NCBI RefSeq assembly: GCF_000382445.1
Contig: NZ_KB905472.1
Location: 1,410,276 to 1,474,275, forward strand
DNA from: Phocaeicola massiliensis B84634 = Timone 84634 = DSM 17679 = JCM 13223
GTDB lineage: Bacteria; Bacteroidota; Bacteroidia; Bacteroidales; Bacteroidaceae
Reading direction: 5' to 3'
DNA: 64,000 nucleotides
The position numbers and the translations under genes were made by a program. Positions 1 to 64,000 of the stretch are shown here, in pieces. The notes beneath the pieces were generated by a model that did no database searches, was not told the DNA's origin, and saw nothing but the letters and a program-made list of their open reading frames with translations. How positions within the stretch are numbered: the first letter of the stretch is position 1; each line of letters opens with the position of its first letter.

Positions 1-390
1 CGAAAACTCCCAGCCGTTCTGAAATACATAGCTGTATTCAAAGCCGGCTTCCACACCGAGGAAGAACTTCTTCTGGGTGGCACCGAACTGAGGACCGAGA
101 CGGAAGCGGAGCATGCCGTTCTTGTAACGAACCAGTCGCTGCTTATAGACCAATCCGCCATCCCAGTAGTAACCCTTCCAAAATCGGCAACAGGTGGGTT
201 TCTGCCAATGGTTCCCCACTTCACCGTAGATTTCCACGGCATTGCCATAGCTCAACGGATACTCGTAACCAATCATCGCATTCAAGGTATTCGGGAACAG
301 GAAACCTGCATTCAGCGTGAGTTTCTTGTCCTGTGCGGATGCTGAAAGAACGGCAAACGCACAACAGATGATCATTAAAATTTTCTTCAT
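1..390 (-). CDS. traO: TraO-like conjugative transposon protein, 5' part only
   Basis: The reading frame starts at the ATG complementary to 388-390 and runs off the window edge, leaving 130 codons. The N-terminus is a signal peptide (MKKILMIICCAFAVLSASAQ) and the mature part is beta-rich with repeated aromatic residues (GYEYPLSYGNAVEIYGEVG), as in the outer-membrane TraO proteins of CTnDOT-type elements. It follows traN by 12 bases on the same strand, which is the family order. The function within the mating apparatus is not established; an envelope role is inferred from the signal peptide and position. Confidence 0.75.
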   Translation of the reverse strand, partial: MKKILMIICCAFAVLSASAQDKKLTLNAGFLFPNTLNAMIGYEYPLSYGNAVEIYGEVGNHWQKPTCCRFWKGYYWDGGLVYKQRLVRYKNGMLRFRLGPQFGATQKKFFLGVEAGFEYSYVFQNGWEFS

Positions 391-402
391 ATCGGGTAGG
401 TT

Positions 403-1275
403 TTAGCGGTAAATGTAATAGTACGGATAGCATGAAGAATTCTTCAGAATGTCCGAATCAAAGCCATCGGCATTGAGGATGTCTTCGTATTCAATGGTGA
501 GCGTAATGACACGGCCACTGATTTGGTTCTCTGAGATTTCCAGTCGGAGTACCTTCTCATCCGGGAAGGTCAGTTTCTCAATCACCAGCACATTGCGGTA
601 ATTCTTCTTGAACTTCTTGACCGGATTCAATGAGTAAACCGGTGTCAGTTCAATGGTCTGCGAGTTGGTGGCTTTCGTCTCTTTCTTGTCCGTCAGCTTC
701 ACGCGAAGTTCCTCAATGTCGTAGGCAATCTTCGTCTTGTTCTGTAAAGAATAATCAATAAAGAAATAGTCCCCGATAGTATAGATGTTGTTGACGATGG
801 CCTTCATACCGTGGGCATTCGACACCACCTGATTGTACTTGCGCTTGCTGCCATACACCGCCCACGCATAGCGCACCATTTCGGCCTTGGGCATCGATAC
901 CTCGGGGTTGATATAGGACTGGGTATCGCTGTAAGCTACCTCAAAGATGGAGGCTGCCATATTGGGATAACGGGTATAAACCACGTCATACTGAGCGATA
1001 TGGCGCTCTCCAATCAGGGTGATAGTACCCAGCAATTCATTCTCGTCAAAGGAGGTTTTAATGGAGTCTGGCTCCAGATAAGGCTTGATGCGCACCATGT
1101 TGTCGGCGCACTGGTTGCCCATAATCTTGGTCGTGGAGATGTCCACCAATTTGATGTTCTCGGGCATAACGATGTGGGTTGTGACCTCACTGTTCACGTA
1201 GATCTTCTCCTTGGCTGCAGCCTGTACGACCATACCGAGAAGACCGAAGAAAAGTAAAAATAATTTCGCTTTCAT
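403..1275 (-). CDS. traN: Conjugative transposon protein TraN (DUF4138 type)
   Basis: A 290-residue protein with a signal peptide (about residues 1-21, ending VQAAAKE) followed by IYVNSEVTTHIVMPENIKLV, the typical start of TraN/DUF4138 proteins. Positionally these correspond to the VirB9-like envelope subunit that works with TraM (VirB10-like) in the transfer channel; that functional equivalence is inferred from family knowledge. It sits between traM and traO on one strand, but is separated from traM by 135 bases holding a short tandem repeat, so internal transcription signals are possible. Length is a little under that of CTnDOT TraN. Confidence 0.85.
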   Translation of the reverse strand: MKAKLFLLFFGLLGMVVQAAAKEKIYVNSEVTTHIVMPENIKLVDISTTKIMGNQCADNMVRIKPYLEPDSIKTSFDENELLGTITLIGERHIAQYDVVYTRYPNMAASIFEVAYSDTQSYINPEVSMPKAEMVRYAWAVYGSKRKYNQVVSNAHGMKAIVNNIYTIGDYFFIDYSLQNKTKIAYDIEELRVKLTDKKETKATNSQTIELTPVYSLNPVKKFKKNYRNVLVIEKLTFPDEKVLRLEISENQISGRVITLTIEYEDILNADGFDSDILKNSSCYPYYYIYR

Positions 1276-1325
1276 ATTAGGTAATTCTTATGATTTACTG
1301 ATTTGATTATTTGTTGATTCCGTTA

Positions 1326-1371
1326 CTTGTAAACTTGCTTACTCTATTGCTTGTAACCTTACTTACTCTGT
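1326..1371. repeat. Two-copy 24-bp tandem repeat between traN and traM
   Basis: CTTGTAAACTTGCTTACTCT starting at 1326 recurs as CTTGTAACCTTACTTACTCT starting at 1350, a period of 24 bases with a few mismatches. It lies in the only sizeable gap within this part of the transfer operon. Function unknown. Confidence 0.6.
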
Positions 1372-1410
1372 GATTAGTAAGATAGTTTACCTATTTTCAT
1401 TCTTGACCTT

Positions 1411-2649
1411 TTACCTTGCTTCCTCCGAGTTAATCAGATAGACAATCGTGTTGTACTTGATTTTCGCCTTGTTCTTGCGGATGTTGGACGAGATGGCCGA
1501 AGAAGCTGAGTTATAGACATTTTGCAAGGCTTGAAGTGCCAGGGCTTCACCGGAAATACCGGAACCGTAGCCATCCTCCGATTCAAAACTGATGTTCTGT
1601 TGCACGGCACTGGAGCTGGCATCCTTCACGAACTCACGGAAAGAACTTTCCGGTACATAGAACCCTTCCATGCCGTCATTATCGAACACAGAAAGTTTCA
1701 CGTTAATGAACTTATCACCGACCAGAATACTGGTAATGGTAGCCTTCACTCGCTGCTGTCCAAAGCCTGTCACTGTCCCATACAGGTAGGTGCCTTTCTT
1801 CAACTTGGTATTGCTGACAGTAATGTCATCCAAAAGTTTGAAGCGTAAACGAGTACCTTCCTTGGCTTTGGTAGTTTGGTCAATCATCGCCCGAATGAGC
1901 TTGGCTTCCGCTACATCATCAGGTGAGGTCACTGTGTGGAACTTCTCCGCATTGGTATCACCGGACTTGATGACAAGCTTTGGGCGGTTGCGTTCCTTTT
2001 CAGCCTGACGGACCCTTGCAATGGAGTCCTTCCGCTGCTTCTCTGCCTGTTCATCCCGGTCAAAGCGCCCGATACCCAACCCGCTTTCAATGGCCTTCTG
2101 ACGTTCGTAACTCCTGCGTTGGATTTCTTCCAGGTCTTTAGCGAAGTCATCTTGTGAGGTATAGCCATCAGTAGCTGTTGATGAAGCGGTTCTGCTTCCA
2201 TTACCAGACCTATTTCCGGAAGGAGCATTGTCCCCGTATGCAAAGGAATTGATATGTCTTCTGGATTCGGCCAACGACCTTTCCAGTTCCTCCATTTCCT
2301 GCTGCTGACGGATGCGTTCCGCTTCCGCTGCATCCAGCTTGTTGAGTTCGTCTTCGCTGTAGCCGTGCTCCAATTCTTCGGCTTTTTTCTGTTCTTCTCC
2401 GATGGCACCGACGGCGGTAAAGGCATCCTCGTCCCCGAAACGGCGCGACATCTCATACATCTTGTCTCCGGCTTCCTCCGCATTGGCTTGCGGCAGTTCC
2501 GTATTGATGCGGTCGGTGGCAACCGTCTGCTGGGCATCTTCGCCGCCCCCGAACGTCTGCATCACAAAGTACACCAGGGCACACAGGGGAATGAACACCA
2601 CCAACGGGAAGATGTACTTGGGCTGTTTGAAATTGATTTTTCTGATCAT
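1411..2649 (-). CDS. traM: Conjugative transposon protein TraM (VirB10-like)
   Basis: A 412-residue protein. A short basic N-terminus (MIRKINFKQPKY) precedes one membrane helix (about residues 13-31), then a long charged, Glu/Gln/Arg-rich linker to about residue 235 with a predicted coiled-coil look, and a compact C-terminal domain. This layout (cytosolic tip, one TM, extended periplasmic linker, C-terminal barrel domain) is that of VirB10/TraM scaffold proteins which span the envelope in type IV secretion. Its start codon overlaps the end of the upstream gene by 4 bases, implying translational coupling. Confidence 0.88.
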   Translation of the reverse strand: MIRKINFKQPKYIFPLVVFIPLCALVYFVMQTFGGGEDAQQTVATDRINTELPQANAEEAGDKMYEMSRRFGDEDAFTAVGAIGEEQKKAEELEHGYSEDELNKLDAAEAERIRQQQEMEELERSLAESRRHINSFAYGDNAPSGNRSGNGSRTASSTATDGYTSQDDFAKDLEEIQRRSYERQKAIESGLGIGRFDRDEQAEKQRKDSIARVRQAEKERNRPKLVIKSGDTNAEKFHTVTSPDDVAEAKLIRAMIDQTTKAKEGTRLRFKLLDDITVSNTKLKKGTYLYGTVTGFGQQRVKATITSILVGDKFINVKLSVFDNDGMEGFYVPESSFREFVKDASSSAVQQNISFESEDGYGSGISGEALALQALQNVYNSASSAISSNIRKNKAKIKYNTIVYLINSEEAR

Positions 2650-3137
2650 GGATGGTCATTGTTTTGAAGTGATTTGACGATGGATTCCAGCCGGTTGTAA
2701 CTTTGTACGATGTGGATGGAGTCCTGATGGCTTTTACGTGGTATCGCAATGAGCGAGTCCAGTTCCTCCCGGATCAGCTGCCCTTCATGGGTCAACTCTG
2801 TCAGCGTGGAACGATGGATGCTCTTGTTTGCCTGAATGGTGCGGAACCCAGCAAACACGGGTTCCAACTGGGCAATACTGCTGACATCCGGCTCACGATT
2901 ATTTTGCTGTCCGACACCATCTATTAAAACGGTACTTACCAGCAGGAAAAACAGCGAACCGGTGACATAAGCAAAGGTGCGTCTGGGATGCTTCCTTGCC
3001 CAGATGTTGGCCAAACGGATGCGTCCTGCCAGACGATACCTGGTGCCGACGGCTCCCAACTTGGGTTGCAGCCAGGAGCGTATCAGGTGATGCGTCTTGA
3101 GCCTGCTTTCCTGAAGTGTCTTTCTGAATGATTTCAT
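2646..3137 (-). CDS. TraL-position membrane protein of the transfer operon
   Basis: A 163-residue protein with a basic cytosolic N-terminus of about 65 residues (many Arg/Lys), one hydrophobic helix (TFAYVTGSLFFLLVSTVLI, about residues 54-73) and an 85-residue extracytoplasmic part rich in Ser, Glu and Leu. It occupies the place of TraL (DUF3989) between traK and traM, but is longer than the roughly 100-residue CTnDOT protein, so orthology is inferred from position and topology only. Stop codon overlaps the traM start by 4 bases. Confidence 0.6.
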   Translation of the reverse strand: MKSFRKTLQESRLKTHHLIRSWLQPKLGAVGTRYRLAGRIRLANIWARKHPRRTFAYVTGSLFFLLVSTVLIDGVGQQNNREPDVSSIAQLEPVFAGFRTIQANKSIHRSTLTELTHEGQLIREELDSLIAIPRKSHQDSIHIVQSYNRLESIVKSLQNNDHP

Positions 3138-3158
3138 GGGGTACTTATTCTCTATAGG

Positions 3159-3755
3159 TTAGTAATCTAAATCTTTGTTCTCCAGCGTCCTCCAATTCGT
3201 AATCATCAGACCGTGCGGATTGTTCCGGGTACGGGGAACTGATTCGATGTAGCCTGTAGTGACCATGGAGCGTTTCAGGTCCCGAGTACGGCGCTTGATG
3301 AGCTGCGTTCCGTAGTAGGTAAATTTCCGTTCATGTTCGTCGAACTGAATGGAGTCACACATGATGGTACACACCGCTGAAGAAGAGATGATATCAGAGT
3401 AAAATCCGTTCTCATCCAATGCCTGCTTCTGCTTGAGGGCAGTACCATCTGCCATATACATTGCCTTGCCGACCGTCCACTTGATGTAGTCGTTGTCGGG
3501 AGGCAGGTTAAAGAAATACTGATGGAAGAGCTGGATATGCGCCTTGGCTTCCATCGTGAAGTTCGCTTCCAGCTGGGCACGCTGTGCCAGGAAGGGAATG
3601 TCACCGTCCAGTATGTAAATCTGCTCCCGTTCTTTTGTCACGAGCGAGATGCAGCACCAGACGGTGAACCCGCAGATGAGGGTGCAGCCACCTATCGTGG
3701 CCAGCACCGTCATCAGGGCGAGTTTCGTTTTCTGTGCTAAGGATTCTATAAGCAT
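3159..3755 (-). CDS. traK: Conjugative transposon protein TraK (VirB8-like)
   Basis: A 198-residue protein with one N-terminal membrane helix (about residues 13-40, LALMTVLATIGGCTLICGF) and a periplasmic domain containing FTMEAKAHIQLFHQYFFNLPPD, a hallmark stretch of Bacteroides TraK proteins. TraK is the VirB8-like inner-membrane assembly factor of the mating channel. The C-terminal TGYIESVPRTRNNPHGLMI matches the conserved end of the family. It lies directly downstream of traJ (18-base gap) in the same operon. Confidence 0.9.
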   Translation of the reverse strand: MLIESLAQKTKLALMTVLATIGGCTLICGFTVWCCISLVTKEREQIYILDGDIPFLAQRAQLEANFTMEAKAHIQLFHQYFFNLPPDNDYIKWTVGKAMYMADGTALKQKQALDENGFYSDIISSSAVCTIMCDSIQFDEHERKFTYYGTQLIKRRTRDLKRSMVTTGYIESVPRTRNNPHGLMITNWRTLENKDLDY

Positions 3756-3773
3756 AGGGAATGGTTTGAGTGA

Positions 3774-4922
3774 TTACTTCTTGTTGTTGCTGTTCTTGGA
3801 TTTGCTCGGTCTGACCAAAGAAGCGGCACCGCCGGCTGCAGAGCCGACCACACTTCCTGCCATACCTCCTGCCATCGCTGTCATGCCCATCACGGTACTG
3901 CCGGCTGCTGAACCTGCACCGGAGCTGACACCGCCCGGAATCAGCCACGAAGCCACTTCGGGCACAAAGCGGATGATATAGGCACCCACCAGCATTCCCA
4001 TGGCATACATGCAGTTGGAGCCGATGCCCTGCAGTCCCAGTGCGCCAATCTGTTCCCAGGAGTTTACCGAACCATGAAGCAGGTGGTTGTAAGCTATGAG
4101 GTCCTGCTGCAGGTTATAGAGCAGAATGAAGTCGATGTAGTAGATACACATATAAGTGACGAAGCCCCACAGCGAGAGGGAAAGGAACTTCGACATCCAC
4201 TGGCTCCAGGCCGAATTCCAGGGCGGCGCCAGGGACAGGGCGAACATGATGGGACAGAAAATCATCAGGATGGCCATGAAGATGCGCTGCGCCACCAGAA
4301 TGCCGTAGTAGGACATCTGGAATATCAGTTCCCCCACAAAACGGATGACATCGTTGATCCATTCGCTCATCTTGGTTTCAGCCGCCACGGCTGCCCGCTG
4401 GGCATAGTTGTTGATGGTGTTGCCCAGATTCTCCACGTTGTAGATGAGTTTGTCCCACCAGGCAGCATCCTGTCCGATGGCGGCTACCTGCTGGGCGGTG
4501 GAAATGGAGTCCTGTACGGCTCTCAGCCGGTCGAGGTATTCACTCTGTTTCTGCGCCACCTTCAACTCGAAAGCGGCCACTTCCTTGTTCTTGGCTTTTG
4601 CCATGGCCTTGGTAGCGGTTTCCAGTCCTTTGCCGGGAACCTGCAGGGCCTGACAGATCCACGAGGAAGAAGAGATACAGATGGAAATGCCGATGATGCG
4701 CAGGAGTTTCATCACGTCCATGCCGCGCCGCCCGAGCATCATCATCCAGCATTCGTAGGAGCCTACACAGAGCGCCAGCAACAGGCCGAGGATGCGTGCC
4801 AGTCCGATGGCATCACCCAGCACCGCCACATTGGGAAAGGTTTCCATGGCGACCAGCAGCTTGTCCAGACTCTCGTCAATGGCAGGCAATCCGATGGTTA
4901 ATGGTACTAACAGTAGATTCAT
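3774..4922 (-). CDS. traJ: Conjugative transposon protein TraJ (VirB6-like)
   Basis: A 382-residue polytopic membrane protein. Hydrophobic segments surround residues 38-60, 75-95, a central block near 200-265 (IFMAILMIFCPIMFALSLAPPW is characteristic) and 295-345, with a Gly/Ala/Ser-rich tail. This matches TraJ, the VirB6-like inner-membrane channel subunit. It is preceded by 31 bases from the upstream DUF5045-like gene and followed by traK. A helical charged insert around residues 105-160 separates the N-terminal helices from the central block. Confidence 0.88.
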   Translation of the reverse strand: MNLLLVPLTIGLPAIDESLDKLLVAMETFPNVAVLGDAIGLARILGLLLALCVGSYECWMMMLGRRGMDVMKLLRIIGISICISSSSWICQALQVPGKGLETATKAMAKAKNKEVAAFELKVAQKQSEYLDRLRAVQDSISTAQQVAAIGQDAAWWDKLIYNVENLGNTINNYAQRAAVAAETKMSEWINDVIRFVGELIFQMSYYGILVAQRIFMAILMIFCPIMFALSLAPPWNSAWSQWMSKFLSLSLWGFVTYMCIYYIDFILLYNLQQDLIAYNHLLHGSVNSWEQIGALGLQGIGSNCMYAMGMLVGAYIIRFVPEVASWLIPGGVSSGAGSAAGSTVMGMTAMAGGMAGSVVGSAAGGAASLVRPSKSKNSNNKK

Positions 4923-4953
4923 ATTTTCATTCTATTTTCGTTACATATTCCTT

Positions 4954-5640
4954 TTAATAATGCGTGGAAGCCACCGCGCAGAGGTTGGCGGTCCGTTTGA
5001 CCAGTTCTTCCATCTTCTGCCGGGCTTCCTCGTAAGCCTTCTGCCGCTTGGCATTCTCCAGTCCGTAGCCGACTCCCATCTTGTGGATGTAGGCGATGTC
5101 GGCACAGAGGATTTCATTCTGGCGGCTCAGTTCGTCCACCTGGTACTGGAGCTTGCCCTTGCTTTTCTGCATGCAGTAGAGCAGTCCGTCGGTGATGCAG
5201 TCCTGCATCCGGTTGAACTCGTCCTTGTAGGAAGGGAACATCAGGTCCACGTTGCGGTCTGCCTCGCGGAGCAGTTCCTCCTGATAGAGTTCCTCCATCT
5301 TCTGCCGCTCTTCCTCCACCTTCTTGATTTTCTGCCGCTGGGTCTCTTCCGCAGTTACCCGGGTGGGCATGATGCGTTTCACGTTGGATTTGTGCTCCTT
5401 GAAACGTACCCGGAAGCCGGATTGAAATCCTGCCCACTTCCAGTACATTTCCGCGCCCGAGTATTTCTTGTGCAACAGGAAGTAGTACCAGTCCGGTGCG
5501 AAATCCCATGGACCGTTCTCCATGGACTGCCACTGCCGGGCCTTTTCCTTGTCCTTGGTTGGACGCTGGGCATGTCCGCTATAGGGACACCCCATCAGCA
5601 TCAGTGCGATGATGCCTGTGATGATTGCTTTAGCTGACAT
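4954..5640 (-). CDS. Secreted coiled-coil protein of the transfer operon (DUF5045-like)
   Basis: The start is placed at 5640, where ATGTCAGCTAA overlaps the preceding stop by 11 bases; a start at 5667 would lie inside the upstream gene. The 228-residue product has a signal peptide with a possible lipoprotein-like cysteine (ALMLMGCPYSGHAQ), a Trp/Tyr-rich segment (WDFAPDWYYFLLHKKYSG) and a long Glu/Arg/Gln coiled coil from about residue 110 to the end. It resembles the DUF5045 proteins found in Bacteroides transfer operons; that assignment is from memory of the family. Role unknown. Confidence 0.6.
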   Translation of the reverse strand: MSAKAIITGIIALMLMGCPYSGHAQRPTKDKEKARQWQSMENGPWDFAPDWYYFLLHKKYSGAEMYWKWAGFQSGFRVRFKEHKSNVKRIMPTRVTAEETQRQKIKKVEEERQKMEELYQEELLREADRNVDLMFPSYKDEFNRMQDCITDGLLYCMQKSKGKLQYQVDELSRQNEILCADIAYIHKMGVGYGLENAKRQKAYEEARQKMEELVKRTANLCAVASTHY

Positions 5641-6328
5641 ATCCTTTGTTCCATTGATTGATGACACGATTTGCTATCTCGTCCTTCACGTTGGAGTTGA
5701 GTATTTCCCAGATGTAGTCGGGCTTCCAGCCGCAGTCGGTAATGAGAAAGCAGTAGAGGTTCGCATTGTCCACGATGTAACGGGCCTTGTCGATGGTGGC
5801 TTTGAGCGTCATCACCAGGTTCAGCTTCTCGTCCATGGAAGCCTTCATCAGGTTGATGCCCGAAGCGGCCACGGAAGCGTAGAGCTTGTAGCAGTGCTTC
5901 ACTTCCCGGGCTATCGCCACGTTGGCATCGGCATAATACCATCCCACAAAGGGCTTCTTCTTGACATGCTTGAAAGTGTTGGAGGTAAAGTCCTTGTACT
6001 CCTTGACCAGCATGTAGAGCGAGTTGGCGGTGGAGGAAATGGCTCCGGCCAGTACCAGGTACGAATGGGCATTGCTCATCTTGGTGTTTAGCGCGGTCCG
6101 CACTTCGTTGAACTTGTTGGCGCCTTTGGTGACCATTGACTGCTCCCCGAAACTGGTGGCCACTCTGCCCAGTGCCTGGTCCTCGTCCTTCTTGATGCAC
6201 TTGTGCAGGGCTATCAGCGCTTCAATGGTCGGCAGGTCCTTGGGTATGACTACAGCGGTGGCCGTACCCGGCACCAGAAGGAATAGCATCAAACAGATTG
6301 CGCCCAATTTCTTTTTCCAGTGTTCCAT
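5630..6328 (-). CDS. Secreted helical transfer-operon protein, unrecognised
   Basis: A 232-residue protein with a clear signal peptide (KKLGAICLMLFLLVPGTATA) and an almost entirely helical mature part with scattered Cys and Tyr. It follows a similar-sized secreted helical protein by 14 bases and overlaps the next gene by 11. The position between the VirB4-like ATPase and the VirB6-like TraJ is where TraH/TraI or VirB5/TrbJ-type secreted proteins occur in other systems, so a minor-pilin or stabilising role is possible. No family is assigned with confidence. Confidence 0.55.
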   Translation of the reverse strand: MEHWKKKLGAICLMLFLLVPGTATAVVIPKDLPTIEALIALHKCIKKDEDQALGRVATSFGEQSMVTKGANKFNEVRTALNTKMSNAHSYLVLAGAISSTANSLYMLVKEYKDFTSNTFKHVKKKPFVGWYYADANVAIAREVKHCYKLYASVAASGINLMKASMDEKLNLVMTLKATIDKARYIVDNANLYCFLITDCGWKPDYIWEILNSNVKDEIANRVINQWNKGYVS

Positions 6329-6342
6329 AGCTTTTTCATCTT

Positions 6343-7080
6343 TTAGTTAGCAGCCACCAGTCCGTTCCAGTCCGATACGAGTCCGTCCACCTGGTTGCGC
6401 ATGGTCATCACGTTGGCCCATCCCTCGGGGTCGATGGCAAAGCAGAGGTCATTCAGCGTGGCATACTGTGCCATGAGCATCATGCCGTCCACCTTGTAGC
6501 GGATCTCATTCAGATTGGTGTAGATGGAGTTGGCCAGTGACATTCGCTCGTAGCGGTCGAGCATGTTATAGCCGTCGCTCTTCTTCTCGGCAGTGCCTTC
6601 TCCCTTGAGCGGATTGGGAATCCTCGCATTGTTCACGATGTTTACGAAGTTGCCCACCAGCTGCTGTGTTTCCATCACCAGCCCTCCGAGTTCCGTCAGG
6701 CAGTAGAGCTGGTTGGTGAACTTCGCCTTGCTGACCGTCTTTATCAGTTCCGGCACATTCCGGATGATATCGAGGGCACAGCTGCCGATTTCCTTGTAGT
6801 ACAGGCTCTCCGTACCGAAACCGGAGATGTTCTGCATCGACAGTTTGTAGAGTTCCTTCATCGTGGCCATGCTGACCGAATAGAGTTCCACCTTCTGCTG
6901 TTTGGCGGCGATGGTGTCCAGCCGGGCATTGTGCTGTTCCTCGATGAGTTTCTGGGCGGCAAGGTTGGACGACACGATTTTGATGCAGTTCTTGTCCACA
7001 ACGATGCGCCATCCGGCATACATTTGCGTTGAAGCGGCAAGCATCAGTACCGCCATCAACAGGAATCTTAACTTGACCAT
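6343..7080 (-). CDS. Secreted helical transfer-operon protein (TraI/VirB5 position)
   Basis: A 245-residue protein whose first 22 residues form a signal peptide (FLLMAVLMLAASTQMYAG). The rest is amphipathic helix (for example QKVELYSVSMATMKELYKLS), reminiscent in style of TrbJ/VirB5 and of TraI (DUF4141), but the CTnDOT TraI signature is not visible. The start codon overlaps the end of the VirB4-like gene by 13 bases. A cytoplasm-excluded subunit linked to pilus tip assembly is inferred from position, not shown. Confidence 0.55.
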   Translation of the reverse strand: MVKLRFLLMAVLMLAASTQMYAGWRIVVDKNCIKIVSSNLAAQKLIEEQHNARLDTIAAKQQKVELYSVSMATMKELYKLSMQNISGFGTESLYYKEIGSCALDIIRNVPELIKTVSKAKFTNQLYCLTELGGLVMETQQLVGNFVNIVNNARIPNPLKGEGTAEKKSDGYNMLDRYERMSLANSIYTNLNEIRYKVDGMMLMAQYATLNDLCFAIDPEGWANVMTMRNQVDGLVSDWNGLVAAN

Positions 7081-9914
7081 AATGACATGACTTTTTGATG
7101 TTGATTGACTTTTCTGGCAAATTCCAGATACTTATGCCCGCCGTCCCGTTTGCGGTCTGCCTCTATGTGCGTGATGGCTTCCTGCATGGTTCCGTAGTGG
7201 GCCAGATAGAGTTTGAGGGCTTCCTTCTCCGTACGTTCGGTAGTGTAAGCCCAGTAGCATTCCGGTGCTTCCTCCACACCGTACACATCCGAGTATTGTC
7301 CCCGGCATATCCAGACTTCCTTGAAATAGCTGCGTCCTTCCCGGTTGTTCAGGGCATTGATGGTAAATATCTGCTGCCTCTGGATGGGGGTCAGTCCCAG
7401 GATGGCGGCAATGTCCTCGTAGCGGTCCTTGAACTTGGTCTGGTCGAGCAGTATCTTCACGTCGGAGTTGTTGATGATGGCTTCCTTCACGATGGGCGAA
7501 TCTATCACATCGTTCAACTCCTGAGTAACGACACCTGCTATGCCGTGGAACTTTCTTACCGTTTTGTACAAATATTTTATATATTCTGCCATGGTGGGCG
7601 AAGCAATTGCCTTCCACGCTTCCTCAATAATCAGCGCCTTTCGTCCTTTCTTGATACGCATCTTCTGCAGGAACACGTCCATAATGATGAGTACCACAAT
7701 CGGGAACAGCACGGGGTCATCCTTAATCTTGTCGATTTCGAAGACGATGAACTGCTCATCGAAGAGGTTCACGTCCAGGTCGGAGTTCAGGGTCATCTCC
7801 AGTTCGCCTCCTCGGTAGAACTGCTTCAGGATGGCAGCGAAGTCTCGGATGTTGAACTGAATCTTCTCCTGTGCCACGATTTGCGGAATGCGTTCCAATG
7901 CAAACTCATAGTAAGAGTTGAAGGACAATTCCCGGACTTTCAGTCTGCGTTTCTGTTCCTCGATGTGGTCTATCTGCTTGTCTATCTTGATAAGCATGGA
8001 GTTGTTGTAGAGTTCCTTCTTGTAGTTCTCGATAATCTGCAGGGCACGTTCCTTTTCCCCTTTGCTGGCAGCTTCATCCTGGGCAAGGGCATAGAGCGAA
8101 CGGCACTGGCGGAGCAGCTTGAGTCGCCGGGCTTCTGCCGGAAGCATGAGTGCCCTGCTTTCTGCCTGCTTGTCCCTTTCGGCTTCTCTGATTTGGGCAT
8201 CAATGTCTTCCATGCTGTGGGAGAACTTGTCGTAGTCTTCTTCCATCTTGGAGGCAACCAACAGCTTTTGTCTCAACCCTTCACGTTCCTTTTCGGTGAA
8301 CTTGGTGAAGGGCTGGAAGTAGGCTTCGTAGTATTCCACGATGGTCTGGTTGATGAGCATGTCCTCAATCTTGCTTGGAAAGTCGTTACCCTTGAATATC
8401 AGGAATATCAAAGACTTCAAGAAGTTCTTCTTCTCCCCGAAGTTCAAGTCATACTCTTCTTTTGTTACCTTGAAAGGATTCATGGAGATGGGCTTCTCCT
8501 TCGAGTAAGAAATATAGGTTCCCTTGTAGTAACCACAGATACCTTCATAGGAATCACCCGTATCGACCATAACCACATCCGTCTTTTGCTCTAATAGTTG
8601 ACGAACCACGCTGTTCATGTGGAATGACTTCCCGCTTCCTGAAGGTCCGATGCAGAAGAAGTTGGCATTATCCGTCATCTTCACCTTACCCTCTTTCCCT
8701 GTGATGTCAATACACACTGGCAGCCCCTGGCGGTCGGTGTAGTATGTGGTCAGCGGAGTATCTTCCGAGCCCTTTAGATGTTCCTTGAAAAAGAAGCACA
8801 GAGCGGCATCGGAGAGCGTCAAAAAGAGGTCATAGTCCGGATTGAAGGCATAGCCGTTGCCGGGGAAGCTGTCGGTAAACAATTCCAACTGGTTGTAGGC
8901 GGTACGGGACGGCATGATGCCGCATTCATACAGCTTGGTTTCCAGATAGGAAGTGACCGGGGTGACCTTGTCTGCCGGGCAGCTTACCAGAATGTTGAAG
9001 TTGCAATAAACCAACTGCGTGCTGTCCACAGCCAGGCGGTCCAGCACTTCCTCAATGTCTTCCTTCGCAATCTTGTTGCTCGGGTCAGGCATGGAGCCGT
9101 GACGTTTGGCCTTTGCCTGGAGTTTTCTCAGCAATTTTCGTTGGTTCGGTATCTGTACCACCTGGTTGAACACCACACAATCAGCATGGGGCACACTCGT
9201 CAGAAAAGAGAACAAGTCCGTAGCGATGCCGTAGCCGTTGATGTTCATCTGAGTATAGGGCTTCACCAGCGAAGGCAGGTTAATCTCGTCTATATCCACC
9301 AGCGGATAAGAACGGACTACCCGGTCGCCGATTTTCAGATACTCGTCTGATGCCTTGAAGTTGGTCATCGAGAACGGACCATGCCGGAACTGGAAGGCCA
9401 TGAAGCGGTGGCAATACTCGTTCACCTCTTCCTTGGTCAACTTCCGATGCTTGATATTCTTCTCCTTGAGAATGTCGCTCACTTTGGAAACCTTGGAATG
9501 GAAGTCCAGCCATCTCTTCGGGTCGTACTGAACGAACTGGCTGTGCTGTGCCTCCTGCGTGAGGATAAGGTAGGTACGTATCTCCGTAAATTCTCTTCCC
9601 TCAAAGTAACGGAAGTAGCTTTTGGTTAGGAACTCTGCATCCTCCGGCACCTCATGGTGGTAGGACTGCTTGCAGAGCACGTCCTGTTTTTGCAGGGCAT
9701 AACCCTCGCCGAGCGTCTGTACCACATTGGAGAGCACATCCTGAAAGAGCATGTACTGCTCCGCATCGGTACAAAGCTGCTGCACGGGATTGATTATCTC
9801 GAAAATAACCGACGGTTCCCCCTTGGCTGAAAAAAGGACGACATTGCCGTCCGTTTCCTCCAGCTGCGCATAAAGGCCGTCAAATATTCTTTTCTTGGTA
9901 CGTGCCATAATCAT
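7068..9914 (-). CDS. traG: Conjugative transposon ATPase TraG (VirB4-like)
   Basis: A 948-residue ATPase that powers pilus biogenesis and substrate transfer. The Walker A motif is GPSGSGKSFHMN (about residue 430) and the Walker B region is RKALIIEEAWKAIASP; IAGVVTQELNDVI follows as the expected conserved segment. A long coiled-coil insertion (about residues 540-670, many Glu/Arg/Lys) lies between the two Walker motifs, as in Bacteroides TraG. Two ATGs two codons apart (9914 and 9908) could serve as start. Immediately upstream is the VirB3-like traF. Confidence 0.93.
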   Translation of the reverse strand: MIMARTKKRIFDGLYAQLEETDGNVVLFSAKGEPSVIFEIINPVQQLCTDAEQYMLFQDVLSNVVQTLGEGYALQKQDVLCKQSYHHEVPEDAEFLTKSYFRYFEGREFTEIRTYLILTQEAQHSQFVQYDPKRWLDFHSKVSKVSDILKEKNIKHRKLTKEEVNEYCHRFMAFQFRHGPFSMTNFKASDEYLKIGDRVVRSYPLVDIDEINLPSLVKPYTQMNINGYGIATDLFSFLTSVPHADCVVFNQVVQIPNQRKLLRKLQAKAKRHGSMPDPSNKIAKEDIEEVLDRLAVDSTQLVYCNFNILVSCPADKVTPVTSYLETKLYECGIMPSRTAYNQLELFTDSFPGNGYAFNPDYDLFLTLSDAALCFFFKEHLKGSEDTPLTTYYTDRQGLPVCIDITGKEGKVKMTDNANFFCIGPSGSGKSFHMNSVVRQLLEQKTDVVMVDTGDSYEGICGYYKGTYISYSKEKPISMNPFKVTKEEYDLNFGEKKNFLKSLIFLIFKGNDFPSKIEDMLINQTIVEYYEAYFQPFTKFTEKEREGLRQKLLVASKMEEDYDKFSHSMEDIDAQIREAERDKQAESRALMLPAEARRLKLLRQCRSLYALAQDEAASKGEKERALQIIENYKKELYNNSMLIKIDKQIDHIEEQKRRLKVRELSFNSYYEFALERIPQIVAQEKIQFNIRDFAAILKQFYRGGELEMTLNSDLDVNLFDEQFIVFEIDKIKDDPVLFPIVVLIIMDVFLQKMRIKKGRKALIIEEAWKAIASPTMAEYIKYLYKTVRKFHGIAGVVTQELNDVIDSPIVKEAIINNSDVKILLDQTKFKDRYEDIAAILGLTPIQRQQIFTINALNNREGRSYFKEVWICRGQYSDVYGVEEAPECYWAYTTERTEKEALKLYLAHYGTMQEAITHIEADRKRDGGHKYLEFARKVNQHQKVMSLWSS

Positions 9915-9924
9915 TCATTTTATT

Positions 9925-10215
9925 TTACGAGTTACGTCTCAGATTCTTGTAAACATGGATACCCTTTGCCCGCCGTTTGTTGTGGAGACCGCCACGCTGC
10001 TTGACGTAAATGGTGACCAATCCGACCACTGCCATCACCAGCATGGCGATGAACCCGGCAAGCTTTCCCAAAGCGATGGAGAAACCGATAAAACCCACGA
10101 ATGACACACCGATGGCCGCTGCTGCCAAAGTCAGGAAACGACCGCGTATGCCCATGAACTCCAGCGGTTTCTGCAAGCCTTTGAAAACGGGATAACCCTC
10201 CTGATTCATCGTCAT
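9925..10215 (-). CDS. traF: Conjugative transposon protein TraF (DUF4133, VirB3-like)
   Basis: A 96-residue protein beginning with the family signature YPVFKGLQKPLEFMGIRGRF, then two adjacent membrane helices (about residues 29-75) and a basic tail (KQRGGLHNKRRAKGIHVYKN). DUF4133 proteins are the VirB3-like partners of the VirB4 ATPase. Located 10 bases upstream of traG and 29 bases downstream of traE. An alternative start at 10209 removes two residues. Confidence 0.9.
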   Translation of the reverse strand: MTMNQEGYPVFKGLQKPLEFMGIRGRFLTLAAAAIGVSFVGFIGFSIALGKLAGFIAMLVMAVVGLVTIYVKQRGGLHNKRRAKGIHVYKNLRRNS

Positions 10216-10244
10216 AATTCTGGATAGAATGTTGACAGATTGGA

Positions 10245-10643
10245 TTACTTAAAGAAGAGCGGAAGAGCCTCAGAAAGAGCGATAAATGCAATACATCCGC
10301 CAATGGTCAGCATGATAGTTTTCTTGACATCCTGGTCGCCGTTCTGCATCTTAAAATAAACGTTAAAAGCTCCTACTAAAACTATAACGGCTGCAATCGC
10401 TTTCATCAAGTTTGACACCGGAGTCTGGTAGGAACTCACTTCCTGGGTGGCTTTGGTAAAGCCTGCGGCTCCCTTGCTGCCTGCCATCGCTTCACCGACC
10501 GATACCGTAAGGGCAAAGATGAACATGAGGCATTTCTGTACCACACTGCAGGCCATAAGGCGGTTGACTGCTTTTTCAGAAGAACGCTGGATAGAGCGGA
10601 AGATGCTTTCGTTTCCGCATACGAGTTGATTGAGTTGTTTCAT
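10245..10643 (-). CDS. traE: Conjugative transposon protein TraE (DUF4134, VirB2-like pilin)
   Basis: A 132-residue protein with a long leader: a polar stretch of about 35 residues, then a hydrophobic signal ending GEAMAGSKGAAGF, followed by two membrane helices (LMKAIAAVIVLVGAFNVYFK and TIMLTIGGCIAFIALSEALPLF). This matches DUF4134/TraE, the VirB2-like pilin precursor. The leader is longer than in typical members, so translation might instead begin at the internal Met near residue 30; no clear ribosome site decides between them. Confidence 0.85.
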   Translation of the reverse strand: MKQLNQLVCGNESIFRSIQRSSEKAVNRLMACSVVQKCLMFIFALTVSVGEAMAGSKGAAGFTKATQEVSSYQTPVSNLMKAIAAVIVLVGAFNVYFKMQNGDQDVKKTIMLTIGGCIAFIALSEALPLFFK

Positions 10644-10671
10644 TGTATATTTCTTTGATAATGGATTTCAT

Positions 10672-10743
10672 CGCCAAAGGAACAGAGGTCGCCAAAGAAA
10701 CAGAGGTCATTCAAGTATCAGAGGTCGCTAAAGGAACGGTGGA
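10672..10743. repeat. Four-unit 18-bp tandem repeat upstream of traE
   Basis: Four abutting 18-base units start at 10672, 10690, 10708 and 10726. The first two differ by one base (CGCCAAAGGAACAGAGGT versus CGCCAAAGAAACAGAGGT); the third and fourth are more diverged. The array fills the gap between the traD-like and traE genes. On the minus (transcribed) strand all three frames are interrupted, so it is not part of the neighbouring proteins. It may act in the mRNA leader of traE; no function is known. Confidence 0.7.
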
Positions 10744-10769
10744 CTTTCGTCCAAGTAGTATCGGGTGTA

Positions 10770-11453
10770 TTACCCGGCATATCGCATGCTTTCGCAGTGA
10801 TAGATAATGGTACCCAGGTCACATTCACCGGTTTCGGCCAACTGGTCGATGGCTTTGAAGATGTCATCCACCAAAATGCCGTCTGTCAGGATGGCTTCTC
10901 GATAGGTCGGTGAGCGGTAGGGTTGGTCGTCATCGGTACTTTCTTCGGATGCTTGTTCGCCAGAAGGTTTTTCAGATTCTTCTTCAGCAGTTCCCTCGGT
11001 CGTTTCATCATCAGAAGATTGGGAAGAAGCTGCTTCCTGTTCGTTATCCGATTCAGTTGCCTGTGAAGGAGTTGTAGTACCAGATTCAATTTCATTGTAC
11101 ACATCTTCAGAATTGTCTGATTCCTCTTGTTCATCTTCGGTTTCTTCTTTCCATTCCTGTGAAGTATCGGCATCCGATTGAGTTGGAGAAGCATCGTCAT
11201 GCTGACTGTTTTCAGAAGCATTCTCGCTTGGAGAATCTTCTTTCTTTTCCTCTTCTTTCTTCGGTTCCTCCCGACTCACCTTGTGAGGTCGGAAAGACTG
11301 GGCTTCGTCCGATATGTCTATATCCTCCTCTACATGGTTATCTTGTTCTGCCGCTTCCGCTGCCTTGGCTCGCTGGATGTCCATCACAATCAAGAAGGCA
11401 TAGTAGCATAACAGCGCCACAAAGAGGATCGAGATTATTTGTCCATAGGTCAT
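10770..11453 (-). CDS. Acidic membrane-anchored protein in the TraD position
   Basis: A 227-residue protein with one N-terminal membrane helix (about residues 5-24, IISILFVALLCYYAFLIVMD), a very acidic, Ser/Glu/Thr-rich low-complexity middle (about residues 35-175) and a short ordered C-terminus (YREAILTDGILVDDIFKAID) with two Cys. Such proteins occupy the traC/traD position in Bacteroides conjugative elements. The disordered acidic linker suggests a tether between membrane and a C-terminal interaction domain. Function unknown. Confidence 0.65.
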   Translation of the reverse strand: MTYGQIISILFVALLCYYAFLIVMDIQRAKAAEAAEQDNHVEEDIDISDEAQSFRPHKVSREEPKKEEEKKEDSPSENASENSQHDDASPTQSDADTSQEWKEETEDEQEESDNSEDVYNEIESGTTTPSQATESDNEQEAASSQSSDDETTEGTAEEESEKPSGEQASEESTDDDQPYRSPTYREAILTDGILVDDIFKAIDQLAETGECDLGTIIYHCESMRYAG

Positions 11454-11463
11454 GATTGATTCT

Positions 11464-12060
11464 TTATAGCAGGTTAGACAATACCACCGTGGCTTCGACC
11501 GGAAAAGGCAGGAAACGGAATCCCAGTTTGGCGCCTCTCATTTCCGATTCCTTGATTCGACGGATATGATCGGGATAGTAGAGTATGCCGTATTCCTCTC
11601 CGGCCACATAGCCCTGTGACCTGAGCCAGGAACGGAGGCGGACTCGGGCCCGGTTGGACACAACCTTAATGCGGGTGATGGGACTCAGCCCAAAGATGAC
11701 CCTGCGTCTTTCCCGACGCATGATGTCGGTGTGAATCCTTGAAAAGAGGTTGAAGTCTTCCGATGGGGTACGCTTCAAGCCCATATTGGCGGCAATTCTC
11801 CGCACATATTCTCTGGACACACCGAGATCCTTTCCGATTTCGGCAAAGGAGCGGTGCCCGAAGTGGTTGCGTATGTAGTCTGCACGTTCGAGCCAACGGG
11901 TTTTTTCCATCTTCTTGAGCCCCAGCTGACGTGCCTTCATCTTCACGGAGCGTTCGCTCATATCCAGCACCTGTGCCGTGTGGGGTGTGGTTTCGATGGG
12001 ATACAGCTGGACGAGCAGGGCTATTTTCTGTTCGGTCCAGTTAGTTCTTCTCTTTCTCAT
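11464..12060 (-). CDS. DNA-binding protein with two helix-turn-helix modules
   Basis: The start is set at 12060 (MRKRRTNWTEQKIALLVQLY); upstream in-frame codons to 12267 translate to composition-biased sequence overlapping the previous gene and are not believed. The 198-residue protein contains one HTH-like segment around residues 12-45 (TPHTAQVLDMSERSVKMKAR) and another around 62-95 (FAEIGKDLGVSREYVRRIAA), then a basic C-terminal half. It overlaps the upstream DUF3408 gene by 20 bases. A regulatory or relaxosome-related role in the transfer operon is inferred. Confidence 0.65.
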   Translation of the reverse strand: MRKRRTNWTEQKIALLVQLYPIETTPHTAQVLDMSERSVKMKARQLGLKKMEKTRWLERADYIRNHFGHRSFAEIGKDLGVSREYVRRIAANMGLKRTPSEDFNLFSRIHTDIMRRERRRVIFGLSPITRIKVVSNRARVRLRSWLRSQGYVAGEEYGILYYPDHIRRIKESEMRGAKLGFRFLPFPVEATVVLSNLL

Positions 12061-12484
12061 AGGCTTGCTGATTGAAGTTGGTAAACAATGATTTCTTTTC
12101 CCTGCGAAACTGGGCCAGCTGCGGCAGGTAGGCATCGAAGAAGGAGCGGACGATGGCATTGACCATGTCGGAGCGGCTACGGTTGTAGATGACACAGTCG
12201 TCGAGTGAGTCTGCCAGGTCGCGGTCCAGCCTGCAGACCAGCCTTTCGCTCTTGTCGTTCTGTTCATCGGAGGCTTCCAGATGTTTCAGGAAGTCGTTCC
12301 AGTATCTTTCCTGTTCAACCTGAGGAGAAAGGACTGCTTCGGTGTTCTCTTCCGTTGTTTCCTCCTTGTGAGATTGGGGTGTGGGTTCCAACATATCGGG
12401 CGATTCGTCTGCCAGAATGATGTCGGGGTCATTGATGCCTTGCATAAGGTCATCCAATGCCGGAATGTCATTTTTCATACGCAA
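12041..12484 (-). CDS. DUF3408-type protein of the transfer operon (TraB position)
   Basis: A 147-residue protein with an acidic disordered N-terminal half and a C-terminal domain beginning SERLVCRLDRDLADSLDDCV and containing NRSRSDMVNAIVRSFFDAYL. The strand-helix-helix look and this sequence match DUF3408 proteins that follow ParA in Bacteroides elements; they are thought to bind DNA through a ribbon-helix-helix fold. It sits 14 bases downstream of parA, so the pair may work as a ParA/partner couple in element stability or transfer regulation (inference). Confidence 0.7.
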   Translation of the reverse strand: MRMKNDIPALDDLMQGINDPDIILADESPDMLEPTPQSHKEETTEENTEAVLSPQVEQERYWNDFLKHLEASDEQNDKSERLVCRLDRDLADSLDDCVIYNRSRSDMVNAIVRSFFDAYLPQLAQFRREKKSLFTNFNQQAYEKEKN

Positions 12485-12498
12485 TGCTATTTTGATGG

Positions 12499-13353
12499 TT
12501 ACTGATTGAGTTGATTATCGTCTGGCTCTGCTGCTTCACTTTCATCTTCTGCTGCGTCCTCGGACAGGGCGATGGATGTGGCGGCGGCCTGATACTTTTT
12601 CTTTCCGCTCTTGGGATAGAGGTTTTCCGTGAGCTGGATGCCGGAGAGTTCCACTTCCCGCAGAGGGTCCAGGGTGTCGAAGATGCAGGAATACAGCTTG
12701 TCAAAAACTTGGGCTGCTATCGGCAAGGCCATATCCAGACCTGCAATGGTACTGAACCTTTCCATGTCTGCCCGTTTGGGAATCTTGGCGGTGACATACC
12801 CGTAGTTGGAAAAGGTTTCCCGGGTGTTGTCCCAAAGGAGGAGTTCCGAGCGCCTGCCCACACGGAGATCATGCTGATTGGGTACAATGAAGAGCCGGGC
12901 TTTCATCTTTGCACCGACCATTTTACGGAGCCGATCCAAAAACATCAGGAAGCTGGCGGTGGAGGGAACCGTTACCAGGTCATAGTGAAAAGGCACAACG
13001 ATGATGTCGGAGTTGACAAACATCGGCACCAGTCCGTTGGCCATCAGGCTGCCCGGTGAGTCCATCAGCGCCACGTCTATCTCCGGGTCGTTATGGAGTT
13101 TCTCGACCAGCGAGGTCATGGCATTGTTGTCGTTGACTTCGTAGGACCATACTTCATAGGGGATGAGTTCTTCTCCGTAGCGCTTGATGTCTGACTTGCG
13201 GCACTTCATGATGGAGTGCTGGAAGTCGCAGTCGATAACGACCACACGGACGCCTTTCGTCACCAGGTAATTGGCGAAGGTTACGCAAAGGGAGGTTTTT
13301 CCGACACCTCCCTTCTGGTTGGCAAAGGTTACTATGACAGGTGTCTGTATCAT
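12499..13353 (-). CDS. ParA-family ATPase (TraA position)
   Basis: A 284-residue MinD/ParA-type ATPase. The deviant Walker A motif KGGVGKTS is at about residues 14-21, the switch/Walker B region IDVALMDSPGSL near residue 95, and DIIVVPFHYDLVTVPST follows. It is the first gene of the leftward tra operon, as TraA is in CTnDOT. ParA proteins segregate or position DNA; in conjugative elements the role is less clear. The C-terminal 40 residues are acidic and disordered. A good Bacteroides promoter lies 30-37 bases upstream. Confidence 0.88.
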   Translation of the reverse strand: MIQTPVIVTFANQKGGVGKTSLCVTFANYLVTKGVRVVVIDCDFQHSIMKCRKSDIKRYGEELIPYEVWSYEVNDNNAMTSLVEKLHNDPEIDVALMDSPGSLMANGLVPMFVNSDIIVVPFHYDLVTVPSTASFLMFLDRLRKMVGAKMKARLFIVPNQHDLRVGRRSELLLWDNTRETFSNYGYVTAKIPKRADMERFSTIAGLDMALPIAAQVFDKLYSCIFDTLDPLREVELSGIQLTENLYPKSGKKKYQAAATSIALSEDAAEDESEAAEPDDNQLNQ

Positions 13354-13382
13354 GTTGTTTTTCGTCTGAATTAAATCGGAAG

Positions 13383-13426
13383 CAAAAATAAATTCCAGGA
13401 TATTGATAACCTAAATGCACAACATC
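13383..13426 (-). promoter_or_regulatory. Predicted promoter and operator-like 14-mer of the tra operon
   Basis: On the minus strand TATTTTTG (13390-13383) matches the Bacteroides -7 consensus TAnnTTTG, 30 bases before the parA start. Just upstream, AAATGCACAACATC (13413-13426 on the plus strand) is identical to 15921-15934 upstream of the mob genes, which suggests a shared regulator or promoter element. Confidence 0.5.
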
Positions 13427-13585
13427 AGTGTGCAGGGAATCGGGCAAACTTTTGTATTTTGAGCTGTTTTACCGGAGTTTTTCTGTCTATATGCCCGAAA
13501 AGATTACAGAAGGTAGTCCCATGAAACTGAAAATGCGAAGATTTCCTTCAATCAAACAATATTCAATCATCTGTCCATCATTCAT

Positions 13586-15181
13586 TTACCATTTCATGGA
13601 GTGGCCGTTGTCCACTTCGTCGTAGTTGGTCTTCTTGCCGACTTCCCATTCACGGTTGGCGCTGTGGCTGCCGACACCTTCTTTCCGGAGTTTGCCCAGT
13701 CCTTGATGCGACTTCCGCTGCAAACTCTTGACTGGATTGAGCGTCTTCTTCTTGGACTTCTTGAACGGCACTCCCTGGCGCTTTGGCTTCTTGGATTTCT
13801 TCTTCACCCGTTCCACATCGAAGCCTTCTTCATTCAGGTTGATCAGGATATGTTCCTTGAAGTTGATGGCATAGTAGGTATCATCGACCTGACGGATGAT
13901 GAAGCCTTCCTGGTACATGGCGCTGCGGGGGGACTTCACTTCGGAATCACTGAAGATTTCATGCAGGCGGCTGACGGAATCGGCATACTTGGGAGGACGC
14001 TCCGTGGAGATGCTTACCATATCCGGGCGGTCCACCTTGAAAGCCTTGCACAGCAGTTCCACTTCGGCTTCATTCTGCGGACGGAACTTCTCGATGAAGC
14101 TGATGCGGTTGTTGCGGTTGATGGCTGCTGCCATTTCTTCCGGAAGAGGTCGGGACTGGCCGTCGTAGAAGATGACACCTTTCTTTATATAGGCATGCTG
14201 TTTCTTGAGTTTCTGGAAGATTTCTCCCTGGGTTATCTTGGGGTTCAGCTGGAGTAACTGGCCAATGTAGGCTTCAATCCGATCAAAGCGTTGTTCGGGA
14301 GTAGCAAAGTCGAGGAGTTCTTCTACGGCTAGAACCCGGGCACCATGAATGACGGTCTTGTTGGCATGGTCAATCAGCATGTAGCCGTAGGGTTTGTCTT
14401 TCTTGCCGAAGAAGACCACATCCACGCCGAAATTCTTCTTCATTTCCTTCTGCAGTTCTTCCTTATTGGCGCATACATCCCGGTATTTCTTCAGGCAGGC
14501 TCTCAGCTGGCGATTGCGTGCCTTGTCCTGATAACCTTTCTTATATAGAACTTCAATCTCTGTCAGGGGGAGTTTCTTTTGGATTCGGCCGCCTTGCTTG
14601 ACGAAGACGTTCCCGTCTTTCTGGAAAACTTCATAGCCCATGGTTCCCATCACGGCCTTGAACTGGGCAAAGGAGGAGAAACTGTACTGCTTGGCGGCCT
14701 CGATGTCTTTCTCTGTCTTTTGTGTTCTGTCGGTTCCAAGTATCTTGTCAATAACCACCTGCGAGCGCCTGCGTTCATGGTCGTGCTGTATCTTGCGACC
14801 GTCGGGCGCCACTCTCGAAGTCACAATGTGCAAGTGAGTGTTGTCTGTATCGTGATGCGCATAGATGAGCCAGGGTTGTCCGGATTCGGCATACCCCATT
14901 TCCTGCAGATACTGGTGCGCGAAATCAAGTAACTGCTGTTCCGTCATCTCGTGGCCCTTGCAGGAGATGGCTACATGGAACTGAGGTTTCTGAATCCGGC
15001 TGTTCTGGGAACTATAGAGCTGGAGGAACTGCACCAGCTGTTTGGCGGTCGGATGTTCCGAAGCGTCCAGTCCACCGAAGTTCCGCATCTCCAGCAGGGT
15101 GGCCACTCCTTTAAAGACCTTGTGTTCGTTGTAGCCGACGGCATGGAAGTCGGCGCTTCCGGGAAGGATGGTTGCTATCAT
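13586..15181 (-). CDS. Relaxase (mobilization nuclease)
   Basis: A 531-residue relaxase that nicks the transfer origin. The three-His metal site is clear in YAHHDTDNTHLHIVTSRVAP (about residues 107-126), followed by GRKIQHDHERRRSQ. The N-terminal 30 residues (NFGGLDASEHPTAKQ) hold candidate nucleophile region residues. After about residue 300 the protein becomes a helical, then strongly basic tail rich in Lys/Arg, suited to DNA binding. It is preceded by the MobC-like gene (126-base gap), forming a mob unit. Closest in kind to MobB-type relaxases of Bacteroides elements. Confidence 0.9.
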   Translation of the reverse strand: MIATILPGSADFHAVGYNEHKVFKGVATLLEMRNFGGLDASEHPTAKQLVQFLQLYSSQNSRIQKPQFHVAISCKGHEMTEQQLLDFAHQYLQEMGYAESGQPWLIYAHHDTDNTHLHIVTSRVAPDGRKIQHDHERRRSQVVIDKILGTDRTQKTEKDIEAAKQYSFSSFAQFKAVMGTMGYEVFQKDGNVFVKQGGRIQKKLPLTEIEVLYKKGYQDKARNRQLRACLKKYRDVCANKEELQKEMKKNFGVDVVFFGKKDKPYGYMLIDHANKTVIHGARVLAVEELLDFATPEQRFDRIEAYIGQLLQLNPKITQGEIFQKLKKQHAYIKKGVIFYDGQSRPLPEEMAAAINRNNRISFIEKFRPQNEAEVELLCKAFKVDRPDMVSISTERPPKYADSVSRLHEIFSDSEVKSPRSAMYQEGFIIRQVDDTYYAINFKEHILINLNEEGFDVERVKKKSKKPKRQGVPFKKSKKKTLNPVKSLQRKSHQGLGKLRKEGVGSHSANREWEVGKKTNYDEVDNGHSMKW

Positions 15182-15307
15182 GGTATGTTCATTTGTTGGG
15201 TGATTCGTGAAACAAGGAATTGGGGGCTAAAAAACACGAAACCTCGGATGCCCAATCGGGAGGCTCCAAGGTTCCAGGTATGCCATATCGCTGAATGGTG
15301 AATGTGC

Positions 15308-15697
15308 TTACCGCATCAGCCGTGAGTTTCGGTGCAGCAATTCAAGATCCTCCTTCAGCTTGTTCAAGGTGTCCTGCATATCCTGAATCGAAGGAAGCAG
15401 GACCTCATACACATAACTGGGTGCCAGCAGTCCGGCGACCGCCAGTTCGTTGGCCCGCTTGACCGACTGATTCAAGTTACTGCCTGCCCAGGACAATTCG
15501 TTCTGGAACTTCCGGTAAAATGCTCGCAAGTCCTGCATCATCTCAATCTGCTGTCTGACATCCACATGGGTAAATTCCTGCACGGCCTGCCGGATATAGT
15601 TGCTCACAGACTGGTAAGGAACGGCTTTTTCCTTCAGATTCAACAGTTCATCGGAGGTAAGCCGTAACTGAAATACTTTGGTACGCTGGTTCTTCAT
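15308..15697 (-). CDS. MobC-like relaxosome accessory protein
   Basis: The start is placed at 15697 (MKNQRTKVFQLRLTSDELLN); in-frame codons further upstream are Cys-rich and unlike protein, and cover the candidate transfer origin. The 129-residue product begins with a strand-helix-helix DNA-binding look and contains NELSWAGSNLNQSVKRANEL, the conserved GxNLNQ segment of MobC proteins that help the relaxase act at oriT. The C-terminus is a helical coiled coil. It is encoded just upstream of the relaxase on the same strand. Confidence 0.8.
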   Translation of the reverse strand: MKNQRTKVFQLRLTSDELLNLKEKAVPYQSVSNYIRQAVQEFTHVDVRQQIEMMQDLRAFYRKFQNELSWAGSNLNQSVKRANELAVAGLLAPSYVYEVLLPSIQDMQDTLNKLKEDLELLHRNSRLMR

Positions 15698-15784
15698 ATG
15701 CCTTGACTTTAGTTGTTCGGATTCCCGGACACCTCTTTCGCGAAGCGAAACAGCGATGCACATCGCTCCGCTGCACGGCAGTCG

Positions 15785-15840
15785 GCAAGTGACCCTTGTG
15801 AGGACAAAACTTGTTTTGTAATGACAAGGGTACAACTTGC
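15785..15840. other. Candidate origin of transfer: three nested inverted repeats
   Basis: Three perfect inverted repeats are nested around one centre: GCAAGT/ACTTGC (15785-15790, 15835-15840), CCCTTGT/ACAAGGG (15793-15799, 15824-15830) and ACAAAAC/GTTTTGT (15804-15810, 15813-15819). Two smaller palindromes lie nearby (TTTCGCGAAGCGAAA about 15737-15751; GCGATGCACATCGC about 15753-15766). The cluster is about 90 bases upstream of the MobC-like start, the usual place for oriT. The nick site cannot be read from sequence. Confidence 0.55.
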
Positions 15841-15898
15841 TTGGCTCCATATGCAACGCAGTTCGAAGGCTCCCCGGGTATTTCTCGACCCAAATTAC

Positions 15899-15934
15899 CG
15901 CAAAATTTTGCGAAGAACAAAAATGCACAACATC
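15899..15934. promoter_or_regulatory. Perfect 14-bp palindrome next to the 14-mer shared with the tra promoter
   Basis: CGCAAAATTTTGCG (15899-15912) is a perfect palindrome. Eight bases on, AAATGCACAACATC (15921-15934) repeats exactly the sequence at 13413-13426 in front of parA. Together they resemble a regulatory region for the leftward mob genes, about 200 bases before the MobC-like start. Confidence 0.45.
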
Positions 15935-16749
15935 ATTCTTTGGAGAAATCTTCTGTACAACTTACTTGATTACCAGGCTTTCCGCGTACTATGAAATGCG
16001 GGTCGTCTGCACCATGGAACCCCGGTTACGGGGGTTGTCGGTTCAACATACATTGGGGATTGGTCAGCAGAGGATGACATTCGTGAGATACATTCTCCAA
16101 GGTTAATTTGCGACAGCGGTCATCAGCTCTACGGAATATAAGTTACATTGATGCTGCTTACAAAGAAATGGATGTACCTGCAGCTTTGTTTCCGTGGTAC
16201 AGTCCATCTGCGTAGCTTGATGGCTCCGACATCAGAACAGATATTCTCAAGTTGGAACGAACGAAGCAATCTATATATAGGTATAGGCAAACAAGCGTGT
16301 TCGGGTTTGCCCATTCTGAAAGTCCCTTGAACTCTTGGTTCATGAAACTCTCAAAGCATATAGATGTTCATCGGCAAACCGTCGCGTCATGTACCTTGCG
16401 CTGATGTATCATACTTCAAGGGAAAAGGATTTTGGGCGCTTGCGAACGATGGTCAAAGAACGAGAGGGAAAAGAAGTTGGTCCAACATGTGGTCAAACAT
16501 TTTTTGTTATCTTTTTGTTGGACCAAGTGCATTTGAAGCATTGACGGAAGAACGACTGCATGAATGTTCATGCTACCGATGTTTCGCTGTTGTCTGCACC
16601 TTGGTTTGGAGGTTGAAACAGCCTGAGAACCAGGTGAAAAAGTGACCCAAAATACATAAAAAAGAGACTGGAAAATTTCCTTATCTCGTTGATTATTAGT
16701 ATATTTGAGTATAGATAACACCCTATATACGGGTAGTCAATCACTTAAA
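15935..16749. other. Gene-poor stretch between the mob leader and a small membrane gene
   Basis: No convincing protein is seen; the open frames here are under 110 codons, lack family features and overlap one another on both strands. It contains one inverted repeat, TTGGTCCAAC (16477-16486) with GTTGGACCAA (16517-16526). A promoter-like TATATTTG is at 16699-16706, facing the downstream small gene. Confidence 0.4.
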
Positions 16750-16965
16750 ATGTATGTTATGGTTTTACTGTTATTCTTCATATATCTGGTACCGGTGGTG
16801 TTCGTGTTCTGCATCGTGCTGAAGCTGGGTCTGTGGCTTGCCATTAATCTGATTCAGTTGGCGGTGTGGCTGTTGAAACATGCCTTTGTCCTGCTATGGA
16901 AGCTGTTGGTGTTTGTCGCCGTGTTGGTCTTTGCCAGTCTGCGTTCCTCTCCACCGCCGAAATAA
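16750..16965 (+). CDS. Small hydrophobic membrane protein
   Basis: A 71-residue protein starting at the ATG at 16750; an in-frame ATG at 16705 is possible but adds polar residues. Almost all of it is hydrophobic, with two or three membrane helices (VMVLLLFFIYLVPVVFVFCI, LAINLIQLAVWLLKHAF, LLWKLLVFVAVLVFASL) and a short tail ending SSPPPK. It is the only plus-strand gene in the element part of the window, and stands alone between the mob leader and the integrase. Family not recognised; similar tiny membrane proteins occur near integrases of Bacteroides elements. Confidence 0.5.
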   Translation: MYVMVLLLFFIYLVPVVFVFCIVLKLGLWLAINLIQLAVWLLKHAFVLLWKLLVFVAVLVFASLRSSPPPK

Positions 16966-17116
16966 AGCCAGGTAGCCGGAGGTCAAACGAGCTGCACTTA
17001 ACCGCAAAGGGTAGTGTGGCTTATGGGGAAGGAACAAGTGTTTTCCCTCTGGTTAAATGCTACATAACCTTACCAAAAGCCCAAGGGGTAAGTCCCATCA
17101 AACATAGTTCTACGCA

Positions 17117-17158
17117 AAAGCCATCCATTTCATTTGAGGCAATGAAATGGATGGCTTT
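17117..17158. terminator. Strong hairpin downstream of the integrase
   Basis: An 18-bp perfect inverted repeat (17117-17134 with 17141-17158; arm starts AAAGCCATCCATTTCATT) encloses a 6-base loop. It lies 21 bases past the integrase stop and is followed on either strand by short T/A runs, fitting a terminator that separates int from the plus-strand small gene. Confidence 0.75.
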
Positions 17159-17179
17159 CCACATAACAACACATCTTAC

Positions 17180-18676
17180 TTAAAATCCTTTTCCTTTACT
17201 GCGTTCATACACAGCTTCTTTTTGAGAATCACAATTCGTCAGACGGAATTGAACATTACAGCCGTCGGGTATGTCCTTGCGCAACATCGGCACAAGCTTG
17301 TCAATGACTTCATCGACGTTGCTGAACCCGATGTCGGTCAACTCAGCAATCACTTCACCTTTGAAATAGGCACGGGCATAGATCATCATCTTGGGTGAAA
17401 TGCGGAACATCTTGTCCTGTGGCGCACCAAGATCCTTTGCCTTTCCCTGCTTACTCTTCTTGGTGCTGAAGAAGATGAAGTCTATTACCTTGGCATTCAG
17501 CCTCCAGGCAGGTGAGAAGTCTATCTTCACATAACCACGAGTCACATTCATACCATGGCTATGGTTCATACCGAAGGCCACTTCATACAGATTGGCATCA
17601 CAGTCATTCTGTGCGATGGTCGCCCAAGTGTGACGGAAGGTATAGAAATGGTAGAAGTCTTCCTTCTTCATTCCCATGTCCGTACAAATTCTTCTGATAC
17701 CGATGTTTACACCTGCATTGAAGCTGTCGGAATCCGTGAAACGGCTGTGAAATACGAAAAGGTATTCATCGTTTTCATCGGTAGAAAGGTATTTGTCAAA
17801 GGTAGCCTGAATGAAGGGTTCCACCCGCATTTCGATGTAGGCTTCATCTTTGCGGCTGTGACGGGTCTTGGCTCGTTTGTAGCAGATGATGCCATCCCGA
17901 TAGTCGGTCTTCTTCATCAAGTAGAGGTCCACTGTATTGATGCCACCCAGACACAAGGAAAGAAGTGCCACATCTCTTCCCAGTTCGGGAGTAGAAGCCA
18001 GCATCTTGGTCTTGGGCAAGGGGCGGTTGAAGAACTCACGGCAGGCTTCTGCACTGATGGCAATCTTCGTCGTGGTATCAGACTTCGGTATCTGTACCTT
18101 CAGCCACGGGTTGAACTTGATGCGGCAGATACCCCGTTCGTCATCATTGAACTCGACCAGAGCCTTCTTGAAAATCTGCCGGACACAGGTGGGGTACATT
18201 TCCTTTGCCCGGTTGGTTTTGGACAGATACTCCAACCAATGGGTTAGAACAGCAGAGGTTAGGTAGCTAAACATAACTTTGTTAGACCCCACAAAGCGTT
18301 CCAGATGGTTTACTGCCAGCTTGTAGTTCTTGGCATTACGCTCATGCCCGTCATTGGCCATCTTCCGGATAAACTCCCGGGCATATTCGCTGAAGCAGAC
18401 ATCTTGATTGGTCTCTTGCAAATACTCCAGCACTTCCTTCACGTCCCAGGCGGTTGTGTCCACACGGTTCAACCGATCCATATACTCACGGACCAATCGT
18501 GAACAATGTTCTTTTACCACCGGGTCTGTCGGTTCACCACTGTCGGAAATATGCGCTGCGTCCACTACCTTATTGGTATTTATGTAAACGGACTTACGCG
18601 CATGCGTCACTCGAATATAGACTGTATAAAGTCCATCACTCTTCGGTCTCTTTACGGTTACTTTTAATGTCGTCAT
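17180..18676 (-). CDS. Tyrosine-type integrase of the conjugative element
   Basis: A 498-residue tyrosine recombinase that integrates and excises the element. N-terminal arm-binding and SAM-like core-binding parts (about 1-220) precede the catalytic domain. Visible boxes: YTFRHTWATIA (box II, with Tyr in place of the usual first His) and MNHSHGMNVTRGYVK with the candidate nucleophile Tyr. The box I region reads LCLGGINTVDLYL, so the usual catalytic Arg is replaced, as is known for IntDOT and related Bacteroides integrases. A C-terminal extension of about 100 residues follows the Tyr. It lies at the right end, next to chromosomal ppdK. Confidence 0.88.
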   Translation of the reverse strand: MTTLKVTVKRPKSDGLYTVYIRVTHARKSVYINTNKVVDAAHISDSGEPTDPVVKEHCSRLVREYMDRLNRVDTTAWDVKEVLEYLQETNQDVCFSEYAREFIRKMANDGHERNAKNYKLAVNHLERFVGSNKVMFSYLTSAVLTHWLEYLSKTNRAKEMYPTCVRQIFKKALVEFNDDERGICRIKFNPWLKVQIPKSDTTTKIAISAEACREFFNRPLPKTKMLASTPELGRDVALLSLCLGGINTVDLYLMKKTDYRDGIICYKRAKTRHSRKDEAYIEMRVEPFIQATFDKYLSTDENDEYLFVFHSRFTDSDSFNAGVNIGIRRICTDMGMKKEDFYHFYTFRHTWATIAQNDCDANLYEVAFGMNHSHGMNVTRGYVKIDFSPAWRLNAKVIDFIFFSTKKSKQGKAKDLGAPQDKMFRISPKMMIYARAYFKGEVIAELTDIGFSNVDEVIDKLVPMLRKDIPDGCNVQFRLTNCDSQKEAVYERSKGKGF

Positions 18677-18718
18677 AATCGATTTGAATTTACATATTAA
18701 AAAACATCAGAATTATCC

Positions 18719-18759
18719 GGGGTAAACAGTGGAAAACATGGTGCTTTTCGGGGTAAACA
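18719..18759. other. Direct repeats beside int: likely integrase arm sites / attachment region
   Basis: GGGGTAAACA occurs at 18719-18728 and again at 18750-18759, a spacing of 31 bases, between the integrase start and the ppdK terminator. Tyrosine integrases bind such repeated arm sites next to the crossover. The element-chromosome junction must lie between about 18760 and 18828, but the core cannot be fixed without the other end. Confidence 0.45.
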
Positions 18760-18828
18760 TAGAGCAAACATTTCTGTTCATTTGGCTCGAATAGTGCGGT
18801 CAAATGCACGAACCGTCCAAGCGCAAAA

Positions 18829-18866
18829 CAGGCTGTAACCACCGAAAAACCGGTAATTACAGCCTG
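18829..18866. terminator. Terminator of ppdK
   Basis: CAGGCTGTAA (18829-18838) pairs perfectly with TTACAGCCTG (18857-18866), and the interior ACCACCG/CGGT can extend the stem. It starts 33 bases after the ppdK stop on the minus strand. As ordinary chromosomal sequence it marks the host side of the insertion. Confidence 0.65.
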
Positions 18867-18899
18867 ATAATGCTATAATATGATAATTCTATCTAGGAA

Positions 18900-21620
18900 T
18901 TATTCCTCAACAGCAGCCTGCGCCGCCGCTAATCTGGCAATAGGCACGCGGAACGGAGAACATGATACATAATTCAAACCGACTTTGTGGCAGAACTTAA
19001 CAGATGAAGGTTCACCTCCGTGTTCACCGCAGATACCGCATTTCAAGTCGGGACGAACAGAACGGCCTTTATCCACAGCCATTTCAATAAGTTGGCCTAC
19101 ACCGTTTTGGTCAAGTACCTGGAATGGGTCTACTTTCAGAATCTTCTTTTCAAGATATACCGGTAAGAATGAAGCGATGTCATCACGAGAGTAACCGAAA
19201 GTCATTTGGGTAAGGTCATTTGTACCAAATGAGAAGTATTCTGCACGGCTGGCAATGCGGTTGGCTGTCAGTGCGGCACGAGGAATCTCAATCATGGTAC
19301 CTACCTTGAACGGAATTTCCATTCCTTCTCTTTCAAACAACTCGGCAGCAGCGTCACGAATCACTTTTTCCTGAGCTTCAAACTCATACAGAATACCGGT
19401 CAGCGGAACCATGATTTCGGGATGCGGGTCGTAACCTTCTCTTTTCAGTTCGATGGCAGCACCCAAAATAGCCTGAGTCTGCATTTCTGTGATACACGGA
19501 TAGGTGTTACCCAAACGGCAACCACGGTGTCCCAACATCGGGTTGTGTTCACATAAGCTTTCTACACGCTTCTGAATTTCCTGTACAGTTACTCCCATAG
19601 CCTGAGCCATCTCTTCCTGTCCCTTCAAATCGTGGGGAACAAATTCATGCAAAGGAGGATCGAGCAAACGAACATTCACCGGACATCCGTCCATAGCCTT
19701 GAAGATACCCTTAAAGTCAGCTTTCTGATAGGGGAGAAGTTTTGCCAATGCTTTTCTGCGTCCTGCTTCGTCGGGAGCCAGAATCATTTCACGCATGGCA
19801 ACAATCTTCTCTGCATCAAAGAACATGTGTTCTGTACGACAAAGACCGATACCGCATGCACCAAAACTGCGGGCCACTTCTGCATCATGCGGAGTATCGG
19901 CGTTAGTACGGACAACTAATTTGGTATATTTGTTGCAAAGATCCATCAGTGCGGCAAAGTCACCGGACACTTCTGCTGCTTTGGTTTCTACTTTACCTTT
20001 ATATACTTCACCGGTAGTACCGTTCAAAGAGATGAAATCACCCTCCTTCAGTACGATACCTTCTATTTCTACAGTACGGTTCTTGTAGTCTACATTGATA
20101 GCTCCTGCACCGGATACACAGCATTTTCCCATACCACGGGCTACAACGGCTGCGTGAGATGTCATACCGCCACGTGCAGTCAAAATACCTTGTGCTACAG
20201 CCATACCTGCCAAGTCTTCAGGAGAGGTTTCGATTCGTACCATGACCACTTTCTTACCATCTGCTGCCCATTTAGCAGCATCTTCGGCAAAGAATACAAC
20301 CTGACCGGTAGCTGCACCCGGAGAAGCGGGCAAGCCTCGAGTCAATACTTTGGCTTCTTTTAACGCCTGTTTATCGAATACGGGATGAAGTAGTTCATCC
20401 AATTTATTAGGCTCACAACGTTTCAACGCTGTCTTTTCATCAATCATTCCCTGACGCAACAAATCCATGGCAATTTTTACCATAGCGGCACCGGTACGTT
20501 TACCGTTACGAGTCTGCAAGAACCACAATTTTCCTTCTTGTACAGTAAATTCCATGTCTTGCATATCACGGTAGTGGTCTTCCAATTTAGTCTGAAGCGC
20601 ATCCAACTCTTTATAGATTTCCGGCATAGCCTCTTCCATGGAAGGATATTTGGCTACACGTTCTTCTTCAGAGATACCGGCACGCTCGGCCCAACGCTGA
20701 GAACCGATTTTGGTAATCTGCTGCGGAGTACGGATACCGGCAACCACGTCTTCACCTTGGGCGTTAATTAAATATTCACCATTGAACAGATCTTCACCGT
20801 TACCGGCATCGCGAGAGAAACATACACCTGTTGCAGAAGTGTCTCCCATATTACCGAACACCATTGCCTGAACGGTTACTGCAGTACCCCATTCTGCAGG
20901 AATACCTTCCATTTTGCGGTAAAGAATAGCTCGTTCATTCATCCAGCTGCGGAATACAGCACAGACAGCACCCCAAAGTTGTTCGTAAGCACTAGTCGGA
21001 AAGTCTTGGCCGGTTTGTTCCTTAACAGCTGCTTTAAAACGTTTTACCAACTCTTTCAGGTCTTCTACTTCCAATTCGTTATCCAGTTTTACACCTTTGG
21101 CTTCTTTTACTTCTTCGATAATAGCTTCAAATGGGTCAATGTCATCTTTATTTACGGGCTTCATACCTAAAACCACATCACCATACATTTGGACAAAACG
21201 ACGATAAGAGTCCCATGCAAAACGGGGACGACCGGTCTTACGGGTTAACCCTTCTACTACTTCATCGTTTAAACCCAGATTCAGAATAGTGTCCATCATA
21301 CCCGGCATAGAAGCGCGAGCACCGGAACGTACAGAAACCAATAAGGGATTCTCTACATCACCAAATTTAGAATTCATCAGGTTCTCAATGTTGGCGATAG
21401 CTTTTTCAACATCTTCTCTGAGTAGTTCTACGACTTTATCTTTTCCTAAATCATAATATTCTGTACATACTTCGGTAGTGATTGTGAAACCCGGAGGAAC
21501 GGGTACACCGATCAGATTCATTTCAGCCAGGTTAGCACCTTTTCCACCAAGCAGTTCTCTCATGTCTGCTTTACCTTCTGCTTTTCCGTTTCCGAAGGTA
21601 TAAACTCTTTTTTTCTCCAT
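18900..21620 (-). CDS. ppdK: Pyruvate, phosphate dikinase
   Basis: A 906-residue enzyme interconverting pyruvate + ATP + Pi and phosphoenolpyruvate + AMP + PPi, used in anaerobes for glycolysis/gluconeogenesis. The start at 21620 gives MEKKRVYTFGNGKAEGKADM; an upstream in-frame extension is Cys/Leu-rich and crosses the promoter. An ATP-grasp domain comes first (GGKGANLAEM, SVRSGARASMPGMMDTILNL), then the swivelling phosphohistidine domain with GGMTSHAAVVARGMGKCCVSG, then the PEP-binding barrel with the catalytic Cys in KCGICGEHGG near the C-terminus. Length is normal. It stands alone, with its own promoter and terminator. Confidence 0.97.
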   Translation of the reverse strand: MEKKRVYTFGNGKAEGKADMRELLGGKGANLAEMNLIGVPVPPGFTITTEVCTEYYDLGKDKVVELLREDVEKAIANIENLMNSKFGDVENPLLVSVRSGARASMPGMMDTILNLGLNDEVVEGLTRKTGRPRFAWDSYRRFVQMYGDVVLGMKPVNKDDIDPFEAIIEEVKEAKGVKLDNELEVEDLKELVKRFKAAVKEQTGQDFPTSAYEQLWGAVCAVFRSWMNERAILYRKMEGIPAEWGTAVTVQAMVFGNMGDTSATGVCFSRDAGNGEDLFNGEYLINAQGEDVVAGIRTPQQITKIGSQRWAERAGISEEERVAKYPSMEEAMPEIYKELDALQTKLEDHYRDMQDMEFTVQEGKLWFLQTRNGKRTGAAMVKIAMDLLRQGMIDEKTALKRCEPNKLDELLHPVFDKQALKEAKVLTRGLPASPGAATGQVVFFAEDAAKWAADGKKVVMVRIETSPEDLAGMAVAQGILTARGGMTSHAAVVARGMGKCCVSGAGAINVDYKNRTVEIEGIVLKEGDFISLNGTTGEVYKGKVETKAAEVSGDFAALMDLCNKYTKLVVRTNADTPHDAEVARSFGACGIGLCRTEHMFFDAEKIVAMREMILAPDEAGRRKALAKLLPYQKADFKGIFKAMDGCPVNVRLLDPPLHEFVPHDLKGQEEMAQAMGVTVQEIQKRVESLCEHNPMLGHRGCRLGNTYPCITEMQTQAILGAAIELKREGYDPHPEIMVPLTGILYEFEAQEKVIRDAAAELFEREGMEIPFKVGTMIEIPRAALTANRIASRAEYFSFGTNDLTQMTFGYSRDDIASFLPVYLEKKILKVDPFQVLDQNGVGQLIEMAVDKGRSVRPDLKCGICGEHGGEPSSVKFCHKVGLNYVSCSPFRVPIARLAAAQAAVEE

Positions 21621-21662
21621 AAATAATGTATTTAAAGTTAACTCGTTCAAAAATTGTAATCG

Positions 21663-21693
21663 CAAAACTATACATATTTTATTTATTTCCAAA
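21663..21693 (-). promoter_or_regulatory. ppdK promoter
   Basis: On the minus strand TTTG (21693-21690) and TAGTTTTG (21670-21663) are separated by 19 bases, matching the Bacteroides primary sigma factor consensus. The start codon is 43 bases downstream of the -7 box. Confidence 0.7.
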
Positions 21694-21816
21694 CGAATTA
21701 ATGAAAAAAAACAGCAGAAATTGCAATTTCTACTTTGCAATTTTAATATATTTCGTTTTATAGGGAGAAATTCGGAGAAAATGCTTATTTTTGCCCCAAA
21801 TTAACTTATTTAGAAA

Positions 21817-23235
21817 GTGGCTAGAAAGAAGAAAGAGCTCCCTCTATTAGAGAAGGTAACCATAACAGATGTAGCTGCCGAAGGTAAAGCTTTGGCGAAA
21901 GTGAATGATTTAGTAGTGTTTGTGCCGTATGTTGTTCCCGGTGATGTGGTGGACTTGCAAATAAAACGTAAGAAAAACCATTATGCAGAAGCAGTGGCAG
22001 TGAATTTCCATGAATATTCTCCTAAAAGAGCTGTCCCGTTTTGTCAGCATTATGGCGTGTGCGGTGGTTGTAAATGGCAATGCTTGCCCTATGATGAACA
22101 AATAAAGTATAAACAAAAACAGGTAACGGATAATCTGGTTCGCATCGGGAAAGTTGAATTACCGGAAATTTCTCCTATTCTGGGGTCTGCAAAGACAGAG
22201 TTCTATCGTAATAAATTGGAATTTACATTTTCTGATAAGCGCTGGCTGACCGAAGAGGAAGTGAAGGCGGATGTGAAGTATGATCAGATGAATGCTGTAG
22301 GATTCCATATTCCGGGTGCATTCGACAAAGTGCTTGCCATTGAGAAATGTTGGCTGCAGGACGATATCAGCAATCAAATCCGTAACGCTGTCCGTGACTA
22401 CGCATATGAACACAATTATTCTTTCTTTAATCTTCGTACGCAGGAGGGTATGCTCCGCAATCTGATGATTCGCACATCAAGTACCGGAGAGTTGATGGTA
22501 TTGCTTCAATGCAAAATTACAGAAGAGAGCGAAATGGAGCAAATGAAGCAGTTATTGGCTTTTATAGCTGACAAATTTCCACAGATTACTTCCTTATTAT
22601 ATGTGGTCAATAATAAATGCAATGATACTATTAACGATTTGGATGTAGTGCTATTTAAGGGCAATGACCATATATTTGAAGAAATGGAAGGCTTGCGCTT
22701 TAAGATTGGTCCGAAATCTTTTTATCAGACTAACTCTGAGCAAGCATATACCTTATATAAGGTAGCACGCAATTTTGCAGGTCTGACCGGAAATGAGCTT
22801 GTCTATGACCTTTATACCGGAACCGGAACAATTGCAAATTTCGTGTCTCGTCAGGCAAAGAAAGTGATTGGCATAGAGTATGTGCCGGAAGCGATTGAAG
22901 ATGCTAAAGTAAATTCGGAGATAAACCATATTACCAATACATTGTTCTATGCGGGAGATATGAAAGATATTCTTACTCAGGAGTTTATTAATGAACACGG
23001 TCGTCCGGATGTTATCATTACCGATCCGCCGCGTGCAGGTATGCACAATGATGTAATAAATACGATTCTGTTTGCCGAACCCGAACGTATTGTTTATGTC
23101 AGTTGTAATCCGGCAACGCAGGCACGCGACTTGTCTTTGCTGGATACTAAATATAAAGTGGTTGCCGTTCAACCGGTAGATATGTTCCCTCATACACATC
23201 ATGTAGAGAATGTGGTTTTACTTGAAAGAAGATAA
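21817..23235 (+). CDS. rlmD: 23S rRNA (uracil-5-)-methyltransferase RlmD/RumA family
   Basis: A 472-residue SAM-dependent RNA methyltransferase. A TRAM domain is at the N-terminus (VTITDVAAEGKALAKVNDLVVFVPYVVPGD), followed by the Cys cluster PFCQHYGVCGGCKWQ for an iron-sulfur cluster, and the SAM motif VYDLYTGTGTIANF. The catalytic Cys lies in IVYVSCNPATQARDL and ITDPPRAGMH is present. Translation appears to begin at GTG 21817, the first codon consistent with ARKKKELPLLEKVTITDV. A TATTTTTG box at 21786-21793 fits a promoter. The next gene, another rRNA modifier, starts 2 bases after its stop. Confidence 0.92.
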   Translation: MARKKKELPLLEKVTITDVAAEGKALAKVNDLVVFVPYVVPGDVVDLQIKRKKNHYAEAVAVNFHEYSPKRAVPFCQHYGVCGGCKWQCLPYDEQIKYKQKQVTDNLVRIGKVELPEISPILGSAKTEFYRNKLEFTFSDKRWLTEEEVKADVKYDQMNAVGFHIPGAFDKVLAIEKCWLQDDISNQIRNAVRDYAYEHNYSFFNLRTQEGMLRNLMIRTSSTGELMVLLQCKITEESEMEQMKQLLAFIADKFPQITSLLYVVNNKCNDTINDLDVVLFKGNDHIFEEMEGLRFKIGPKSFYQTNSEQAYTLYKVARNFAGLTGNELVYDLYTGTGTIANFVSRQAKKVIGIEYVPEAIEDAKVNSEINHITNTLFYAGDMKDILTQEFINEHGRPDVIITDPPRAGMHNDVINTILFAEPERIVYVSCNPATQARDLSLLDTKYKVVAVQPVDMFPHTHHVENVVLLERR

Positions 23236-23237
23236 TT

Positions 23238-24164
23238 ATGTCAAGAGGTAAAAATAATAAATCAGGCAAGCCCGTTGCACGGGCTGTTGCAAAGTATACT
23301 GTATATAATGTTAATGAACCTGCTGAATTGATGGATTTTCTGATGCAGAAAATGGCAGGAATCAGTCGTAGCAAAGTAAAAACAATGCTGACTAACCGGG
23401 TTATATTGGTAGACAATATAATTACTACACAATATAATTTTGAACTGAAACCCGGCATGAAAGTTCAGGTGAGCAAAACCAAAAACAATCGTGAATTCAA
23501 GAATCCGATGTTGAAACTGGTATATGAGGATGCTTATATTATCGTGGTAGAGAAGAAAGAAGGACTGCTTTCGGTCAGCACTGAACATCAAAAGGAGCGT
23601 ACAGCACAACATATCCTGAACGAATATGTAAAACGTTCGCATCGTAACAACCGTATATTTGTTGTTCATCGGTTAGACCGTGAAACATCGGGACTGATGA
23701 TGTATGCCAAGGATGAAAAGACCCAAAATACGTTGCGTGATAATTGGCAGGATATTGTAACCGATCGCCGTTATGTAGCTATTGTTTCGGGAGAAATGGA
23801 GAAAGATGGAGGAACTGTTGAGTCGTGGTTGACCGATCGTAAATTATATGTCAGCTCCAGTCCTTATGATGATGGAGAGGGAAAATATGCTGTTACACAT
23901 TATAGAACAATAAAACGCGCGAATGGTTATTCTCTGGTGGAGTTGGATTTGGAAACAGGACGTAAAAATCAAATTCGCGTTCATATGTCAGAACTTGGAC
24001 ATCCGGTGATTGGCGATGAACGGTATGGTAGCGAATGTAATCCGCTAGGCCGATTGGCACTACATGCTTTCAAACTTTGTTTTTATCATCCCATAACAGG
24101 GGAACTGATGCAGTTTGAAACTCCGTATCCGGCAAACTTTAAGACTCTAATGTTAAAAAAATAG
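23238..24164 (+). CDS. RluA-family pseudouridine synthase
   Basis: A 308-residue enzyme that isomerises uridine in rRNA or tRNA. An S4 RNA-binding domain covers about residues 28-75 (LMQKMAGISRSKVKTMLTNR), and the catalytic motif HRLDRETSGLMMYAKD holds the active Asp. RKNQIRVHMSELGHPVIGDERYG is the conserved late motif. The order with the RlmD-like gene suggests a two-gene RNA-modification operon. The exact target position is not decidable from sequence. The first 15 residues are a basic Ser/Lys/Gly tail. Confidence 0.9.
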   Translation: MSRGKNNKSGKPVARAVAKYTVYNVNEPAELMDFLMQKMAGISRSKVKTMLTNRVILVDNIITTQYNFELKPGMKVQVSKTKNNREFKNPMLKLVYEDAYIIVVEKKEGLLSVSTEHQKERTAQHILNEYVKRSHRNNRIFVVHRLDRETSGLMMYAKDEKTQNTLRDNWQDIVTDRRYVAIVSGEMEKDGGTVESWLTDRKLYVSSSPYDDGEGKYAVTHYRTIKRANGYSLVELDLETGRKNQIRVHMSELGHPVIGDERYGSECNPLGRLALHAFKLCFYHPITGELMQFETPYPANFKTLMLKK

Positions 24165-24185
24165 CAATAATAAGTTTTGCACTCC

Positions 24186-25001
24186 TTAACAGTTGTGAAG
24201 AATAAATTTTTCCACAACAGCTGCCACACCGTCTTCTTCATTGGAGGCGGTGATGAAGTTGGCATTCTGCCTCACTATATCTTGAGCATTCGCCATTGCC
24301 ACTCCTAAACCTGCATATTTTATCATTGAGATATCATTAAATCCGTCTCCTATTGCTATTAGTTCTTCTTTTTTATTGCCTAATTCTTTCAATAAAACAG
24401 ATAGAGCTTGTGCTTTATCAATTCCCTTGGGAACCAATTCCAAAAAATAGGCTTCAGAACGATAAACTCCCAAAAGCTCTTTTAAGTCATTATGCATTTC
24501 ATTTTCTAAGGTCGCAAGTTTAATCGGTTCGCCTACAATCATGCACTTCCCAACAGGAAAGTCAATGGCTGACAGGAAATTATCTACTTTTTTGATTGTC
24601 ATAACATTTAGCAATGCCAACTTTTGTACGTATTCATCATATGGGTTTTCAGTAATGACAAACTCATTATGATATGTAATTATAGTAAAACCATATTTCT
24701 TGGCATAGTTATATAAAAATGGAATAACGGAGCGTTCAAGCAGGTTTTCATACATTACTTTTCCTGTTTGCCAGTTGATGATTCTTCCTCCGTTATAAGA
24801 AAGTATGTATCCACCGTATTCTCTTAAACAAAGATGTTCGGCAATAGGAGCCACCCCATAAGTGGGACGTCCTGTTGCTAATATTATTTTCACTCCTTTT
24901 TGTTGAGCTTTAATAATAGTCCGTCGTGTGTAAGGAGTAATTTCTTTTTTGGTATTAGTCAGTGTTCCGTCTAAATCTAATGCCAGTAATTTATACTTCA
25001 T
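24186..25001 (-). CDS. Cof-type HAD phosphatase
   Basis: A 271-residue haloacid-dehalogenase phosphatase of the Cof/class IIb type. Motif I is LLALDLDGTLTNTKKEIT at the N-terminus, motif II ILATGRP, and the late motif IAIGDGFNDISMIKYAGLGVAM with the paired Asp residues; a large cap domain lies between. Substrates in this family are typically sugar phosphates or flavin/pyridoxal phosphate; none can be named here. It is transcribed divergently from rmuC with a TATATTTG box on its strand. Confidence 0.9.
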   Translation of the reverse strand: MKYKLLALDLDGTLTNTKKEITPYTRRTIIKAQQKGVKIILATGRPTYGVAPIAEHLCLREYGGYILSYNGGRIINWQTGKVMYENLLERSVIPFLYNYAKKYGFTIITYHNEFVITENPYDEYVQKLALLNVMTIKKVDNFLSAIDFPVGKCMIVGEPIKLATLENEMHNDLKELLGVYRSEAYFLELVPKGIDKAQALSVLLKELGNKKEELIAIGDGFNDISMIKYAGLGVAMANAQDIVRQNANFITASNEEDGVAAVVEKFILHNC

Positions 25002-25024
25002 AAGTGCTAAGGTGAATTTTGAGG

Positions 25025-25062
25025 CAAATATAATGAATATCGTTTATTATTTGCTACATTTG
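25025..25062. promoter_or_regulatory. Divergent promoters of the HAD phosphatase and rmuC
   Basis: TATATTTG on the minus strand (25032-25025) and TACATTTG on the plus strand (25055-25062) both match TAnnTTTG and sit 24 and 19 bases from the respective start codons. Confidence 0.55.
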
Positions 25063-25080
25063 CTATAAATAACAAGAATT

Positions 25081-26313
25081 ATGGAACTGGTTTTAATAAT
25101 AATTATCCTTATATTGCTGATTGCCAATTTAGTAGTTGTACTGACTAAAAATAACCGTTTGCAAACGGAACGTTTGGAATTATTGCTTCATGAAGAAATG
25201 AAAGCAAACAGAGAAGAATTGGGGCGTAATATCCGTGAACTTCGTTCTGAGTTGAACCAAACTTTGAACTTCTCTGTTCGGCAAATGCAAGATAGCTTAC
25301 ATAAAAACATGCTTACAGGTAATGAAATGCAACGGGAGAAGTTTGAAGCAATGGGTAAACAGCAGGATGCACTCATAAAGAGTACCGAAAAACGATTGGA
25401 TGATATGCGTATGATGGTGGAGGAAAAACTGCAAAAGACATTGAATGAACGAATCGGACAGTCATTTGAAATTGTTCGTACTCAATTAGAAAACGTACAA
25501 AAAGGATTGGGAGAGATGAAAAGTCTGGCGCAAGATGTGGGTGGATTAAAGAAAGTTTTGAGTAATGTAAAAACACGTGGTACTTTTGGGGAAGTGCAGC
25601 TAGGGGCTTTACTTGACCAAATGCTGAGTCCTGAACAATATGAAGCTAATGTAAAAACTAAAAAGAACGCTACAGAGTTTGTAGAATTTGCCGTTAAATT
25701 GCCTGGGAGAGAAGATAATAATGAAATTGTATATTTACCGATTGATGCTAAATTTCCAAAGGATATCTATGAACAGTATCAAGATGCTTATGAAGTTGGT
25801 GATGCTGCATTAATAGATACTTCTTCACGACAATTGGAAATGACGATAAAAAAAATGGCGAAAGATATTCATGACAAATATGTAGATCCGCCATTTACTA
25901 CCGATTTTGCTATCATGTTTTTGCCATTTGAAAACATTTATGCAGAGGTAATTCGTCGGACTTCGCTGGTAGAGACATTGCAAAAGGAGTTTAAGATTGT
26001 AGTAACAGGGCCGACTACATTAGGGGCTATTCTTAACAGCTTGCAAATGGGATTCCGTACATTGGCTATTCAGAAACGTACAAGTGAAGTTTGGAACGTG
26101 CTTGGAGCCGTAAAAACAGAGTTTGGAAAGTTTGGCGGGCTATTGGAGAAAGTTCAGAAAAACTTGCAGAATGCCGGCGACCAACTGGAAGAGGTAATGG
26201 GTAAACGCACTCGGGCCATTGAACGTAAGCTAAGGCAAGTGGAAGCTCTTCCGACAGAGGAAAGTCAGAAAATGCTGAATTTGCCCGATCTAATGGAAGA
26301 TGAAGATGATTAA
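25081..26313 (+). CDS. rmuC: DNA recombination protein RmuC
   Basis: A 410-residue protein with an N-terminal membrane helix (VLIIIILILLIANLVVVLT), a coiled coil to about residue 150, and the RmuC nuclease-like core: LKKVLSNVKTRGTFGEVQLGALLDQML, VYLPIDAKFPKDIYEQY and ILNSLQMGFRTLAIQKR. RmuC limits inversions and other rearrangements at short repeats; its biochemical activity is only predicted from the family. The stop is followed after 25 bases by the mgtC-like gene, so the two may be cotranscribed. Confidence 0.92.
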   Translation: MELVLIIIILILLIANLVVVLTKNNRLQTERLELLLHEEMKANREELGRNIRELRSELNQTLNFSVRQMQDSLHKNMLTGNEMQREKFEAMGKQQDALIKSTEKRLDDMRMMVEEKLQKTLNERIGQSFEIVRTQLENVQKGLGEMKSLAQDVGGLKKVLSNVKTRGTFGEVQLGALLDQMLSPEQYEANVKTKKNATEFVEFAVKLPGREDNNEIVYLPIDAKFPKDIYEQYQDAYEVGDAALIDTSSRQLEMTIKKMAKDIHDKYVDPPFTTDFAIMFLPFENIYAEVIRRTSLVETLQKEFKIVVTGPTTLGAILNSLQMGFRTLAIQKRTSEVWNVLGAVKTEFGKFGGLLEKVQKNLQNAGDQLEEVMGKRTRAIERKLRQVEALPTEESQKMLNLPDLMEDEDD

Positions 26314-26338
26314 TATATAAAAAGCGGAGGATAAAAAT

Positions 26339-27007
26339 ATGAGTATGACATGGGACTTTATTTTAAGGTTGTTTGTAGCCGGGGCACTTGGTGCAGTAAT
26401 AGGCTTGGATCGGGAATATCGTGCCAAAGAAGCAGGTTATCGCACTCATTTTCTTGTGTCACTGGGCAGTGCACTTATAATGATTGTTTCGCAATATGGC
26501 TTTATGGAAATTATAAAGATAGAGGGGATAGATTTAGATCCAAGTCGTGTTGCAGCGCAGGTAGTGAGCGGTATCGGTTTTATAGGTGCCGGCACTATCA
26601 TTTTTCAGAAGCAAATAGTGCGTGGATTAACAACGGCTGCCGGTATATGGGCTACCTCAGGTATCGGACTCGCAGTAGGAGCCGGAATGTATTGGCTGGG
26701 GATTTCGGCTACTATTCTTACTTTAATAGGTTTGGAGGCATTGAGTTATCTTTTTAAGAGTATCGGTATGAAGAGCTCTATGGTTGAGTTTTCGACTGAC
26801 AATAAAGAAACATTGAATAAAATGGCGAAAAAATTTAATTCAAAAGATTATAATATCGTATCTTATCAGTTGGAAGAAAAAACAGTGGGGGAAATGACTA
26901 CTTATTATGTCACGATGGTAATAAAGTCTAAAAAATACAATGACGAAGGTATGTTGCTGACTTTATTACAAGATTTTCATGACATAACAGTACACAGGAT
27001 TGAGTAG
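26339..27007 (+). CDS. MgtC/SapB family membrane protein
   Basis: A 222-residue protein with about four to five membrane helices in the first 140 residues and a soluble C-terminal domain. FVAGALGAVIGLDREYRAKEAGYRTH is the conserved MgtC start, with the family Asp and Arg; GIGFIGAGTIIF and VRGLTTAAGIWATSGIGLAVG follow. MgtC proteins influence magnesium and phosphate homeostasis and F-type ATPase activity in other bacteria. The ACT-like tail (MVIKSKKYNDEGMLLTLLQD) is present. A long hairpin ends the transcript. Confidence 0.9.
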   Translation: MSMTWDFILRLFVAGALGAVIGLDREYRAKEAGYRTHFLVSLGSALIMIVSQYGFMEIIKIEGIDLDPSRVAAQVVSGIGFIGAGTIIFQKQIVRGLTTAAGIWATSGIGLAVGAGMYWLGISATILTLIGLEALSYLFKSIGMKSSMVEFSTDNKETLNKMAKKFNSKDYNIVSYQLEEKTVGEMTTYYVTMVIKSKKYNDEGMLLTLLQDFHDITVHRIE

Positions 27008-27050
27008 TCATCAATAGTAATCATAAACATGATAAAAGGTGATTGGTAAA

Positions 27051-27104
27051 TAATCTGCTATGGAGGGTTTTCTTGTTTAGAGTAGAATTCTCCATAGCAG
27101 ATTA
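27051..27104. terminator. Bidirectional hairpin between mgtC and the histidine kinase
   Basis: TAATCTGCTATGGAG (27051-27065) pairs perfectly with CTCCATAGCAGATTA (27090-27104). It separates two convergent genes, ending both. Confidence 0.7.
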
Positions 27105-27117
27105 GAAGATATCTATA

Positions 27118-28584
27118 TTAAGCTTTTAGGCGCATGATAAATTTGCTACCCCTACCTAGCTCACTCTGCACGGTCAATGTTCCATTATGTGCTTCTACAA
27201 AATCACGAGAAATAGAAAGTCCTAAACCGCTTCCTTGTACTTTTGTTCCAGGGACACGAAAATAATGGTCAAAGATGCTTTTATGATAACGTGGGTCTAT
27301 TCCTTTCCCAAAATCCTGTACATACATTTCAATATAATTGTCATCGGTTTGATGGGCACCGATTACTACATGCCCATTTTCCGGCGAGTAGCGGATAGCA
27401 TTGGAAAGCAAGTTGGTCAGCACCCATGCAATCTTTTCACTGTCAATAAATAATTTTCCTATTTTATCTTCCGGGTATTCTACTTCTATCTGAATATTGA
27501 ATTTTTCTGCTTGCACGCGATTGGCTTTGATGGCATATTCTATTAATTCAATAGGTTTAGTTATTTTAGGTTTAAGTTGTAATTTTCCGGATTCTACCTG
27601 AGTCATATTAAGTAGTTCCCCGGTGATATTCAGCAGACGTTCACTGTTTTCTTTTATACTATTTGTCAAATCTTCCTGTTCATTATTCAGTGTTCCTACA
27701 CGTTTATCTTCCAACAGCTGTAGACTCATCATGATGGCCGATATAGGTGTTTTGAGTTCATGCGAAATGGTTGAAATAAAAGTCGTTTTTGCAGAATCAA
27801 GTTCTTTAAATTCCGTGATATTCTTTAGCATAATGACATGACCTTTTTTTTCTGGTGTTGCACTATTCCTGCCGGATTGAATGATACTTATATATTTTAC
27901 TTGAAAGAAACTTTCTTTATCATCAGCATATATTTTCAATGGTTCTTTTTGGGTTTTGTCACTTCTTATTTTTTGTGAGGGAATGTCTATTAACTCGCGA
28001 ACCAATCTGCGGAGTAAGTCGTTACGCATCGAAATTTCCTGAGCAGATCGTTTTATCACTTCTTCTCTTTTCAAATTGAGAACATTCAAGGCTTCATCAT
28101 TGATAAAAAGAATTTCCATTTCATTATTTAAACCAATGATGGGTTCATTAATGCTATTTATGATAGTTTCCATGTATTTTTTAGCGGCCATCATTTCGGA
28201 AAGAGTGCTGGCATGATACTCTTCCAGCCGTTTGGCCATCCTGTTGAAGTTCTTTGATACTTCAGCAAATTCCTGATTGCCATTTAAATCAAGCCGTTTT
28301 TCGTAATTATGATTGGCAATTTCCTGGATGCCGTTTGTTATTTCTTTAATGGGCTTATTGATAGATGCAGGAAGGCGCAACCATATACCGATACCTACGC
28401 AAATACATGCTGCTCCTACAATGGAAATCCACAATAATGCTCTTTGTAATCCCGGACCGGCAGCAGGACTATCAGGATCTGTTGCTGTTAATATTTGTAA
28501 ATTCACTACTGATAGAGCAACTAATAATACAATCATAGCTACCAATATGCCGATAGTAAGGGTAAGTTTTGTTTTTATATTCAT
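27118..28584 (-). CDS. Membrane sensor histidine kinase cotranscribed with KdpD
   Basis: The start is set at 28584 (MNIKTKLTLTIGILVAMIVL); upstream in-frame sequence overlaps kdpD. The 488-residue protein has two membrane helices with only about 20 residues between them, a HAMP linker (KPIKEITNGIQEIANHNYEK), a PAS-like domain (IINSINEPIIGLNNEMEILF), a phospho-acceptor site FISTISHELKTPISAIMMSL, and an ATPase domain with NLLSNAIRYSPE, DFGKGID and GSGLGLSISRD. With almost no periplasmic sensor, input probably comes from the membrane, the PAS domain or the adjacent KdpD protein. It starts 11 bases after kdpD and probably phosphorylates the NtrC-type regulator at 57.9 kb (inference). Confidence 0.9.
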   Translation of the reverse strand: MNIKTKLTLTIGILVAMIVLLVALSVVNLQILTATDPDSPAAGPGLQRALLWISIVGAACICVGIGIWLRLPASINKPIKEITNGIQEIANHNYEKRLDLNGNQEFAEVSKNFNRMAKRLEEYHASTLSEMMAAKKYMETIINSINEPIIGLNNEMEILFINDEALNVLNLKREEVIKRSAQEISMRNDLLRRLVRELIDIPSQKIRSDKTQKEPLKIYADDKESFFQVKYISIIQSGRNSATPEKKGHVIMLKNITEFKELDSAKTTFISTISHELKTPISAIMMSLQLLEDKRVGTLNNEQEDLTNSIKENSERLLNITGELLNMTQVESGKLQLKPKITKPIELIEYAIKANRVQAEKFNIQIEVEYPEDKIGKLFIDSEKIAWVLTNLLSNAIRYSPENGHVVIGAHQTDDNYIEMYVQDFGKGIDPRYHKSIFDHYFRVPGTKVQGSGLGLSISRDFVEAHNGTLTVQSELGRGSKFIMRLKA

Positions 28585-28595
28585 AGACTTTATTT

Positions 28596-29720
28596 TTATG
28601 CAAGTATAATCAAATCTATATTCATTTGTGCCAAAGACGCTAGAAATTTTTTGTATTTCGAGATACTGAATAGGGTAGAAGGCATTTTGAATGCCGGCTG
28701 TCCCATGCATATCGTTGTAATCTGCTTCTCTTGACAAGTTTTTATAATTTCATCTAAGACATTTGCAGATGCTACTTGTAGCACTTCACCTCCTAATTCT
28801 GTAACCAATTTAAAATGATTTAGCAAATGTCGCTGACTGGCAAGATTGATACGTTCTGTGCTTTCTACCGGTGTTTGCACATAAAGGGCTGAGAATACAG
28901 TATTGTAGCGGGAAGCCAGTCGTGCTGCTTTACGGATGATATGTCGTGGTGTCTTCTCATTGCTACTGATACAAGCAAGAAATTTCTCATGACGTACCCC
29001 TTTATCAATAGAAACGATTTCGTTTTCTACTTTCTTTTCAACTCTGAAAGCGACCTCCTTAAGGGCTAATTCGCGCAATTGAAGGATATTCTCTGTTTTG
29101 AAAAAGTTATTCAAAGCTAATTCAATCTTTTCAGGACGGTATATTTTTCCGGCTTTCAGGCGGTTAATTAATTCTTCGGCAGTAAGGTCAATATTCACAA
29201 CTTCATCGGCGTCTTGTAATACTTTGTCAGGAATGCGTTCTTTAACTTCGATGCCGGCAATTCCTTTCACCTCTTCATTCAGACTCTCGATATGTTGGAT
29301 ATTAACAGCAGAAATGATATTGATTCCTGCATCCAATAGTTCCATGACATCTTGCCAACGCTTTTCATTACGACTGCCTTCTATATTAGTATGTGCCAGT
29401 TCGTCTATAATGACCAATTCGGGATGTAACCGAAGGATAGAGTCTAAATCCATCTCTTCAATCTCTTTTCCTTTATAAAATATCTTTTTGCGAGGAATAA
29501 TTGTCAATCCTTCCAATAGAGCTTCTGTTCCGGTTCTTCCATGTGTCTCTATATAACCGATTTGGACGTCAAGACCGTTTTCTTGCATTTCATGTGCTTC
29601 TTGCAACATTCGGTAACTCTTGCCTACACCGGCTATCATCCCAATATAGATTTTGAATTTTCCACGTCTCGAACGCCTGATTAAATCCAAAAAGTGTTTT
29701 ACGTTTTCTTCTCTTTCCAT
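28596..29720 (-). CDS. kdpD: Stand-alone KdpD sensor domain plus universal-stress domain
   Basis: A 374-residue protein equal to the N-terminal cytoplasmic half of E. coli KdpD. The Walker A-like motif is KIYIGMIAGVGKSYRML, the Walker B region PELVIIDELAHTNIEGSRN, and VNIQHIESLNEEV and ERIPDKVLQDADEVVNIDL are KdpD hallmarks. From about residue 240 a universal-stress-protein domain follows (FLACISSNEKTPRHIIRKAA). There are no membrane helices, HisKA or ATPase domain: those functions are in the next gene. Such split KdpD/kinase pairs occur in Bacteroidetes. The structural kdp genes are 20 kb away, which is unusual. Confidence 0.9.
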   Translation of the reverse strand: MEREENVKHFLDLIRRSRRGKFKIYIGMIAGVGKSYRMLQEAHEMQENGLDVQIGYIETHGRTGTEALLEGLTIIPRKKIFYKGKEIEEMDLDSILRLHPELVIIDELAHTNIEGSRNEKRWQDVMELLDAGINIISAVNIQHIESLNEEVKGIAGIEVKERIPDKVLQDADEVVNIDLTAEELINRLKAGKIYRPEKIELALNNFFKTENILQLRELALKEVAFRVEKKVENEIVSIDKGVRHEKFLACISSNEKTPRHIIRKAARLASRYNTVFSALYVQTPVESTERINLASQRHLLNHFKLVTELGGEVLQVASANVLDEIIKTCQEKQITTICMGQPAFKMPSTLFSISKYKKFLASLAQMNIDLIILA

Positions 29721-29754
29721 TTTATCTTTACCACATACTTCTATCTAAGAGGAG

Positions 29755-29839
29755 AACAAATTGTGTACCAAAAGAGGAGACTCCTATAAATCAATTATTT
29801 CTTTCATTTCTGTCTTTGATTCCTTTTCAAAATGAAAAG
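29755..29839 (-). promoter_or_regulatory. Sigma-54-like promoter and palindromic activator site of kdpD
   Basis: On the minus strand TTGGTACACAATTTGTT (29771-29755) resembles a -24/-12 element (GG, ten bases, GT instead of GC). Upstream of it, CTTTTCAAAATGAAAAG (29823-29839) is a 7+3+7 palindrome identical to the one before the kdp operon at 54885-54901. This arrangement fits an NtrC-type activator binding site. Confidence 0.6.
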
Positions 29840-29908
29840 AATATTGTCAAAATGGAAGGGTAGCGAAGCCTGTTCTTTTTAGAATAAGCGATTAGATATA
29901 TCATCTGA

Positions 29909-30652
29909 TTAATCTTTCGTATAGTTTATCCCGGCTTTTCTAGCTTGCGAATGTTGGAACCGGCGGGCAATGAAATATTCATGACCTTCTTTTAGCAAGC
30001 GATATCCGGTTTGTTTGAACCAAAAATTGATTTTGTTTTCCACTGATTGACGACGAATATCAAGTACCCATTCATAATTGCATATACGAGCTTCTTTACC
30101 TGACTCGCCACCTACAACAATTTGTTCTACCCAAGGACCAAGCTCTCCTCTGAAATCTATTTCTGTTAGCAAAGGCTCGCAAATAATGATTTTATGTTTG
30201 ATGGGAGCCGCCTTGTAGATGGGAAGGCGATAATCTACTCTGTCTTGATTTTCCATAGTACAACAAATAGTTACATTTTCGTATCCTTCTCCCCAGTCAG
30301 ATGGCAAACACTCTTTTAATCTGTCTATGCGTTTGGTGATGAAAAGAAAGTGGAGGTCTTGACGTTTCCGCATCATTTGCCATGCTTCTTCACGCCATTC
30401 ATCGGCTTCTTCAATCAGAAAATCAGAAGTGAAGCAAGTATAGACCAGATTGCCGGGAGGAATTTTATAGGTGTTGTTTCGTTTGCGCTGTATGGGAAAG
30501 TCAAATTTTCCGGTTTTAGTAATGATGGAACTATCTCGACCTCGTTGGCTGTCGCCACGGTAAACGTAACAATGACGACAACCTTCGCTTAACTTGTGGC
30601 AGCCGTGCCAAGGATTCCACATAGAGGAGTTTTTGCTAATATGGTTTTCCAT
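29909..30652 (-). CDS. DUF5131 / phage Gp37-Gp68-like protein
   Basis: A 247-residue protein with WNPWHGCHKLSEGCRHCYVYRG at the N-terminus, a Cys-x6-Cys-x2-Cys cluster reminiscent of radical-SAM iron-sulfur sites. VYTCFTSDFLIEEADEWREEAW and LFITKRIDRLKECLPSDWGE are typical of the DUF5131/Gp37Gp68 family, first noted in phages. The family's activity is undetermined, though a radical-SAM-like fold has been suggested. It stands alone with a start at 30652 and is followed by the kdpD regulatory region. Confidence 0.8.
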   Translation of the reverse strand: MENHISKNSSMWNPWHGCHKLSEGCRHCYVYRGDSQRGRDSSIITKTGKFDFPIQRKRNNTYKIPPGNLVYTCFTSDFLIEEADEWREEAWQMMRKRQDLHFLFITKRIDRLKECLPSDWGEGYENVTICCTMENQDRVDYRLPIYKAAPIKHKIIICEPLLTEIDFRGELGPWVEQIVVGGESGKEARICNYEWVLDIRRQSVENKINFWFKQTGYRLLKEGHEYFIARRFQHSQARKAGINYTKD

Positions 30653-30743
30653 AATTTATGTGTTATGATGACAGGATTATTATTGAAAGCAAAGGTAAGA
30701 TTTATAAGTTGGAAGTAGGTGAATAAAAACTACTATTTTATAG

Positions 30744-30773
30744 TTGTTCTAATTTCCAAAGATAGTATCTTTG
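30744..30773 (+). promoter_or_regulatory. Promoter of the NUDIX gene
   Basis: TTG at 30744-30746 and TATCTTTG at 30766-30773 fit the Bacteroides -33/-7 pattern, 27 bases before the ATG at 30801. Confidence 0.6.
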
Positions 30774-30800
30774 CTTTTCATCCAAATAAAAAGAATCTTT

Positions 30801-31355
30801 ATGGAAAAAGACGATAGAAAATGGGAGATTATTGAAAGTGAATATCTTATCCGCCGCCCTTGGCTGACCGCACGCCGTGACCGGGTTAAACTACCTACAG
30901 GAGTTGAAATTCCTGAATATTATATTTTGGAATATCCTGATTGGGTAAATGTAATTGCTATCACCAAAGAGGGTAAATTTGTATTAGTACGCCAATATCG
31001 TCACGGAATAAAAGAAACACGTTATGAAATTTGCGCCGGAGTTTGTGAAACCGGAGAAGAACCTTTGCTTTCTGCCCAACGTGAATTGTACGAAGAAACA
31101 GGGTATGGCAATGGAAATTGGACAAAACTTATGACCGTTTCAGCAAATGCCAGCACCATGACAAATATCACTCATTGTTATCTGGCTACGGAGGTAGAAC
31201 GAATCTCTACCCAGCATTTGGAAGAAACTGAAGATCTGACAGTGCATTTGCTGGATGAAGAAGAAGTAAAAGCGTTGTTATTGAATGATGAGGTGAAACA
31301 ATCATTGATGGCTGCACCGCTTTGGAAGTATTTTGCTTTATATTCTCGTTTATAA
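30801..31355 (+). CDS. NUDIX hydrolase (ADP-ribose pyrophosphatase-like)
   Basis: Start chosen at ATG 30801 (MEKDDRKWEIIESEYLI) because the upstream in-frame TTG overlaps the -7 promoter box. The 184-residue protein carries the Nudix box in modified form: GVCETGEEPLLSAQRELYEETGYG. WVNVIAITKEGKFVLVRQYRHG is typical of NDP-sugar/ADP-ribose pyrophosphatases. It hydrolyses a nucleoside diphosphate linked to another moiety; the exact substrate is not determinable. A good terminator follows. Confidence 0.88.
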   Translation: MEKDDRKWEIIESEYLIRRPWLTARRDRVKLPTGVEIPEYYILEYPDWVNVIAITKEGKFVLVRQYRHGIKETRYEICAGVCETGEEPLLSAQRELYEETGYGNGNWTKLMTVSANASTMTNITHCYLATEVERISTQHLEETEDLTVHLLDEEEVKALLLNDEVKQSLMAAPLWKYFALYSRL

Positions 31356-31360
31356 TAAAG

Positions 31361-31394
31361 ACTTTTAGGGAGCTTTTTCAGTCTCCCTAAAAGT
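31361..31394. terminator. Terminator after the NUDIX gene
   Basis: ACTTTTAGGGAG (31361-31372) pairs with CTCCCTAAAAGT (31383-31394), just after the NUDIX stop. Confidence 0.65.
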
Positions 31395-31453
31395 AAGTTG
31401 AATCATTTATTCTATTAAACCGAGTTAATCACTTTTTATACTTCTTTGTATCG

Positions 31454-32251
31454 TCATTCGCTCACCTTCTCAGTGAGAATCCTTTTTTTGCAGATAAAGA
31501 ATGCATAGCCATAATATGCTTTATACTTACTATATAGCTCAGCCTCACGATGATTGGATGTTATCAATTCTTCTACGATTCTGCTTCCTGCATGCTTTCT
31601 TCTGAATATTTCCTCGGCTTTAGCTTGAGGAGTGAAATAATGTTCTATCCAGCAATTCTCCGGAAGAATGAATGTCGCAACCGGAATATATCCTGCTTTT
31701 TGTATCTGGGCTACTTTGTTGGGAACCGTATCTATTTCCGTATAAGCACTCATCCAGAAATCATGAATTTCTGCCGGGCGTTGGTCGGTAAACCAGACAC
31801 TTTCAGAAACGGCAAGGTATCCTCCCGGTTTCAAATAGTTGCGCCACTCTTTCAAGCCTCGTTCAAAGCCGATATTATAAATGGCCCCTTCCGACCAGAT
31901 CAAGTCCAAAGAGTCCTTTTCGAAAGAAAGGTCATCCATCGAACCGACTATGCCTTTCACTCTATTCTGGAGATTCAGTTTCTCGGCATTCTTGTTGAAA
32001 CGTTCAATGAATCCCGGGAAAAAGTCGATGCCTGTAATCTTCCCCGGCGCATGTTGTGCCAAGATCATTGTCTGACCCCCTGTTCCACAGCCGAGATCGG
32101 CAATAAGGGATTTGTCGGTAAGATTATCTATAAAGCTTAATGCTTTAAGAGTTACTTCGGGACTTCCGGGGCCTTGTCGCTCCGTATTTAAGAAAAAATC
32201 ACAAATCAAATTTACATCGAATCCTAGAATTGTATTGTTGTCATTATTCAT
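31454..32251 (-). CDS. Class I SAM-dependent methyltransferase
   Basis: A 265-residue methyltransferase. Motif I is [20 protein letters not shown], followed by [40 protein letters not shown] and [16 protein letters not shown]. The substrate is unknown; small-molecule methyltransferases with this layout are common. The last 211 bases of this gene are duplicated at 39732-39942 with three mismatches, so it belongs to a rearranged gene set together with the acetyltransferase and beta-lactamase at 40-41.4 kb. No partner gene is adjacent now. Confidence 0.88.
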
Positions 32252-33008
32252 TATCGTAATATATTAAACATACACTGAAAGTATAGTCATACTCCCTGTG
32301 TAATAAAAAAATAAAATTATAGTAATATGAAATTGTTCTCGAAAAAATATCCCGAGAATACACGAATAAACAATCTATTTATGAGAACAGATTGTTTACG
32401 ACACCAAATCCGATATACGAGTTTTTAACATAGTGCAAAGATACACCTATTTCATTGAAAAACAATAGAAAACAATGTTTAAATTTAGAAGATAGATCTT
32501 TTTCACTCTTTTAAAAACCCTTATTGTGTCACTTGTTATTCTTGGGGATTTAAATATCATATTACAAACAAAGGGAAGAATAAGCCGTTCCCGGGGGTCG
32601 GTCAAGGCCTTTTAAACGGAAGATTATTACAGTCTGCGGTAATGGACTGTACAGTCTACTGTAGCAGACTGTACGGTCCACTGCAACGGACTATACAGTC
32701 CGCCGCCGGAGACTGTAGTAATTCGACGGACAGACAGGCATAATCAGAAGGACGAAAACGCTTGGTCCGGCTAATGAAACGACGTAGGAAGCTCAAAATC
32801 CGTTTTTACTAAAGAACGCAAGATTAACCTTGGACTCCGTTTTTTTGTTATATGAAAACGAAAAAATGTAAAATCGCTTAAAAGTGTAATCTTGTTCCTG
32901 TTTTGTTTCTCGATAAAAATCAATAAATTTACAACGAATTGATTATTGCTTTGTTAAACAGATTTATTTTGAAAGCCTGAATTTCTTAACAAAAAAGACA
33001 TCTTGTTA
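32252..33008. other. Gene-free scar zone with remnants of a lost gene pair
   Basis: No intact gene. Two short pieces match the 40-41.4 kb locus: CACTCTTTTAAAAACC (32504-32519), which there spans the stop of the acetyltransferase gene (39945-39960), and 32798-32852, which matches 41361-41416, the first 17 or so codons of the beta-lactamase; 35 bases (32818-32852) are identical. Between them lies a different 280 bases containing the palindrome array at 32629-32716. This suggests a deletion or replacement of an acetyltransferase-lactamase pair. Confidence 0.6.
32629..32716. repeat. Four-unit array of 22-bp palindromes
   Basis: Four abutting units (32629, 32651, 32673, 32695), each 22 bases long: arms ACAGTC and GACTGT (unit 3 ACGGTC and GACTAT) flank a variable 10-base core (TGCGGTAATG, TACTGTAGCA, CACTGCAACG, CGCCGCCGGA). 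Junctions such as GACTGTACAGTC are themselves perfect palindromes. There are no spacers, so it is not a CRISPR. Function unknown. Confidence 0.8.
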
Positions 33009-33311
33009 ATGAATTTCATGAAATCGATTTGTGAAAATGCCGTTACAGAACATAGTGTCACATTCTATGTTGATTACTTGTGTGTTTCAACCAAGCACCT
33101 GACTCGATTGACGAAAGAAACGTTTAAACAGACACCCCACGAAATGATATGCAAAGAAATCATTTATCATGCTTTGGACATGTTGGATAATCATGAGATA
33201 AGTATCCGGCAAATATCCGAAGAACTGAATTTTGTAGATATGGCATCTTTCAGCAAATTCTTTAAAAAGCAACCTTTTGATTATTGTTTTGGGTTCGCAG
33301 TACCACATTAA
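33009..33311 (+). pseudogene. Fragment of an AraC-family regulator
   Basis: The frame (100 codons) contains the C-terminal AraC DNA-binding domain: SVTFYVDYLCVSTKHLTRLT, then IYHALDMLDNHEISIRQISE and LNFVDMASFSKFFKKQ. The ligand-binding N-terminal domain is absent, and the usual ending (G-x-x-P-x-x-Y/F-R) is replaced by sequence that is antisense to a glyoxalase fragment. Homology stops near 33272. This is a broken gene created by a rearrangement, although translation as a short HTH peptide cannot be excluded. Confidence 0.75.
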
Positions 33312-33411
33312 AGCCAAGCTGCTGATAAAATTTAACCGTAGTCTCTATATCTATAGTTGGAATACCAATATGTTGTATCCCCATGCAGTAATTATTAATC
33401 AATGTTTCCAT
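33262..33411 (-). pseudogene. N-terminal fragment of a glyoxalase/VOC-family protein
   Basis: Starting at 33411 the frame encodes 49 residues: MGIQHIGIPTIDIETTVKFY then QQLGFNVVLRTQNNNQKVAF and a stop. This is the first beta-alpha-beta unit of vicinal-oxygen-chelate (glyoxalase) proteins, with the metal-binding His in IQHIGIP. The remaining three quarters are missing. Its end coincides with the end of the AraC fragment on the other strand, marking a deletion or inversion junction. Confidence 0.65.
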
Positions 33412-33423
33412 ATATGTTTCCTT

Positions 33424-34149
33424 TTATAAATTAAATAATTGGATACCAAGTTGAAAAAAGGCTCTGTCTGCTTGCGGATTCCATACCATACAAGCATGAA
33501 TCGGCATCGTATGCTTCGCTAATGTCCAATCAAAGGTTACTTTTAGCAAAACATGTACAATCCCATTTGTATTACCATAAAAATTAGTTTTACTACCGGC
33601 TTTATTCAAAGCAAATGCTCCGCCAATTCCAGCATCTGCATGCCATCGGGATTTTGTATAGATGGGGTATTCCAGATAACAAAAAGTAGAGTATTTATTG
33701 GCGGTGTTTTCTTTATTTCTGTCACGACCGAAAACTATCGTTGACCAAGATATTAAAAGAGGAAATCTTTCCCCACAATAGTAATTCAATATTGCATCTA
33801 AAAAGCGTCCGGTACTGTGAGCTTTGTAATTAAAAAATTCCTTATTATTATATGTAGCACCTGTTGAAAAATTATATGTATCCCACAAAGCCAAAGAAAA
33901 ACCTTTATACTGAAATGAAATGTGATTATTAAATTCCTTGTATGTACCCTGGGTATTAGTTCCACCCCAAAAACCTAAGTTAAACAATCCATTGCATAAA
34001 GAGTAATTTACATCGCCCGTAATGACCAGCCCATCTGCTACCTCTATTCCACGCCACAGATGGTTCGTTTGTAAATTCGCCTTCATATGAAGTTGTGCGG
34101 TTGCCTCCAATGAAAACAACATTAGTAATAAACCTATGTATTTTTTCAT
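33424..34149 (-). CDS. Outer-membrane porin-like protein of the polyol locus
   Basis: A 241-residue protein with a signal peptide (KKYIGLLLMLFSLEATAQ) and an alternating beta-strand, aromatic-rich body ending in aromatic/hydrophobic residues (FFQLGIQLFNL), as in outer-membrane barrels. NHLWRGIEVADG and FPLLISWSTIVFGRDRNKE correspond to YIWRGAYQNSG and FPLTLSWSTMFAGGDDNKD in the kdp-linked protein at 49187-49888, so the two are paralogues. It resembles TorF-type putative porins. It closes a four-gene leftward operon, which suggests uptake of the locus's sugar alcohol. Confidence 0.7.
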   Translation of the reverse strand: MKKYIGLLLMLFSLEATAQLHMKANLQTNHLWRGIEVADGLVITGDVNYSLCNGLFNLGFWGGTNTQGTYKEFNNHISFQYKGFSLALWDTYNFSTGATYNNKEFFNYKAHSTGRFLDAILNYYCGERFPLLISWSTIVFGRDRNKENTANKYSTFCYLEYPIYTKSRWHADAGIGGAFALNKAGSKTNFYGNTNGIVHVLLKVTFDWTLAKHTMPIHACMVWNPQADRAFFQLGIQLFNL

Positions 34150-34155
34150 AATCTA

Positions 34156-35031
34156 TCATTTGATAAAATAATCTGGTAATTGTGGCATTGCCCCATTTTG
34201 TGTACATACATAAGCCGAAACATTTACTGCCAACCGATGAGCTTCCTCTACAGATTTTCCCTTTAATATTGATGCAATAAAACTGGCTGTAAATGAATCT
34301 CCGGCTCCTACAGTATCTGCCACTATTACTTTGGGAGTCTCAATAAAAGAAACAACTCCAGGAGTAAAGACATAACTTCCATTGACTCCACAAGTAAGTA
34401 TGAGCATTTTCAAATTATATTTGGCTAATAGAATCCAGCACTTATCCTTTAAGTCAATACCTGGATAACCAAACATACGACTGACTGCAATCAATTCCTC
34501 ATCATTAATCTTCAATATATTGCATTTTTGCATAGAAGTGCATAGGATTTCTTTGGTATAGAATCCTTGACGCAGATTGATGTCGAAAATCTTATAAGTC
34601 CCTTCATCCGGCATTTCATCCAAAAACTGGTGAATTGTAGTGCGCGACACTATATTTCGCTGAGAAAGCGAACCGAAACAGACAGCTTTTGCACGTTGAG
34701 CCAACCCCTTCATTGAATCTGTAAAAGGAATATTATCCCATGCCACATTTTCCCGAATATCATAATAGGGAACTCCTTCGTTATCCAGTTCTACTTGAAC
34801 TGTCCCGGTTGGATATTCTACTTTTGAAATGTGATGATTCAAAAGCTTCCCATCGAAATCACTGAGAATTTCATTACCCAACTTATCATGGCCTACTGCA
34901 CTAATGACAAGACTATTTAAACCAAACTGAGATACATGATAAGAAAAATTAGCAGGTGCCCCACCTATCTTTTTTCCATCTGGCAATATATCCCAAAGAG
35001 CTTCTCCGATACCTATTACTAAATTTTTCAT
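34156..35031 (-). CDS. PfkB-family fructokinase
   Basis: Start set at 35031 (MKNLVIGIGEALWDILPDGK); the in-frame upstream extension runs across an intergenic hairpin. The 291-residue kinase has the PfkB signatures KKIGGAPANFSYHVSQFG and VADTVGAGDSFTASFIASIL with catalytic Asp. FDINLRQGFYTKEI and IKINDEEL-type segments (LKINDEELIAVSRMFG) are typical of fructokinases. It probably phosphorylates fructose made by the neighbouring dehydrogenase. A second kinase domain is fused to the transporter in the same operon. Confidence 0.88.
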   Translation of the reverse strand: MKNLVIGIGEALWDILPDGKKIGGAPANFSYHVSQFGLNSLVISAVGHDKLGNEILSDFDGKLLNHHISKVEYPTGTVQVELDNEGVPYYDIRENVAWDNIPFTDSMKGLAQRAKAVCFGSLSQRNIVSRTTIHQFLDEMPDEGTYKIFDINLRQGFYTKEILCTSMQKCNILKINDEELIAVSRMFGYPGIDLKDKCWILLAKYNLKMLILTCGVNGSYVFTPGVVSFIETPKVIVADTVGAGDSFTASFIASILKGKSVEEAHRLAVNVSAYVCTQNGAMPQLPDYFIK

Positions 35032-35056
35032 GATATGATTATTTAAGGATTTTGCA

Positions 35057-35083
35057 AGTGTGCCTGTACTTGACAGACACACT
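35057..35083. other. Intergenic hairpin between dehydrogenase and kinase
   Basis: AGTGTG...CACACT with an inner CTGT/ACAG pairing (35057-35083). Short, without a T-run on the transcribed strand; more likely an RNA-processing or attenuating stem than a terminator. Confidence 0.4.
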
Positions 35084-35099
35084 CTAAAAGTGTATTCAA

Positions 35100-36143
35100 T
35101 TAAAATTTCACCACTGATTTTACAATATTAGCCTTATCCTGTACACTGCTATCCATTGCGTGCTGGATATCACCGAAATCGAAGACATTGGTCACGATTC
35201 CCTTTAAATTGACTTTACCCGATGCTACGGCTTCAATAGCCATAGGATAAATATGCCGGTATCGGAACACTGTCTTGAATGTGAGTTCTTTGTCCAATGC
35301 CAAGCTCAACGGAAGAGTCATTTCACCACTCTTGGAATATCCCACCAATACAATGGTAGCACCTTTTTTAGTCACGTGAATGGCTTGACGGGTGGTTATC
35401 TCCATTCCTGCTGTCTCAATCACCAAATCTATCCCCTTTCCGTTGGTAAGTTTTGCCATAGTTTCCAACACATCTTCTTCTTTAGAATTGATGACACCAG
35501 TCGCTCCCAGTTCCAATGCCTTGTCCAAACGTTTCTGCATTATATCGACTACATAAACCTTAGACACACCTTCTGCCTTCAAAGCCATCATGGATACCAA
35601 TCCGATACAGCCGGCACCGAAAACAAGGGCTGTTTGTCCGGCATGTGCATTCCCTTGATTGGCTGCATGAAAGCCTACAGCCAAGGGTTCGATCAATGCA
35701 CCTTCTAAAGTAGAGACATTTTCGGGCAGTTTGAAGCAAAGATCGGCTTCGTGAGCTACATATTCCTGAAACACGCCATCTACCGGAGGAGTAGCAAAGA
35801 ACACCACATCGGGACATAAATTATACTTTCCCTCACGACAGTACTCGCAATGTCCGCAAGTTTTTCCAGGTTCCAAAGCTACCCGGTCACCCACTTTCAG
35901 ATGTTTCACGTTCTTTCCCACTTCGACCACTGTTCCACCCGGTTCATGTCCCAATACGAAGGGAGGTTCTACCACATAATCACCGATACGTCCGGTTTCG
36001 TAATAATGCATGTCTGATCCGCAAATGCCAACATATTCCAATTTAACCAATACTTCATTGTCTTTGGGCTGAGGAATATCTCTGTTTGTATAACCCATTT
36101 GACCAATGCCGTTCATAACGGCTACCTTCATTGTACCTTTCAT
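35100..36143 (-). CDS. Zinc-dependent sorbitol/polyol dehydrogenase
   Basis: A 347-residue medium-chain dehydrogenase. Catalytic zinc ligands are in VGICGSDMHYYETGRIGDY and VLGHEPGG; the structural zinc site is CGHCEYCREGKYNLC; the NAD-binding site is ALVFGAGCIGLVSMMAL, with VVDIMQKR carrying the acidic residue that selects NAD. The HYYETGRIGDYVVE stretch is typical of sorbitol and xylitol dehydrogenases. Predicted reaction: sorbitol to fructose (or xylitol to xylulose). With two fructokinases alongside, sorbitol or mannitol is the likelier substrate. An alternative start four codons in (MKVAVMNG) is possible. Confidence 0.88.
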   Translation of the reverse strand: MKGTMKVAVMNGIGQMGYTNRDIPQPKDNEVLVKLEYVGICGSDMHYYETGRIGDYVVEPPFVLGHEPGGTVVEVGKNVKHLKVGDRVALEPGKTCGHCEYCREGKYNLCPDVVFFATPPVDGVFQEYVAHEADLCFKLPENVSTLEGALIEPLAVGFHAANQGNAHAGQTALVFGAGCIGLVSMMALKAEGVSKVYVVDIMQKRLDKALELGATGVINSKEEDVLETMAKLTNGKGIDLVIETAGMEITTRQAIHVTKKGATIVLVGYSKSGEMTLPLSLALDKELTFKTVFRYRHIYPMAIEAVASGKVNLKGIVTNVFDFGDIQHAMDSSVQDKANIVKSVVKF

Positions 36144-36166
36144 AATGTAATCTCCTATTATTTAAA

Positions 36167-38509
36167 TTAAAATGATGTCAATTGTTTTAGATAGTCTTCA
36201 AGTTCCGCTTGAGTAGGCATGGCTCGAATAGCTCCTTTACGAGTAGTTTCCAGTGATGCAGCTGCGTTAGCTCGAAACAGCATTTCCTGTAGCTGATGGT
36301 CAGAAAGCTCCATGCCTTGCTCCAAAATATAGGCCAAACAGCATCCAAGAAAAGTATCTCCTGCACCGGTTGTATCTATGGTTCGATTGGTGAGAAATGC
36401 CTCCTGGTATACCTTTCGATTTCCCATAAATGCCTGACTGCCGGCTTCTCCTGATGTCACAAGAATCAAAGAAATAGAATAATGTTTCTGCAAAAAGTCC
36501 ACTCCATTCTGAATAGTAGTTTGCTGGGTAATAAATGCCAGTTCACTAGCTTCCACTTTTAAAATATCACACACAGAACATCCATACAACATCCACTTGC
36601 GGGCTTCCTCTTCACCAGGCCATAACACAGGACGGTAATTGGGGTCGAAGGATATTAACCGATGTTTTGATTTGGCTGCTTTAATAGCTTTACGCGTAGC
36701 TTTTCTACATCGTTTATGTGTGAACGAAAGGGAACCAAAATGGAAAATACGAGTGCGTGACAGCATATCTGCATCCACATCCCCTTCATCCAAATTCATG
36801 TCGGCCGTACGATTGCGGTAAAAAAGATATTGGTGGGGATAAGTTTTCGAGTCATTCAAAAAAGCCAAAGTAGTATTCCTTTTCTTGTCTTTCGACAGCC
36901 CTTCCGTAGAAATACCCATCCTAACAATGCGTTGTTGCAAAGCATGTCCCAAAAAGTCATCTCCGACTTTTCCTATAAAAGCTGTTCGTTTCTGCAGATT
37001 GCTTAACATGGCCAAGACATTGCAGGGAGCACCACCAGGGTTTGATTCATACACCACACTATCAAAATCATTGGAATGCAAGGCGTTGAAATCAACCAAC
37101 AGTTCGCCTAAAGCGATAACATCATATTCTCGCTGATTCTTTTTGCGTTTCAGGAACCTATATTTAATTACTGCCAGAATTCGATTATAGCTTCTTTTAT
37201 CAAGTTTATAAAAGAACAACGCAAGTGCAGTCACTACCCATAATATTCCTGGTATGGTACTGAATGAATGCCTCATAATAGCTACAACGGCTTCATTCTG
37301 TGTGGTGTTAGCTTCATAGCCGGCCCATCCTAATGACAATGCCAGTAACGCAGTACCCAATGCCATGCCAATCTTATTACCGAGAGAAATGAAAGCATAT
37401 TGGAAACCATCATTCCGGATGCCTGTACGCCATTCTCCATATTCCACACAGTCAGGAATAATTGCATAGATTGCGGTATTGAAACCGGAGAAGAAGAATT
37501 GGGAAAGTGCCGCAAATAAATAGAAAGGTATGGGGGAGGTCACAGGACTGAAAAAGAATAGTGCAATTATGGTGATACCCGTACCAAAGGCAAACACAGA
37601 GGCTGCCCAACCCTTGTTGGAAGTCAATTGAAATACCTTCGGAAAGCAGGCTGCTCCAATGATGGATGGGATGATGATGGCCATAGAATAATAGGTGAAC
37701 AATACAGCATCATTCTCCACATAGGTAAAATAATAGAGTAAATCGGCGTTCCGCCCGTAAAGGATAAATCCAAACAGCACCTGTCCCAACAACGCCAACA
37801 AATAAGGTTTGTTCTTAGCAACGGCCTGCAGTTGCAATCGTAACGGAATTTTCTGGGCAACAGGCACTTCTACCACCTCTTTTGTCTTGGCAAAACAAAA
37901 GATATGACAGACAGCGAAGATAGTTCCATAAAGAATTGCAATCAGCAGATAGCCTTGCCGGGCATTTCCATTACCCAACCATTCAATCAATGGAATCGTA
38001 ATGATGTTGATAATTCCAATAGCTATCATAGCGCTAACCGACCGGGAAGTATTGATTTGTGCTCGTTCGGTCATATTCTGAGTCATTGCACCACACAACG
38101 TTCCATAGGGAATATTTACACAGGTATATCCTAAGACCAAAATACAGTAAGTCACAGCCATGTAAATGATTTTATGCGTCTGACTCCAGTCCGGATGTGC
38201 CCAGAAAGTAAGAATCAGAACTAAAGCGGTTAACGGAGCAGCAAACAAGAGCCAAGGACGATAGCGTCCCCATCGGGTATGCGTCTTATCGCTTAGCCCT
38301 CCAATAATCGGGTCGTTGATGGCATCCCAGAAACGGGAAAATAACATCAATGTAGCTACGGCACTCATACTGATTCCAAAAACATCGGTATAGAATATCA
38401 TCAGGAAATTCCCGACAAACATCCAGCTGAAATTACAGCCAACATCTCCCATGCCATAAGCCAACTTGCTTATGAAAGGAACTTTCGATTGATTCAAATC
38501 GTTTTTCAT
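36167..38509 (-). CDS. Sugar transporter fused to a PfkB-type fructokinase
   Basis: A continuous 780-residue frame. Residues 1 to about 455 are a GPH/MelB-type cation-sugar symporter with about twelve membrane helices (KLAYGMGDVGCNFSWMFVGN; DAINDPIIGGLSDKTHTRWG; FSGFNTAIYAIIPDCVEYGE). A short basic linker (YRFLKRKKNQRE) leads to a complete PfkB kinase, residues 462-780: YDVIALGELLVDFN, ESNPGGAPCNVLAMLSNL, and IDTTGAGDTFLGCCLAYIL with catalytic Asp 717. The linker is cytoplasmic by the positive-inside rule. It could couple import to phosphorylation of a sugar such as fructose. First gene of the polyol operon; its promoter is shared with the divergent lacI-type gene. Confidence 0.92.
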   Translation of the reverse strand: MKNDLNQSKVPFISKLAYGMGDVGCNFSWMFVGNFLMIFYTDVFGISMSAVATLMLFSRFWDAINDPIIGGLSDKTHTRWGRYRPWLLFAAPLTALVLILTFWAHPDWSQTHKIIYMAVTYCILVLGYTCVNIPYGTLCGAMTQNMTERAQINTSRSVSAMIAIGIINIITIPLIEWLGNGNARQGYLLIAILYGTIFAVCHIFCFAKTKEVVEVPVAQKIPLRLQLQAVAKNKPYLLALLGQVLFGFILYGRNADLLYYFTYVENDAVLFTYYSMAIIIPSIIGAACFPKVFQLTSNKGWAASVFAFGTGITIIALFFFSPVTSPIPFYLFAALSQFFFSGFNTAIYAIIPDCVEYGEWRTGIRNDGFQYAFISLGNKIGMALGTALLALSLGWAGYEANTTQNEAVVAIMRHSFSTIPGILWVVTALALFFYKLDKRSYNRILAVIKYRFLKRKKNQREYDVIALGELLVDFNALHSNDFDSVVYESNPGGAPCNVLAMLSNLQKRTAFIGKVGDDFLGHALQQRIVRMGISTEGLSKDKKRNTTLAFLNDSKTYPHQYLFYRNRTADMNLDEGDVDADMLSRTRIFHFGSLSFTHKRCRKATRKAIKAAKSKHRLISFDPNYRPVLWPGEEEARKWMLYGCSVCDILKVEASELAFITQQTTIQNGVDFLQKHYSISLILVTSGEAGSQAFMGNRKVYQEAFLTNRTIDTTGAGDTFLGCCLAYILEQGMELSDHQLQEMLFRANAAASLETTRKGAIRAMPTQAELEDYLKQLTSF

Positions 38510-38544
38510 GTGTATTGCTTATTAGATTTTAATGATTTCTGAAA

Positions 38545-38552
38545 CAAAACTA
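38545..38552 (-). promoter_or_regulatory. -7 box of the polyol operon
   Basis: TAGTTTTG on the minus strand matches TAnnTTTG, 36 bases before the transporter-kinase start. Confidence 0.45.
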
Positions 38553-38597
38553 TACACTGGAAATCAGATGAAAAATAAATTTTATACATTTATCTTT

Positions 38598-38641
38598 CGC
38601 AACCGTTCCCGCAACCGTTCCCAAAATCCGCAACCGTTCCC
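38598..38641. promoter_or_regulatory. Three identical 13-bp repeats, probable LacI-type operators
   Basis: CGCAACCGTTCCC occurs at 38598, 38610 and 38629. Each contains the dyad AAC-C-GTT, and the first two share one base. They lie between the divergent promoters, 20 bases upstream of the regulator's -7 box and about 45 upstream of the operon's. This is where a LacI-family repressor would bind. Confidence 0.65.
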
Positions 38642-38661
38642 AAAAACTTGCTTTTTTTTCA

Positions 38662-38669
38662 TATCTTTG
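38662..38669 (+). promoter_or_regulatory. -7 box of the LacI-type regulator
   Basis: TATCTTTG fits the Bacteroides consensus and lies 23 bases before the ATG at 38693. Confidence 0.55.
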
Positions 38670-38692
38670 TAGCGTTAATAAAAAATGCCGCC

Positions 38693-39697
38693 ATGAAATA
38701 CACTACCATCATCGACATAGCCCAAGCTTTGGGCATTTCCAAATCGACCGTGTCGCGTGCCTTACGGGGCGATAAGCAAAATGTCAGTAAAGAAACACGG
38801 GAAAGAATCTTGGCGATGGCCAAGAAAATGGGATACACCCGCAATGAACTGGCCGTCAATCTGCGAAAACAAAGCACGCGCACTATCGGTATAGTGGTTC
38901 CGGAAATGCTGACTCCTTTTTATATGAATTTCATTACCTATGCCCAACAGGAATTGAATAGACAGGGATATCGGGTTACATTGGCTCAGTCACATGAAAA
39001 TCCGAATGCAGAACTGGCCAATCTACAGATGTTTGAAGACTATCGGGTAGAGGGCATTCTCATCAGTGTCTGTCATACAGAAAAGAATCTTGCAACTTAT
39101 CAGCGAATTATGAAAAAAGGCATTCCTATGGTCTTTTTTGACCGCACCTTGTCTTCTTTGCCAATTTCCAAAGTGAAAATCGATGATTATCTAAAATCGT
39201 TCTTTTTGGTCGAACAGATGATACGTAGAGGAAAAAGAAGAATTGTTCACTTGGCAGGACCCGACTATATTCAAAACTCCCAAGAAAGGAAACGTGGATA
39301 TCGGGATGCCTTGGAAAAATTTCATCTTCCTTATTGTCCAGAGTATGTCATTGATGCTGGAGTCGATTTCTCTGGAGGTGAGCAGGCAGTGGAACAATTA
39401 TTGAAACAACACATTGCTTTCGATGCACTATTTTGCTTTACGGAAATGTCTGCTCTCGGAGCAAAAAGCAATCTTCAAAAGCATGGAGTCCAAATACCTG
39501 ATGAGGTTGCCATAGCTTGTATTTCGGGAACGGATTTGTGCGTATTAGTTCATCCATCCATTACAGCAGTCGAACAACCAGTAAAACAAATGGCGGAAGA
39601 AGCATCAAGACTAATTGTACAAAAAGTAGAGCACCCGGAACTACCTGATAAAACCATTATATTAGAAGCTGAGACTATTTATAGAGAATCTACATAA
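38693..39697 (+). CDS. LacI-family transcriptional regulator of the polyol locus
   Basis: Start at ATG 38693 (MKYTTIIDIAQALGISKSTV), as the upstream extension lies in the promoter. The 334-residue protein has the N-terminal LacI HTH (DIAQALGISKSTVSRALRGD), the hinge (NELAVNLRKQSTRTIGIVVP) and a periplasmic-binding-protein-like sensor domain (FFDRTLSSLPISKVKIDDY; AIACISGTDLCVLVHPSITA). It is divergent from the transporter-kinase operon and presumably senses a sugar or sugar phosphate from it. The three upstream repeats are the likely targets, allowing autoregulation. Confidence 0.9.
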   Translation: MKYTTIIDIAQALGISKSTVSRALRGDKQNVSKETRERILAMAKKMGYTRNELAVNLRKQSTRTIGIVVPEMLTPFYMNFITYAQQELNRQGYRVTLAQSHENPNAELANLQMFEDYRVEGILISVCHTEKNLATYQRIMKKGIPMVFFDRTLSSLPISKVKIDDYLKSFFLVEQMIRRGKRRIVHLAGPDYIQNSQERKRGYRDALEKFHLPYCPEYVIDAGVDFSGGEQAVEQLLKQHIAFDALFCFTEMSALGAKSNLQKHGVQIPDEVAIACISGTDLCVLVHPSITAVEQPVKQMAEEASRLIVQKVEHPELPDKTIILEAETIYREST

Positions 39698-39731
39698 AAT
39701 ATTTAAGCAAACAAAGCAAAGAAAAAGAAGG

Positions 39732-39942
39732 TGTATCGTCATTCGCTCACCTTCTCAGTGAGAATCCTTTTTTTGCAGATAAAGAATGCATGGCCATAAT
39801 ATGCTTTATACTTACTATATAGCTCAGCCTCACGATGATTGGATGTTATCAATTCTTCTACGATTCTGCTTCCTGCATGTTTTCTTCTGAATATTTCCTC
39901 GGCTTTAGCTTGAGGAGCGAAATAATGTTCTATCCAGCAATT
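39732..39942 (-). pseudogene. Duplicated 3' end of the methyltransferase gene
   Basis: These 211 bases align without gaps to 31447-31657 with three mismatches (about 98.6 percent identity). They encode the last 68 or so residues of the methyltransferase, including its stop. The rest of that gene is missing here; sequence passes directly into the 3' end of the acetyltransferase gene at about 39943. High identity implies a recent event. Confidence 0.85.
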
Positions 39943-39951
39943 TCCACTCTT

Positions 39952-40407
39952 TTAAAAACCTATTTTACGTTTCAAATAAATCATATCTTTTAGTAAAACC
40001 CCATTGTCAATAATGGGATGATCGTAATTCTCCGTGAAAAAACCTTTTATACAATGAGAATATTCAAAGCCGCAACTTTTATAAAATGCAAGAACACCGG
40101 GAACGTCTCCTGTTCCCACTATCATCTGAGTATATTCTTTTGAATAATGATTTATCAGGTAGTTTATTAGTTTTCTTCCATATCCTTGTCGCTGGGCAAT
40201 AGGGGTAACCGCTATATTCTTCAATTCACAAATTTCCGGACCTTCTTTTGTTACAACGCCCACGGCTTTTATCCCATTATCTTCCAATACAAACAAGTCA
40301 CCACGCTCCAGATACCGGTCTATCATTGTTTCCTGTTCATCCCCAAGCAATAATAAGTCCAGATATTGCTTTTTATTTCTAGATATTTTAATGATGTGAT
40401 AATCCAT
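39952..40407 (-). CDS. GNAT-family N-acetyltransferase
   Basis: A 151-residue acetyltransferase. The acetyl-CoA site is ICELKNIAVTPIAQRQGYGRKLINYL (Q/RxxGxG/A in QRQGYG), followed by IVGTGDVPGVLAFYKSCGFE. Substrate unknown; it belongs to a small-molecule rather than ribosomal-protein type. It lies 54 bases downstream of the beta-lactamase gene and may be cotranscribed. Bases around its stop codon (39945-39960) recur in the scar zone at 32504-32519. Confidence 0.85.
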   Translation of the reverse strand: MDYHIIKISRNKKQYLDLLLLGDEQETMIDRYLERGDLFVLEDNGIKAVGVVTKEGPEICELKNIAVTPIAQRQGYGRKLINYLINHYSKEYTQMIVGTGDVPGVLAFYKSCGFEYSHCIKGFFTENYDHPIIDNGVLLKDMIYLKRKIGF

Positions 40408-40461
40408 AATATTATATTTATAACATTCTTGTCTCTATAGATAGTGCAAAACAGCACTATT

Positions 40462-41421
40462 TTAACGATTCCCGGCATATCGGTAAACAGCAGCCGAAAT
40501 ATCAGAGATTATTTTAGCATTCGTTTCCATATTTTCTTTTGAGTCTTTGACAAATACAGCTACTACGTATCGGCTTCCATCAGGTAGAATTACAAAGCCA
40601 ATGTCATTGATGCCAATGTATTCTCCCCGGTCATTCTTATCGGAAGTTCCTGTCTTATGTCCTATCTTGACTTCACTTTCGGGAAGGGGAGCAGGCAGTC
40701 TGTCTTTGCCTGTCCCACACTCTATCATAATATGCTTTAGAAAATCTGTATATTCATTTCTCATGAAATCTTGAGTCATAAAAAGTTCCAATAGATTGGC
40801 TGCTTCCATTGGTGTTGTCCAGTTTTTGTAACAATCATCCATGTCTTGATGCATCTCATCTTCGGTAGCAGTTATGGAAACATCGTTTATTCCCAATGAA
40901 TGAATGTATTCATCCACCACGTTTACACCACCTATATAATCGAATAAGATATCACAGGCTACATTGTCACTTGACTGCATTGTATAAACTAAAAGTTCAC
41001 TAATCGGAAGTTCTAAATTGCCTTGGGGATATTTATCACGCAAAGGGCTGTATGTATCCGGTTTGAAATATTTTTTATCAAGATATAGGGAAGTGGAAAG
41101 TGGAATATGCCGTTTTTGCAGGTAATCACATACAGCCAATGCCTGATGAAACTTATAAACGCTCATCATGGGATATTTTTCGGCATTATTTATGGCCAGC
41201 GTATCTTCTCCATCCAGTATCAAAGCCACTCCTATAGTTGCTTTCTTATCTTTAATAATATGTCGAATTTCTGTTTTTAATGTTTTCAATGAATCTTGGG
41301 ATTTATTCTGAACACATCCGCCAGACAACACACACCATATACATATAATAATATATGGATATCCGTTTTTTGCTAAAGACTGCAAGATTAACCTTGGACT
41401 CCGTTTTTTTGTTATACGCAT
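40462..41421 (-). CDS. Class A beta-lactamase (Bacteroides type)
   Basis: A 319-residue serine beta-lactamase. Active-site SVYK at residues 87-90 (YPMMSVYKFH), SDN at 151-153, a Glu-bearing omega-loop segment (TATEDEMHQD) and KTG at 256-258 (IGHKTGTSDKNDRG) are all present. The hydrophobic N-terminal segment ends CVLSGGC, so it may be a lipoprotein. It belongs with the CfxA/CepA/CblA-type cephalosporinases, but which cannot be fixed by eye. A TTTG-N20-TATCTTCG promoter lies upstream (41472-41441). The first 17 codons are repeated in the scar at 32798-32852. Confidence 0.92.
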   Translation of the reverse strand: MRITKKRSPRLILQSLAKNGYPYIIICIWCVLSGGCVQNKSQDSLKTLKTEIRHIIKDKKATIGVALILDGEDTLAINNAEKYPMMSVYKFHQALAVCDYLQKRHIPLSTSLYLDKKYFKPDTYSPLRDKYPQGNLELPISELLVYTMQSSDNVACDILFDYIGGVNVVDEYIHSLGINDVSITATEDEMHQDMDDCYKNWTTPMEAANLLELFMTQDFMRNEYTDFLKHIMIECGTGKDRLPAPLPESEVKIGHKTGTSDKNDRGEYIGINDIGFVILPDGSRYVVAVFVKDSKENMETNAKIISDISAAVYRYAGNR

Positions 41422-41479
41422 TTTCCTGATTTTAATTGTACGAAGATACCGGATTATCAGTCATTCTCCAAATTTTTCC

Positions 41480-43267
41480 TTATTTAAAGATTAGCCTTTT
41501 ATCTTCTTCCGCAAATAACACAGCAGTATTTACCAGCGCCAGATGAGAATAAGCTTGTGGGAAATTACCCAATTGCTCTTTTGTTTCGAAATCAATATCT
41601 TCACTGAACAGGCCCAAATGGTTTGAATATTGCAAAATTTCATCGAACAGACAGCGTGCTTCGTCTTTTTCCCCGATGACATAAAGTGCACGGATCAGCC
41701 AAAATGTACAGATGGTAAAGGCCGAAGAAGGACAGCCAAAATCATCATGAGTATTATAGCGGTACATCAATCCTTTGTGTAACAAGGATTTCTTGACGGC
41801 TTTCACTGTTTTATGATAACGAATATCATCAGCATCTATAAATCCATAAGGTTCCATTAACAGTAAAGAAGAGTCCAAATCCAGATTGCCGTATGCTTGT
41901 GAAAAACTTTGTATTTCTTCCTTCCATCCGTTTCTCATAACATCCGCTTTAATTGCATCCGCTTCTTCTTCCCAACGTCGGCTATTCTCATATTTATTCA
42001 GAATACGGGCTATGCGGGCTCCTCTGTCCAAAGCAACCCAACACATCACTTTGGACGAAACGAAATGCTGTCCTTCACCCCGTATCTCCCAAATTCCTTT
42101 ATCAGGCTTTCTCCAATTTTCCATCACAGTCGTCATAATACTTTTCACCATTTCCCACATATCTTCTATTTCATCCAATGTACCTGGCATCAACCGGTAA
42201 TATTGGTAAATCAAGTCCATCAGATAGCCGAATGAATCATTCTGCCTTTGATGATAAGCATCATTGCCGATACGCACCGGTTGGGAATTTTTATATCCTG
42301 AAAGATGGTCGAGTATAACTTCAGTCAATTTCCTTTCCCCACGAATGCCATACATTATTTGATAAGTGTCGTGCTCGGCAACAAAAGTAGATTGTATGAA
42401 TTTCATGAATTTGCGGGCTGCATCGGCATGACCTATCTTGAAAAGAGTCTCTATGGACATGGAGGCATCCCGCAACCAACAAAAACGATAATCCCAATTG
42501 CGTACTTCTCCCACAGATTCGGGCAGGCTGGTAGTAAGAGAAGCTAACACCGCGCCATTATAAAAAGACATCATCTTCAGGGTGAGTAAGCTACGCTCTA
42601 TTATATCGTTGTAAATAGTAAACTTTCTTGTACGATCCGTCCAGTTCAACCAATAAACCAACGTGCGGCAATACTCCAGTTTCTCACGCTCTATATCAAC
42701 AGGCATCACCTTTTCATTGTATGAAAGGAGGAAAAATTCATCTTTCTCTAATATAAATTCCTGATGGTCTACAATACCTTGCAACGGCAAAGAGGAATAC
42801 AGATATTGTCTGTCCTTGTTGTTAGAAGAAGAATAGGTTTCAATATACCGGGAAGTTACATTAAAAAACGCTTTTCCACGAGCATAGTCGGGAGCCGGAT
42901 GGTAATTGACTTTAATGCGGGGACGACCTTTAATCCAGCGGATATAACGATAGACCTCAGCCGGACGATAATATTCCTTATTATCATATAACTCATAACA
43001 AGGCATAAAGTCGACTACCGCAAATTCATCTTGCTCTGACACAAAAGTAGTGGAAAGAATATTGGTATGGGGAACATACGATTGGATGGTGTGATAGTCT
43101 TCTGAAACTTCAAAACCAAAAGTCCCGCCTTTTTCACAATCCAGAAGAGCTGCAAAAATAGAAGGTGAATCAAAATTTGGAAAACATAGCCATTCAATAC
43201 TTCCTTTTTCGGAAATCAGTGCGGCTGTGCAGCAATTACCGATTACACCGTAATTCAAATTGTCCAT
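41480..43267 (-). CDS. Glycoside hydrolase family 15 (glucoamylase/trehalase-like)
   Basis: A 595-residue GH15 enzyme. NLNYGVIGNCCTAALISEKG and IEWLCFPNFDSPSIFAALLD start the N-terminal beta-sandwich, and VGEVRNWDYRFCWLRDASMS is the conserved catalytic-domain segment. The family includes glucoamylases and acid trehalases. It has no signal peptide, so it acts in the cytoplasm, and lies 18 bases downstream of the trehalose synthesis gene, which makes trehalose or a trehalose-linked glucan the likely substrate (inference). Confidence 0.88.
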   Translation of the reverse strand: MDNLNYGVIGNCCTAALISEKGSIEWLCFPNFDSPSIFAALLDCEKGGTFGFEVSEDYHTIQSYVPHTNILSTTFVSEQDEFAVVDFMPCYELYDNKEYYRPAEVYRYIRWIKGRPRIKVNYHPAPDYARGKAFFNVTSRYIETYSSSNNKDRQYLYSSLPLQGIVDHQEFILEKDEFFLLSYNEKVMPVDIEREKLEYCRTLVYWLNWTDRTRKFTIYNDIIERSLLTLKMMSFYNGAVLASLTTSLPESVGEVRNWDYRFCWLRDASMSIETLFKIGHADAARKFMKFIQSTFVAEHDTYQIMYGIRGERKLTEVILDHLSGYKNSQPVRIGNDAYHQRQNDSFGYLMDLIYQYYRLMPGTLDEIEDMWEMVKSIMTTVMENWRKPDKGIWEIRGEGQHFVSSKVMCWVALDRGARIARILNKYENSRRWEEEADAIKADVMRNGWKEEIQSFSQAYGNLDLDSSLLLMEPYGFIDADDIRYHKTVKAVKKSLLHKGLMYRYNTHDDFGCPSSAFTICTFWLIRALYVIGEKDEARCLFDEILQYSNHLGLFSEDIDFETKEQLGNFPQAYSHLALVNTAVLFAEEDKRLIFK

Positions 43268-43285
43268 GGTTATTTTTTTGTAATG

Positions 43286-45538
43286 TTAGTGGTTTATTAT
43301 CCGTTTTAAAAAATCTATAGCCGATGATAGCTGCCCTTTCAAACCACTTTTCAAGGCTGCTTTCACCACGCTTTTATCTGTCAGCCGTTGTAAAAACGGC
43401 AAGGTGTCTGTCTGTACGGGCAGATTGTAACGTGCACTCTCGGATGCTGTACCAATCTTTACAGTCACAGCAGTAACAGGCAGGGCTTTAAACATATCAT
43501 CATCCGTGGTATCATCTCCCATTGCCAGGATAAAATCATATCGGGTGGCAAGCAAAAGCCTGTTTACTTCTGAACCTTTGGTAAATTCGGGAGATTTTAT
43601 TTCTATCACCTTATTACCTTGCATGATTTGCAAATTCTGTTTCAAGCAAATAGATATCAAGGAATTGACCAACTGTTGTGCACGTAATCTGCCCAACCAT
43701 GCATCGGCCTCACGATAATGCCAGGCAAGTGCCGTTTCTTTGACTTCAAGATGGGAGCGAGGAGTCTTGCTGACAAATAATTTTAATATAGAAAGCAATC
43801 CGGGGCTCCATTCCTGCGCGTGTACATTCTTGTGCCATACACCATTCTCTTTATAAAAGGCCACATGTTCGGCTGCAAAGGAAAGAGGCAGTGCACCCAA
43901 CCATTTCTCTAAAGTAAAATGGTCACGTCCGCTGTTTATTACCACATGATTCAAGGGGTCGGCAGTCAGTTTCTGCAATGTATCCAGCAATTGCGGAGTA
44001 GGAGAGGCATCTTCCGGCCTTTTCTGAAAAGGAACCAGCGTCCCGTCATAATCCAATAAAATCAAACGCTTTTTAGCATGTAAGTATTGATGCTGAATTT
44101 CCTGCATATTCTGTGATCCTATCTTCTTAAGAAGCATGGTTTTGTTTTTATGTGCCACTTCCTGCCATTCATTTACAAAATCGGCAGCCCATTTATTGAC
44201 AGTCTGTACGGATACAATAGACTGCATACGGTGCATCCGTTCTTTCTGTTCTTCAAACGGCATTTCCAATGCCCGGCAAATGGCATTTTCTATCTGCTCC
44301 GTATCATTGGGATTAACCAGTAAGGCGTCGGTCAGTTCCACAGCGGCACCGGCCATTTCACTTAAAACCAATACACCGGGATTGTCTTGCTTGACAGCAA
44401 CATACTCTTTGGCAACCAAGTTCATTCCGTCACGCAAAGGAGTGACTAATGCAATATCAGCTATAAAATACATGGCAGCCAATTCTTCGAATGAAAAACC
44501 ATGATAAAAATAGCAGACCGGAGTCCAGTTCATTGTAGAATATCGTCCGTTGATAGAACCTATTTCCTCGTCAATCCGGGTTTTCAATTCGGCATAACTG
44601 CCTACATGATCACGTGAAGGAACTATGACCATAGCCAGTGTTACCTTGCCATGATATTCGGGATGGTGTTCCAAAAAAGAGGCAAATCCATAAAGACGGT
44701 GCAAAATACCTTTACTATAATCCAAACGGTCTACCGATAGGATAAGTTTATGTTTGCCAAACAAGAGACGGGTTCGTTCTATAGCTTTCCAAACATTTTT
44801 TTGTTGTGACACATTGTGGTAAAGGTCATAATTTATCCCCATCGGAAGTGCATCAACGCGCACAATGCGACTGCCTATCCGGGTTTCATCCAAACTGAAA
44901 TCCATATGGAGTACCCGTTCGGCCGCGCTGATGAAATGACGCATATAGTCATGTGTATGAAATGCGATAAAATCGGCTCCTAACAATCCTTTCAGTATTT
45001 CGGCACGTTCAGGCAGAATTCGGAATAACTCATAAGATGGAAACGGAATGTGATGGAAATAGCCGATATGCAACCGGGGAAGCTCTTGGCGGAGCATTTC
45101 CGGAAGTAACATCAACTGATAATCTTGTACCCAGACCCAATCATCCGGTTCCACAAGGCGGATGATTTCCCGACAAAACAAAGCGTTAACCTCTTGGTAA
45201 GATTGCCAGAAACTCTTTCTATATAATGTATAGGCAAAGAAATAGTGGCATAAAGGCCACAGGGTACTGTTACTGTATCCCTCATAATAGTTCTTATATT
45301 GCTCATCGGATAAAAATATGGGATGGAGATTCATTTCCTCCAACCGGTGACAGATATCCTGTTTTTCTTCCTCTTTGTCTGTACAGATTCCGGGCCACCC
45401 CACCCAATGTTTCTCGTAATTGCCTTGTAGGGAATTTAGGCCCGTTGTCAGACCTCCTTCACTACGTGAGAAAACAAAGGTATCTTTTTCTGCGACAGCC
45501 TTCACGGGCAGTCTGTTTGATATGATATACAATTTCAT
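43286..45538 (-). CDS. otsA/otsB: Fused trehalose-6-phosphate synthase/phosphatase
   Basis: Start at 45538 (MKLYIISNRLPVKAVAEKDT). The 750-residue protein has an OtsA (GT20) domain first: EGGLTTGLNSLQ, DWVWVQDYQLMLLPEMLRQE, HIGYFHHIPFPSYELFRILP, SVDRLDYSKGI and TPLRDGMNLVAKEYVA. A HAD-type OtsB domain follows from about residue 500: LILLDYDGTLVPFQKRPEDA and LAMGDDTTDDDMFKAL. It makes trehalose from UDP-glucose and glucose-6-phosphate via trehalose-6-phosphate. Operon with the GH15 gene. Upstream palindromes and a -24/-12-like element suggest stress-linked control. Confidence 0.95.
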   Translation of the reverse strand: MKLYIISNRLPVKAVAEKDTFVFSRSEGGLTTGLNSLQGNYEKHWVGWPGICTDKEEEKQDICHRLEEMNLHPIFLSDEQYKNYYEGYSNSTLWPLCHYFFAYTLYRKSFWQSYQEVNALFCREIIRLVEPDDWVWVQDYQLMLLPEMLRQELPRLHIGYFHHIPFPSYELFRILPERAEILKGLLGADFIAFHTHDYMRHFISAAERVLHMDFSLDETRIGSRIVRVDALPMGINYDLYHNVSQQKNVWKAIERTRLLFGKHKLILSVDRLDYSKGILHRLYGFASFLEHHPEYHGKVTLAMVIVPSRDHVGSYAELKTRIDEEIGSINGRYSTMNWTPVCYFYHGFSFEELAAMYFIADIALVTPLRDGMNLVAKEYVAVKQDNPGVLVLSEMAGAAVELTDALLVNPNDTEQIENAICRALEMPFEEQKERMHRMQSIVSVQTVNKWAADFVNEWQEVAHKNKTMLLKKIGSQNMQEIQHQYLHAKKRLILLDYDGTLVPFQKRPEDASPTPQLLDTLQKLTADPLNHVVINSGRDHFTLEKWLGALPLSFAAEHVAFYKENGVWHKNVHAQEWSPGLLSILKLFVSKTPRSHLEVKETALAWHYREADAWLGRLRAQQLVNSLISICLKQNLQIMQGNKVIEIKSPEFTKGSEVNRLLLATRYDFILAMGDDTTDDDMFKALPVTAVTVKIGTASESARYNLPVQTDTLPFLQRLTDKSVVKAALKSGLKGQLSSAIDFLKRIINH

Positions 45539-45568
45539 TTTTATGTAATTCTTTTTTTCAGTTAGATG

Positions 45569-45845
45569 ACAAAAGTCATACCACCAACTTAAATATCTTA
45601 TTATCAATATGGTATATACTTGTTGATTAGTTTATACTTTTTCAATATGAAAGCCTTTTTTCTAAAATGGGAAATGAAATAGCCGAAAGATAAAAGTGCA
45701 ATTTTTGTAATGGCATCGATTTTGATTTATATAGAGTATAACGCTATCAACTTATAGAAAAGGTAGCGAGCAAACAATAATAAACAACTGATTAACAAAT
45801 TAATAAAGATGAAACTAGTAAGAATATAGCTTTCCAATATGGAAA
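45569..45845. promoter_or_regulatory. Shared upstream region of otsA/otsB and the aspartokinase-like gene
   Basis: The 360-base gap has no gene. It contains several dyads with a CA-ATA-TG core: TATCAATATGGTA (about 45602-45614), TTTCAATATGAAA (45640-45652) and TTTCCAATATGGAAA (45831-45845). These resemble the kdp palindrome TTTTCAAAATGAAAA. Sigma-54-like elements: TGGTATGACTTTTGT on the minus strand (45583-45569) and TGGCATCGATTTTGAT on the plus strand (45711-45726); both deviate from GG-N10-GC in the last pair. Confidence 0.4.
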
Positions 45846-45898
45846 TTTGCCTGTTAAAATGAAAAAGAAACTCCAAAAGAATAAAATGCAATACAAAA

Positions 45899-47245
45899 AT
45901 GAAAGTATATAATTTAGAAAATATTAAATCTGCTGCCGAACTGAAACATCGGACTGAAGCAATTAGTATGAACGAACGTTCTATTATAGTGCTCGACACT
46001 TTTACCGGCATTGCCCAAAAGCTGCAAGCTGTTTCTATTTCTTTATTCCATCTCGATATCGAAAAGGTTATGAATCAATTGCAGGATTTCGAGAATGATT
46101 GTGGAAATTGGCTGGACAATCTTCTTTCCTCCGAAATGCAGAAAGCAGAAGCTGCCAAAGAAATAAAAGTACACATCAATCAAATTTCCCGTTTATGTAA
46201 TGAAAATCCGAACATCATTGACGATCATGAGATTATGGCTCACGGAGCAATGATATCCTCTCTTATTCTGTCACATTATTTAGAAGAATGTACGAAAAAG
46301 AACTTCATCTTGAACTCATGTCATTTCATGCGACTAGGGCTTGATCGGAAACCGGATATAAAGTATGTGAAAAAAAATGTAGAAGAACTGATGAAAGACT
46401 GTCCCGATGTTCCCATTCTTATTACCCAAAGCCGTTTGTGTAAAAATGCATATGATGAAGTGGATTTCTTCCCACAAATAGGAAATGAGTATTATGCCAC
46501 TGTTATCGGGGCTGTATTCCATGCGGATGAAATTATAACATCCTTACGTTCTGATGAAATTTGTTTCCGAGGTATGGAACATACTCGGACTCTTACATAC
46601 GGTGAAGCCGAGAATTTTATTGATAGCGGCATTGCATTGCTTCATCCGGAATGTATTCCGCTGGCGCGCACCGTCGGTATGGCCATTGTATTGATAAAAA
46701 CACCGGAAGATACATTACGGATATCATCAGAAAAAACAGGAACAAAAGTAAAAGCTGCTGTTTCACGCAGAGGTGTGGTCTTTGTCAAACTTCGTTCGTT
46801 GGGGGTTCTTACTTCTTATCTATTTATAGGCAAAGTATTTGATGTGTTCGAGAAATATAAGGTTCCTGTCTATTTAGCGACTTCCTCTAATGTGAGTGTT
46901 TCATTGGCTGTGAAATGTAGCAACGACACATTACGCCTGATATATCGTGAATTACATAAGTATGCGGAAATAGGAATGGAAACAGAAATGTCTGTGGTCA
47001 GCGTTATTGGCGATCTAAATTGGGAAAAGCATACAGGGTTGGAAGCCAGAATTATAGAAACGCTGAAAGAGATGCCGGTATGTATGATTTCATACGGCAG
47101 CAGTACTCACAATCTTTCAGTGCTGGTACGGGAACAAGATAGAGAAAAGGCATTAATGACACTGTGCAAAGCCTTTCTGGATATTCCATCAGAAAAATTT
47201 GATGTAATAAAACAAACTCAATTACAAGACTCTTTTGTCATGTGA
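45899..47245 (+). CDS. Degenerate aspartokinase-like protein with ACT domains
   Basis: A 448-residue protein aligned by eye with aspartokinases: SIIVLDTFTGIAQKLQAVSI (for VVSAMSGVTN), IGNEYYATVIGAVFHADEII (for GRGGSDxTAxxLAxxLxADE), RTLTYGEAENFIDSGIALLH PECI, and two C-terminal ACT modules (RSLGVLTSYLFIGKVFDVFE; SVVSVIGDLNWEKHTGLEAR). The N-terminal KFGGTS phosphate loop, the GRGGSD motif and the DVDG motif are all missing, so aspartate phosphorylation is unlikely. A regulatory or ligand-sensing role is inferred. It stands alone with its own terminator. Confidence 0.75.
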   Translation: MKVYNLENIKSAAELKHRTEAISMNERSIIVLDTFTGIAQKLQAVSISLFHLDIEKVMNQLQDFENDCGNWLDNLLSSEMQKAEAAKEIKVHINQISRLCNENPNIIDDHEIMAHGAMISSLILSHYLEECTKKNFILNSCHFMRLGLDRKPDIKYVKKNVEELMKDCPDVPILITQSRLCKNAYDEVDFFPQIGNEYYATVIGAVFHADEIITSLRSDEICFRGMEHTRTLTYGEAENFIDSGIALLHPECIPLARTVGMAIVLIKTPEDTLRISSEKTGTKVKAAVSRRGVVFVKLRSLGVLTSYLFIGKVFDVFEKYKVPVYLATSSNVSVSLAVKCSNDTLRLIYRELHKYAEIGMETEMSVVSVIGDLNWEKHTGLEARIIETLKEMPVCMISYGSSTHNLSVLVREQDREKALMTLCKAFLDIPSEKFDVIKQTQLQDSFVM

Positions 47246-47263
47246 CCTTCCTGAATAAACAGA

Positions 47264-47296
47264 AGCAACAAATTTGCCCGACAGGTATTTGTTGCT
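47264..47296 (+). terminator. Terminator of the aspartokinase-like gene
   Basis: AGCAACAAAT (47264-47273) pairs with ATTTGTTGCT (47287-47296), followed by TTTGTTTTTG. Confidence 0.75.
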
Positions 47297-47474
47297 TTTG
47301 TTTTTGATTAAATAATTCTTTCCCTTATAAACAAAACAGACATATGGTTGATTACCAGTCCTGAATAACCTTTTAAAATAGTTGCTGTTATCCATTCTTA
47401 ACTTTAATACAGAACAGGAGATAATAAAATGGATTTAAAGCAAACAAAGAACATCTCTGTTAAAATACTTTTTG

Positions 47475-47482
47475 TATATTTG
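47475..47482 (+). promoter_or_regulatory. -7 box of the CAT-like gene
   Basis: TATATTTG, 74 bases before the ATG at 47557. The leader between them is AT-rich without other features. Confidence 0.5.
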
Positions 47483-47556
47483 CAACAATACGTTTTATCG
47501 TTAAAATAGTTGTAACAGAAATAATACACATAAAAGAAAAACAGAGTAAATAGAAA

Positions 47557-48192
47557 ATGAAGCGAGTTATTAATCTGGACAATTGGAATAGAAAAGAGCA
47601 TTTTAAATTCTTCTCGGCTCTCGATGACCCTTTTTGGGGAATTACCACGACTGTTGATTTCACAAGCATATATCAACAAAGTAAAAATATGGAAGTTTCT
47701 TTTTTTCTTTATTCTGTGCACTTCCTATTGAAATGTATCAATGCGACTACTGCATTCAAATTACGTATAGAAAACGGAGAAGTAGTAGAATATGATAAAA
47801 TCAATATTTCGCCCACTATCGGAAGAGAGGACGGAACTTTCGGCTTTGGATTTTTTGAGTATGACACAGATCTTTCCTTATTTATTGAAAATGCAGAAAA
47901 GGAAATACATAGAGTAAAAAACAGTACCGGACTTTCTTTTTCCAAGGACACAGCAAGAGCGGATGTCATCCGTTATTCGGCTCTGCCCTGGTTTGCCTTT
48001 TCCGAGATGAAACATGCCGGTTCAATTCAAACAGGAGATTCTATACCCAAAATTTCCACAGGTAAGCTGATACAAGAAAAAAAGAAACTTTTGCTTCCTA
48101 TATCCATCAGTGTCCACCATGGCTTGGTGGATGGACGAAATGTTGCTGAATTTATACAGAACGTAAAAGACGGACAAAATAATACATTATGA
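47557..48192 (+). CDS. Chloramphenicol-acetyltransferase-like O-acetyltransferase
   Basis: A 211-residue CatA-type acyltransferase. The catalytic His motif is LPISISVHHGLVDGRNVAEF (HHxxxDG). The N-terminus (VINLDNWNRKEHFKFFSALD DPF-type) and FSKDTARADVIRYSALPWFAF also match the CAT fold. It lies on the chromosome without a mobile element next to it. Similar Bacteroidetes proteins are often annotated as CAT, but resistance is not proven by sequence. A HAD phosphatase gene follows after 36 bases. Confidence 0.85.
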   Translation: MKRVINLDNWNRKEHFKFFSALDDPFWGITTTVDFTSIYQQSKNMEVSFFLYSVHFLLKCINATTAFKLRIENGEVVEYDKINISPTIGREDGTFGFGFFEYDTDLSLFIENAEKEIHRVKNSTGLSFSKDTARADVIRYSALPWFAFSEMKHAGSIQTGDSIPKISTGKLIQEKKKLLLPISISVHHGLVDGRNVAEFIQNVKDGQNNTL

Positions 48193-48228
48193 TATGATTG
48201 CTCTCTCTTCCTATTCTAATAATAAAAC

Positions 48229-48918
48229 ATGAAAAATAAAATAGAATTTATCGCTTTTGATGCCGATGACACTCTTTGGGAAAATGAACTTTATTTTCAA
48301 GAGTTGGAACACAAATTTTGTCATCTTCTGAGGAAATATTCACCGGCTCCTTCCGTATCAGAAGAATTGTTCAAGACAGAAATAAAAAATCTGCATATCT
48401 ATGGTTATGGACTGAAAGGAATGCTGCTTTGCATGATTGAAACCATTTGCAAAGTTATTAATGGAGAAGGAGACCTCAATCTCGTAAAAGAAATCCTCCG
48501 TTCAGGTCAGGAACTTCTGCAAAGACCAATCACATTATTGGACGGTGTGCAAGAAGTCATATCAGCCTTGCACGAAAATTATAAATTAGTATTGGCCACC
48601 AAAGGTGATTTGTTCGATCAAAAAAGAAAGATTTCTGCGTCCGGATTACAAGAATACTTTTGCCACATAGAAATAATGAGCGACAAGAAAAATGCGGATT
48701 ATAAAAGATTGCTTGATCATTTAGGGTGTAAGGCAGAAAATTTACTGATGATAGGTAATTCGATAAAGTCGGATATTATTCCCATATTGGAACTCGGAGG
48801 TTATGCAGCCTATGTACCTCATCATGTCACTTGGGCACACGAACAATACGAAGGAGAAGTAACGCACTCCCACTTTATTAAGTTGAATAACATTAAAGAG
48901 ATACAAAACTATCTTTAG
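48229..48918 (+). CDS. HAD-family hydrolase
   Basis: A 229-residue phosphatase-like protein. Motif I is IEFIAFDADDTLWENELYFQ with both Asp residues, motif II VLATKGD, and the late motif LLMIGNSIKSDIIPILELGG (GNSxKSD). A helical cap lies between motifs I and II. Substrate unknown. It is 36 bases after the CAT-like gene and likely in its transcript. Confidence 0.88.
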   Translation: MKNKIEFIAFDADDTLWENELYFQELEHKFCHLLRKYSPAPSVSEELFKTEIKNLHIYGYGLKGMLLCMIETICKVINGEGDLNLVKEILRSGQELLQRPITLLDGVQEVISALHENYKLVLATKGDLFDQKRKISASGLQEYFCHIEIMSDKKNADYKRLLDHLGCKAENLLMIGNSIKSDIIPILELGGYAAYVPHHVTWAHEQYEGEVTHSHFIKLNNIKEIQNYL

Positions 48919-49021
48919 TTTTTGCCATACTCCATTCTCCACGTGGTAACTCTTTGAACAAAAATACCACGTCCGGCAAGACTCAAAAAAGGATAAGTCA
49001 CTCTATACAACAAAAAAGGGT

Positions 49022-49159
49022 TGTCAAAACGTGGATAATGCTGTCGTTTCGTTCGTAGGGGCGAGGTTCGCTCGCCCGAAAACAGTTTGCTTTGTGTCTT
49101 CGGGCAGGCAAACCCTGCCCCTACAGTTGACGATTGGATAGTCCGGTTTCGTTTTGACA
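49022..49159. repeat. MITE/REP-like nested inverted repeat, about 140 bp
   Basis: Outer arms TGTCAAAACG (49022-49031) and CGTTTTGACA (49150-49159) enclose an inner pair, GTAGGGGCGAGGTTCGCTCG... and ...GGGCAGGCAAACCCTGCCCC TAC, about 26 bases each with five mismatches. GC-rich arms of the type GTAGGGGCAGGGTTTGCCTG are common dispersed repeats in Bacteroidales genomes. It lies just past the porin gene at the end of the kdp operon. Confidence 0.7.
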
Positions 49160-49186
49160 CTTCCTTTTGTTAAAAAAATCACATAT

Positions 49187-49888
49187 TTAAAACCCAATAC
49201 TTAATCCGGCTATCAGATAAGTTTTGTCAAATGAGGGCGAAACAATAGCCTGTACAAACAAAGGCAAAGAAAAATGATCTGTAATATTAATGTTCTTGGA
49301 AGCTTTTAGAGCAATATCTGTAAAAGCAGCACCATCAGCATCATACATTCCTTTCCAAGGAGTGAAACCAACGGAAGGAGTGAGCGTAATTTCTGCCGGG
49401 CAAGCAATATTATAAGAAGCATTGATATAAGTGGAATAAGCACGATCACCGTCTTTGTTATCGTCTCCTCCCGCAAACATGGTAGACCAACTCAAGGTCA
49501 GAGGAAAGTTCTCGCCGAAATTATAAGCTAATGTTCCTTCAAAATGATGATCATGTTTATAATCCCCGTAGGGCATGGTGATGCCATTCCACCAATAGTC
49601 GGTCACTGTAATACCTAAACCGCCAATGGTATAACTCAAATTGATGTCAAACTCTTGTGCACCGTCTGTCTTGGTCAGGCTCTGACTCCCCCAAGCAGAC
49701 AAAGAAAGATTGCCGTAAGATAATCCTAATGTAGGCTGTACAGAAAATCCTGAATTCTGGTAAGCGCCACGCCAAATGTAATCACTTACAAAATCCGCCT
49801 TAGCCGTTACGTTAAATTCTTGTGCTTTTATCACTCCAGGCAACAGTAAAGCCAGCACCAAGACCACTTTTTTCAAATTCTTTTTCAT
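49187..49888 (-). CDS. Kdp-linked outer-membrane porin-like protein (TorF/Gcw_chp-like)
   Basis: A 233-residue protein with a signal peptide (VVLVLALLLPGVIKAQ) and a beta-rich body. FNVTAKADFVSDYIWRGAYQ matches the start of TorF-type putative porins (SDYIxRG). The C-terminus TYLIAGLSIGF ends with Phe, as outer-membrane barrels do. It is the last gene of the kdp cluster and may provide ion passage across the outer membrane, or sense envelope state; both are inference. Paralogous to 33424-34149. Confidence 0.75.
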   Translation of the reverse strand: MKKNLKKVVLVLALLLPGVIKAQEFNVTAKADFVSDYIWRGAYQNSGFSVQPTLGLSYGNLSLSAWGSQSLTKTDGAQEFDINLSYTIGGLGITVTDYWWNGITMPYGDYKHDHHFEGTLAYNFGENFPLTLSWSTMFAGGDDNKDGDRAYSTYINASYNIACPAEITLTPSVGFTPWKGMYDADGAAFTDIALKASKNINITDHFSLPLFVQAIVSPSFDKTYLIAGLSIGF

Positions 49889-50017
49889 CTTAAAAAATTA
49901 AACTAATCAATATTCGTGTTTTACATATTTCTACTATTTCCTTCTTATTGTCTGAAAGGAAATATCCATTTTGAGTTTTTCTGAATCAAGATGCATCATT
50001 CAATAGGGTGATGCACG

Positions 50018-50122
50018 TCAAAGATCAAGAATCCATGTTATCAAAGCAAAGAACAATACAATGATAGCCACAGCTTCTAGAGCCGACAGACTCTCGGTAT
50101 CCAGGAAACTTCTCTTTTTCAT
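50018..50122 (-). CDS. 34-residue single-helix membrane protein between kdpC and the porin
   Basis: ATG at 50122 to TGA at 50018. The product begins MKKRSFLDTESLSALEAVAI and continues into a hydrophobic helix ending TWILDL. A basic N-terminus followed by one helix gives an inner-membrane protein with N-terminus inside. It is in the right strand and place for the kdp transcript. No family recognised; it may be a small regulatory or stabilising subunit, or the partner of the porin. Confidence 0.6.
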   Translation of the reverse strand: MKKRSFLDTESLSALEAVAIIVLFFALITWILDL

Positions 50123-50161
50123 GACGCACATCTTCCTAATTTAATGACTATATATTTTTTA

Positions 50162-50731
50162 TTATTTTGCCTTTTCTAAAGCAGCATTCAGTTTTAACAC
50201 ATTCACCTTCTCTGTTCCGAATATGCCCATAAACGGTTTTTCCACAGCTTTATCTACAATAGCTTTTACAGTTTCCTCACTCATTCCGCGAGCTTTAGCC
50301 ACACGTTGTACCTGCACGTATGCGCAGGCCGGAGTGATGTCAGGATCCAGCCCGGAACCGCTGGCTGTGACCATTTCGGCAGGTACTTCCTTACGGCTCA
50401 AGTAAGGATGATGCTTTAAAAATGTATCAATCCGCGCTTCTACTTCAGCCAGATACTCCTCATTGGTAGGACCTTTATTGCTACCGGCTGAACTAGCCGC
50501 ATCATAACCTTCACCGGCACATGAAGGACGTCCCCAGAAATAGATATCTTCCGTAAATGATTGTCCCACATTGGCTGCACCTACCACTTTTCCGTTAAGT
50601 TCCACCACCTCGGCATTGCCGGAATTAGGTCCGGCAAACTGAGCGAAAATCCATAAGACTAGTATATAGCATACTGAGAAAAACACACAAAAGACTAAGG
50701 TCAGTCTGAATGACTTTATAAAATTTTTCAT
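50162..50731 (-). CDS. kdpC: Potassium-transporting ATPase subunit KdpC
   Basis: A 189-residue subunit with one N-terminal membrane helix (LVFCVFFSVCYILVLWIFAQ) and a periplasmic domain containing GKVVGAANVGQSFTEDIYFW GRPS, LDPDITPACAYVQVQRVAKA and NVLKLNAALE, all KdpC hallmarks. KdpC stabilises the KdpFABC complex and helps ATP binding. It starts 13 bases after kdpB. Confidence 0.96.
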   Translation of the reverse strand: MKNFIKSFRLTLVFCVFFSVCYILVLWIFAQFAGPNSGNAEVVELNGKVVGAANVGQSFTEDIYFWGRPSCAGEGYDAASSAGSNKGPTNEEYLAEVEARIDTFLKHHPYLSRKEVPAEMVTASGSGLDPDITPACAYVQVQRVAKARGMSEETVKAIVDKAVEKPFMGIFGTEKVNVLKLNAALEKAK

Positions 50732-50744
50732 TGTCGTTTACTTG

Positions 50745-52778
50745 TTAAAAGAATAATCCTACTACTAAATCTATTAATTTAATACCCACAAAAGGAGCAA
50801 TAACACCACCTATGCCATATATCAAAAGATTACGACGAAGCAAGGCGGAAGCTCCTATCGGTTTGTATTGAACTCCTTTCAATGCCAGCGGAATCAGAAT
50901 AGGAATAATGACGGCATTGAATATAACCGCAGACAAGATAGCACTCTCAGGGCTATGCAGCCCCATAATATTCAATGCAGCCAGTTCCGGAATGGAAAGC
51001 ATGAACAATGCAGGAACAATGGCAAAATATTTGGCCACATCATTGGCTATGGAGAAAGTGGTCAGTGTACCACGTGTCATCAGCAATTGTTTACCTATCT
51101 CGACAATCTCTATCAGCTTGGTAGGATCATTATCCAAATCCACCATATTCCCTGCTTCCTTGGCAGCCTGTGTACCGCTATTCATGGCAACCCCCACATT
51201 AGCTTGGGCAAGGGCAGGAGCATCATTTGTTCCGTCACCCATCATGGCAACCAGTTTGCCGGCAGCCTGCTCTTTCTTGATATACTCCATCTTATCCTCC
51301 GGTTTAGCCTCGGCTATGAAGTCGTCTACTCCGGCTTTCTCTGCAATATATTTGGCGGTCAATGGGTTATCTCCCGTCACCATGACTGTTTTTACCCCCA
51401 TCTTGCGTAAACGTTCAAAACGTTCCTGAATACCCGGTTTTATGATATCCTGCAATTCTATTACTCCGGCAATTTTCTTATTGACACTTACCACCAATGG
51501 AGTACCTCCATTACTTGTAATGGTTTGAATGATATCTTCCGTTTCTTTTGGGAAAGGGTTTCCGGCAGACAAGGCTATCTTGCGGATCGCATCAAATGCA
51601 CCTTTACGGATTTCTGTTCCATCCTTCAAGTTAATACCCGAGCATTTGGTTTCGGCGGTAAATTTTATCATATGAGCACCATCGGTATTCAAATTACGCA
51701 TCCGTAAACCCGATTCACGTCCCAGTTCAATAATAGATTTGCCTTCCGGAGTATCATCAGATACAGATGAGAGCAGGCAGGCTTCGATGAAAGCATGTTC
51801 ATCCACTCCCTGAGCCGGATAAAAACGGGTAGCTTTACGGTTTCCTATAGTTATTGTTCCTGTTTTATCAAGAAGCAACGTATCTATGTCTCCGGCTGTT
51901 TCCACTGCTTTACCCGATTTGGTTATGACATTGGCACGCAAAGCACGATCCATCCCGGCGATACCGATAGCCGAAAGCAATCCTCCGATAGTGGTAGGAA
52001 TGAGGCAGACAAACAAGGACAGAAAAGAAGCAATGGTAATGACAGTTCCCGTATAATCGGCAAACGGTTTAAGGGTGATACACACAATGACAAAGACCAA
52101 TGTAAATGCTGCCAACAGGATAGTCAATGCAATTTCATTCGGTGTTTTCTGGCGGGATGCGCCTTCCACCAATGCAATCATCTTATCCAGGAAACTTTCA
52201 CCCGGCTGGGTGCTTACCATTACTTTTATCTGATCGGACAATACTTTTGTACCTCCTGTTACTGAACTCTTGTCACCGCCTGCTTCACGGATTACAGGAG
52301 CGGATTCGCCTGTGATGGCACTTTCGTCAATAGACGCCAGTCCTTCGATGATCTCGCCATCGGCAGGAATTACATCTCCTGCCTCGCATACAAAAATATC
52401 ACCTTTCTTTAACCGGGAACTACTGACAGTTTTCAAAGTCCCGTTCACAATCAATTTGGCAGGGGTTTCCTCACGAGTCTTCCTCAGGCTATCGGCTTGT
52501 GCTTTTCCGCGCGCTTCGGCAATAGCTTCAGCAAAATTAGCAAATAACAAGGTGATGAACAGGATTACGAAAACCCATAAATTATAAATAAATGAGCCTT
52601 GTGAATCATTAACGATAGAGTAGAGCATCACCAAGAACATAATAGCTGTACAAACCTCTACCGTGAACATAATCGGATTCTTAATCATCACTCGCGGATT
52701 CAACTTCACGAATGATTGTTTTATGCTGTCAATAACTTGCTCCTTCTGAAATAAAGAAGCTGATTTATTATCTTTCAT
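50745..52778 (-). CDS. kdpB: Potassium-transporting ATPase subunit KdpB
   Basis: A 677-residue P-type ATPase subunit. The phosphorylated Asp is in [17 protein letters not shown], the actuator loop is [15 protein letters not shown] (TGES), and the hinge region [19 protein letters not shown] is complete. [10 protein letters not shown] and [20 protein letters not shown] are typical of KdpB. It drives high-affinity K+ uptake with KdpA. It starts 33 bases after kdpA. Confidence 0.97.
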
Positions 52779-52811
52779 ATCTTCTATTAATATCGTTGTC
52801 TGTTATCAGAA

Positions 52812-54518
52812 TTATAAACTCAAATGCTCGGCAATAGTGCTTAATGCATGTACCGGGAAGAATGATAGTGCGGCAACAATAAAAATAACCGCAAATGTCA
52901 TCACACCGAATGTCACTGTATCGGTTTGCAATGTGCCGGCGCTTTCGGGAATAAATTTTTTCTTAGCCAGAATACCTGCTATGGCCACTTGACCTACAAT
53001 CGGGACAAAACGTCCTAATATCAGCACAATACCACAAGAGTAGTTCCAAAACCATGTGTTATCACCCAGTCCTTCAAAACCGGAACCATTATTGGCGGCA
53101 CACGAGGTGTATTCATAAAGCATTTCACTCAGACCATGATATCCGGGATTGTTCAGCCAGCCACCTTCACTTTCCACAAATGCAGGCGCATGAACAAACA
53201 GATAAGCAGCCAATGCCGTACCAACTAAAATGATAAACGGATGAAGTAGTGCCACAATGGAAGCAATCTTCATTTCACGTGCTTCTACTTTATGACCAAG
53301 GAACTCCGGTGTACGGCCTACCATCAACCCACTGATGAACACGGCGATAATAATAAATGTAAAGTAGTTCATCCATCCCACACCTACACCGCCAAACCAT
53401 GTGTTGATCTGCATGTTCAGCATTTCCATCATACCCGAAAGCGGCATTGTTGAATCGTGCATACCATTGACAGAACCATTGGAAGTAACCGTAGTAGTAA
53501 TACTCCACAAAGCAGTGGCGGCCGAGCCCAAACGTATTTCTTTACCTTCCATCGCGCCATTATCCTGCGCTATCCCCATTTCGTCAATACGTGGATTACC
53601 ACCCATCTCCTGACTCACATTGATACAAACTCCTACCAGATAGGCAAACAGCATGACACCATATATACTATAACCCAATTTTTTACGTTTCAGATAGAAA
53701 CCGAATGCAAATGCCATCGCCATAGGTATGATAAGGATAGACCAACATTCCACCATATTGGCAAAATAGGTAGGGTTCTCCAATGGATGAGAAGAGTTTA
53801 CACCAAAATAACCACCACCATTAGTACCCAATTGTTTGATAGGGACAATAGCCGCCGTAGGGCCTTGTGATACATATTGTGTAGCTCCTTCCATGGTGGT
53901 CACCTTCATTTTTCCGTCAAAGCCCATCGGAGTTCCTTGCACAATCAGGATAAAGCCTACGACCAATGAAAGAGGCAACAGGACACGGGTACAACTTAAT
54001 ACCAAATAGTTCCAGAAATTGCCAATAGTCTGAGTAGTCTTTGCAGCCAGCGCTTTCATTATACCTGCCATGGCAGCCATACCGGTAGCGGCAGTAATAA
54101 ACTGAAAGAGCATGATGACGAATAGCTGAGTAAAATAAGTCAGCCCACTTTCACCGCTATAATGTTGCAAGTTGCAGTTCACCATGAAACTGATACAAGT
54201 ATTGAATGCCTGATGCGCAGTCTGACCGACATTTCCATCCGGGTTAAGCGGTAGCACACCTTGTGTAACCAACAGTACCATCCCCCAAAGGAACCAAAAT
54301 AGATTTACCACCAGCAAGGCTCTCAAAAACTGTTTCCAGTTCATCTCCTCATTGGGATTGATACCACTCAGTTTGAACATAACCCGTTCAACGGGCTTCA
54401 TAAAATCCGACCAAGTCTTTTCACCTTTATAAACTTTAGCGATATATTTGCCCAAAGGATAGCTGAGCACTACCATTAAGACAATTTGCGCTATAACACC
54501 TAAAACTTCAGTATTCAT
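52812..54518 (-). CDS. kdpA: Potassium-transporting ATPase subunit KdpA
   Basis: A 568-residue channel-like subunit with about ten membrane helices. Filter-type segments TAHQAFNTCISFMVNCNLQH, LGTNGGGYFGVNSSHPLENP, ATALWSITTTVTSNGSVNGM and SCAANNGSGFEGLGDNTWFW are the four pore loops of KdpA. It selects and passes K+ within the Kdp pump. Positioned between kdpF and kdpB as in other kdp operons. Confidence 0.97.
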   Translation of the reverse strand: MNTEVLGVIAQIVLMVVLSYPLGKYIAKVYKGEKTWSDFMKPVERVMFKLSGINPNEEMNWKQFLRALLVVNLFWFLWGMVLLVTQGVLPLNPDGNVGQTAHQAFNTCISFMVNCNLQHYSGESGLTYFTQLFVIMLFQFITAATGMAAMAGIMKALAAKTTQTIGNFWNYLVLSCTRVLLPLSLVVGFILIVQGTPMGFDGKMKVTTMEGATQYVSQGPTAAIVPIKQLGTNGGGYFGVNSSHPLENPTYFANMVECWSILIIPMAMAFAFGFYLKRKKLGYSIYGVMLFAYLVGVCINVSQEMGGNPRIDEMGIAQDNGAMEGKEIRLGSAATALWSITTTVTSNGSVNGMHDSTMPLSGMMEMLNMQINTWFGGVGVGWMNYFTFIIIAVFISGLMVGRTPEFLGHKVEAREMKIASIVALLHPFIILVGTALAAYLFVHAPAFVESEGGWLNNPGYHGLSEMLYEYTSCAANNGSGFEGLGDNTWFWNYSCGIVLILGRFVPIVGQVAIAGILAKKKFIPESAGTLQTDTVTFGVMTFAVIFIVAALSFFPVHALSTIAEHLSL

Positions 54519-54544
54519 AACTCTTTATTTCTTAACTTACTTTT

Positions 54545-54625
54545 TTAAAACTTCTCCGGCTTGATGAGAACATACATCATATAGCCGAACATAATCAAAC
54601 TAACTACAAATAATGCTGTGTACAT
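54545..54625 (-). CDS. kdpF: KdpF, 26-residue Kdp subunit
   Basis: ATG at 54625, TAA at 54545. The peptide MYTALFVVSLIMFGYMMYVL ends IKPEKF, matching the classic KdpF ending (L-x-K/R-P-E-x-F) after one membrane helix. A strong ribosome site AGGAG lies 10 bases before the ATG, unusual for this genome. KdpF stabilises the KdpABC complex. It precedes kdpA by 26 bases. Confidence 0.9.
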   Translation of the reverse strand: MYTALFVVSLIMFGYMMYVLIKPEKF

Positions 54626-54647
54626 AACTTGTTTCTCCTTTCTTTTT

Positions 54648-54746
54648 TTAGATCTTCTCGAACCAGTCTATGCATTTAAAGAAAAGCCAAAAGCAAGCTA
54701 TGCCGCTCAAGGTACAAACTACAAATCCGATTGAAAATAAATCCAT
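54648..54746 (-). CDS. 32-residue membrane protein upstream of kdpF
   Basis: ATG at 54746, TAA at 54648. The product begins MDLFSIGFVVCTLSGIACFW and continues LFFKCIDWFEKI: one membrane helix with two or three Cys and an aromatic, charged tail. It is the first gene after the sigma-54-like promoter, so leads the kdp transcript. Not recognised; a second accessory peptide of the pump is plausible. Confidence 0.6.
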   Translation of the reverse strand: MDLFSIGFVVCTLSGIACFWLFFKCIDWFEKI

Positions 54747-54791
54747 AATTCCTTTTTTTTAATTAATACTATTGTTAACTGTCACGTTATA

Positions 54792-54807
54792 TGCCAATAG
54801 TGTGCCA
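54792..54807 (-). promoter_or_regulatory. Sigma-54 promoter of the kdp operon
   Basis: The minus strand reads TGGCACACTATTGGCA, a full GG-N10-GC match to the -24/-12 consensus, 46 bases before the first small gene. Confidence 0.75.
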
Positions 54808-54884
54808 AAGAAAAAACATGTAATGTATATACTTGTAAAACAGAATAATGCAATAAATCAGGAAGTAAAAGGAGAGGAGTATAC

Positions 54885-54901
54885 CTTTTCAAAATGAAAA
54901 G
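54885..54901. promoter_or_regulatory. Palindromic activator site upstream of kdp
   Basis: CTTTTCAAAATGAAAAG, a 7+3+7 palindrome, about 80 bases upstream of the sigma-54 element, the usual distance for an NtrC-type activator. Identical to 29823-29839 before kdpD. Confidence 0.7.
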
Positions 54902-54951
54902 AGATCAATATCAAAACAGGAAGATATTGAATAAAAGATGAAGGTGTGCCA

Positions 54952-55006
54952 AAATGAAATGCCCCCCGAAAGTTTTTTATCTGACTTTCGGGAGGCATTT
55001 CATTTT
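54952..55006. terminator. Terminator of the sulfatase gene
   Basis: AAATGAAATGCC-CCCCGAAAGT pairs with ACTTTCGGGA-GGCATTTCATTT around a T-rich loop: a stem of about 22 bp just past the sulfatase stop. Confidence 0.75.
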
Positions 55007-55023
55007 TTAATAAGAAAGAGAAT

Positions 55024-56568
55024 TTAATAACGAGTCACTTTATCTGTATGTCCTTTCAAATATTCAAAGCGGTTGATTAATTTTCCTAATAATTCAGGGT
55101 ATTTCTCTGCTAAATTATTTTGCTGGCTAATATCTTCTTTCAGATTATACAATTTATATCCGTATCCTAAACCGATAAATTCACCATCTTCTTTACTGTA
55201 TGGATTATAATAAGGAGGAATCAATGCCCAATCACCTTGGCGGTATGCATAATTAAACATTCCTTCAATAACCAATTCTTTACGCCCTTCTTGACTCTTA
55301 CCCAAAAAAGCATCTAATGTATTTTCGCTGTCCAATTGATCAGGATAAGTCTGCCCCAATAATGCGGCGAATGATGCTAACAAATCCATTTGACAAATAA
55401 AGGCATCGGAAACCTGCGGTTTTACCTGAGCCGGCCAACGTAGCATAAACGGAATTCGTGTTCCGCCATCAAACATACTGGTTTTACCACCACGTAACGG
55501 ACCTGCAATCTTGTGGTCACCTACCAGCTCTTCTGCTTGATCTTTGTATCCGTCATCAAGTACCGGACCATTATCGCTAGTAAAAATCACGATAGTATTT
55601 TCCGTTAATCCCAACTTATCTAATTCTTTCAAAAACTCACTTACACACCAGTCTGCTTCCAAAATAGCATCTCCACGAGGCCCCATACCCGATTTCCCTA
55701 CAAAACGTTCGTTTGGAACACGAGGCACGTGTGGTTGATGAAGTCCATAATATAAAAAGAATGATTTCTCTTTGTTGATATTTACAAATTGCTTGGCTTT
55801 ATTCAAGAACAATTCTGCCATCTCTTCGTCTTTCCACTGAGCAGCTTTTCCTCCCTTCTGAAAACCGATGCGAGGCACTCCATTTACAATAGACCCTGCA
55901 TGACCTACACTAGGATGCATACGAAGTAGCTCAGGGTTATTCTTTCCAGTGGGTTCACCAGGAAAATTCTTCCGATAATTTACATAAAGAGGATCATTAG
56001 GATCTAGCCCTACGACTTTTCCATTTTCAAGAAAAACACAGGGCACGCGGTCATTGGTAGCTGCTTGAATAAAGGAATAATCATATCCGATTTCTGCTGC
56101 ACCGGGACTGACCTCTTTATTCCAATCTACATTTCCGTCTCCCAATCCGATATGCCATTTACCGACCGAACCTGTAACATAACCTGCCTGCTTCATCAGT
56201 TTAGGAAAGGTTATTTTTTGAGTATCAATAATTAAGGCTGCATTTCCGGGAAGGATTTTAGCATCGACATTGCTCCAAGGGTATTTACCGGTCATTACCG
56301 AATAACGACTGGGAGTAGAAGTTGCTGCTGTACAAAATCCTTGTGTGAAGCGAATGCCTTCATTGGCAATGCGATCCATTCCGGGAGTTTGGAGGCGATG
56401 AGCACCATAACAGCTTAAGTCACCATATCCCAAATCATCGGCAACTATCAAAATAACATTGGGGTGTTTATCCTTCTGTTCTTGTTGGGGCTGTAAGTTT
56501 GCAGTCATCGCAACCGTTGGCGAAAATGCACTTGCCATCAGGCCTAGAGTGTAACTGAATAATTTCAT
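55024..56568 (-). CDS. Serine-type sulfatase
   Basis: A 514-residue arylsulfatase-family enzyme with a signal peptide (about 1-22). VILIVADDLGYGDLSCYGAH carries metal-binding Asp pairs; the modification site is CTAATSTPSRYSVMTGKYPW, where Ser (STPSR) would be converted to formylglycine by an anSME-type enzyme. GKWHIGLG and IFTSDNGP are further conserved motifs. It probably removes sulfate from host or dietary glycans in the periplasm. It starts 26 bases after the response regulator gene, an unusual neighbour. Confidence 0.93.
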   Translation of the reverse strand: MKLFSYTLGLMASAFSPTVAMTANLQPQQEQKDKHPNVILIVADDLGYGDLSCYGAHRLQTPGMDRIANEGIRFTQGFCTAATSTPSRYSVMTGKYPWSNVDAKILPGNAALIIDTQKITFPKLMKQAGYVTGSVGKWHIGLGDGNVDWNKEVSPGAAEIGYDYSFIQAATNDRVPCVFLENGKVVGLDPNDPLYVNYRKNFPGEPTGKNNPELLRMHPSVGHAGSIVNGVPRIGFQKGGKAAQWKDEEMAELFLNKAKQFVNINKEKSFFLYYGLHQPHVPRVPNERFVGKSGMGPRGDAILEADWCVSEFLKELDKLGLTENTIVIFTSDNGPVLDDGYKDQAEELVGDHKIAGPLRGGKTSMFDGGTRIPFMLRWPAQVKPQVSDAFICQMDLLASFAALLGQTYPDQLDSENTLDAFLGKSQEGRKELVIEGMFNYAYRQGDWALIPPYYNPYSKEDGEFIGLGYGYKLYNLKEDISQQNNLAEKYPELLGKLINRFEYLKGHTDKVTRY

Positions 56569-56594
56569 ATCATAATAGTTTTAAGTGTTTTTCA

Positions 56595-57944
56595 TTAAAG
56601 GCTTATACCGTATTCTTCTATCTTACGATAAAGCGTGGTCAGGCCTATTTTCAATAAACGCGAGGCTTCAGTCTTATTTCCTTTAGTATATTGCAGAACT
56701 TTAGTGATGTGATGTTTTTCCATAGCAGCCAGTTCAAATTCTGAATAATTTTTGCTAGTAAGCTCTTCTTGCTGGCTGTTTTGTATTTCAATGGGAAGGT
56801 CTTGCAAAGTTAATTGTTTATCACAAATAATCATACTGCGCTCTATCACATTACGCAACTCACGAATATTCCCTCTCCAATCAGCTGCTTTCAAAGCTGT
56901 CAAGAACTCCGGAGTCATTCCTTCCACTTGTTTTCCCAGTTTATTTGAAAAAAGCCGGATAAAAGTTCTCGCTAAGATTTCGATATCTTCTTTACGTTCA
57001 CGGAGGGGAGGAAGATGTATCTGAAAAACGGAAAGGCGATAATAAAGGTCTTCACGGAAATTGCCTTGTTCTATTTCTTTTTTCAAATCACGATTGGTGG
57101 CGGAGATAATACGAACATTTACTTTCGTGGGCTTCGTGTCTCCTATTTTTATATATTCTCCTGATTCAAGCACACGGAGTAATTTAGCTTGCAATTCAAA
57201 TGCCATTTCACCTATTTCATCTAGAAAGATAGTGCCATTATTAGCAACTTCAAATAAACCTTTCTTATCTTTCATCGCTCCGGTAAATGAACCGGCTTTA
57301 TGGCCGAATATCTCGCTTTCAAGCAAATCTTTACTAAAGGCGGAACAATTTATCGCCACAAAAGCATTCTCTTTACGAAGGCTATTACGATGGATAGCTT
57401 GCGCGAAGACTTCTTTTCCTGTTCCGGTTTCTCCGGTAAGCAATACTGTGACATCAGTCGCTGCCACTTTCTGGGCTAAAGCGACAGTTTGTTGCATGCA
57501 GTTCGACTTACCTTTAATGGTTTCAAAAGAATAGGTATGCGCTTCTTCCGGTTTTGCTTTTTCTCCTATATTCTTTTTAGCTTGCTCCATGGCGCGACTA
57601 ACGACAGGAATAATCTTATTGTTATCGTCTCCCTTGGTGATATAGTCGAAAGCCCCGTTCTTAATCGCCTGCACTCCATCAGGAATGTTTCCGTGAGCTG
57701 TTAATAAAATGATTTCCAGCTCGGGATAGAGCTTTTTCATAGTAAGAACCAAATCGACTCCGTGACCATCAGGCAAAAAGACATCACACAATGCCACTTG
57801 AGGAGTGTGCAGTTTCAATTGTTTTAAAGTCGATTGGCAATCAGTTGCTTGAAAGACCTCATAGCCTTCTAGTTCCATCATCCGTGAAAGGAGTTTTCGT
57901 ATCTGCGGTTCGTCGTCAATTATCAAAATACTATCCATTTCCAT
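56595..57944 (-). CDS. NtrC-family sigma-54 response regulator
   Basis: Start at 57944 (MEMDSILIIDDEPQIRKLLS) or two codons on. The roughly 450-residue regulator has a receiver domain with phospho-Asp in VALCDVFLPDGHGVDL, Thr in ILLTAHGN and Lys in YITKGDD; an AAA+ domain with Walker A LLTGETGTGKEVFAQAIHRN, sigma-54 contact loop GSFTGAMKDKKG, and IFLDEIGEM; and a Fis-type HTH (NKTEASRLLKIGLTTLYRKI). It is the nearest candidate partner of the kinase at 27-28.6 kb and the best candidate for the kdp sites. Confidence 0.93.
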   Translation of the reverse strand: MEMDSILIIDDEPQIRKLLSRMMELEGYEVFQATDCQSTLKQLKLHTPQVALCDVFLPDGHGVDLVLTMKKLYPELEIILLTAHGNIPDGVQAIKNGAFDYITKGDDNNKIIPVVSRAMEQAKKNIGEKAKPEEAHTYSFETIKGKSNCMQQTVALAQKVAATDVTVLLTGETGTGKEVFAQAIHRNSLRKENAFVAINCSAFSKDLLESEIFGHKAGSFTGAMKDKKGLFEVANNGTIFLDEIGEMAFELQAKLLRVLESGEYIKIGDTKPTKVNVRIISATNRDLKKEIEQGNFREDLYYRLSVFQIHLPPLRERKEDIEILARTFIRLFSNKLGKQVEGMTPEFLTALKAADWRGNIRELRNVIERSMIICDKQLTLQDLPIEIQNSQQEELTSKNYSEFELAAMEKHHITKVLQYTKGNKTEASRLLKIGLTTLYRKIEEYGISL

Positions 57945-57957
57945 TTTATTTGTTTCA

Positions 57958-57987
57958 CAAAGATAGAACAAAATAGCGTCTCACAAA
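57958..57987 (-). promoter_or_regulatory. Promoter of the response regulator gene
   Basis: Minus strand TTTG (57987-57984) and TATCTTTG (57965-57958) spaced by 18 bases, a housekeeping Bacteroides promoter 14 bases before the start. So the regulator is made constitutively and then drives sigma-54 genes. Confidence 0.65.
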
Positions 57988-58109
57988 AGATTATTAAAAA
58001 AAATGTCCGATGAACAATTTTATATATTCTTTCGTTAAATAAAACGGAAGCTACTTCTTTATACCTCTTCACCTGCCCTATTCTTATTAATTTAAACTCT
58101 ATATAAACA

Positions 58110-59336
58110 ATGAATAAAATAGAAATTAAAAACTTATATCTTATTTTCGGTTCGGAAAAACAAAAAGCCCTTCGGATGTTGAAAGAAGGAAAAAGTAAAA
58201 ATGAAATATTAAAAACTACTGATTGCACCATCGCTGTAAAAGACGCAAATTTAGATATCCATGAAGGCGAGTTCTTTGTTATAATGGGATTGTCGGGCAG
58301 TGGAAAATCAACACTGCTTCGTTGCATCAATCGGTTGATAAAGCCCACGAAAGGACAAATCCTTATCAATGGCAAGAATATTACCACAATGTCTGATAAA
58401 GAATTGTTGGATATGCGGCGCCACGAGATTTCTATGGTGTTTCAAAACTTTGGCTTGCTTCCTCATCGCAGTGTGTTGAGCAACATAGCCTTCGGATTGG
58501 AGTTGCAAGGTGTTTCCAAACAGGAACGTGAAAAGCAAGCAATGAAAAGCATGGAAATCGTCGGACTGAAAGGTTACCAGAATCAAATGGTGGGACAATT
58601 GTCGGGAGGTATGCAGCAACGGGTGGGACTAGCACGTGCATTAGCAAATAATCCTGAAGTATTACTTATGGACGAAGCTTTTTCCGCACTCGACCCCTTA
58701 ATCCGCGTGCAGATGCAGGATGAAATGCTAACCATACAGTCTAAGATGAAAAAAACGATTATTTTTATTACTCACGATTTGAATGAAGCCATTAAATTGG
58801 GAGACCGTATTGCTATCATGAAGGATGGGGAAATAGTGCAAGTGGGAACTTCTGAAGAAATCCTGACTGAACCTGCTAATGATTATGTAGCACGTTTTGT
58901 TGAAAATGTAGACCGAAGTAAGATTATCACGGCAGGAAGCATTATGATAACTCGTCCGGCAGTCGCTCGTCTGCGTAAAGAAGGACCTGAAGTCTTGATT
59001 CGGAAAATGAAAGAAAGAGATATTACCGTACTTCCGGTGATAGATGAAAATGATAAATTGATTGGAGAAATCACATTGGAAGACACTGCTATTCTCCGAC
59101 ATAAAGGGATAAAATCCATCCAAACTGCTGTACTGAGTGAAGTACATTCCGTTACAGAAGATACTAAAATAGAAGACTTACTTCCATTGATTACCAAAAC
59201 CAATTCCCCCATCTATGTGGTTAATGAAGAACGTGAATTAAAAGGATTGGTTCCTCTCTCATCCATTGTAGTAGAGATGACCGGAAAAGATAAAAACGAA
59301 ATTAACGAACTTATTCAAAACGCAATCGAATTATGA
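58110..59336 (+). CDS. opuAA/proV: Glycine betaine/proline ABC transporter ATPase
   Basis: A 408-residue ATP-binding subunit. Walker A IMGLSGSGKSTLLRCINRLI, signature LSGGMQQRVGLARALANNPE, Walker B VLLMDEAFSALDPLI, H-loop IIFITHDLNEAI. Two CBS domains follow (about residues 280-400, VIDENDKLIGEITLEDTAIL), which sense ionic strength or nucleotides in OpuA. It ends overlapping the permease start by 4 bases. Confidence 0.95.
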   Translation: MNKIEIKNLYLIFGSEKQKALRMLKEGKSKNEILKTTDCTIAVKDANLDIHEGEFFVIMGLSGSGKSTLLRCINRLIKPTKGQILINGKNITTMSDKELLDMRRHEISMVFQNFGLLPHRSVLSNIAFGLELQGVSKQEREKQAMKSMEIVGLKGYQNQMVGQLSGGMQQRVGLARALANNPEVLLMDEAFSALDPLIRVQMQDEMLTIQSKMKKTIIFITHDLNEAIKLGDRIAIMKDGEIVQVGTSEEILTEPANDYVARFVENVDRSKIITAGSIMITRPAVARLRKEGPEVLIRKMKERDITVLPVIDENDKLIGEITLEDTAILRHKGIKSIQTAVLSEVHSVTEDTKIEDLLPLITKTNSPIYVVNEERELKGLVPLSSIVVEMTGKDKNEINELIQNAIEL

Positions 59337-60157
59337 TAAATATCGGAAAATATATAGAAATGGCAATCAATTGGTTGACCGAAAACTTTACACTTTTTTT
59401 TGATGCAATTAATGTCGGGATAGGCGGGTTCATTGACGGATTTCAAAATGTATTGATGTGGATTCCTTTTTATATAACTATTGTGCTGCTGACTCTTCTT
59501 GCTTGGTATAAATCGGGGAAAGGAGTAGGGGTGTTTACCGTCTTCGGGTTATTACTTATTTGGAGTATGGGATTTTGGAATGAAACGATGCAGACACTGG
59601 CATTGGTATTGTCGTCCACCATTATTGCTCTGATTATTGGGCTTCCTCTCGGAATTTGGAGTGCCAATAGTCAACGATGCGATAAAATTCTGCATCCTAT
59701 TCTCGACTTGATGCAGACAATGCCTGCTTTTGTTTACCTGATTCCCGCTGTCCTCTTTTTGGGATTGGGCACTGTGCCTGGAGCATTTGCAACTATCATC
59801 TTTGCTACGCCTCCGGTGGTACGTTTAACTAGTTTGGGCATTAAGCAAGTCCCCAAAAACGTAGTCGAGGCATCCCGCTCTTTCGGAGCAACTCCCACAC
59901 AGCTATTGTTCAAAGTACAATTGCCTTTAGCATTACCCACCATCATGACAGGTATCAATCAAACCATCCTGATGTCACTCTCGATGGTGGTAATTGCAGC
60001 CATGATTGCGGCTGGCGGTTTGGGAGAAATCGTATTGAAAGGCATCACACAAATGAAAATCGGTCTAGGATTTGAAGGGGGGATAGCAGTGGTTATTCTT
60101 GCCATTATTCTAGACCGCATTACACAAGGATTTGGAAAACAAAAGAAAGGAAAATAA
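59333..60157 (+). CDS. opuAB/proW: Glycine betaine/proline ABC transporter permease
   Basis: A 274-residue permease with about six membrane helices. GLPLGIWSANSQRCDKILHP and VVEASRSFGATPTQLLFKVQ LPLA (EAA loop) are typical of ProW. GLGTVPGAFATIIFATPPVV is the conserved helix. The start overlaps the ATPase stop (ATGA). Works with the ATPase and the next gene's binding protein. Confidence 0.95.
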   Translation: MINIGKYIEMAINWLTENFTLFFDAINVGIGGFIDGFQNVLMWIPFYITIVLLTLLAWYKSGKGVGVFTVFGLLLIWSMGFWNETMQTLALVLSSTIIALIIGLPLGIWSANSQRCDKILHPILDLMQTMPAFVYLIPAVLFLGLGTVPGAFATIIFATPPVVRLTSLGIKQVPKNVVEASRSFGATPTQLLFKVQLPLALPTIMTGINQTILMSLSMVVIAAMIAAGGLGEIVLKGITQMKIGLGFEGGIAVVILAIILDRITQGFGKQKKGK

Positions 60158-60159
60158 AC

Positions 60160-60999
60160 ATGAAAAGAATCTTTTATTTTTTATCTTTCCTTTTGCTGCT
60201 CACATCGTGCAGCGGAAAGAAGGATAATAAAACAATCAGCATAGGATACATAAACTGGGATGATGGCATTGCCCTGACCCATTTGGTGGAAGTGATTTTG
60301 GAACAGCAGGGTTATCGGGTGATACTGAAGAATGCCGACCCTGCACCCATCTATGCTACCATGGCTCGCGGAAAAGTGGATTTGCTGATGGATGCGTGGT
60401 TGCCTGCCACACAAGCAGATTATATGAAACAGTATGGCAAGAATCTGGAAATCCTTGGCGAGATTTATCGGAATGCCCGCATCGGATTGGTAGTACCGGA
60501 TTATGTATCCATGAATTCCATTGAGCAATTGAATGCCAACCGTGAGAAATTTAAAGGGGAGATTATCGGCATTGATGCAGGGGCAGGTATTATGCATGCC
60601 ACCGATTTGGCGATAGAGAAGTATAAGCTCAACTATAAATTGTTAGAATCAAGCGGTCCTGCCATGACTGCCGTCCTGAAGCGTGCCATTGATGAGCACC
60701 AATGGATCGTAGTGACCGGATGGACTCCTCACTGGATGTTTACCCGCTTTAAACTTAAATTTCTGGAAGATCCGAAAGGTATTTTCGGAAAGGTGGAAAT
60801 AATTACTGCCATTGCCCGAAAAGGCTTTGGCAAACAGCATCCGTTTGTGGCAGAGTTAATAGGTAATATACACATGACCACAGATGAAATCAGTAGTCTG
60901 CTGAATGATGTCTCGCAAAATGAATATAATGAGAAAGAAGGGGCAGAAAAGTGGGTAAAAGAACATCAAAGTTTGGTAGATTCCTGGATACCAAATTAA
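60160..60999 (+). CDS. opuAC/proX: Glycine betaine-type substrate-binding lipoprotein
   Basis: A 279-residue binding protein with a lipobox (LLLLTSCSGKKD; Cys about residue 17). SIGYINWDDGIALTHLVEVI and WMFTRFKLKFLEDP place it in the OpuAC/ProX family, with Trp residues that cage quaternary ammonium groups (INWDDG, DAWLPA, VTGWTPHWMF). It delivers betaine or a similar osmoprotectant. Three-gene opu operon complete. Confidence 0.93.
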   Translation: MKRIFYFLSFLLLLTSCSGKKDNKTISIGYINWDDGIALTHLVEVILEQQGYRVILKNADPAPIYATMARGKVDLLMDAWLPATQADYMKQYGKNLEILGEIYRNARIGLVVPDYVSMNSIEQLNANREKFKGEIIGIDAGAGIMHATDLAIEKYKLNYKLLESSGPAMTAVLKRAIDEHQWIVVTGWTPHWMFTRFKLKFLEDPKGIFGKVEIITAIARKGFGKQHPFVAELIGNIHMTTDEISSLLNDVSQNEYNEKEGAEKWVKEHQSLVDSWIPN

Positions 61000-61093
61000 T
61001 TCTTTTTCGGAGAGATACCAGATACCTTTATTTTAAATAATAGCAAGAATATTTTTTTATGCAATCTACATTAGAACGAATTGTTTTTATCTC

Positions 61094-61101
61094 TATCTTT
61101 G
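61094..61101 (+). promoter_or_regulatory. -7 box of the EamA gene
   Basis: TATCTTTG, 26 bases before the start codon at 61128. Confidence 0.5.
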
Positions 61102-61127
61102 CATTATTATAAAATATGATATGAAAC

Positions 61128-62048
61128 ATGAATGCAACTAAATCGAGATTGATTTTTCATCTTATAGCTATCGTAACTGTAATTATCTGGGGAACGACTT
61201 TTGTTTCCACTAAGATTCTCATTCAAAATGGCTTGACTCCTTCAGAGATATTCTTTTACCGTTTTGTTTTGGCTTATATCTGTATGTGGAGCATCTCCCG
61301 CAAGAAGTTTTTTGCCAATAGTATTAAGGATGAGTTTTTATTACTTTTAGCCGGACTGTGTGGAGGAACTATATATTTTCTTACTGAAAATACAGCACTG
61401 GGTATCACACTTGCTTCCAATGTATCATTAATTGTTTGCACGTCACCCATCCTGACAGCTTTCTTATCATATCTTTTTAAAAGAAATGAATCCTTTACGC
61501 GACATTTATTTTATGGCTCATTTATGGCATTAATAGGAGTAGGACTGGTAGTTTTCAATGGTAGTTTTATTCTCAAGATAAATCCATTGGGAGATTTCCT
61601 ATCATTAATAGCAACTCTAATGTGGGCTTTCTACTGCCTTATTATTAAACAGTTAGATAGTCGGTATTCTACAGCATTTATTACTCGAAAAGTCTTTTTT
61701 TATGGAATAATGACAATATTGCCTGTTTTTTTATTTCGTCCATTGCATTGGGATATTTCCTTGATGCTACAACCTGTCGTTTGGGGTAATCTATTCTTCT
61801 TGGGTATCATTGCTTCCATGTTTTGTTTTATCTCTTGGAATGCTTGTGTAAAAGAACTGGGTGCGGTACAAAGTACTAGCTACATTTATATCGTTCCACT
61901 GGTAACATTACTTACCTCAGCCATAATTATAAATGAGAAGATTACTGTAATAGCATTATCCGGTTGTTTCCTTATATTATGTGGCGTATATTTGGCAGAA
62001 AGAAAAATATCCTTTACATTTAGTACAAAATCCAAAGTATATGAATGA
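61128..62048 (+). CDS. EamA/DMT-family transporter
   Basis: A 306-residue membrane protein with ten helices in two EamA repeats. IVTVIIWGTTFVSTKILIQN begins the first; GDFLSLIATLMWAFYCLIIK begins the second. Drug/metabolite transporters export amino acids, nucleosides or other metabolites; substrate unknown. The stop overlaps the next start by 8 bases. Confidence 0.9.
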   Translation: MNATKSRLIFHLIAIVTVIIWGTTFVSTKILIQNGLTPSEIFFYRFVLAYICMWSISRKKFFANSIKDEFLLLLAGLCGGTIYFLTENTALGITLASNVSLIVCTSPILTAFLSYLFKRNESFTRHLFYGSFMALIGVGLVVFNGSFILKINPLGDFLSLIATLMWAFYCLIIKQLDSRYSTAFITRKVFFYGIMTILPVFLFRPLHWDISLMLQPVVWGNLFFLGIIASMFCFISWNACVKELGAVQSTSYIYIVPLVTLLTSAIIINEKITVIALSGCFLILCGVYLAERKISFTFSTKSKVYE

Positions 62049-62589
62049 AATAGATAAAATGCGTAAAAGTGAATTGGCTGATATGGAAAAGCCAGAAATA
62101 CAAGCTAGTTTTATCCATGCCAAAAAGTTATTGGCCAAGATGAGAACAATGACTATTTATGATGAAGATTTTCGTCAAATATTAGAAGAATTGGTGCCGA
62201 ATATCCCTATTACTTCCATCATTTGTCCGCCTTTTTATTGTGACCATGGCACCGGTATCAAATTGGGAGAACATGTATTTGTCAATTCTAATTGTACTTT
62301 TTTGGATGGAGGATATATAACTATCGGTGCCCACACCCTTATCGGCCCCAACGTACAATTATATACTCCACACCATCCTATTGATTATATTGCAAGAAGA
62401 GAAACCAAAGAATATGCTTATCCTATAACAATCGGTGAAGACTGTTGGATAGGAGGAGCTATTATCTGTCCGGGAGTAACTATTGGAAACCGATGCATTA
62501 TTGGAGCCGGTAGTGTTGTTACAAAAGATATCCCGGATGATTCTATTGCCGTAGGTAATCCGGCTAAAGTTATTAAGAATTTAAATTGA
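62041..62589 (+). CDS. Maltose/galactoside O-acetyltransferase-like enzyme
   Basis: Start at 62041 (MNEIDKMRKSELADMEKPEI). The 182-residue protein has the Maa N-terminal helix bundle, then a left-handed beta-helix of hexapeptide repeats (IKLGEHVFVNSNCTFLDGGY, ITIGEDCWIGGAIICPGVTI), with catalytic His in PHHPID and the ending AVGNPAKVIKNL. It transfers acetyl from acetyl-CoA to a sugar. Coupled to the EamA exporter, so acetylated sugar export is conceivable (inference). Confidence 0.92.
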   Translation: MNEIDKMRKSELADMEKPEIQASFIHAKKLLAKMRTMTIYDEDFRQILEELVPNIPITSIICPPFYCDHGTGIKLGEHVFVNSNCTFLDGGYITIGAHTLIGPNVQLYTPHHPIDYIARRETKEYAYPITIGEDCWIGGAIICPGVTIGNRCIIGAGSVVTKDIPDDSIAVGNPAKVIKNLN

Positions 62590-62597
62590 GATTAAAC

Positions 62598-62631
62598 AGA
62601 GAATGGTACCATAATCTATGATCCATTCTCT
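62598..62631. terminator. Bidirectional hairpin after the acetyltransferase
   Basis: AGAGAATGG (62598-62606) pairs with CCATTCTCT (62623-62631), between two convergent genes. Confidence 0.6.
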
Positions 62632-62639
62632 TTACTTTA

Positions 62640-62858
62640 TTATCCGATATACACATTTACACATAAAAACAATCGATCGTTCCCACCTTCGGTTTCAAAA
62701 TCAATTTTATCTTCACGAGCCAACCAGCCAATGGCGGCATTTAAATCTCTATCAGACAATCCGACCGCCTCCTTCAATTCAGAATAGCTCCATCGTTTAT
62801 TATTATTTAGAAGCTGCCAAACTTTTCCGGCATTTAAGCCAATTAAATTCTTATTCAT
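62640..62858 (-). CDS. Small winged-helix protein (DUF2582-like)
   Basis: A 72-residue protein, MNKNLIGLNAGKVWQLLNNN then a winged-helix core (WSYSELKEAVGLSDRDLNAA IGWLAREDKIDF). It matches small Bacteroides winged-helix proteins with unknown DNA targets. Alone on its strand. Confidence 0.75.
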   Translation of the reverse strand: MNKNLIGLNAGKVWQLLNNNKRWSYSELKEAVGLSDRDLNAAIGWLAREDKIDFETEGGNDRLFLCVNVYIG

Positions 62859-63124
62859 TTTGAACTTTCATTAAATAGGTTAATAATAGAATGCTTAGTT
62901 ATTTGTCGTGAAAATAGCATTTTATCATGTAAAAAGCTAAATTTTATATATAAATTTCATTTAAATGACGTTATAATTTAACATTATTTTCTTTTAGATT
63001 TCATCATTTCTCATTTAGTAGTGTTATTGATAGAGATGATAAGTCCCTTTTACAAAAATCTTATCTGTCTTTATTAAGCAAAACAGAATTTTATTTGTTA
63101 TTGCATAAAACAAAATAATCAATA
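62859..63124. other. AT-rich intergenic region, nothing identified
   Basis: Very AT-rich; no clear gene, repeat or consensus promoter apart from runs of A and T. It separates the divergent winged-helix and TspO genes. Confidence 0.4.
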
Positions 63125-63589
63125 ATGAATAAAATAATACCAGTACTTGTAGCGGTAATAATTTGTTTTAGTGTGGGAGTCATGGCTTCATATTTCCAGG
63201 TTGATGCTATTCAAACATGGTATCCATTCTTAAATAAACCATTATTAACTCCTCCTAATTTTATATTTCCTATTGTGTGGAGCATACTTTATTTTTGTAT
63301 GGGGATATCGATAGGACTAATATGGAATACTAAACATAGAAAAAGGAAAATATTGAGATGGCTTTTTAGTTTTCAACTATTACTTAATTTTACATGGAGT
63401 ATTTACTTTTTCTACTTTCAAAATCCGTTTCTGGGATTTATAGATATACTACTTCTTGATATATTTGTCATATATTATATGATGAAAAGTTATTCAATAA
63501 AGAAGATGAGCTCCTTATTATTTATTCCTTATATATTGTGGCTACTACTTGCCACATATCTGAATGGATATATAATGCTATATAATTGA
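63125..63589 (+). CDS. TspO/MBR family membrane protein
   Basis: A 154-residue five-helix protein. WYPFLNKPLLTPPNFIFPIV WSILYFCMGI is the family signature (W-x-P-x-L-x-K-P-x-x-x-P-P). LLNFTWSIYFFYFQNPFLGF is also conserved. TspO proteins bind porphyrins and steroids and respond to stress. Stands alone, followed by a hairpin. Confidence 0.92.
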   Translation: MNKIIPVLVAVIICFSVGVMASYFQVDAIQTWYPFLNKPLLTPPNFIFPIVWSILYFCMGISIGLIWNTKHRKRKILRWLFSFQLLLNFTWSIYFFYFQNPFLGFIDILLLDIFVIYYMMKSYSIKKMSSLLFIPYILWLLLATYLNGYIMLYN

Positions 63590-63609
63590 TATGTATATAT
63601 TATAAGAAA

Positions 63610-63636
63610 GGTTCCGACTTATCACAAGCCGGAACC
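63610..63636. terminator. Hairpin between tspO-like gene and the small secreted protein
   Basis: GGTTCCG (63610-63616) and CGGAACC (63630-63636) with inner CTT/AAG pairing; convergent genes on both sides. Confidence 0.65.
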
Positions 63637-63664
63637 ATCATCATTCTACATACTAACTAAAAAA

Positions 63665-63970
63665 TTATCTTATCACTTTTCCATCTTCACTGAAGTATCT
63701 AGTAGTTTCTTCCAAACTACTAGTCAAGATAATCACTTTATAGATTCTGCTTCCATCAGCACCATAGGATAAAAATGCCTGTTTTATCATGGCACCTTCA
63801 CATGCCAAAGTATCCATGATCGTTTCGGGAACATCATTCATATAGATTTCAATAAAATCGGGAGATTTCTTTACAGTTTGTTCCTTCTTTGCATCTTTTA
63901 CACCTTCTGCGAATACAACTGACGTGCCTAATCCTAATACCACTGCTAATAAAACTAATACCTTTTTCAT
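63665..63970 (-). CDS. Small secreted protein, unrecognised
   Basis: A 101-residue protein with a signal peptide (KKVLVLLAVVLGLGTSVVFA), a Lys-rich stretch, and a small mixed domain containing FIEIYMNDVPETIMDTLACE and ending TRYFSEDGKVIR. Periplasmic by prediction. The tail resembles short beta-hairpins of PepSY-like or DUF proteins, but no assignment is made. Confidence 0.7.
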   Translation of the reverse strand: MKKVLVLLAVVLGLGTSVVFAEGVKDAKKEQTVKKSPDFIEIYMNDVPETIMDTLACEGAMIKQAFLSYGADGSRIYKVIILTSSLEETTRYFSEDGKVIR

Positions 63971-64000
63971 TATTTCTCGTTTTTAAATTAATTTGTTGTC

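Follow-up and report, generated by a model that had tools for sequence, protein, structure and literature searches.

A common palindrome and sigma-54-like promoters appear to hold together dispersed potassium-uptake genes in Phocaeicola massiliensis

The Kdp genes of Phocaeicola massiliensis B84634 are found at separate places within the window analyzed here (the whole 64,000-nucleotide stretch of contig NZ_KB905472.1, numbered from its first letter), and this raises the question of whether a scattered K+ uptake system can still be one regulon. In Escherichia coli, the system has a one-piece KdpD kinase, the OmpR-type KdpE and a sigma-70 promoter, and kdpFABC is induced under K+ limitation through the KdpD sensor domain. 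For the window, the original prediction was that a 17-bp sequence, CTTTTCAAAATGAAAAG, occurs exactly twice, before kdpD with its kinase and before the kdp operon, and that the dispersed pieces together remain a single regulon. The first part was borne out by the coordinates (29823-29839 and 54885-54901) and by the count in the 4.65-Mb genome, where the exact 17-mer had these two places only. Its arms are 7 bp long (CTTTTCA/TGAAAAG) around AAA, so it is a palindrome apart from the three central bases.

The genome-wide mismatch search that had been proposed showed that the 17-mer is not widespread. With up to two mismatches, two extra places (L003 and L004) were found against five with the reversed control pattern, and both were set aside because the control yields an equal or higher number. 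The gapped palindrome CTTTTCANNNTGAAAAG again matched only the kdp and kdpD sites in this genome; elsewhere, it had one place each in seven other genomes among the 81 scanned (control, six places), no Kdp genes were matched in the loci of those seven places, and this occurrence is at a chance-like rate. The looser pattern CYTTYCANNNTGRAARG, with one mismatch allowed, gave 35 places in this genome against 16 for the control: 32 carried the mismatch, and the three perfect matches were both Kdp sites and L154, which was discarded since it lies inside open reading frames. When the window was ranked with a palindrome matrix trained without Phocaeicola (the site of L021 was in the training set), positions 29822 and 54884 came out on top, both at 22.3, followed by one at 15.2 upstream of otsBA. 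In 834,740 bases of relatives, no position away from the kdp, kdpD and regulator genes scored at least 20, and the background reaching 12 was 14 positions.

The kdp unit is organized as follows.

54906..54924, no strand: second kdp palindrome, degenerate, TCTTCCTGTTTTGATATTG on the minus strand, 22 bp farther upstream, own score just -1.1
54885..54901, no strand: candidate main kdp operator palindrome, centre 54893, 86 bp to the T of the -24 element
54792..54807, minus strand: kdp -24/-12 element TGGCACACTATTGGCA, retained in a four-Phocaeicola alignment with one change in P. faecalis
54648..54746, minus strand: conserved 32-aa micropeptide gene (MDLFSIGFVVCTLSGIACFWLFFKCIDWFEKI), first open reading frame past the kdp promoter
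54545..54625, minus strand: kdpF, PF09604 above cut-off, TIGR02115 slightly under cut-off
52812..54518, minus strand: kdpA, PF03814 and TIGR00680
50745..52778, minus strand: kdpB, TIGR01497
50162..50731, minus strand: kdpC, PF02669
49187..49888, minus strand: outer-membrane protein, weakly TorF-porin-like, TIGR02001 below cut-off, no Pfam match

All of the KdpA, B, C and F subunits of a KdpFABC K+-ATPase are thus present. The micropeptide had no match in Pfam or NCBIfam at an E of 0.01, and the porin gene is also found 3' of kdpC in many relatives. The element TGGCACACTATTGGCA scored 13.5 of a maximum of 15 and has the sigma-54 form TGGCAC-N5-TTGCW, with GG and GC 10 bp apart; the CCTGTTTTGATATT core of the second palindrome is retained in P. 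vulgatus, P. sartorii and P. faecalis. A scan with the E. coli-type sigma-70 consensus gave one weak match per region, near the shuffled expectation, and this counts for little because Bacteroides primary-sigma promoters differ from those of E. coli.

We then compared 77 regions upstream of kdpA, those of 76 relatives and the window (four of the 80 KdpA loci, L028, L056, L061 and L066, had too little upstream DNA and were dropped). In 71 of the 77, the best position of the second palindrome was at a distance of 19-22 bp, and this was so in 56 of the 60 where it scored above 0. A -24/-12 score of at least 12 was found in 49 of the 77 regions, with 47 of these 49 at 85-89 bp from the main palindrome, and 28 regions scored below 12; as a chance control, 12 was reached in 918 of 20,000 random 140-bp stretches of the window. 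Moreover, a palindrome scoring at least 8 was present within 900 bp upstream of kdpA in 19 of 20 regions from distant relatives, these being the best 20 besides the window among 57 genomes with a kdpD-N match (198 genomes searched). This enhancer-promoter layout is almost certainly real.

The second unit holds the sensor and the kinase.

29842..29860, no strand: second kdpD palindrome TATTGTCAAAATGGAAGGG, 20 bp farther upstream, matrix score 11.3
29823..29839, no strand: candidate main kdpD operator palindrome, centre 29831, 61 bp to the T of the -24 element
29755..29770, minus strand: kdpD -24/-12-like element TGGTACACAATTTGTT, GT at -12, retained in P. faecalis with one change
28596..29720, minus strand: kdpD-N, KdpD sensor domain without a kinase domain, 374 aa, PF02702 the only Pfam domain
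27118..28584, minus strand: separate histidine kinase, HAMP-PAS-HisKA-HATPase (the listed reading frame runs to 28737, the start is likely 28584)

The best match of kdpD-N was to NF038185, a KdpD-like non-kinase potassium sensor, at 347.7 bits, below the cut-off of 550. Sensor and kinase are therefore two open reading frames and not the canonical one-protein KdpD histidine kinase; that the gene called kdpD encodes a sensor without a kinase domain, with a separate kinase gene following it, was not visible in the original reading. The expectation of a -24/-12-like element after each palindrome held for both units, on the minus strand, except that TGGTACACAATTTGTT has GT and not GC at -12; it scored 11.5, under the cut-off of 12 applied elsewhere. 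The kdpD palindrome is retained in four Phocaeicola genomes, and its distance to the -24 element is 61 bp in the window, 61 bp in P. faecalis and 62 bp in P. vulgatus. In P. sartorii the corresponding element is TGGTATATTCTTTGTC, and the best-scoring element by script is at another position.

If each separated unit has its own operator, the site should depend on where kdpD lies. In 57 of 71 loci, kdpD-N is directly 3' of kdpC or the porin gene, and none of these 57 attached genes had a palindrome. A detached kdpD had one within 350 bp upstream in nine of 17 cases; in six others (L009, L011-L014 and L026) the site was found post hoc, after the 350-bp test had missed it, just upstream of the preceding gene, within about 150 bp of the start of this trkH-like gene, and in the remaining two (L008 and L010) kdpD is part of a same-strand kdp operon. 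Therefore, a site accompanied 15 of 17 detached genes, six of them from the extended search, against 51 of 2,226 random 350-bp stretches. The fetched-locus set held 14 detached kdpD genes, eight of them without a site within 350 bp; kdpD-N was missing from the fetched DNA in 10 of 81 loci, and L005-L007 were fetched separately. Seven loci (L028, L051, L056, L058, L060, L061 and L084) were left out of the kdpD counts; the 10 kb fetched for L058 contained no kdpD, and a contig end was not the cause. Some of the sample is close kin: L011, L012 and L014 are nearly identical, and L009 and L013 are close. In the two same-strand relatives, an otsBA-trehalase pair sits between the kdp genes and kdpD-N, within the kdp operon. 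This, together with the attached majority and without a formal reconstruction, leads us to infer that an ancestral cluster was broken up in this lineage, its detached pieces probably carrying their own operator and promoter. The prediction of one regulon thus passed this comparative test, and it was further supported by the restriction of the exact palindrome to Kdp in this genome, by the near-fixed sigma-54 spacing in relatives and by the covariation described below.

A candidate third target was found at the third-ranked palindrome of the window.

45637..45655, no strand: candidate otsBA operator CTTTTTCAATATGAAAGCC, weaker, centre 45646, 63 bp to the T of the -24, matrix score 15.2
45568..45583, minus strand: otsBA -24/-12-like element TGGTATGACTTTTGTC, GT at -12, score 10.5, under the cut-off of 12
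43286..45538, minus strand: otsBA, bifunctional trehalose-6-phosphate synthase/phosphatase, NF011071 above cut-off
41480..43267, minus strand: GH15 trehalase-like gene, 3' of otsBA, PF00723/PF19291, NF041084 below cut-off

This palindrome with its own -24/-12-like element was absent from the original prediction. By eye, a degenerate second site centred at about 45666 could also be read, and a plus-strand element, TGGCATCGATTTTGAT, which lies beside the palindrome and faces an aspartokinase gene, was set aside, having no GC at -12. Spacing at kdpD (61 bp) and otsBA (63 bp) is unlike that at kdp (86 bp). The otsBA site was brought up by a composite-pattern scan, in which the control gave one place; with this control and the background at score 12, the site by itself could be chance. 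In 61 Phocaeicola genomes, the composite scan gave six places, all upstream of kdpA as judged by coordinates. Across the order (393 genomes), it also gave six (control, two), of which two were at kdpA, one at otsBA and three in loci without a kdp or ots match. Genome G062 is that of L007 by shared coordinates, and G336, G303 and G327 are likewise alike with the genomes of L005, L006 and L010, so these are not independent. In the otsBA search, 10 of 28 chosen genomes had a match, repeats of one assembly included. The P. vulgatus otsBA site scored 12.4, whereas neither P. sartorii nor P. faecalis had an otsBA match, and no site was present at two otsBA homologues (L185 and L186, 55-58% identity). 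In the gap of L010, two places scored at least 8, one of them within otsBA and the other immediately ahead of it. At a location away from kdp, otsBA has the site, a tandem copy and a -24/-12 element in Parabacteroides gordonii, Coprobacter and genome G613. With these promoters and the placement of otsBA-trehalase inside the kdp operons of L008 and L010 in its favour, the regulon may include otsBA-trehalase as a third member.

These data bear on the possibility that kdp is the sole genuine target, with the sites at kdpD and otsBA being remnants or coincidences. This would fit the control values for otsBA and the weaker GT that both promoters carry at -12; however, the kdpD palindrome is retained in four Phocaeicola genomes although, apart from the sites, the kdpD promoters of P. 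vulgatus and P. sartorii show a poor alignment to that of the window, it recurs at detached kdpD units of other genera, and otsBA genes away from kdp carry the full arrangement there. We consider this explanation unlikely.

Next, we looked for the protein that might act at these sites.

56595..57944, minus strand: NtrC-type response regulator, proposed activator, with receiver, sigma-54 AAA+ domain with GSFTGA and Fis-type HTH

Domains PF00072, PF00158 and PF02954 and the GSFTGA in the translation agreed with the earlier assignment of an NtrC-type regulator upstream of kdp. The 25 listed of its 109 NCBIfam matches were all under their own cut-offs. It shares its three domains with sigma-54 regulators of the NtrC/NtrX/AtoC type, from which it differs in its proposed operator TTYCANNNTGRAA and K+-related targets. 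In the kdp-linked genes examined, the response regulator was NtrC-type and not an OmpR-type KdpE, and the genome has one rpoN match. The fourth base of the operator covaries with a residue of the regulator helix: with T in the helix, half-site position 4 was A in 73 of 86 half-sites, and with A in none of 36 (62 loci whose fetched DNA included the regulator, the helix unread in one). When distant loci were added, leaving out 10 without a readable helix and one with a weak site, the values were 74 of 90 and 1 of 50. On the tree of this extended set, the helix residue changes five times and the operator class 13 times, and L076, L134, L150 and L152 are discordant.

It could be argued that a different transcription factor, such as an osmotic or global regulator, binds the palindrome and that the NtrC-type protein works elsewhere, since its gene is parted from kdp by a sulfatase gene and has no operator in its own upstream region. 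Against this stand the covariation of its helix with the half-site, its presence in the same fetched locus at 62 of 81 kdpA loci, window included, and the requirement of sigma-54 promoters for an enhancer-binding protein, which together make this quite improbable. Least credible of all is a role of the palindromes as intrinsic terminators for the gene lying upstream. Such a role would account for their presence where units separate and would suit the 18 of 77 loci with at least five T within the next 14 nt and those palindromes that form the tip of a more extended inverted repeat (e.g., L067). However, the window kdp and kdpD sites have no T-run or terminator-like match, the core CA/TG letters are retained in 148 of 154 half-sites, spacing to the -24 is near-fixed, the sequence covaries with the regulator helix, and in P. 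bivia (L021) the divergent genes kdpA and kdpD flank a single palindrome, at which neither of them ends. We rejected termination for the window sites, although in some relatives the palindrome may have this as an additional function.

Collectively, our preferred reading, with a probability of about 0.85, is a K+-limitation regulon run by the NtrC-type enhancer-binding response regulator and sigma-54. Through the palindrome-promoter layout, the regulator would act in all likelihood at kdp, very probably at kdpD and probably at otsBA. The KdpD-like sensor protein would read low K+ and control the separate kinase, and this, as conserved linkage suggests, would phosphorylate the regulator. The latter is predicted, in line with the covariation, to bind TTYCANNNTGRAA palindromes arranged in tandem with a spacing of about two helical turns and, by DNA looping, to open sigma-54 RNA polymerase at the -24/-12 promoters 61-86 bp off. 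Targets here would be kdpFABC with the micropeptide and porin genes, kdpD-N and the kinase as sensor feedback, and possibly otsBA-trehalase.

The KdpD sensor domain and kdpFABC are common to this system and that of E. coli, whereas here KdpD lacks a kinase domain, the kinase is separate, the regulator is NtrC-type and the promoters are sigma-54-like. The view that this is a different design from E. coli therefore stands, but it is not unprecedented: two papers (PMC3333781, PMC4641369) describe it for Desulfovibrio vulgaris Hildenborough, a distant sulfate reducer. There, the kdp operon is DVU3334-DVU3339 and KdpD comes in two parts, DVU3336 with the sensor plus UspA and DVU3335 as a kinase of its own; the response regulator DVU3334 has a GAFTGA motif, is counted with the sigma-54-dependent regulators and reportedly controls the operon that holds both its own gene and kdpFABC, an operon also targeted by two other response regulators. 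Orthologues of DVU3334 are reported from D. vulgaris Miyazaki and S. fumaroxidans alone. By gene content and this published description, a split KdpD, a kinase and an NtrC-type regulator appear to serve kdp in both organisms; regulator and sensors are inside the operon in D. vulgaris, whereas here the parts are scattered into detached units with their own putative operator and promoter, possibly joined by otsBA and, in relatives, by trkH. Our literature search found no account of such an NtrC-type Kdp design for Bacteroidota.

More broadly, we lean towards a Bacteroidia-wide relay of three proteins, a non-kinase KdpD-like sensor, a kinase and an NtrC-type activator, that would fire sigma-54 promoters through a tandem-palindrome enhancer and serve as one switch, governing K+ import (kdp, with trkH added in some lineages) along with its own sensor and trehalose metabolism, thus placing ion and compatible-solute responses in one regulon. 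Such a regulon would outlast gene dispersal, as every unit that comes apart would retain or acquire an operator coevolving with one helix position of the regulator. Since regulator, operator and candidate specificity residue are named, this regulator-DNA code is directly testable. Kdp in gut Bacteroidales is apparently on sigma-54 and an enhancer, which would mean a tight, ATP-gated switch, and, should otsBA prove to be a genuine target, one regulon would link the uptake of K+ with trehalose synthesis, which would bear on how gut bacteria cope with osmotic and ionic stress. In this gut Bacteroidales bacterium, a common palindrome and sigma-54 promoters appear to tie together dispersed genes for K+ uptake, for its sensor and perhaps for the synthesis of trehalose, and the lineage would be a worked example of a gene cluster that disperses with its regulation retained.

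The 17-bp palindrome CTTTTCAAAATGAAAAG matched exactly at two places in the whole genome (4,646,209 bases, the window being C1:1410276-1474275), 29823-29839 and 54885-54901 of the window, and the original observation of two exact copies holds genome-wide. Allowing up to two mismatches added 2 places, against 5 for the reversed control, and the looser form CTTTTCANNNTGAAAAG again returned only the same two Kdp places. When 81 genomes were scanned with CTTTTCANNNTGAAAAG, P. faecalis (G062) had two places, one upstream of kdpA and the other upstream of kdpD; a further 7 genomes had a single place, without a matched Kdp gene at the locus, about the control rate (6 places). The predicted gene identities stood, with one refinement: the "kdpD" product, of 374 aa, is the sensor domain alone (PF02702; gene hereafter kdpD-N), and the kinase is encoded by the next gene.

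The NtrC-type regulator linked to kdp (56595-57944) has a C-terminal Fis-type HTH, whose recognition helix we take to be ..G[L/I/V][T/A]TLYRK by comparison with Fis. Using the best-scoring palindrome of each locus, under a matrix dominated by the common operator type, base 4 of the half-site was A in 73 of 86 half-sites when the helix residue was T (43 loci), and T or G in all 36 when it was A (18 loci). With distant Bacteroidota regions added, base 4 was A in 74/90 versus 1/50, and the helix residue changed five times on a tree made without the HTH. Three loci with helix T (L076, L134 and L150) had A at base 4 in neither half-site, and L152 was also discordant. This covariation is the best evidence in this analysis that the palindrome is the regulator's own site, and we propose it as such. 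A palindrome scoring at least 8 was found within 900 bp upstream of kdpA in 19 of 20 distant regions (the best 20 of 57 genomes).

To compare promoter layouts, 80 loci were collected around KdpA relatives, nearly all from Bacteroidales, and 77 kdpA upstream regions (76 loci and the window) were long enough. The second palindrome, defined as the best-scoring one within 12-45 bp on either side of the main palindrome, lay 19-22 bp away in 71 of the 77 (64 upstream, 7 downstream); where it scored above 0, this spacing was seen in 56/60. A -24/-12 element scoring at least 12 was detected in 49/77 regions, the chance level being 918/20,000 random 140-bp window stretches, and it started 85-89 bp from the palindrome centre in 47 of these and at 105-109 bp in the remaining 2. 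For the window, this spacing is 86 bp (kdp) and 61 bp (kdpD), with second palindromes 22 and 20 bp further upstream, respectively. Between the window and P. vulgatus, the palindromes and the -24/-12 element are conserved in a kdp promoter region that differs over much of its length. The promoter stretches displayed upstream of kdpA were identical in Hallella bergensis and two Hoylesella species (L011, L012, L014), which suggests recent transfer or mislabelled assemblies.

Among the 71 loci whose fetched DNA included kdpD-N, this gene directly follows kdpC or a porin gene in 57; going by this majority, the cluster was probably once contiguous and later broke up in the lineage of the window. None of these 57 had a site scoring at least 8 in the 350-bp upstream region (highest 6.1, matrix trained without Phocaeicola; 51/2,226 random 350-bp stretches reached 8). 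Detached kdpD numbered 17, partly non-independent: 14 belong to the main set, and the other three are those of P. faecalis, P. vulgatus and P. sartorii. A site scoring 12.3 to 26.5 was directly upstream in 9/17 (the window, these three species, L016, L017, L021, L031 and L055). No site was directly upstream in L009, L013, L026, L011, L012 and L014; on extending the search further upstream, all six had paired sites (best scores 8.6 to 27.6) just upstream of the gene preceding kdpD in the same unit. For L009 and L026, Pfam identifies the product of this gene as TrkH; for the other four, the gene was taken as trkH from its position and sequence. In these loci kdpD-N follows a potassium-transporter gene, in a unit that carries paired palindromes of its own. 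In L008 (Paraprevotella) and L010 (uncultured Phocaeicola), the kdp, porin, otsBA, trehalase, kdpD and kinase genes share a strand with short gaps; this stretch contained no site in L008 and two weak places in L010, 10.3 inside otsBA and 8.3 before it. L021 (Prevotella bivia) has one palindrome between divergent kdpA and kdpD.

A composite pattern of palindrome plus promoter, run genome-wide, matched kdp, kdpD and a palindrome at 45637-45655 (in both directions). Since the reversed control also yielded 1 place, this third match, taken by itself, could be due to chance. Read on the minus strand, the palindrome lies upstream of otsBA (trehalose-6-phosphate synthase/phosphatase); TGGTATGACTTTTGTC is 63 bp from it, and a second, degenerate palindrome, identified by eye, is about 20 bp further out. 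The operator score is modest (15.2 in the window, 15.2 in G288, 12.4 in P. vulgatus; background in relatives, 14 positions scoring at least 12 per 834,740 bases), and the otsBA promoters of G288 and P. vulgatus are nearly identical to the window's. What places otsBA above a chance match is the gene order of L008 and L010, with trehalose genes between the porin gene and kdpD, together with sites at otsBA in three other genomes. Parabacteroides gordonii, with otsBA and kdpA on different contigs, has paired otsBA sites (24.6 and 12.1, 20 bp apart) and TGGCATACCCTTTGCC 86 bp from the nearer palindrome; Coprobacter, also with otsBA on another contig than kdpA, has a weaker pair (8.3 and 3.9, 19 bp apart). 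Across 393 genomes of the order, the composite scan found 6 places (control 2): 2 at kdpA, 3 unrelated and 1 at otsBA. This last is in G613, where otsBA and kdpA are about 560 kb apart, and has paired sites of 23.6 and 16.9 and an element 77 bp away. L185 and L186, which are more distant homologues of otsBA, had no site. We regard otsBA as a candidate third regulon member. In the otsBA genes L182, L183 and L189, about 27 bp separate the beginning of the -24 element from the start codon, which would make the transcript nearly leaderless.

Other genes around the Kdp parts of the window
54648-54746, minus strand: hydrophobic micropeptide of 32 aa, between the promoter and kdpF
40462-41421, minus strand: class A (subclass A2) beta-lactamase, between the two Kdp parts
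47557-48192, plus strand: CatA-like acetyltransferase (below the NCBIfam cut-off), between the two Kdp parts
58110-59336, plus strand: glycine betaine/proline-type ABC transporter ATPase, divergent from the regulator gene

In the main set, 73 of 78 kdpA loci had an ORF with the micropeptide's C-x-x-WF signature, compared with none of 20 more distant loci; the micropeptide had no match in Pfam or NCBIfam and may be an unnamed accessory subunit of Kdp. KdpA is 100% identical to its P. vulgatus counterpart. Identity to this species is 98.5-99% across 42914-54930, which runs from within the trehalose genes through kdp and whose left limit is set by where the fetched DNA stops; on the regulator side, identity is about 80% to P. 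vulgatus and 88% to P. faecalis. The stretch resembles an imported segment that ends close to the kdp promoter. The ABC transporter ATPase gene is a further osmotic neighbour, beside the regulator gene.

D. vulgaris DVU3334 is reported to regulate its own operon together with kdpFABC, the kinase being in two parts, DVU3336 (K+ sensor and UspA) and DVU3335 (PMC3333781), and it is placed among sigma-54-dependent regulators, with GAFTGA and a potassium-uptake operon as target (PMC4641369). As far as these descriptions go, its split KdpD, separate kinase and sigma-54-dependent regulator at kdp resemble the design proposed here for Bacteroidota, which is thus already in print outside this phylum. 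The literature searched, whose coverage excludes most subscription journals, yielded no account of kdp being controlled by sigma-54 in Bacteroidota, and "kdp" and "potassium" are absent from the main text of a 2025 sigma-54 regulon survey (PMC12316311).

Judged from the DNA, the components, palindromes, promoter-like elements, linkage and covariation are in place, and an rpoN gene is present in the genome. Low K+ would alter the KdpD-like protein and so activate the kinase, which would phosphorylate the NtrC-type protein; the activator would assemble on the tandem palindromes and loop to the sigma-54 polymerase. With kdpD-N and the kinase gene under the same control as kdp, the circuit would exert feedback on its own sensor.
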